From positions 1-20,242 of the IMG/VR virus record IMGVR_UViG_3300037189_010212: a DNA stretch of 20,242 nt. One strand, given 5' to 3'. This stretch comes from a virus. This document shows, piece by piece, positions 1-20,242 of this stretch; the stretch's first letter is position 1; each line of letters begins with the position of its first letter. The position numbers and the translations under genes were made by a program. The notes below the pieces were generated by a model. It had not been told where the DNA came from, made no database searches, and saw nothing but the letters and a program-made list of their open reading frames with translations.

Positions 1-474
1 CAATTAAAGTATCTTTTAACACCACAATTTAATACGAATACAAAATATACATTCTCATTAAATAATCCAATTTATAGACCAACTTCAACACAAAATGCTT
101 CTATTTCTTTATCAACATCAGGATTTAAAATAGCAGGAAGCACAGATACATATTATATCGAAGACAATGCAATCGGTAATTTAAGATTATTTTATCTTAC
201 TGCTGCAAACGTTAAAATTTACACACCATCATATATTGGTACAGTAAATTATGCAACTGGTAAAATATCAATTGATAGCATCAATATAACACAAGGTGAC
301 ACTAATGGTAAAATAACTTTTAGAATAGAGCCTGCTTCTTATGACGTAATATCTGTTAGAAATCAATTAGCATTTATAAGAGAACAAGATATAGAAGTAA
401 ATATTATATCTGATAAAATTGCTTCTGGTGAAAGTGTATCAGGAAAAGATTTTATATTCACAAACAGTAGATAA
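1..474 (+). CDS. 6: Baseplate wedge protein gp6, C-terminal part (5' end outside window)
   Basis: The frame is open from base 1 and stops at TAA 472-474, giving the last 157 residues of a protein whose start lies upstream. T4 gp6 is a baseplate wedge subunit that joins neighbouring wedges around the hub. The visible part is beta-rich and follows the C-terminal pattern I associate with gp6 of marine T4-like phages: FSLNNPI near residue 19 of the fragment, a GNLRLFYL strand near residue 59, GTVNYATGKISIDSINI around residue 80, and SVRNQL near residue 118, ending in FTNSR. The position directly before a gp7-position gene and gp8 matches T4 gene order (6-7-8) and supports the call. Only the C-terminal part is seen, so domain completeness cannot be judged. 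The next gene starts 5 nt after the stop. Confidence 0.78.
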   Translation, partial: QLKYLLTPQFNTNTKYTFSLNNPIYRPTSTQNASISLSTSGFKIAGSTDTYYIEDNAIGNLRLFYLTAANVKIYTPSYIGTVNYATGKISIDSINITQGDTNGKITFRIEPASYDVISVRNQLAFIREQDIEVNIISDKIASGESVSGKDFIFTNSR

Positions 475-479
475 AAACT

Positions 480-3116
480 ATGCCAGCTTCAGTAAAAGCA
501 ACAGCATCAATAGTAGTTAATAAACAAGTCCCTGAATTTGTAAGGGATGATAATCAAAAGTTTATTGACTTTCTAAAAGCATACTACGAATGGCTTGAAA
601 ATTTTTACCCACAACAACATTTAGAAGATATAAGAGATATTGATAACACAGTCAATATGTTTGTTGAATATTTTTCAAGAGAAGTGATGCAGAGTATTCC
701 AAGAGAAGTTATATCAGATAAAAGATTCTTAGCGAAACACATTAAAGATTTATACTCTTCAAAAGGAACAGAAGCTTCATATAAGTTTCTTTTTCGCATA
801 TTATTTAATGAAGATGCTGAAGTGTATTTTCCTAAAGTTGACATGCTTCGTGTATCAGATGGTAAATGGAGTGAAAGACAATTAATTCGTGTTATTTCTA
901 CTACAGGTGATGCTCGTAATTTATTAGGACAATTAATTACTCAAACAAGAATATTCCCAAATGGCGATATAGAAAGAGCAACAGCTCGAGTAGAAAATGT
1001 AATTCTTTTTCGTTATTTAACACAAGACATAGCTGAATTAACATTAAGTAAAGATAGTATCATAGGAACATTTAAGCAAACAAATGATATTCAAACATAC
1101 ACTATTACTGGAACATCTTTTGTTGATAACACTTCAATAGTTTGTACTGTATTACCAATCATTCAACAATTTTCAATTATCAATAATCAAGGTGGAACTT
1201 ATAGTAATATTGGAGACATAATTTATTTTTCTTCACCAACAGGAGTTCTTGCTCGTTCAGAAGTAGGAGCAGTTTCTCCTGGATCTGTTTCTGAATTAAT
1301 TGTAGCAGCAGGTGGTACTGGTTATCAAATAGGTGATGTAATTAGTTTTAATAATACAGGAACTGGTGGACCAGAATTATCACCAACATTAACTGCAACT
1401 GGATTTGTTTCAGAAGTCGATAGAGATTCTTTTTTATTAGAAAATAATTCAGGAAAATTACTTTCAGAAGAATTAGGAGATATTGATATTGAGTCTTCAA
1501 ATTCGGGTGCAATTAAGAGAGCAACTTTACTTTCGGGTGGTGCTTTCTACAGCAAACTTCCTATTTGTTCTTTACCAACTGGATCTGGAAGAGCAAATGG
1601 TAAAATATTAGCAGCATCAAACAGTATTGGTAGAATCACAAACATTGTGACTTCTGAGAGTGGATTTGATTACATAAACCCTCCTTATTTTTTTGTACCT
1701 CTTTCAGTAGTTATTAAAAATCCATCAGGAAGTTTTCTAACAGGTGAAACTATTACAAGCTTACCACAATCAATTCGTTTAGAAAGAAATACTGACGATA
1801 ATTTAATCTTAGAAAATGGTGATAAATTTTTAGATGAGAAACAACAAGTTGCTCAAGCTATATTGGAAAAAATAGATAATGATACACATTTAATTAAATT
1901 AAAAGAAGGAACATCTTTTAGTGGATTTTTAAAAGAAGATGAGAGTGGTTATGTATTAGATGAAGATGCTGATATATTTGTAAAAGAAGAATCAGGACAA
2001 TTCCAGCATAATATGAGAATTAAAGGTTTAACTTCTAATACAACTGCAACTATTTGTTCTATATCAAATCCAAATATTCAAGTAAGAGTAAATGCAGTCA
2101 CTTCTCAAGTTGGTGGATTTAGTTCTTCAGATGGACAAATATCAGAAAGTTCTAAACGTATTCAAGACTCTCTTTATTATCAAGATTTTTCATATGTTGT
2201 AAAAGTAGGACAAAGTATTAATCTATATCGTGATGCTGTAAAAAAACTATTACATCCTATTGGTCTGGCTTTATTTGGAGAAGTTAAAATTAAAAACAGT
2301 ATATCCACTCCAATTATTCTTCGAAGAGAAATATTAAACTATCAAATTCGTCAATTAATAGACATGAAAATGAAAGCTGTTGGTAATGCTCGTACAGCTG
2401 GTGAGATGTTTGCTAGTTTAAGTAAGAATCAGGTAGTTTTAAGTATAACAGACTTTGTAGTTTCGGCACTAAATATAAGTGTATTAACTTCAGAATTCTT
2501 ACCAACATTAAACTTTCCAAATCTTACACCACAAGAAGTGTATTTGTTGGATTTAAGGGCAGCAGTTATAGGGTTCGAACAAGCGAAACAGCTTGAAATT
2601 AATCTTGCTAAATTATTAACAAAAGCAACTGCACTGGTTAGAAATCCAGTCACTTTACTTAATAAATCAACTCCTGCTTTCGATGGAAGTGCAAGAAGAT
2701 ATGGTATAAATTTAGTTGATCTTGAAAGATATAAATTTACTCATAAACCAAGTGTTGCAGGTACTAAATTTGCAAACAGTGATGGAACTCCTGCATATAC
2801 AACAGGTACATATGGATTAGTAAATACTTACCCAAATCCAAACTTCAATTATTGGAATTATGGTAATACTCAAATTAAAGATTTTACTAACATAACTGTA
2901 GGAGAAATACTAAATAACCCTTATAGGCAAGTTAATTTTGCAATTGAATCAGAGATTGGTATTATCAGGCTTCCAGCATCAGCTTTAAGATTCTCGACAG
3001 ACGATGCTCGATTTACGTTTGATGATACATTTACTATGGATGCAGACAGTGTAGAAATGGATGCATCTATTTACAAATGGGATAATAACAATTTATTATT
3101 CGACTTATACACATAA
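480..3116 (+). CDS. Baseplate wedge/structural protein in the gp7 position (878 aa)
   Basis: This 878-residue protein lies between gp6 and gp8, where T4 has gene 7 (1,032 aa wedge protein). I recognise it as the large structural protein found there in marine T4-like phages, not by clear similarity to T4 gp7 itself. The N-terminus carries the typical FIDFLKAYYEWLE helix (about residues 28-40) followed by a helical region. Residues about 230-380 contain glycine-rich beta repeats (GGTYSNIGD, GGTGYQIGD at 278, GGAFYSKLP at 353) like those inserted in gp8. Around residues 560-603 is a conserved block, RIQDSLYYQDFSYVVKVGQS followed by a HPIGLALFG element. The C-terminus is rich in Asn, Tyr and Asp. 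There is no good Shine-Dalgarno sequence before ATG 480, which follows the gp6 stop by 5 nt, so translational coupling is likely. It probably acts in the baseplate periphery; equivalence to gp7 is inferred from position. Confidence 0.75.
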   Translation: MPASVKATASIVVNKQVPEFVRDDNQKFIDFLKAYYEWLENFYPQQHLEDIRDIDNTVNMFVEYFSREVMQSIPREVISDKRFLAKHIKDLYSSKGTEASYKFLFRILFNEDAEVYFPKVDMLRVSDGKWSERQLIRVISTTGDARNLLGQLITQTRIFPNGDIERATARVENVILFRYLTQDIAELTLSKDSIIGTFKQTNDIQTYTITGTSFVDNTSIVCTVLPIIQQFSIINNQGGTYSNIGDIIYFSSPTGVLARSEVGAVSPGSVSELIVAAGGTGYQIGDVISFNNTGTGGPELSPTLTATGFVSEVDRDSFLLENNSGKLLSEELGDIDIESSNSGAIKRATLLSGGAFYSKLPICSLPTGSGRANGKILAASNSIGRITNIVTSESGFDYINPPYFFVPLSVVIKNPSGSFLTGETITSLPQSIRLERNTDDNLILENGDKFLDEKQQVAQAILEKIDNDTHLIKLKEGTSFSGFLKEDESGYVLDEDADIFVKEESGQFQHNMRIKGLTSNTTATICSISNPNIQVRVNAVTSQVGGFSSSDGQISESSKRIQDSLYYQDFSYVVKVGQSINLYRDAVKKLLHPIGLALFGEVKIKNSISTPIILRREILNYQIRQLIDMKMKAVGNARTAGEMFASLSKNQVVLSITDFVVSALNISVLTSEFLPTLNFPNLTPQEVYLLDLRAAVIGFEQAKQLEINLAKLLTKATALVRNPVTLLNKSTPAFDGSARRYGINLVDLERYKFTHKPSVAGTKFANSDGTPAYTTGTYGLVNTYPNPNFNYWNYGNTQIKDFTNITVGEILNNPYRQVNFAIESEIGIIRLPASALRFSTDDARFTFDDTFTMDADSVEMDASIYKWDNNNLLFDLYT

Positions 3117-3121
3117 ACATT

Positions 3122-3126
3122 AAGGA
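3122..3126 (+). promoter_or_regulatory. Ribosome binding site of gp8
   Basis: AAGGA lies 9 nt before ATG 3136, in the 19-nt gap after the preceding stop. It fixes the gp8 start, and the encoded N-terminus matches the expected start of marine gp8 proteins. Confidence 0.7.
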
Positions 3127-3135
3127 AAAATAACC

Positions 3136-4551
3136 ATGGCAGCAATTATTTCAAACAAATTCCGCATTCATAATGCGCAATCATTTTTAGAGGGATTCGA
3201 TGAAGCATCCCCAACATCAATATATCTTGGTATAGGTCGTCCACAAAGTTGGACTGATGATAACTTACCAGATACACCAACAGATACAGTCGGCGACGAA
3301 TTATATTACTGGGATGATATGATCGCTTTAAAGCGAGTACAAGCATCTGATGTAATATTAGCAATCCCAAGAAGAGATTGGACATCAGGAAATTATTATG
3401 ACATTTATCGTCATGATTATAATGGTACGACTGCTGGAGTAAATATAACTTCAGGTGGTGCAACTACTCCTGCTACTTTATTTAATGCAAACTTTTTCGT
3501 GATTACAGATGAATATAACGTTTACAAAGTTATAGATAATAGAAATACAGCTGGTACTGTTGTTGCTTCTGTAAATAAACCAACTGGAACAGGAACTGCT
3601 ATATTTTCTACAGCTGATGGTTATGCTTGGAAATATATGTTTACAGTATCTCCTGCTAATGTTTTAAAATTCGTTTCTACCGATTTTATCCCAGTTAAAC
3701 GTCTTATTTCTAATCCTGGAACAACTGATGCGTATTACAATCAATATCTAGTCGAACAAGCTGCAGTCGATGGACGTATTGATAATATAGTTCGTGTGAA
3801 TGCAGGATCTGGTTATTCAAGTACTCCAACTGTGGCAATCACAGGTGATGGAACTGGTGCTACAGCAACTGCTGTACGTGATGCTGGTACAAACACAATT
3901 ACACGAGTAGATATTACTTCAGGTGGTTCAGGATACACTTATGCCACTGTGACATTTTCAGGTGGTGGTGGAGCGAATGCTTCTGCAACTGCAATCATTT
4001 CACCAAAAGGTGGACATGGTTCTGATGCTATAAAAGAATTAGGTGGATTCTATGTAATGATGAACGTAAGATTAGAATACAATGATGGATCAGGCGACTT
4101 CCCAGTTGATAATGATTATCGTCGTATTACATTAATACGTGATCCTTACAATTTCGGTTCAACAACACCTGCAACTCTTTCAACAAGAACAGCATCTAAA
4201 TCAATCGCTTATTCTGCATTAGCTGGCACATTATTAAATGACCGACTAATCATAGGTGGTACATCAGGTGCTAAAGGAAGAATTACTAGCATTGATACAG
4301 CGAATACAACTATTAGATATATTCAAACACGTACAGACAATCCAACTGGTGTAGCATTTCAAGCTGCTGAAACAGTGACGATGTATGCTACTGATAATAC
4401 TACACCAACTGCTGTGACATTTACTTCTGGCTCTTTAACAAATCCAGAAATACAGCCAGATAGTGGTGATGTAATCTATGTTGAAAATCGTAGACCAATC
4501 AATCGTGCTATCGATCAAATCGAAGATATTAAAATTATCGTAGAAATGTAG
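3136..4551 (+). CDS. 8: Baseplate wedge protein gp8
   Basis: This is the gp8 wedge subunit, a structural protein that sits with gp7 and gp10 in the T4 baseplate. The N-terminal third carries features I recognise from gp8 of marine T4-like phages: FRIHNAQSF at residues 9-17, then a YLGIGRPQSWTDDN strand-loop, DDMIALKRVQASDV, RRDWTSG, FVITDEYNVYKVIDN, and WKYMFTVSPANVLKFV followed by FIPV. The protein has 471 residues against 334 in T4. The extra length comes mainly from two tandem glycine-rich GSGY repeats (residues 216-295) and a GGTSGAKGRITSID module (about 374-388). The end (ENRRPINRAIDQIEDIKIIVEM) is typical. A good ribosome site precedes it. The following DUF4815 gene starts 39 nt downstream, the largest gap in the window. 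Confidence 0.92.
   Translation: MAAIISNKFRIHNAQSFLEGFDEASPTSIYLGIGRPQSWTDDNLPDTPTDTVGDELYYWDDMIALKRVQASDVILAIPRRDWTSGNYYDIYRHDYNGTTAGVNITSGGATTPATLFNANFFVITDEYNVYKVIDNRNTAGTVVASVNKPTGTGTAIFSTADGYAWKYMFTVSPANVLKFVSTDFIPVKRLISNPGTTDAYYNQYLVEQAAVDGRIDNIVRVNAGSGYSSTPTVAITGDGTGATATAVRDAGTNTITRVDITSGGSGYTYATVTFSGGGGANASATAIISPKGGHGSDAIKELGGFYVMMNVRLEYNDGSGDFPVDNDYRRITLIRDPYNFGSTTPATLSTRTASKSIAYSALAGTLLNDRLIIGGTSGAKGRITSIDTANTTIRYIQTRTDNPTGVAFQAAETVTMYATDNTTPTAVTFTSGSLTNPEIQPDSGDVIYVENRRPINRAIDQIEDIKIIVEM
3781..4020 (+). repeat. Tandem glycine-rich GSGY beta repeats within gp8
   Basis: Two 40-codon units lie back to back (residues 216-255 and 256-295). They align as AGSGYSSTPTVAITGDGTGA against GGSGYTYATVTFSGGGGANA, each followed by an alternating Ala-Thr strand. 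They insert into the wedge protein and explain much of its excess length over T4 gp8. Related GGTGY elements occur in the preceding 878-residue protein. Confidence 0.7.
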
Positions 4552-4565
4552 AATTTAGTTTCTAC
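4548..4565 (+). other. Small hairpin across the gp8 stop codon
   Basis: GTAGAA (4548-4553) and TTCTAC (4560-4565) can form a 6-bp stem with a 6-nt loop, followed by a short pyrimidine run. The stop codon TAG (4549-4551) lies in the stem. With only two G-C pairs it is weak, and no function is claimed; it could be a poor terminator or a chance palindrome in AT-rich DNA. Confidence 0.25.
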
Positions 4566-4590
4566 TTTCTTAACAACTATATAAAGAAGC

Positions 4591-7500
4591 ATGAGTATAA
4601 ATTTTAACGTCACTCCATATTTTGATGACTTTAATGAGTCAAAACAATTCCTTCGTGTATTGTTTCGTCCAGGATATGCAGTACAAGCACGTGAATTAAC
4701 TCAACTTCAAACAATCCTTCAAAATCAAATTAGTCGTTTTGGAAACCATGTCTTTAAAAACGGATCAATGGTTGTTCCAGGAGAAGTCAATTTTGATAAT
4801 CAAGTACATTTTGCAAAACTAGAAGATCTATTTGGCAATACAAATGTCACTTCTTATCTAACTCAATTCAGAGATAAAATAATCACAGGTCAAACATCAG
4901 GTGTTAAAGCTGTTGTAATTGATACATCTGAGTGCGGATGTATGGTTCCAGGAGATAGCAATGTTGCTACTCTTTACTTTAAGATGACTGATACTGCTGA
5001 TGATGGTGAAACAAAAAGATTTATTCCAGGAGAAATAATCACTGCAGCTGCAGCTGATAATACAACTGCAAATAATTATAGATTAACAGCGAATCAAGTA
5101 TCTGACATTTCAGTGACTATTAAAACATTCGGTGATACAGGTCAAGCTGCAACTGTTTATACAAATAGCCCAACAACTGATGTATTAGGTTATGGAACAG
5201 TTGTTGAAGTAAAAGAAGGAATATACTACATCGATGGATATTTTGTAAAAAATCCTGAATTACATTTATACGTTGGAAGATTTACAAATACAGTCACTGC
5301 TCGTGTAGGATTTGAAGTAATAGAAGAAGTAATCACACCAGAACAAGATGCTACATTAAATGATAACGCACAAGGTTCGAATAACTTTGCTGCTCCAGGA
5401 GCACATAGATATAAAGTTTCAGTTAATTTAAAAAGACTTACTTTAAACACAACAGATACAATTAAATTTATAGAATTATTACGTTTAAAAGATGGTTCAT
5501 TATTACATAAAGTTGATAAAACTTCTTATGCTGAATTAGAAAAAACTTTTGCTCGAAGAACATTTGATGAATCTGGTTCTTATGAAGTAAATAAATTTAA
5601 TCTTACATCTAGAGAACATTTAAACACTGGCACAAATGGTGGTGTATTTCCTACTGCTCCAGCAACTCCAGTTGCAGGAATTACATATGGAAGCAACGAT
5701 AAAGTAGCAATCGCTGTTGATCCAGGAAAAGCATATATTGAAGGATATGAAGTTGAATCAATTTCAACTAGATTTTTAAGTATAAACAGAGCAAGACCAA
5801 TTAACAATGTCGAAAACGGACACATATCAAGATTAGATGACCAACCTATCGGAACAACTGTAGGAAATCATATATTAGTCAATTCAGTACAAGGACTTCC
5901 ACCAATAAGCACATTTGGAATAATATATCTTTGGGCTGGTATTGATAATCACATTACTCCACCAACAATCGGAACAACAACTAATATAAACAAAACTGGA
6001 TTAATCGGAACTGCTAGAATTAAATCGTTTCAATTACATTCATCTTCTTATTCTTCTCCAACTTTTAAACTTGGTTTATTTGATCTTAAATTAGAGTCAG
6101 GTTATAATTTTGAGAGAGATGTAAAATGGATATCAGATGTTGGTGCAACTAACCCAATTGGATTTTTCGCACAAATAGATCAAACAACAACTCCAGTATC
6201 TTTAATCGGTACAGTATCAGGCACTTCTGGTGCTGCTACACTTACAGGTGTTGGTACTAGATTTCAAGATGAATATAAAATAGGAGATGCTGTAGTTCTT
6301 ACAACATCAAATACATTTGTTGGATTTGTAGATGCAATAGCTTCACCAACTTCATTAACGATTGATAGAAATTTTGCGGTATCTTACACAGGTGTGGTTT
6401 ATGCTCGTGGTTCATCACCAATCTATAATCCTGAATTTCAATCATTAGTATTTAATACAGGAATTGAAAATACAAAAACTTTACGTGGTTTAGATGCAGC
6501 AACTCTTCAAGATACTGTACTTTCTTCTACTCAAACTGTAAGACGTACAATAACTGCAACTTCGACTGCTGGTGGTGATTGGATTCATACATTAACAGAA
6601 GCCACAGAATTTTTCTTAACAGATACAGATTTATCGAATTATACATTATTTGACAATGTAGCAAAAACAGTTGTAAATTTAACTGCTGCAGCAATTTCTT
6701 TTGATAGCGAATCAAATCGTAAAACTATCACAATTACTGGATTAACAGGTTCAAGAAGTTATACACTTTTAACAAGCATATTTCAAAATGGTGTAAGTGC
6801 TAGAGAAAAAATTAAAACAAAAACTTCATATACACAAACTATCACAACTGCGTTAGCTGTGACTGGTAAATCTATTTTATTAGATCATGCTGATGTTTGT
6901 GAAATAGTTTCTGTTTTTATGACTCCAGGAAATTACAATTCATACAGTTCAGCTGGTGCAATTAATATAACTAATAGATTTACATTAGATTCAGGACAAA
7001 GATTATCTCATTATCAAAAAGGTGCATTAGTATTAAAAGATGGTGTAGGAATACCAACTGGTGCTATACAAGTAGTTTATAGATATTTTGCTTATAGTAG
7101 TACAGGAAACTATTTCAGTGTTGATAGTTATTCATCTATACCTTATGAAGATATACCAGAATTTAAAATAACAAATCCTGATGGTACAACAACTACAATT
7201 CCATTACATGATGTTATTGATTATCGTCCAGTAATTTCTGGTGCAAATACATTCACACCAAATATACCAAAGATTGGTACAGATTTCAATACAAGTATTG
7301 CAAATTATCTACCACGTTGGGATAAACTAATTTTAGACAGTGTTGGTAATTTTTCTATTCTTACAGGAGTACCAGCATTCGAACCAAAACAACCAGAAGA
7401 TCCAAAAGAAGGATTAATTTTAGGAACAGTTTTCTTACCAGCTTACACTAAACGAGCATCAGATGTACAAATATTTAAACGTGATAATCGTAGATACACA

Positions 7501-10500
7501 ATGCGTGATATTGGTTTCCTTGAAAGACGTCTTTCAAATTTAGAATATTACACAAGTTTAAATTTATTAGAAAAAGAAACATCAACATTTAGTATTAAAT
7601 CAGCTACAAGTGGCTTAGATAGATTTAAAAATGGATTCTTAGTAGATCAATTTACAGGTCATGGTATAGGAAACGTTCAACACCCTGATTATCGTATTGC
7701 AGTTGATAGTGCAAAAAGAGAATTAAGACCAATGCACTTTACAGATGCTTTAGATATTATTGAAAACTTAGATTCTGGTCCGCAAAGAGCAAGTAGAGAT
7801 TATCAGAGAACAAATGACTTAATTACATTACCATATACTGAATCATCATTTATTTTTAATCCAAATGCTTCAAGAACTATTGATGTAAATCCTTATAAGA
7901 TTGGTGCATTTAAAGGTGAGATTGAATTAACACCTGAAGGAGACTTTTGGAAAGAAACTGATAGAAGACCAGATTTAAATGTAAATGACGATAATGGTTA
8001 TGATGCTATAAGATTCTTAGGTGAACAAATTGGTGTCACTGGCACAAACTGGAATGAGTGGTCTTATAACTGGACTGGTTCAACAGATCAAGTAAGACAA
8101 TTTGAAACTTGGAATGCAGGTTTTGAAGAAACAATTACAACTCAAACAGGGACTCAGTCACGTGAAGGAATTCAAACATCATTATCAGGAAGTGTAAATC
8201 AAATAAATTATGGCGATCGTGTTGTAGATATTTCTTATATACCTTTTATTCGTCCAAGAACTGTATCAATTATTGCTAGAAACTTAAAACCAGATACTAA
8301 GTTTTATGGATTCTTTGATGGTATAAGAGTAGATTCTTCTTATGTTAAACCAGCAGATGTATTCCGTTTGACAAAAGTTGGTGGTGCTGCTGATTTAAAC
8401 TTTAATGTTCAACAAACTATTCAAACAGTTCTTTCAGATGATTTAGCAAGAACAGATTCTCAAGGTGTATTTCAACCAGCATTTTATTTTGGTGATATAC
8501 TAAAAAATTCAGTACATACACCAGTTGTAATTCAAACAGTTAATCATATAACTAATGCTCTTGGAGAATCATCATTTACATTAACTGTATCATCTGCAAC
8601 AGGAATAAATCCAGGACATCATGTTCATTTATATAATTTTAATGCTGTAAGAGCAAACCCTCAAGTCGTTTCAACTATAATTGAAAATAATTTTACTTCA
8701 ACTATTACTACTTTTGGAAGTAATCATTCAAAACAATTAAATTTAAGAATATTTAAAGTTATAGCAGTAGCTGGAACAACAATAACATTAGCAAACATTA
8801 ATGGTTCATTAATTGAACCATTTGATTCTTACTCAACTACAGCATATCCAGCAGGAGATGGTGCTAGATTACAAAGATTACAAGCAAGTGGTATTGCTAA
8901 TTTCGAAGGACCACAAACATCAGCAACTGTTCGTAATATTTCAATAATTAATATTAAAAATGGATTTGCTATTGGTGATGTATTAACTGGAGAAGTTGAT
9001 ATAGGATCTGGTGCTAAGAATCGTGTGACAATAACTTCAATTAATGGTGGAACTGATTCTTCAATCGCACCTACAATGAAAGCTATTGGTGATTCAATTC
9101 GTACCGATTCTAATGGTTCAGTTTGTTGTGTGTTTAATATACCAGCAGATAGATTTAGAACTGGAGAAAGAACATTTAAATTAATTGATAATATTTCAAA
9201 TAACGATCAAGATTTTGATTCAAAAGGATCTTCTTCTTATATTGCATCTGGGACAACTTTAAGTAAAGAAAGAACTATTGTAAATTCTAGAGATGTAAGA
9301 TATGTACAAGATAGAGTTTTCGAAGAAATACCATCAAGACGTACTACTACAACTACTCGTCTTCTTTACACAATACAAAGAGGACATGATCCTGTAGCAC
9401 AAACGTTTATAGTTTCATCAAAAGGTGGTGCTTTCGTTTCTTCAGTAGATTTATATTTTGAAGAAGCAGGAGCAAGACCTATTATTGTTGAATTAAGAGT
9501 GACTAATAATGGTGTACCATCTTCACGTGTAGTTCCATTTACAACTGTGACTAAATCTCCTTCTGAGATTAATGTATCAGCAAATGGTTTAGCTGCAACT
9601 AACTTTAAATTTTTAGCACCTGTATATTTACAAGATAATGAAACTTATGCTATCGTAGTAAGAACTGACGAGCCAGGAGCAAAAATATTTATTTCTGAAT
9701 TAGGAGAAGAGGATTTAATTACCACAAACATCATTACTCAACAACCATTAACTGGATCTTTATATCTATCACAAAATTCACAAGAATATAAAATTAATCC
9801 TTTATTGGATATGAAATTTAAATTATACTCTTGTACATTTGATACAAGTGTTGTTGCTGATGTTGAATTAAAAGCTAATCCACCAATTACATTTACATTA
9901 GATGAAAATCCTTTTGAATTTACTCCATCAACACCACATGTGAGAGTGAAAGCTAGAAATCATGGATTTAATTTTAATGATGTTGCAATTATATCAGGTG
10001 TCGCTCCAGGACTTTATGGTGCAGCTTCACCAAATGGCGCACCGCACACATTATTAAATGGATCTCATTTTGTATTAGCTGAAGGATTAACTAAAGATTC
10101 TTTCATGATACAATTACAAACTACTGATGCAAATGCTGTAAATTTATTAACAGGAACAACTGCTAACTTTGTAAAATCAAACGTTGGTGGAACAAATGTT
10201 TTATGTTCTCGCCAATTAAACGTAGATGCTATTTATTTAAAAACTAACGATTTAATCTTTACAGATACAAGTATAAACTATTTTGTTTCTGCTTCAGATG
10301 CTGCTGGTACACCTACTGATTTCTTACCAATGGTTGCAAATGAAAATTATTATTTCACAAGTAGAAAAGTAATTAAATCTTATGAGAACCAAGTATTACT
10401 TTCAACTTCTCCTCTATTAAAGAGACCAAGTTTAAAAATACGTGCTCAATTAAGATCAACTAATCCAAATATATCACCTGTGATTGATTTACAAAAATCA

Positions 10501-11790
10501 TCAATCTATGCTATTTCAAATTCAATAGATAATAAAACTGGAACTAACTTAAATGTTTCTGGTGTTGATAATCGTAATATATTAATCAACAACACAGTAG
10601 TAGATTCAGATACTTTTATTACAGGAACAGGAACTATTACTACAAGCACATCTTCAACTACAGTAAGTGGTACAAGTACATCATTTACAACTGAAGCAAG
10701 AGTTGGAGATACTATTCGTGTTGGAGATACTGCGATTGGTGTAATTGCTACAATTACGAATGCAACTACAATCGTATTAACTGCAAATGCTCTTGCAACA
10801 AATGCAAGTGGTGTTGCTTATAAAATAGTCGCAAGACCAGTAGTTGAATTATCTCATAATGCTGCAGGAAATGGTCAGCTAGTGACATGGATTGATGCTG
10901 CTGATAATTTATTAGCAAATACACAAATTGGGGCAGAATTAATTTTAACAGGAATTTACACAAATAAATTAGATGGAACTTATGAAATAGCAAATGTAGC
11001 TGAAGAATTTAGTTTAGATAGATACGCAGGTTCAGCAGATGGAAATAAAGTGACAATTACACTAGATAGACCATTTGTAGCTATTCCTACAACAAACACT
11101 ATGTTCCTTGATGTAGTTAATGACTTTTTAGAATTTAATTTAGAGGGTGTTCAAACTTCTTCTGCGAGTAGCACATCTATTTCATCAACAGCAGATAATA
11201 CATCAAGAATTTCAGTAGGTGATATTATTGTATCTTCAACATTATATGATGTAGTGACACCAGATGGTGGAACAGCACAAAGATTAGAGAAAAAAGTAGT
11301 TGGAACAGTCACTGCTGTTGCTTCTGGTTCAATTACAATTGCAGCAAATGCTACAGTAGCAATTACTTCGACAGTAATGGCTGTAAGAAAATCATTAGCT
11401 TCTTGGAAAATACAACAGTATGATGCTTTTGTTGATGATTATGCTCCAACAGGATCTACAAATTTAGCTAACTATATAACTCGTACATTAGCATTAACAA
11501 ACCCTGCAAATAATATTAAAGTTATATTTGACGCAAATATACCAAACGATACAGATTTAACTCTTTATTATCGTGCTTGGAACGATGAAGTAAATTTAAA
11601 TACGTTAAAATTTAATTCAATAACTTTACCTATTACATCAAAAGACTCATTAGATGTGTTTAGAGAAAGAATTGCTACATTAGAGAATATTGCTGCATTT
11701 AAAAACTTACAGATTAAGCTGGTATTTAAATCAACAAACCCTGTTTATGTACCAAAAGTTAAAAATTTAAGAGTAATTGCTTATAGTTAA
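4591..11790 (+). CDS. Giant DUF4815-type virion structural protein (2,399 aa)
   Basis: The N-terminus (NVTPYFDDF then FLRVLFRPGYAVQARELTQL, residues 5-39) is the hallmark of DUF4815 structural proteins of marine T4-like phages. Conserved islands follow: residues about 1000-1140 (QRASRDYQRTNDLITLPYTE, DVNPYKIGAFKGEIELTPEG), YIPFIRPRTV at 1216, a FRTGERTFKLID element at about 1522, and HDPVAQTF at 1599 leading into a beta domain (GGAFVSSVDLYFEEAG). The C-terminal third contains small beta modules: GT/GD type at residues 540-607, 2010-2081 and 2184-2267, and a His-Gly-Phe module near 1791. No signal peptide or membrane segment is seen. The gene occupies the place of T4 genes 9-12, so a role in the outer baseplate is inferred. 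The start follows a weak purine run (AAAGAAG, 4583-4589) and gives the full conserved N-terminus. Whether the chain is cleaved after synthesis cannot be told. Confidence 0.88.
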   Translation: MSINFNVTPYFDDFNESKQFLRVLFRPGYAVQARELTQLQTILQNQISRFGNHVFKNGSMVVPGEVNFDNQVHFAKLEDLFGNTNVTSYLTQFRDKIITGQTSGVKAVVIDTSECGCMVPGDSNVATLYFKMTDTADDGETKRFIPGEIITAAAADNTTANNYRLTANQVSDISVTIKTFGDTGQAATVYTNSPTTDVLGYGTVVEVKEGIYYIDGYFVKNPELHLYVGRFTNTVTARVGFEVIEEVITPEQDATLNDNAQGSNNFAAPGAHRYKVSVNLKRLTLNTTDTIKFIELLRLKDGSLLHKVDKTSYAELEKTFARRTFDESGSYEVNKFNLTSREHLNTGTNGGVFPTAPATPVAGITYGSNDKVAIAVDPGKAYIEGYEVESISTRFLSINRARPINNVENGHISRLDDQPIGTTVGNHILVNSVQGLPPISTFGIIYLWAGIDNHITPPTIGTTTNINKTGLIGTARIKSFQLHSSSYSSPTFKLGLFDLKLESGYNFERDVKWISDVGATNPIGFFAQIDQTTTPVSLIGTVSGTSGAATLTGVGTRFQDEYKIGDAVVLTTSNTFVGFVDAIASPTSLTIDRNFAVSYTGVVYARGSSPIYNPEFQSLVFNTGIENTKTLRGLDAATLQDTVLSSTQTVRRTITATSTAGGDWIHTLTEATEFFLTDTDLSNYTLFDNVAKTVVNLTAAAISFDSESNRKTITITGLTGSRSYTLLTSIFQNGVSAREKIKTKTSYTQTITTALAVTGKSILLDHADVCEIVSVFMTPGNYNSYSSAGAINITNRFTLDSGQRLSHYQKGALVLKDGVGIPTGAIQVVYRYFAYSSTGNYFSVDSYSSIPYEDIPEFKITNPDGTTTTIPLHDVIDYRPVISGANTFTPNIPKIGTDFNTSIANYLPRWDKLILDSVGNFSILTGVPAFEPKQPEDPKEGLILGTVFLPAYTKRASDVQIFKRDNRRYTMRDIGFLERRLSNLEYYTSLNLLEKETSTFSIKSATSGLDRFKNGFLVDQFTGHGIGNVQHPDYRIAVDSAKRELRPMHFTDALDIIENLDSGPQRASRDYQRTNDLITLPYTESSFIFNPNASRTIDVNPYKIGAFKGEIELTPEGDFWKETDRRPDLNVNDDNGYDAIRFLGEQIGVTGTNWNEWSYNWTGSTDQVRQFETWNAGFEETITTQTGTQSREGIQTSLSGSVNQINYGDRVVDISYIPFIRPRTVSIIARNLKPDTKFYGFFDGIRVDSSYVKPADVFRLTKVGGAADLNFNVQQTIQTVLSDDLARTDSQGVFQPAFYFGDILKNSVHTPVVIQTVNHITNALGESSFTLTVSSATGINPGHHVHLYNFNAVRANPQVVSTIIENNFTSTITTFGSNHSKQLNLRIFKVIAVAGTTITLANINGSLIEPFDSYSTTAYPAGDGARLQRLQASGIANFEGPQTSATVRNISIINIKNGFAIGDVLTGEVDIGSGAKNRVTITSINGGTDSSIAPTMKAIGDSIRTDSNGSVCCVFNIPADRFRTGERTFKLIDNISNNDQDFDSKGSSSYIASGTTLSKERTIVNSRDVRYVQDRVFEEIPSRRTTTTTRLLYTIQRGHDPVAQTFIVSSKGGAFVSSVDLYFEEAGARPIIVELRVTNNGVPSSRVVPFTTVTKSPSEINVSANGLAATNFKFLAPVYLQDNETYAIVVRTDEPGAKIFISELGEEDLITTNIITQQPLTGSLYLSQNSQEYKINPLLDMKFKLYSCTFDTSVVADVELKANPPITFTLDENPFEFTPSTPHVRVKARNHGFNFNDVAIISGVAPGLYGAASPNGAPHTLLNGSHFVLAEGLTKDSFMIQLQTTDANAVNLLTGTTANFVKSNVGGTNVLCSRQLNVDAIYLKTNDLIFTDTSINYFVSASDAAGTPTDFLPMVANENYYFTSRKVIKSYENQVLLSTSPLLKRPSLKIRAQLRSTNPNISPVIDLQKSSIYAISNSIDNKTGTNLNVSGVDNRNILINNTVVDSDTFITGTGTITTSTSSTTVSGTSTSFTTEARVGDTIRVGDTAIGVIATITNATTIVLTANALATNASGVAYKIVARPVVELSHNAAGNGQLVTWIDAADNLLANTQIGAELILTGIYTNKLDGTYEIANVAEEFSLDRYAGSADGNKVTITLDRPFVAIPTTNTMFLDVVNDFLEFNLEGVQTSSASSTSISSTADNTSRISVGDIIVSSTLYDVVTPDGGTAQRLEKKVVGTVTAVASGSITIAANATVAITSTVMAVRKSLASWKIQQYDAFVDDYAPTGSTNLANYITRTLALTNPANNIKVIFDANIPNDTDLTLYYRAWNDEVNLNTLKFNSITLPITSKDSLDVFRERIATLENIAAFKNLQIKLVFKSTNPVYVPKVKNLRVIAYS
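6208..6411 (+). repeat. GT/GD beta module, copy A (in DUF4815 protein)
   Basis: Residues 540-607 of the 2,399-residue protein: GTVSGTSGAATLTGVGTRF, then KIGDAVVL, then a SPTSLTIDR strand. The pattern GTxTxF...GDxI...(S/D)xTxL is shared with four other places in the two giant proteins of this window. Confidence 0.6.
10618..10833 (+). repeat. GT/GD beta module, copy B (in DUF4815 protein)
   Basis: Residues 2010-2081: a Thr/Ser-rich strand, VSGTSTSFTTEARVGDTIRV, then ITNATTIVLT and a SGVAYKIV closing strand. Same order of elements as copy A. Confidence 0.6.
11140..11391 (+). repeat. GT/GD beta module, copy C (divergent, in DUF4815 protein)
   Basis: Residues 2184-2267: a Ser-rich strand, TSRISVGDIIVSS, an inserted loop, then VGTVTAVASGSITIAANATV. 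It is the most divergent of the five copies, lacking a clear GTxTxF, so the assignment rests on the GD strand and the following beta pair. Confidence 0.4.
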
Positions 11791-11793
11791 TAT

Positions 11794-12009
11794 ATGAAAT
11801 TTGTTAAAGTGAAAGATCATCCTAGTTTAAAAAGGGACGTTCATACACAAGCAGTAATTAACACATCTAATTCTGAATACGAAGAATACAAGAGAATACA
11901 AGAGAATGCAAGTCTTCGTTCAAGAACAATAGAGAATGAAATAAATAGTCTTAAGAATGATATATCAGAAATTAAGAATATTTTAAAACAAATAGTACAA
12001 GGAAAATAA
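11794..12009 (+). CDS. Small coiled-coil phage protein (71 aa)
   Basis: It starts 3 nt after the DUF4815 stop, with no Shine-Dalgarno sequence, so translational coupling is likely. The N-terminal half (FVKVKDHPSLKRD, then AVINTSNSEYEEY) is the pattern of a small family common near baseplate and fibre genes of marine T4-like phages, where a Lys/Arg-Asp and an Ala-x-Ile-Asn-Thr element recur. The C-terminal half is a near-perfect heptad helix with hydrophobic positions I46, I50, L53, I57, I60, L64 and I67 (spacing 4-3-4-3-4-3), predicting a dimeric or trimeric coiled coil. The function is unknown to me. A small virion component or an assembly factor that oligomerises next to the giant baseplate protein would fit, but this is inference. 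Confidence 0.82.
   Translation: MKFVKVKDHPSLKRDVHTQAVINTSNSEYEEYKRIQENASLRSRTIENEINSLKNDISEIKNILKQIVQGK
11999..12003 (+). promoter_or_regulatory. Ribosome binding site of the 69-aa gene
   Basis: AAGGA lies 9 nt before ATG 12013, inside the last codons of the upstream coiled-coil gene. It supports this short gene as real and translated. Confidence 0.6.
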
Positions 12010-12012
12010 ACA

Positions 12013-12222
12013 ATGGCAAAACAAGCAGTTGTAAATACTGTATCTCAGGCGAATACGTTCGATCAATGGCGTGTTCAAACGAATGAAGTAATTACAAAAA
12101 CTAATAACCAAGAAGATTATATTGGTGATTTAGCATTACTCGATAATGCTCAACCAGATTTAGTTGCTGGTATTAATGAAGCACGTGGATTTTCTTTGGC
12201 TATAACAATCGCACTAGGATAA
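12013..12222 (+). CDS. Mini tail-fibre-like protein (69 aa)
   Basis: A 69-residue protein with a good ribosome site. The N-terminal segment ANTFDQWRVQTNEVI (about residues 13-27) is a motif I associate with the N-termini of tail-fibre and structural proteins in marine T4-like phages. The middle, DLVAGINEAR (about residues 49-58), resembles the LVxAINE spacer common in phage tail fibres. The C-terminus SLAITIALG closely matches that of the separate 76-residue protein encoded at 14512-14742 (SMAMSIALGG). It appears to be a stand-alone chain made only of fibre connector elements, so an adaptor or cap on a baseplate appendage is plausible. The short length is unlikely to reflect truncation, because the start, ribosome site, stop and spacing to both neighbours are intact. 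Confidence 0.72.
   Translation: MAKQAVVNTVSQANTFDQWRVQTNEVITKTNNQEDYIGDLALLDNAQPDLVAGINEARGFSLAITIALG
12216..12219 (+). promoter_or_regulatory. Ribosome binding site of the 107-aa gene
   Basis: AGGA lies 7 nt before ATG 12227 and overlaps the final codons of the preceding gene, which stops 4 nt before this start. Confidence 0.55.
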
Positions 12223-12226
12223 TAGA

Positions 12227-12550
12227 ATGGCAAATGTATTTACAAATGGTCTTGCAAGAGACGTAGGAACTTCCCCTGCAACTATATACACAACACCTGC
12301 GAGTAAAAAAAGTATCGTAATTGAATTAGATGTATGCAATAAAATAAATGCAGCTATTCAAGTTGATGCTTATATAACTTCATCAGGGTCAGATTTTTAT
12401 CTTGTTAAGAATGCACCAGTTCCAGCAGGTGGAACTTTGCAGCTTATATCAGGACAAAAAATAGTATTAAAAGCAAACGAAGTTTTAAAAGTAGTTTCAA
12501 ACACAGCTACATCAGTTGATGTTGTGGCAAGTGTTTTAGAAGACGTATAA
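12227..12550 (+). CDS. Small beta-sandwich virion protein (107 aa)
   Basis: A 107-residue protein with alternating hydrophobic strands throughout. GTSPATIYTTPASKKSIVIE (about residues 14-33) is followed by NAAIQVDAYIT, then YLVKNAPVPAGGTLQLISGQ, KIVLKANEVLKVVS and a closing SVDVVASVLE strand. This layout (VGTS...YT.P, IxVDxYIT, VPAGGxLxLxxGQKIVL) recurs in small structural proteins of many tailed phages and suggests an immunoglobulin-like or jelly-roll beta-sandwich. The exact virion location is unknown; its place in a fibre cassette suggests a tail or fibre-attachment protein. There is no signal peptide. The start follows the previous stop by 4 nt and has its own ribosome site. Confidence 0.78.
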   Translation: MANVFTNGLARDVGTSPATIYTTPASKKSIVIELDVCNKINAAIQVDAYITSSGSDFYLVKNAPVPAGGTLQLISGQKIVLKANEVLKVVSNTATSVDVVASVLEDV

Positions 12551-12571
12551 TAAACTAAGAAAAAATAAAAA

Positions 12572-14488
12572 ATGGCTTATATTGGTTCATCAACAGTATC
12601 ACCACTCTCAACTCAAATTCGTCCAAGAGATGAATTCGTTGGAAATGGTACACAGAGAGAATATGTTCTTTCACAGGAAATTCCTGGAGGGTTTGAAAGT
12701 AATGTTCTTGCTTTTGTTGATAATGTTCCTCAAGAACCAATTAGTGCTTACACTATTAAAGATATTCAAAGATTGACTCTTTCGAGTGCTAGCTCAAATA
12801 GTATTAAGAATGTCACAATTGCAAAACCAACTGGAAGCACATTCACAGGGGTTGTAGATTATGCATTATCTGGAAACGTATATCAATCAGTTAATGCATT
12901 ATTAAATGGAACTGGTATATTTTCAGGAAGATCTGGAAACACATTTAGATTAGAACAACGTTTAGTTTCAAATAATAATTTAATTGCTTCTGTCACTTTA
13001 AATAAAACAGATTCACTAACTCAACCAAATCCTTTTGTTGGTATAACTGTATCTGGTACATTTTTAAATAATCAAATAACTGAGTATGTAATAATTTATG
13101 ATGTCACTGCAAATAATTACTTAGCTATAACACCAACTGGATTAACTGCAAGAGCAAACACTTCAGCAATAATATCAGACGATAAGTATTTTACAGTATT
13201 TTCACATTCTACTGAAATAGAAGCACCTAAAATTTCAGACAAAATAACACAAGCTGGTTCTAATGCGACTGGAATAGTTGCAGCTGCCACATCAAGTTAT
13301 ATAGATGTGATTCAAACGTCTACTCAAAATTTTGTCACAGTAGCAAATGGTGGACAAACTATTTCTTATGTAGAACCATTATCTGTAAATTATTTAAATG
13401 ACACAATTACATATGAAAACGTTGTAGCTGGAACATTTTCTATAACTGCATCTTCAACTTTTAAATTCAAAGCATTACAATTTACAGGTTATCCAAAAGC
13501 AGGACAAAAAATTATAATTAACCACATGGGTGGAAGTAATTATCAAATAAACCCAACAGCTGGAAGTGTCACAGATTTGGCTTTATCGGATAATTTAAAA
13601 ACTTTCACAGTTGATAAATTTACAGCTACGCAAGGTCAACAAACATTTGTACTGTCAAAAGTACCTGTAAGTGTTCAAAGTATTTTAGTGACTTTGAATG
13701 GAGTAGTACAAACTGATACAACAGGATATACTCTATCAAATGGAAACGAATTAGTGACTCAATCAGCATTAAATGCTGGTGTAAATGTAAATGTACTTCA
13801 TTTAGGGTTTAGCACAGTTTCAAGAAATTCTTTTACAGATGGTTCTATAACTGCATCTGCTCTTCAAGATTTAACAATAACTGGAACTAAAATAGCTAAT
13901 ACAACAATTACAAGTTCTAAACTTGCTGCTGGTGTAGCGATTGCAAATATTGGATATACTCCGCACAACCCATTAGCAAATACTACTCAGTCATATGCTG
14001 CTGCAGTGACTTTTAATGGTGCAATTAATGCAAATGCAAATATAGTATTTCCTGGAACTGCAGTTCCAAGTGTAGACGCAAATACACTTGATGAATATAA
14101 AGAGGGTGATTTTTCACCCACACTTGTTCCAGCAACGATTGGTGGAACACCTATATCGCTTTCAACAGCAGCAGGAAAATTTATTAAAATTGGAAGATTA
14201 GTTCGTGTAAGTATTCGTATGGTAGTGTCTTCGTTAGGAGCAGGAAATTCTGGTTCTATTAAGATTGGTGGCTTACCATATACTATAAATAATAGTGGTA
14301 ATGTAATAGATGAATATTCAACTATTTTAACTACAAATACGACTAGTATGACAAATCCATATGTTAATACAATAGCAAATACATTAACGTTGCAAATTAC
14401 TACTGATGGTTCAACTGCTGCAACAGTTGCAAATTTAACAGGTACAAGTACGTTATTAATTAATTTAACGTATATAGCAAACGTATAA
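12572..14488 (+). CDS. Tail fibre protein (638 aa)
   Basis: A modular tail fibre, probably involved in host recognition. The N-terminal module (residues about 18-60: RDEFVGNGTQREYVLSQE, NVLAFVDNVPQEPISAYTI) is a common marine fibre module with a FxGNGxQ strand and a V(D/N)NVPQEP turn. A second copy occurs at residues 348-415 (DKFTATQGQQTFVLSKVPV, ILVTLNGVVQ, TGYTL), separated from the first by about 285 residues of beta-rich sequence. Next is a Gly/Ser/Thr/Ile shaft connector (TDGSITASALQDLTITGTKI...SSKL). The end, from LDEYKEGDFSPTL at residue 506, is the common C-terminal beta domain of phage fibres (LDxYxEGxxxPT, then GKFIKIGRLVRVSIRM), probably a trimeric tip. Only a weak purine-rich leader precedes ATG 12572; the start is chosen because the N-terminal module begins just after it. 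Confidence 0.85.
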   Translation: MAYIGSSTVSPLSTQIRPRDEFVGNGTQREYVLSQEIPGGFESNVLAFVDNVPQEPISAYTIKDIQRLTLSSASSNSIKNVTIAKPTGSTFTGVVDYALSGNVYQSVNALLNGTGIFSGRSGNTFRLEQRLVSNNNLIASVTLNKTDSLTQPNPFVGITVSGTFLNNQITEYVIIYDVTANNYLAITPTGLTARANTSAIISDDKYFTVFSHSTEIEAPKISDKITQAGSNATGIVAAATSSYIDVIQTSTQNFVTVANGGQTISYVEPLSVNYLNDTITYENVVAGTFSITASSTFKFKALQFTGYPKAGQKIIINHMGGSNYQINPTAGSVTDLALSDNLKTFTVDKFTATQGQQTFVLSKVPVSVQSILVTLNGVVQTDTTGYTLSNGNELVTQSALNAGVNVNVLHLGFSTVSRNSFTDGSITASALQDLTITGTKIANTTITSSKLAAGVAIANIGYTPHNPLANTTQSYAAAVTFNGAINANANIVFPGTAVPSVDANTLDEYKEGDFSPTLVPATIGGTPISLSTAAGKFIKIGRLVRVSIRMVVSSLGAGNSGSIKIGGLPYTINNSGNVIDEYSTILTTNTTSMTNPYVNTIANTLTLQITTDGSTAATVANLTGTSTLLINLTYIANV

Positions 14489-14500
14489 AAATACTAAATA

Positions 14501-14505
14501 AGGGA
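14501..14505 (+). promoter_or_regulatory. Ribosome binding site of the 76-aa gene
   Basis: AGGGA lies 6 nt before ATG 14512, in the 23-nt gap after the tail fibre stop. Confidence 0.6.
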
Positions 14506-14511
14506 AGTAAA

Positions 14512-14742
14512 ATGCCTATTAGCAAAATTCTTTCGAACTCGATTCAAGACGACCTTAAATTAAAAGGTAAAGGAACAGGCTTAGTAGCAGATACAAGCAC
14601 TAATCGTTCGAATGCTCCAACTATTGGAGATATGAGATTCAATACAACTTTGGGCAAATACGAACTTTATAATGGAGCAAAATGGCAAACTGTTGATCCG
14701 AGTGAAATTTCAATGGCAATGTCAATCGCTCTTGGTGGATAA
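14512..14742 (+). CDS. Mini fibre-tip-like protein (76 aa)
   Basis: A 76-residue protein with a clear ribosome site. The centre, GDMRFNTTLGKYELYNGAKW (residues 44-63), is a recurrent element near the ends of phage tail fibres (RFNTTTGxxExYNGxxW), here as a free-standing chain. The N-terminus (ISKILSNSIQDDLKLKGKGT) is unremarkable. The C-terminus SMAMSIALGG resembles that of the 69-residue protein encoded at 12013-12222. It directly follows the 638-residue fibre, so it may be an accessory fibre subunit or cap. It is not a remnant of that gene, since the upstream stop, the gap and the ribosome site are all intact. Confidence 0.75.
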   Translation: MPISKILSNSIQDDLKLKGKGTGLVADTSTNRSNAPTIGDMRFNTTLGKYELYNGAKWQTVDPSEISMAMSIALGG

Positions 14743-14759
14743 CCAACCATTTTTATATT

Positions 14760-15413
14760 ATGAGATTTAAATCGAGTGATGAGTGGGATTGGGAAATAGT
14801 TTTTAGTAATCGTAGAGACAATTTAGTTCTTCAAAAAGCAACAGGTTTTAAAGATAAAGAAGGATGGATTGGTATTCCAAACGTAGAACTGTGTACTCTT
14901 ACAGTTTTAAAAGAAGGATTAGTTTCAATTCGTGATTGGGACACAAAACAAGATTTAGGGGTAATGGGACCAAACTTTAGATTCCATTATTCTAATATTA
15001 TGAAAGGGTATGGTGATCGAAAAGATTATTTCGGTAATTCACTCCCTTCAGATGAAGAAATACTCAAAACAGCGAGTAAAAAACACGTAAGATTAAAGAC
15101 TGTATCTGAAAAAAGCACATTTTATTGTGTTTCAGATCCACTTGATAAAATAATTTGGGATGGATATTCAAATATATTGAATAATTCGCCTGAAATTTTT
15201 AAAATAAACAAAAATACATCTTTTTATAGGTTTATCTCACTAGATGATAATATAAATATAGATGGTAGAACAATTGAAAAATATCGTCCGATTGGTTTAG
15301 ATGTTTATGATAAAGATATAACCTTTACTGGAAAAGGTATGTATTTAATCACAGCACCTATTGGTATATACAATAAGAGTGATAATTTAAACCCACGATA
15401 TGTTAATAATTAA
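14760..15413 (+). CDS. Unrecognised protein in fibre cassette (217 aa)
   Basis: I do not recognise this 217-residue protein. It begins MRFKSSDEWDWEIVFSNRRD, has many aromatic residues and short alternating strands, and no signal peptide, membrane segment or low-complexity run. The second half contains STFYCVSDPLDKIIWDG (about residues 120-136), FYRFISLDDNINIDGRTI and a closing GKGMYLITAPIGIY strand (about 192-205), an alternating beta pattern loosely reminiscent of cupin or jelly-roll folds; that comparison is weak. It lacks the Thr/Ser/Gly richness of its fibre neighbours and could be an enzyme, an assembly factor or a virion protein. There is no Shine-Dalgarno sequence before ATG 14760, which lies 17 nt after the preceding stop; no alternative start upstream is available in the gap. 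Confidence 0.7.
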   Translation: MRFKSSDEWDWEIVFSNRRDNLVLQKATGFKDKEGWIGIPNVELCTLTVLKEGLVSIRDWDTKQDLGVMGPNFRFHYSNIMKGYGDRKDYFGNSLPSDEEILKTASKKHVRLKTVSEKSTFYCVSDPLDKIIWDGYSNILNNSPEIFKINKNTSFYRFISLDDNINIDGRTIEKYRPIGLDVYDKDITFTGKGMYLITAPIGIYNKSDNLNPRYVNN

Positions 15414-15420
15414 ATCCTAA

Positions 15421-15424
15421 AGGA
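15421..15424 (+). promoter_or_regulatory. Ribosome binding site of the second giant gene
   Basis: AGGA lies 8 nt before ATG 15433, in the 19-nt gap after the preceding stop. It supports this ATG as the true start of the very long reading frame. Confidence 0.65.
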
Positions 15425-15432
15425 AACAAGCA

Positions 15433-18400
15433 ATGGCAAAAAAACTCTTCTTAGCATCTGATATTGATGTAGCTCAAAATGCAGTATTTTTAGATGGCAA
15501 TATACCAATCGAAAGACTTCTATTAATCACAAACGTCACTGCTGGTGCAGGTAAAATTATTTACAATTTTGCTGATAGCACTTTAGGTGCTACTTCTTGT
15601 GTATACGATCCAGCACTTGATCAAACTAGATTAATTCTTGCTGTAAATTTTGGAACAACATCTCCTCAAATCACAGCTAATTCTAAATTACAAATTTTCA
15701 TAGAAGAAGAATTCGCTAGAACAGGCTTCGAAGAAGCCATGCTCGATCCAGTTAATAAACTTCGTATTTCACAACCAGAAAACTTAATCGACACTGACTT
15801 TGAATATGGTTCTCAATCAACAAAATGGGAAACACTTCAAACAGTTTTAAACATTCCTACAATTTACTCATCTTCAGGAGATTTAACTCTTGAAGGATTA
15901 ACTTCAATTAATACTACAGCAAATTCAAAACAAGTAAGATGTATATTTACACTTCCACACGGACAAGTAATAGGAAATGCTATTCAAGTCACAGGTGTTA
16001 GCAATATTACGTGTGAAGGAGCATTCCTAGTCACAGGTGTTGTAAGTACTACAGAATTTTTCTACGAAATAGATCAAGCTGCAGTTGCTACAGAAAACGT
16101 TGCTGGTTCATACTCTTCAGTTGTTCCTGCTAAGTTTTTTGAAGGATCAAATTTAATTTTAAATTTAAATGCAGTAGATTCATCAGACAATCCGATTTCT
16201 CCAATTCAAACAAATGGAGCATCTCCGTCAACTTTAACTATAAACACACTAGAACCTCATGGTCTTAAAATTGGAACAAAATTATATTTAAGACAAACAA
16301 TTGGTCCTAAAGAATTAACAATTACAGATCCAACATTAACTGCCCCTGATGGTCGTCCTTTTATAGATTCATCTCCAACTATTACTGTTGTGAATACTAT
16401 AGATGGAACTGCATCTACTGGTTCAGCAGATCTTCAATATGATCGTCCAGTTGTCACTTGGGATTGGCAAACTACTTACGGAAAATATTTACAAACTTCA
16501 GACATTAATGCAGCTGCAGATGAAATCACATGGAACTCTCATGGATTAACTGCAAATGCAGCATTACTTTTCAACGATCCTGTTCGTGGCGATGATACAA
16601 CAGCTACAACAAATGGTGGAATGACAGATGGAACAGTTTATTATGCTTCTATTGTAGATGCTAATACAATTAAATTAGCTACTGATTATGGTACACTTGC
16701 GAGTTTTGTAAATCTTACAGCAATATCTACAACAAGAGGATTTCCAAGACTTGGATTAGTTTATAAAGTTGAAAGTAAACAAGACAGCCAAAGATTTACT
16801 GCTTTCTTTACAAGAAACGTGACTACAGGTGCTACAGGAAACTTTGATGTAGGTTATATCAATAACACAAACACAAATTCATTTACATGGAACGTACAAA
16901 GTATAATGGGAGCAACTCGTGTTCCAACTAGAGGAATAATTAATGAATTATATTTCGAAGGTGCAAACGTTGCAGGAAGTCCAATTAACATTTCTTTTTT
17001 AGGAAAAAATTATTTAAATCTTGGTGCTGGTAATATTAGTTATTCTCTTGCTGCTAAAGGTTCAGGTGGTGGAAGCGAATTTCCAAACTTAGATATTACA
17101 AATACTTTTTATGTAAGCAGTGGTAGTTATTTTATAGATGTTGAATATCAATTTGGTGCGATTAACAGAGATAAATTTGGTAATCCTACTTCAAATTATC
17201 GTGTTATCTTTTATATAATAATAGACCATGTACCAACATCTTTAAACACATCACACTCTGGTGCAGATTTTGCTGGAGCTACTTTTGGTAAAGGTGCACG
17301 TTCAGGAAGTAGAATTATAGGATTCCAAGGTCGAGTACCAAACGGATCTTCTACAAATGGTTCATTAGATGGTTTTACAAACCAAGCAAATACAAGAAAT
17401 AATGGAAGATATGGAACTGGAAACCCTCCATATAATTTTCAAGTGACTGGTACAACTACACTTGGTGGAATGACTATTAATTATCCAGAAGCAGGTACTG
17501 CAGCTTATGGTACAACATCTGAAATATATTTTGGTTTTGCCGATGATTTAACTGCATTAAAAAATACATTTTATGCTCCAGCTCATGGAATTACAAATAA
17601 TGAAACTTGTACACTTGCAATTACTGGTGCTGGCTATTCTACAACAAATAGATTTGCATTTGTAAATTCATCATCAACAGTTGTTCCTTATACTGTTTCA
17701 GAATTTGCTGTGACAGCGAACGTTGTAAACTCAAATTACTTAAGATTTACATCTAGAACTACACCATTTACAAATGATATAGCTTCTTTCCCAGCAGCAT
17801 TTACGATTACAAATAATAAAACTAATGTACTTTATAACACAATTTATATTCAAAACCACAAAATATCAGGACAAACAACTGCAACTTATTCGACTCCAGG
17901 AACTGTAATTGGTGGTTTAACAAGTGGTACAAACTACTCTCTTCAATTTGTAAACGATTCTCGTTTAATTATTAAAACTGCAAATACTTCTGGTTCTGGT
18001 ACTGCTACAACTTCTGCTTTCGGAAGCACATCTACTAGTTTAAACCAAGCATTTACTGTAAATCTTGAAACACCATTAGGATCAGTACCGACACAATGTA
18101 CTGTGACACAGATACAACATAGAGGAAAATTATCAACTTCAGCTCGTTTTTTAAGAACAAAATTTGCTGATAATATAGTTTATAACATTGGTGCAGTAAA
18201 TGGACAAGATTCAAGTATTTTTCAAAATGAACCAACATGGGTTCCAAAAGATATTTCATCATTCTTAACTGGTTCTCCAGTTGGTGTGAGTGTGACTGTT
18301 TCTCCAACATCAGGTGTAAATGCTGCTGTTCCAGGAATGTCAAACTGGTGGGAACTTAAACTTGTTGTTTCAGCTTCAGTAGGAACAATTCTTCTTACTT

Positions 18401-20242
18401 CTTCAGGTTCTGGAGTACAAACTTTTAACGTATTTTCTCAAGATGGTGCTTATGATGGTATCTATACAATACAATCTGTACCAACATCTACATCAATCGT
18501 AGTACCTGCTACATTTAAAATTCCAGCGAGATCATATTCTTTTGATTCTCGTTCTGATGCGAATAGTGGAGCTGTTAATGCTACAGTTGACACAATCACT
18601 TTAGGAACAGTATCAAATCCTTATAATCCTACAAACTTCTATCCTGGACAATTAGTTTCTTATGTTCCAGGAGCTGGAAACACTGACATAGTTAATGCAG
18701 CTAGTGTAGATAACAATTATCTTTATGCTGTCCCTGTTTCTGAAATTGCTATTTCTTTAGCAAACTCTTATGTTTCAGCAATTGCGGGAACTATAATGCA
18801 ATTAACACCAACAGGTTCTACACAAACTCAGAAGATCACAACAACAAACGTTTTGAAAACGACTAAGCAAACAGGATCAGTGAGTGGAACATCAGGTGCA
18901 AGAACAATAACTGGTACTGGTACACGATTCTTAAGTAAATTTAAACGATTTGATACAATTTATATTTACATTGGAACTTCTTTGAAAGAATTTTCTATTG
19001 ATCGTGTTGTTTCTGATACTGAAATGTCAATAGATCCATTACTTCCAGCATTTACTTCTACATTTACAACTGCAACTTATGCTACAATTACTTCTGTGAA
19101 TTTACGTCCAGATGGTTTTTCTTTACATAAATCATTCGACGGAGGTATCGATATAACAGCAGGAACTTCACCAAATAGCAAGATTGTTCGTCAATCTCGT
19201 AAATACTTTAGATATCAATCTGGTAAAGGTATACAAAACTCATTTGCGATTAACTTTTCGCCTTTGAAAACTTTACAAAAACTTGAGTATGTAAATCTTG
19301 GTACTGGTGGTGCTACAATAAATGCTGTAAGAGCAACTTGTCAAGAACCACACAACTTAGTTGCTGGAAATAGTGTTATAATAGAAAAAGCTCTTGTGAC
19401 AACTGGAAACAACGTTTATAACGGAACATTCTCTGTAAATTCAGTAATAGATATAAACACATTTACATATCTTATTGGTGCTATTCCGCAACAACAAAAT
19501 GCTGCAGGATTCCCAGAATATGGTAGAAATAGTTGGTCACAATCAGCTATTCGTGCAGGTATGTTTGATGATGCAAATGGTTTCTTCTTTGAATATGATG
19601 GACAAAAACTATATGCTGTAAGAAGATCTTCTACACTTCAGTTGTCAGGATTTGTTAGTGCAACTAAAAACTCTCAAGTAATAAATGGAACAAACACTGC
19701 ATTCTCAACACAAACTATTGTTGGAGATTATATACAAATACGAGGTCAAGTATATCGTGTTATCTCAATTGACTCTGATTCTCGTTTGGTGGTTCAACCT
19801 CCTTATCGTGGAATTACAGCTGCTGGAATTAAAGCAACACTTCGTGAAGATGTTCGTGTAGAACAAGCTAATTGGAACATTGATCCATGTGATGGAACTG
19901 GTCCGAATGGATATGTTTTAGATATTCATAAAATTCAAATGTGTTATGCTGACTATTCTTGGTATGGTGCTGGTAAAATTCGTTTTGGTACAAAAGACGC
20001 CAAAGGACATATTCATTATCACCATGAATTTGTACACAACAACAAATTAAATGAATCATATTTACGTTCAGGAAACTTACCTGCAAGATATGAAATTGAA
20101 AATGGAGATTCTCCAACTTCAGCTCCAACATTATTCCACTTTGGTACATCTGTTATTATGGATGGTACGTTTGATGATGACGATGCTTACTTATTTACAG
20201 CTCAGTCAAAACCTTTCGTGTTCGCAGTTGGATTAACTCAAA
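15433..20242 (+). CDS. Giant modular virion structural protein, 3' end outside window (at least 1,603 aa)
   Basis: From ATG 15433 the frame runs without a stop to the last base: 1,603 codons plus one base. The start has a good ribosome site and gives MAKKLFLASDIDVAQNAVFL. The protein is Thr/Ser/Asn/Gly rich and beta-rich. An N-terminal region (residues about 90-130: EEEFARTGFEEAML, VNKLRISQPENLIDTDFEYG) resembles large structural proteins of marine T4-like phages, as do GMFDDANGFFFEYDGQ (about residue 1376), the YADYSWYGAGKIRFG block (about 1504) and LRSGNLPARYEIE (about 1542). Repeated modules include four His-Gly/Asn-Leu/Ile elements (H276, H370, H718, H1307) and two GT/GD beta modules (1147-1220 and 1404-1473). 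A histidine cluster (HIHYHHEFVH) lies at 1526-1535. It is probably an outer baseplate or tail appendage protein; function is inferred from context and pattern only. Confidence 0.85.
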   Translation, partial: MAKKLFLASDIDVAQNAVFLDGNIPIERLLLITNVTAGAGKIIYNFADSTLGATSCVYDPALDQTRLILAVNFGTTSPQITANSKLQIFIEEEFARTGFEEAMLDPVNKLRISQPENLIDTDFEYGSQSTKWETLQTVLNIPTIYSSSGDLTLEGLTSINTTANSKQVRCIFTLPHGQVIGNAIQVTGVSNITCEGAFLVTGVVSTTEFFYEIDQAAVATENVAGSYSSVVPAKFFEGSNLILNLNAVDSSDNPISPIQTNGASPSTLTINTLEPHGLKIGTKLYLRQTIGPKELTITDPTLTAPDGRPFIDSSPTITVVNTIDGTASTGSADLQYDRPVVTWDWQTTYGKYLQTSDINAAADEITWNSHGLTANAALLFNDPVRGDDTTATTNGGMTDGTVYYASIVDANTIKLATDYGTLASFVNLTAISTTRGFPRLGLVYKVESKQDSQRFTAFFTRNVTTGATGNFDVGYINNTNTNSFTWNVQSIMGATRVPTRGIINELYFEGANVAGSPINISFLGKNYLNLGAGNISYSLAAKGSGGGSEFPNLDITNTFYVSSGSYFIDVEYQFGAINRDKFGNPTSNYRVIFYIIIDHVPTSLNTSHSGADFAGATFGKGARSGSRIIGFQGRVPNGSSTNGSLDGFTNQANTRNNGRYGTGNPPYNFQVTGTTTLGGMTINYPEAGTAAYGTTSEIYFGFADDLTALKNTFYAPAHGITNNETCTLAITGAGYSTTNRFAFVNSSSTVVPYTVSEFAVTANVVNSNYLRFTSRTTPFTNDIASFPAAFTITNNKTNVLYNTIYIQNHKISGQTTATYSTPGTVIGGLTSGTNYSLQFVNDSRLIIKTANTSGSGTATTSAFGSTSTSLNQAFTVNLETPLGSVPTQCTVTQIQHRGKLSTSARFLRTKFADNIVYNIGAVNGQDSSIFQNEPTWVPKDISSFLTGSPVGVSVTVSPTSGVNAAVPGMSNWWELKLVVSASVGTILLTSSGSGVQTFNVFSQDGAYDGIYTIQSVPTSTSIVVPATFKIPARSYSFDSRSDANSGAVNATVDTITLGTVSNPYNPTNFYPGQLVSYVPGAGNTDIVNAASVDNNYLYAVPVSEIAISLANSYVSAIAGTIMQLTPTGSTQTQKITTTNVLKTTKQTGSVSGTSGARTITGTGTRFLSKFKRFDTIYIYIGTSLKEFSIDRVVSDTEMSIDPLLPAFTSTFTTATYATITSVNLRPDGFSLHKSFDGGIDITAGTSPNSKIVRQSRKYFRYQSGKGIQNSFAINFSPLKTLQKLEYVNLGTGGATINAVRATCQEPHNLVAGNSVIIEKALVTTGNNVYNGTFSVNSVIDINTFTYLIGAIPQQQNAAGFPEYGRNSWSQSAIRAGMFDDANGFFFEYDGQKLYAVRRSSTLQLSGFVSATKNSQVINGTNTAFSTQTIVGDYIQIRGQVYRVISIDSDSRLVVQPPYRGITAAGIKATLREDVRVEQANWNIDPCDGTGPNGYVLDIHKIQMCYADYSWYGAGKIRFGTKDAKGHIHYHHEFVHNNKLNESYLRSGNLPARYEIENGDSPTSAPTLFHFGTSVIMDGTFDDDDAYLFTAQSKPFVFAVGLTQ
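18871..19092 (+). repeat. GT/GD beta module, copy D (in second giant protein)
   Basis: Residues 1147-1220: TGSVSGTSGARTITGTGTRF, then KRFDTIYIYI, VVSDTEMSID and a closing ATYATIT strand. The opening VSGTSGAxTxTGxGTRF is nearly identical to copy A at 6208-6411 in the other giant gene. Confidence 0.65.
19642..19851 (+). repeat. GT/GD beta module, copy E (in second giant protein)
   Basis: Residues 1404-1473: LSGFVSATKNSQVINGTNTA, FSTQTIVGDYIQIRGQVYRV, ISIDSDSRLVVQPPYRG. It is the most canonical copy, with an intact GTNTxF...VGDxIxI...V.SIDSDSxL order. Confidence 0.65.
20008..20037 (+). other. Histidine cluster in second giant protein
   Basis: Ten codons encode HIHYHHEFVH (residues 1526-1535), with histidines at 1526, 1528, 1530, 1531 and 1535. 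HxH pairs bind metal at the tips of T4 fibre proteins gp37 and gp12. Whether this cluster binds metal is unknown; the HEFVHNN part may instead be an ordinary conserved piece of this structural domain. Confidence 0.4.

Follow-up and report, generated by a model that had tools for sequence, protein, structure and literature searches.

The window, i.e., the whole stretch of 20,242 bases analysed here (1..20242, the entire record), derives from an aquatic virus of bacteria and carries T4-like tail genes, and the pentamer GTWAC is absent throughout it. All of its genes lie on the plus strand. The 3' end of a baseplate wedge gene (1..474; PHROG 219, E 1e-18; itself GTWAC-free) is followed by an 878-aa baseplate wedge or neck-type structural protein (480..3116; PHROG 17744 among others), for which the closest isolates are Pelagibacter and Methylophilales phages (~30% at the amino-acid level across ~65% of the length), and by a 471-aa baseplate wedge subunit (3136..4551; PHROG 438, E 5.9e-133), which served as the marker for finding relatives and building trees. 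The rest consists of open reading frame (ORF) calls: one of 2399 aa in the tail cluster (4591..11790; orthologue G001_180 in the relative G001), six small to medium ones (11794..15413; 71, 69, 107, 638, 76 and 217 aa, the 71-aa ORF matching PHROG 473, virion structural), and a large ORF of 1603 aa, also in the tail cluster, that is open at its 3' end (15433..20241). Both large ORFs were included in the codon statistics.

The first-pass annotation had claimed that GTWAC is missing where about 30 copies would be expected, that about 40 copies of GTSAC are present, and that near neighbours of the word occur as well. Direct counting bears out each of these statements: the window contains 0 GTTAC and 0 GTAAC, with an expectation of 31.3 under a maximal-order Markov model (Poisson P(0|31.3) = 2.6e-14), it retains 40 GTSAC sites (GTCAC 18, GTGAC 22), and GTAC (72), GTAAT (41), GTTAT (29), GTTTAC (2) and GTATAC (2) are all found. 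GTAAC has the lowest z-score among all 5-mers of the window. Codon shuffles that kept the protein and the per-gene codon usage fixed gave 43.0 GTWAC sites (range 33-52, n = 100 shuffles), and 34.4 (range 22-45) when the codon-boundary dinucleotide was fixed as well, so that the Markov and codon-shuffle controls proposed earlier yield 0 against 31-43. Since the window is the whole record, the corresponding check on the rest of the genome was made on its nearest long relative, G001 (the record of locus L003, 144,834 bp), to which the window aligns over its full length (94.0% nucleotide identity). G001 also has no GTWAC, against 171.8 expected (Markov) and means of 158 and 207 in the two types of codon shuffle (20 each), whereas GTSAC is in excess there (200 observed vs 106 by Markov or 80-119 in codon shuffles). 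These controls rule out chance or composition as the cause and confirm that the complete absence of GTWAC from the window is real. The suggestion that the word is a regulatory or packaging signal kept out of the remaining genome fares worse than restriction: a signal of that kind would have to occur somewhere, and the 144.8 kb of G001 contain not a single copy.

The codons at which GTWAC could arise show that selection acts at the DNA level while the proteins are preserved. Valine before an AC-codon is encoded in G001 by GTC (83) or GTG (76) and never by GTT (0) or GTA (0), i.e., 0/159 GTW, although GTT and GTA make up 87% of the valine codons elsewhere (GTS 13%); the same holds for the window (GTW 0/37). 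As 37 of the 40 GTSAC sites in the window are an in-frame Val(GTS) followed by an AC-codon, the GTSAC excess can be attributed to this shift from GTT/GTA to GTC/GTG. Asparagine and tyrosine after NGT in G001 behave alike (AAC 0/137 vs 22% elsewhere; TAC 0/108), which rules out protein constraint or a Val-Thr pair bias as the cause. The earlier argument for selection on DNA and not on protein is thus upheld by the codon shuffles together with the codon shifts in all three contexts.

Comparison with G003, a relative with normal GTWAC frequency, reveals how the sites were replaced: none of 92 GTWAC sites in codons aligned with G001 is retained (0/92), against a background of 24.5% for all 5-mers, and 23 of the 32 synonymous replacements are changes of the central base from GTWAC to GTSAC, 17 of them A-to-C or T-to-G transversions. 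Loss by mutation, in which methylation of GTWAC by the host would make the site hypermutable (e.g., 5mC to T) and let it decay without selection, would likewise yield a methylation-linked and lineage-specific loss, but a lone C-to-T at the last base accounts for just 2/32 of the synonymous replacements and a lone G-to-A at the first base for none, GTAAT/ATTAC stands at 665 observed vs 629-631 in codon shuffles, and decay would be expected to leave residual sites where we find zero of 172 expected. The replacement spectrum rules out methyl-C decay, and we regard mutational loss as extremely improbable.

GTWAC avoidance is lineage-specific, and it has been repeatedly gained and lost on the tree. 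Related phages with normal GTWAC exist, and low values (O/E < 0.35) were found in 22 of 80 relatives (the best 80 of about 600 matches). On a tree of 64 rows, comprising 22 of the 69 rows of an earlier tree, 41 of the 80 loci of a second search (ranked and cut likewise at 80 of about 600) and the phage C79, with avoidance scored at O/E < 0.35 for the rows from the earlier tree and < 0.2 for the new rows, the trait requires 8 gains or losses, 7 of which are forced by starred (well-supported) branches; the earlier 69-row tree had been assembled without 12 of its 80 loci (partial, near copies or distant; hand-picked), among them the low locus L067. The C79 lineage is an independent recurrence of the avoidance: this distant T4-like phage has 0 GTWAC vs 181 expected in the 120,000 of its 121,087 bp that were counted, and among its kin, where loci shorter than 9 kb were set aside, 15 of 70 are low as well (the count took in 36 of the 80 loci of one search, which kept the 80 top-ranking of about 600 matches). 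Partly recovered lineages are G009, G010 and L009/L010; G010 has 15 GTWAC sites, 14 of which are one base away from G001, and 10 of the 15 differ from G001 solely as GTWAC vs GTSAC. Melnitz, Mosig and HTVC008M, which are the closest isolates of known host, do not avoid GTWAC over the first 40 kb of each. A scan of genome contigs returned four distant phage contigs, at 37-43% identity.

GTWAC is not the only word purged. Among 4-6-mers with an expectation of at least 10 in G001, 6 of 83 palindromic words had O/E < 0.1, compared with 3 of 2202 non-palindromic words, and further palindromes are absent or nearly so (observed/expected: GGCC 0/25, CCGG 0/10, ACSGT 0/20, GTTAAC 1/31, GTATAC 2/28). 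The set of missing palindromes varies between avoider lineages. The non-palindromic GAGGC, ACCAGG and ACCTGG are almost missing from G001 too, and they count against a Type II enzyme as the cause. An RNase toxin, of host or phage, that cuts GUWAC in mRNA would be compatible with the lineage specificity and, given a coding density of ~96-99%, would deplete the motif almost everywhere; strand counts cannot separate RNA from DNA here, since the word reads the same on both strands. Most of the other purged words are palindromic, however, as enzymes acting on double-stranded DNA predict, whereas an RNase site needs no palindrome, and we consider avoidance at the RNA level very unlikely. Other DNA-targeting defences with GTWAC specificity, in hosts or non-hosts (BREX-like systems, Dnd/Ssp phosphorothioation, or a mobile-element exclusion system), would leave the same signature as a Type II enzyme, but are decidedly unlikely in our view, since avoidance, as far as the account in PMC6286503 goes, is nearly confined to orthodox Type II systems, being very rare for Type III and absent for Types I and IIG.

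The first-pass annotation had also raised the possibility that the phage's own nuclease is responsible. On this reading the phage would purge its genome of GTWAC so as not to be cut by a GTWAC-specific enzyme that it makes for degrading the DNA of hosts or competitors. A candidate is the 367-aa product of G001 gene 65 (L083:10299-11402), which has a conserved FE...D...SLK arrangement resembling, by eye, PD-(D/E)xK enzymes, and which is present in the avoider lineages G001 and G002 and gave no BLAST detection in G003-G006 (G003 and G004 being partial). Its homologues include one of 68% identity on L143, a contig with 0 GTWAC vs 16.8 expected, and a distant one on the 6-kb L156 (2 vs 9.0). Yet 17 of the 20 loci of the candidate's family (L143-L162) are not low in GTWAC, although L157 among them is half-reduced (9 vs 17.3), and the low values are confined to L143, L156 and L162, of which L162 is the avoider G002. 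Furthermore, the avoider C79 has no credible homologue (a single stop-containing match, E 0.03), and BLAST found no gene common to G001, G002 and C79 that is absent from the normal genomes compared. The protein has no Pfam match at E 0.01; its structure model (mean pLDDT 78) gave nothing at E <= 0.001 in Foldseek, and weak matches to Holliday resolvases only. As its presence does not track GTWAC avoidance in the word counts, one of them restricted to loci of at least 9 kb, gene 65 is rejected as the cause, and a phage-encoded nuclease, for which the one family followed also occurs in GTWAC-normal phages, fares worse than restriction by the host and appears quite unlikely.

Searches of two host orders by a proxy word and of the phage's relatives by three protein families found no cognate enzyme, methyltransferase or host. 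The proxy was TGTTAC, which contains GTWAC, scored against its reversed control in 495 genomes. None of 247 genomes from the order of a Pelagibacter MAG was clearly TGTTAC-poor by eye (lowest ~0.6 vs the reversed control). Some of 248 genomes from the order of MAG G022 were poor in it, and six among the lowest were counted over 8-65 kb each: five had about as many GTWAC as expected and the sixth had 6 vs 11.6, so that none of these six emerged as a candidate host. G022 is the bin that contains C79, and GTWAC is normal in seven of its other contigs (138/137), which neither supports nor excludes G022 as the host of C79. No DNA methyltransferase of the three families turned up in the relatives' records, many of them fragmentary (PF01555 0/18, PF00145 0/15, PF02086 0/15), and the literature searched names no enzyme and no restriction-modification (R-M) system with a GTWAC site.

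The avoided words are mostly palindromes, their set depends on the lineage, and the trait has been gained and lost repeatedly; escape from restriction, as proposed in the first-pass annotation, is therefore the best-supported cause, and its link to the host is indirect because the searches found no GTWAC enzyme or methylation there. We favour complete restriction-site avoidance in response to a Type II enzyme of the host, or of non-hosts often entered, that cuts GTWAC and spares GTSAC (a probability of roughly 0.77); what we infer here is that an enzyme of this specificity exists, that it is of Type II, that a host carries it, and in which direction sites return. Such an enzyme would cut unmodified GTAAC and GTTAC but not GTSAC, and each site would be a liability for unprotected phage DNA, given that the three methyltransferase families were not found in the relatives. 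Purifying selection would then clear every site, by a synonymous route where the protein is conserved, with GTA/GTT giving way to GTC/GTG in Val-Thr pairs and with Asn and Tyr spelled AAT and TAT after NGT; once the pressure is gone, sites might come back, chiefly by change of GTSAC to GTWAC.

The hosts of these phages appear to carry few R-M systems. A mobile or phage-borne agent circulating in aquatic bacteria (a competitor phage, a satellite or a non-methylation defence) would fit the avoidance of many palindromes by phages of R-M-poor hosts, and phage genomes would in that case record phage-phage or element-phage conflict; we think this unlikely.

What stands out in these phages is the site, GTWAC and not GTSAC, which has no named enzyme in the literature searched, and an absence that is complete in the window and in G001 and recurs in several lineages. 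Restriction by a host enzyme predicts a GTWAC restriction specificity in uncultured aquatic bacteria. Gains and losses of the avoidance among related phages could serve as markers of a switch in host or defence, and missing words matched to host methylation motifs could help to assign hosts to metagenomic phages.

Two known enzymes, Tsp45I and MaeIII, have palindromic 5-bp Type II sites that share the GTnAC frame with GTWAC. Tsp45I has the specificity GTSAC; it recognises the complementary half (S) and not W, and is thus ruled out as the agent. MaeIII is described as recognising GTNAC (PMC10113651) and is ruled out as well, because it would expel GTSAC too, which is enriched here. Depletion of GANTC, by which pelagiphages cluster according to PMC9516812, is similar in that it concerns aquatic phages, partitions their phylogeny and presumably reflects evasion of a host mark. 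However, hosts are known to methylate their DNA at GANTC, which the literature searched does not say of GTWAC, and the GANTC split, as that paper presents it, lies above all in the Autographivirinae, whereas the GTWAC phages are T4-like. Restriction-site avoidance as a phenomenon is already known: according to the survey of Rusinov et al. 2018 (PMC6286503), orthodox Type II sites are avoided, more so by non-temperate phages, and their elimination is complete or almost complete in ~1/10 of viral genomes. In the cases which that survey describes, the host species and the enzyme specificities were known, whereas the word here has no assigned enzyme and no host was found; as in those cases, palindromic words are wholly or nearly lost, and compared with them the expected count erased in G001 (172) is large.

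Neither GTAAC nor GTTAC (together GTWAC) occurs in the window, where the first-pass annotation had expected some 30 copies; a maximal-order Markov model gives 31.3, codon shuffles that keep the proteins and each gene's codon usage give 43.0 (range 33-52, n=100), and shuffles that also keep the codon-boundary dinucleotide give 34.4 (range 22-45). No other 5-mer of the window has a z-score as low as that of GTAAC. The sister form GTSAC (GTCAC and GTGAC), estimated at about 40, was counted 40 times, and the near-neighbour words are present as claimed. The record consists of the window alone, and the genome-wide test was made on its nearest long relative, G001 (144,834 bp), with which the window aligns end to end (G001 118137-138380) at 94.0% nucleotide identity. 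There GTWAC is also absent, against 171.8 expected from the Markov model and means of 158 and 207 from the two kinds of codon shuffle.

Codon choice in both the window and G001 bears out the suggestion that selection acts on DNA and not on protein. In G001, Val before an AC-codon is GTC (83) or GTG (76) and never GTT or GTA, while GTS makes up 13% elsewhere; Asn after NGT is always AAT (137; AAC is 22% elsewhere) and Tyr after NGT always TAT (108, with no TAC). In the window, GTW is found in 0 of 37 Val codons before AC-codons and in 410 of 446 other Val codons, and NGT-preceded Asn and Tyr show AAC 0/16 and TAC 0/16. None of the 92 GTWAC sites that G003, a relative with normal GTWAC, has in orthologous codons is kept in G001; 24.5% of all 5-mers in these codons are unchanged, and (1-0.245)^92 = 5.9e-12. 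Sixty of the 92 replacements change the amino acid and 32 are synonymous, 23 of the latter leading from GTWAC to GTSAC and two being a lone C-to-T. Because of these 23 and because 37 of the window's 40 GTSAC lie in frame as a Val codon plus an AC-codon, the GTSAC excess is mostly a footprint of escape at Val codons in this context, and whatever the agent is, it has to leave GTSAC alone. A tandem tRNA-Val(GAC) and tRNA-Thr(TGT) (L085:19317-19468) is encoded by G001, in which every Val codon preceding an AC-codon is GTC or GTG; this may be a coincidence. The pair was not seen in G002, a second avoider lineage, where one tRNA-Arg was found.

Comparison with related T4-like phages gave a divided answer, as avoiders recur but relatives with normal counts exist too, and the avoidance is lineage-specific. 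GTWAC is low (O/E <0.35) in 22 of 80 relatives (the best 80 of about 600 matches to a 471-aa baseplate protein), and in a 69-row tree the low rows fall inside one well-supported 28-row group, which also holds four normal rows (L015, L016, L017, L019) and two partial ones (L009, L010). When relatives are drawn by capsid protein (from the best 80 of about 600 matches), 36 loci reach 9 kb or more, and GTWAC is low in one of them. G002 (131 kb) has 8 sites where 150 are expected, all at 91-117 kb (41.7 expected there; 0/109 elsewhere), a tract perhaps imported by recombination. G010 has 15 of 88 expected, 14 of the 15 being one base from G001 and 10 differing only as GTWAC versus GTSAC; the sites of G009 (record of L007) stand at the same spacing. 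Since this spacing is shared and the 69-row tree places L007 within a set of avoiders, we infer that sites have returned and that these intermediate genomes are recovering. C79, a distant T4-like avoider contig (47% aa) in a MAG titled Sphingobacteriales, has 0/181 in 120,000 bp. Its kin (from the best 80 of about 600 matches) include 70 loci that are 9 kb or longer; 15 of these are low, and the normal L209 and L213 sit beside low ones, 87-88% identical to the same query; in a 64-row tree the avoidance label takes eight changes, seven of them forced by well-supported branches.

Other words are missing as well. G001 lacks GGCC (0/25, observed/expected, Markov), CCGG (0/10) and ACSGT (0/20), and has little GTTAAC (1/31) or GTATAC (2/28) and almost no GGTACC, GGATCC or CTATAG; 6 of 83 palindromic words, versus 3 of 2202 non-palindromic ones, have O/E <0.1. 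For these other palindromes expectations are Markov-based, with GTTAAC, GTATAC and GTAC among them covered by codon shuffles. The Markov model can mislead for single 6-mers, non-palindromic ACCAGG and ACCTGG also being zero in G001, so that it is the codon controls that carry the GTWAC claim. Several relatives are short of ACCAGG, with strong under-representation in G001-G005, and CCTGGA is over-represented in all six of G001-G006; both words are non-palindromic and this deficit and excess are likely codon-related. G002 lacks ACGT (0/135), CGCG (0/22) and GGCC (0/57), and C79 has GATC 1/358, GTAC 1/272 and GGWCC 0/87 and is without CCGG, ACSGT and GTGCAC. In the first 40 kb of each of the isolates Mosig, HTVC008M and Melnitz, GTWAC is at a normal level, yet other palindromes are absent or nearly so, for example ACGT (0/55), TCGA (0/39) and GATC (3/152), respectively. 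Further loci miss words of their own: CATG 1/31 (L153), GATC 0/102 (L077), TCGA 0/15 (L260) and AGCT 0/30 (L247) and 0/32 (L251).

The alternative that the phage's own nuclease is the agent fared worse. In an initial comparison of long records, of which G003 and G004 are partial, the one candidate followed, a 367-aa gene (L083:10299-11402; PD-(D/E)xK-like by eye), is present in G001 and G002 and not in G003-G006. Among 20 further loci with its family, however, GTWAC is low in three (L143, 68% identical; L162, which is G002; and L156, a 6-kb contig with 2/9.0) and not in the other 17, and C79 yielded no credible copy, so that this candidate was rejected as the cause; nor did BLAST find a gene common to G001, G002 and C79 and missing from G003-G006. 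The family, with invariant FE, D, SLK and QFRGTT (alignment A2), occurs in many aquatic phage contigs and has no Pfam match, and a fold search with a structure model found nothing significant. The proteins that G004 and G006 encode at the corresponding position show no detectable similarity to it. Among DNA methyltransferase families, PF01555 was found in 0/18 relatives' records (12/14 control genomes), PF00145 in 0/15 (10/14) and PF02086 in 0/15 (7/14), many records being fragments, and none of the families searched was found in G001. Annotated DNA methylase genes adjoin DNA polymerase in Melnitz and Mosig (L203:4010-5227, L204:1-232).

Among PHROG families, the window's proteins hit those of the T4-like baseplate wedge and of virion structure. 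The closest named isolates are T4-like phages of Methylophilales and Pelagibacter, at about 30% aa for the 878-aa protein; their annotated major capsid protein is at about 64-66% aa to the matching G001 protein. Escape from a host restriction enzyme, the explanation first proposed, fits the avoidance pattern, but the genomes screened with the proxy word TGTTAC yielded no host: none of 247 in the order of a Pelagibacter MAG is clearly poor in it, and some of 248 in the order of G022, the MAG holding C79, are low, six of which, read in part, have GTWAC near Markov in five and 6 versus 11.6 in the sixth. G001 also encodes a beta-ketoacyl synthase (L085:6493-7734) and a class-III aminotransferase (L084:15847-17070), candidate auxiliary metabolic genes that could aid host finding.

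The data fit complete restriction-site avoidance driven by a GTWAC-cutting enzyme, and we infer a host Type II enzyme that would cut GTWAC and spare GTSAC, purging the sites from the phage genome. MaeIII is ruled out as the agent, because its recognition site GTNAC (PMC10113651) includes GTSAC, which is in excess here. Among the open-licence papers searched, none names an enzyme for GTWAC: the two that contain the word are, judged by title and abstract, not on restriction-modification, and the word is missing from the main text of two metaepigenome papers. According to Rusinov et al. (PMC6286503), avoided sites are orthodox Type II ones, more so in non-temperate phages, and about one tenth of viral genomes show complete or almost complete site elimination; pelagiphages are reported to cluster by GANTC depletion (PMC9516812), a direct aquatic precedent. 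The kind of phenomenon is already known, with a motif to which the papers searched assign no enzyme; what is unusual is that the absence is complete although so many sites are expected, and that the trait turns over repeatedly among related phages.
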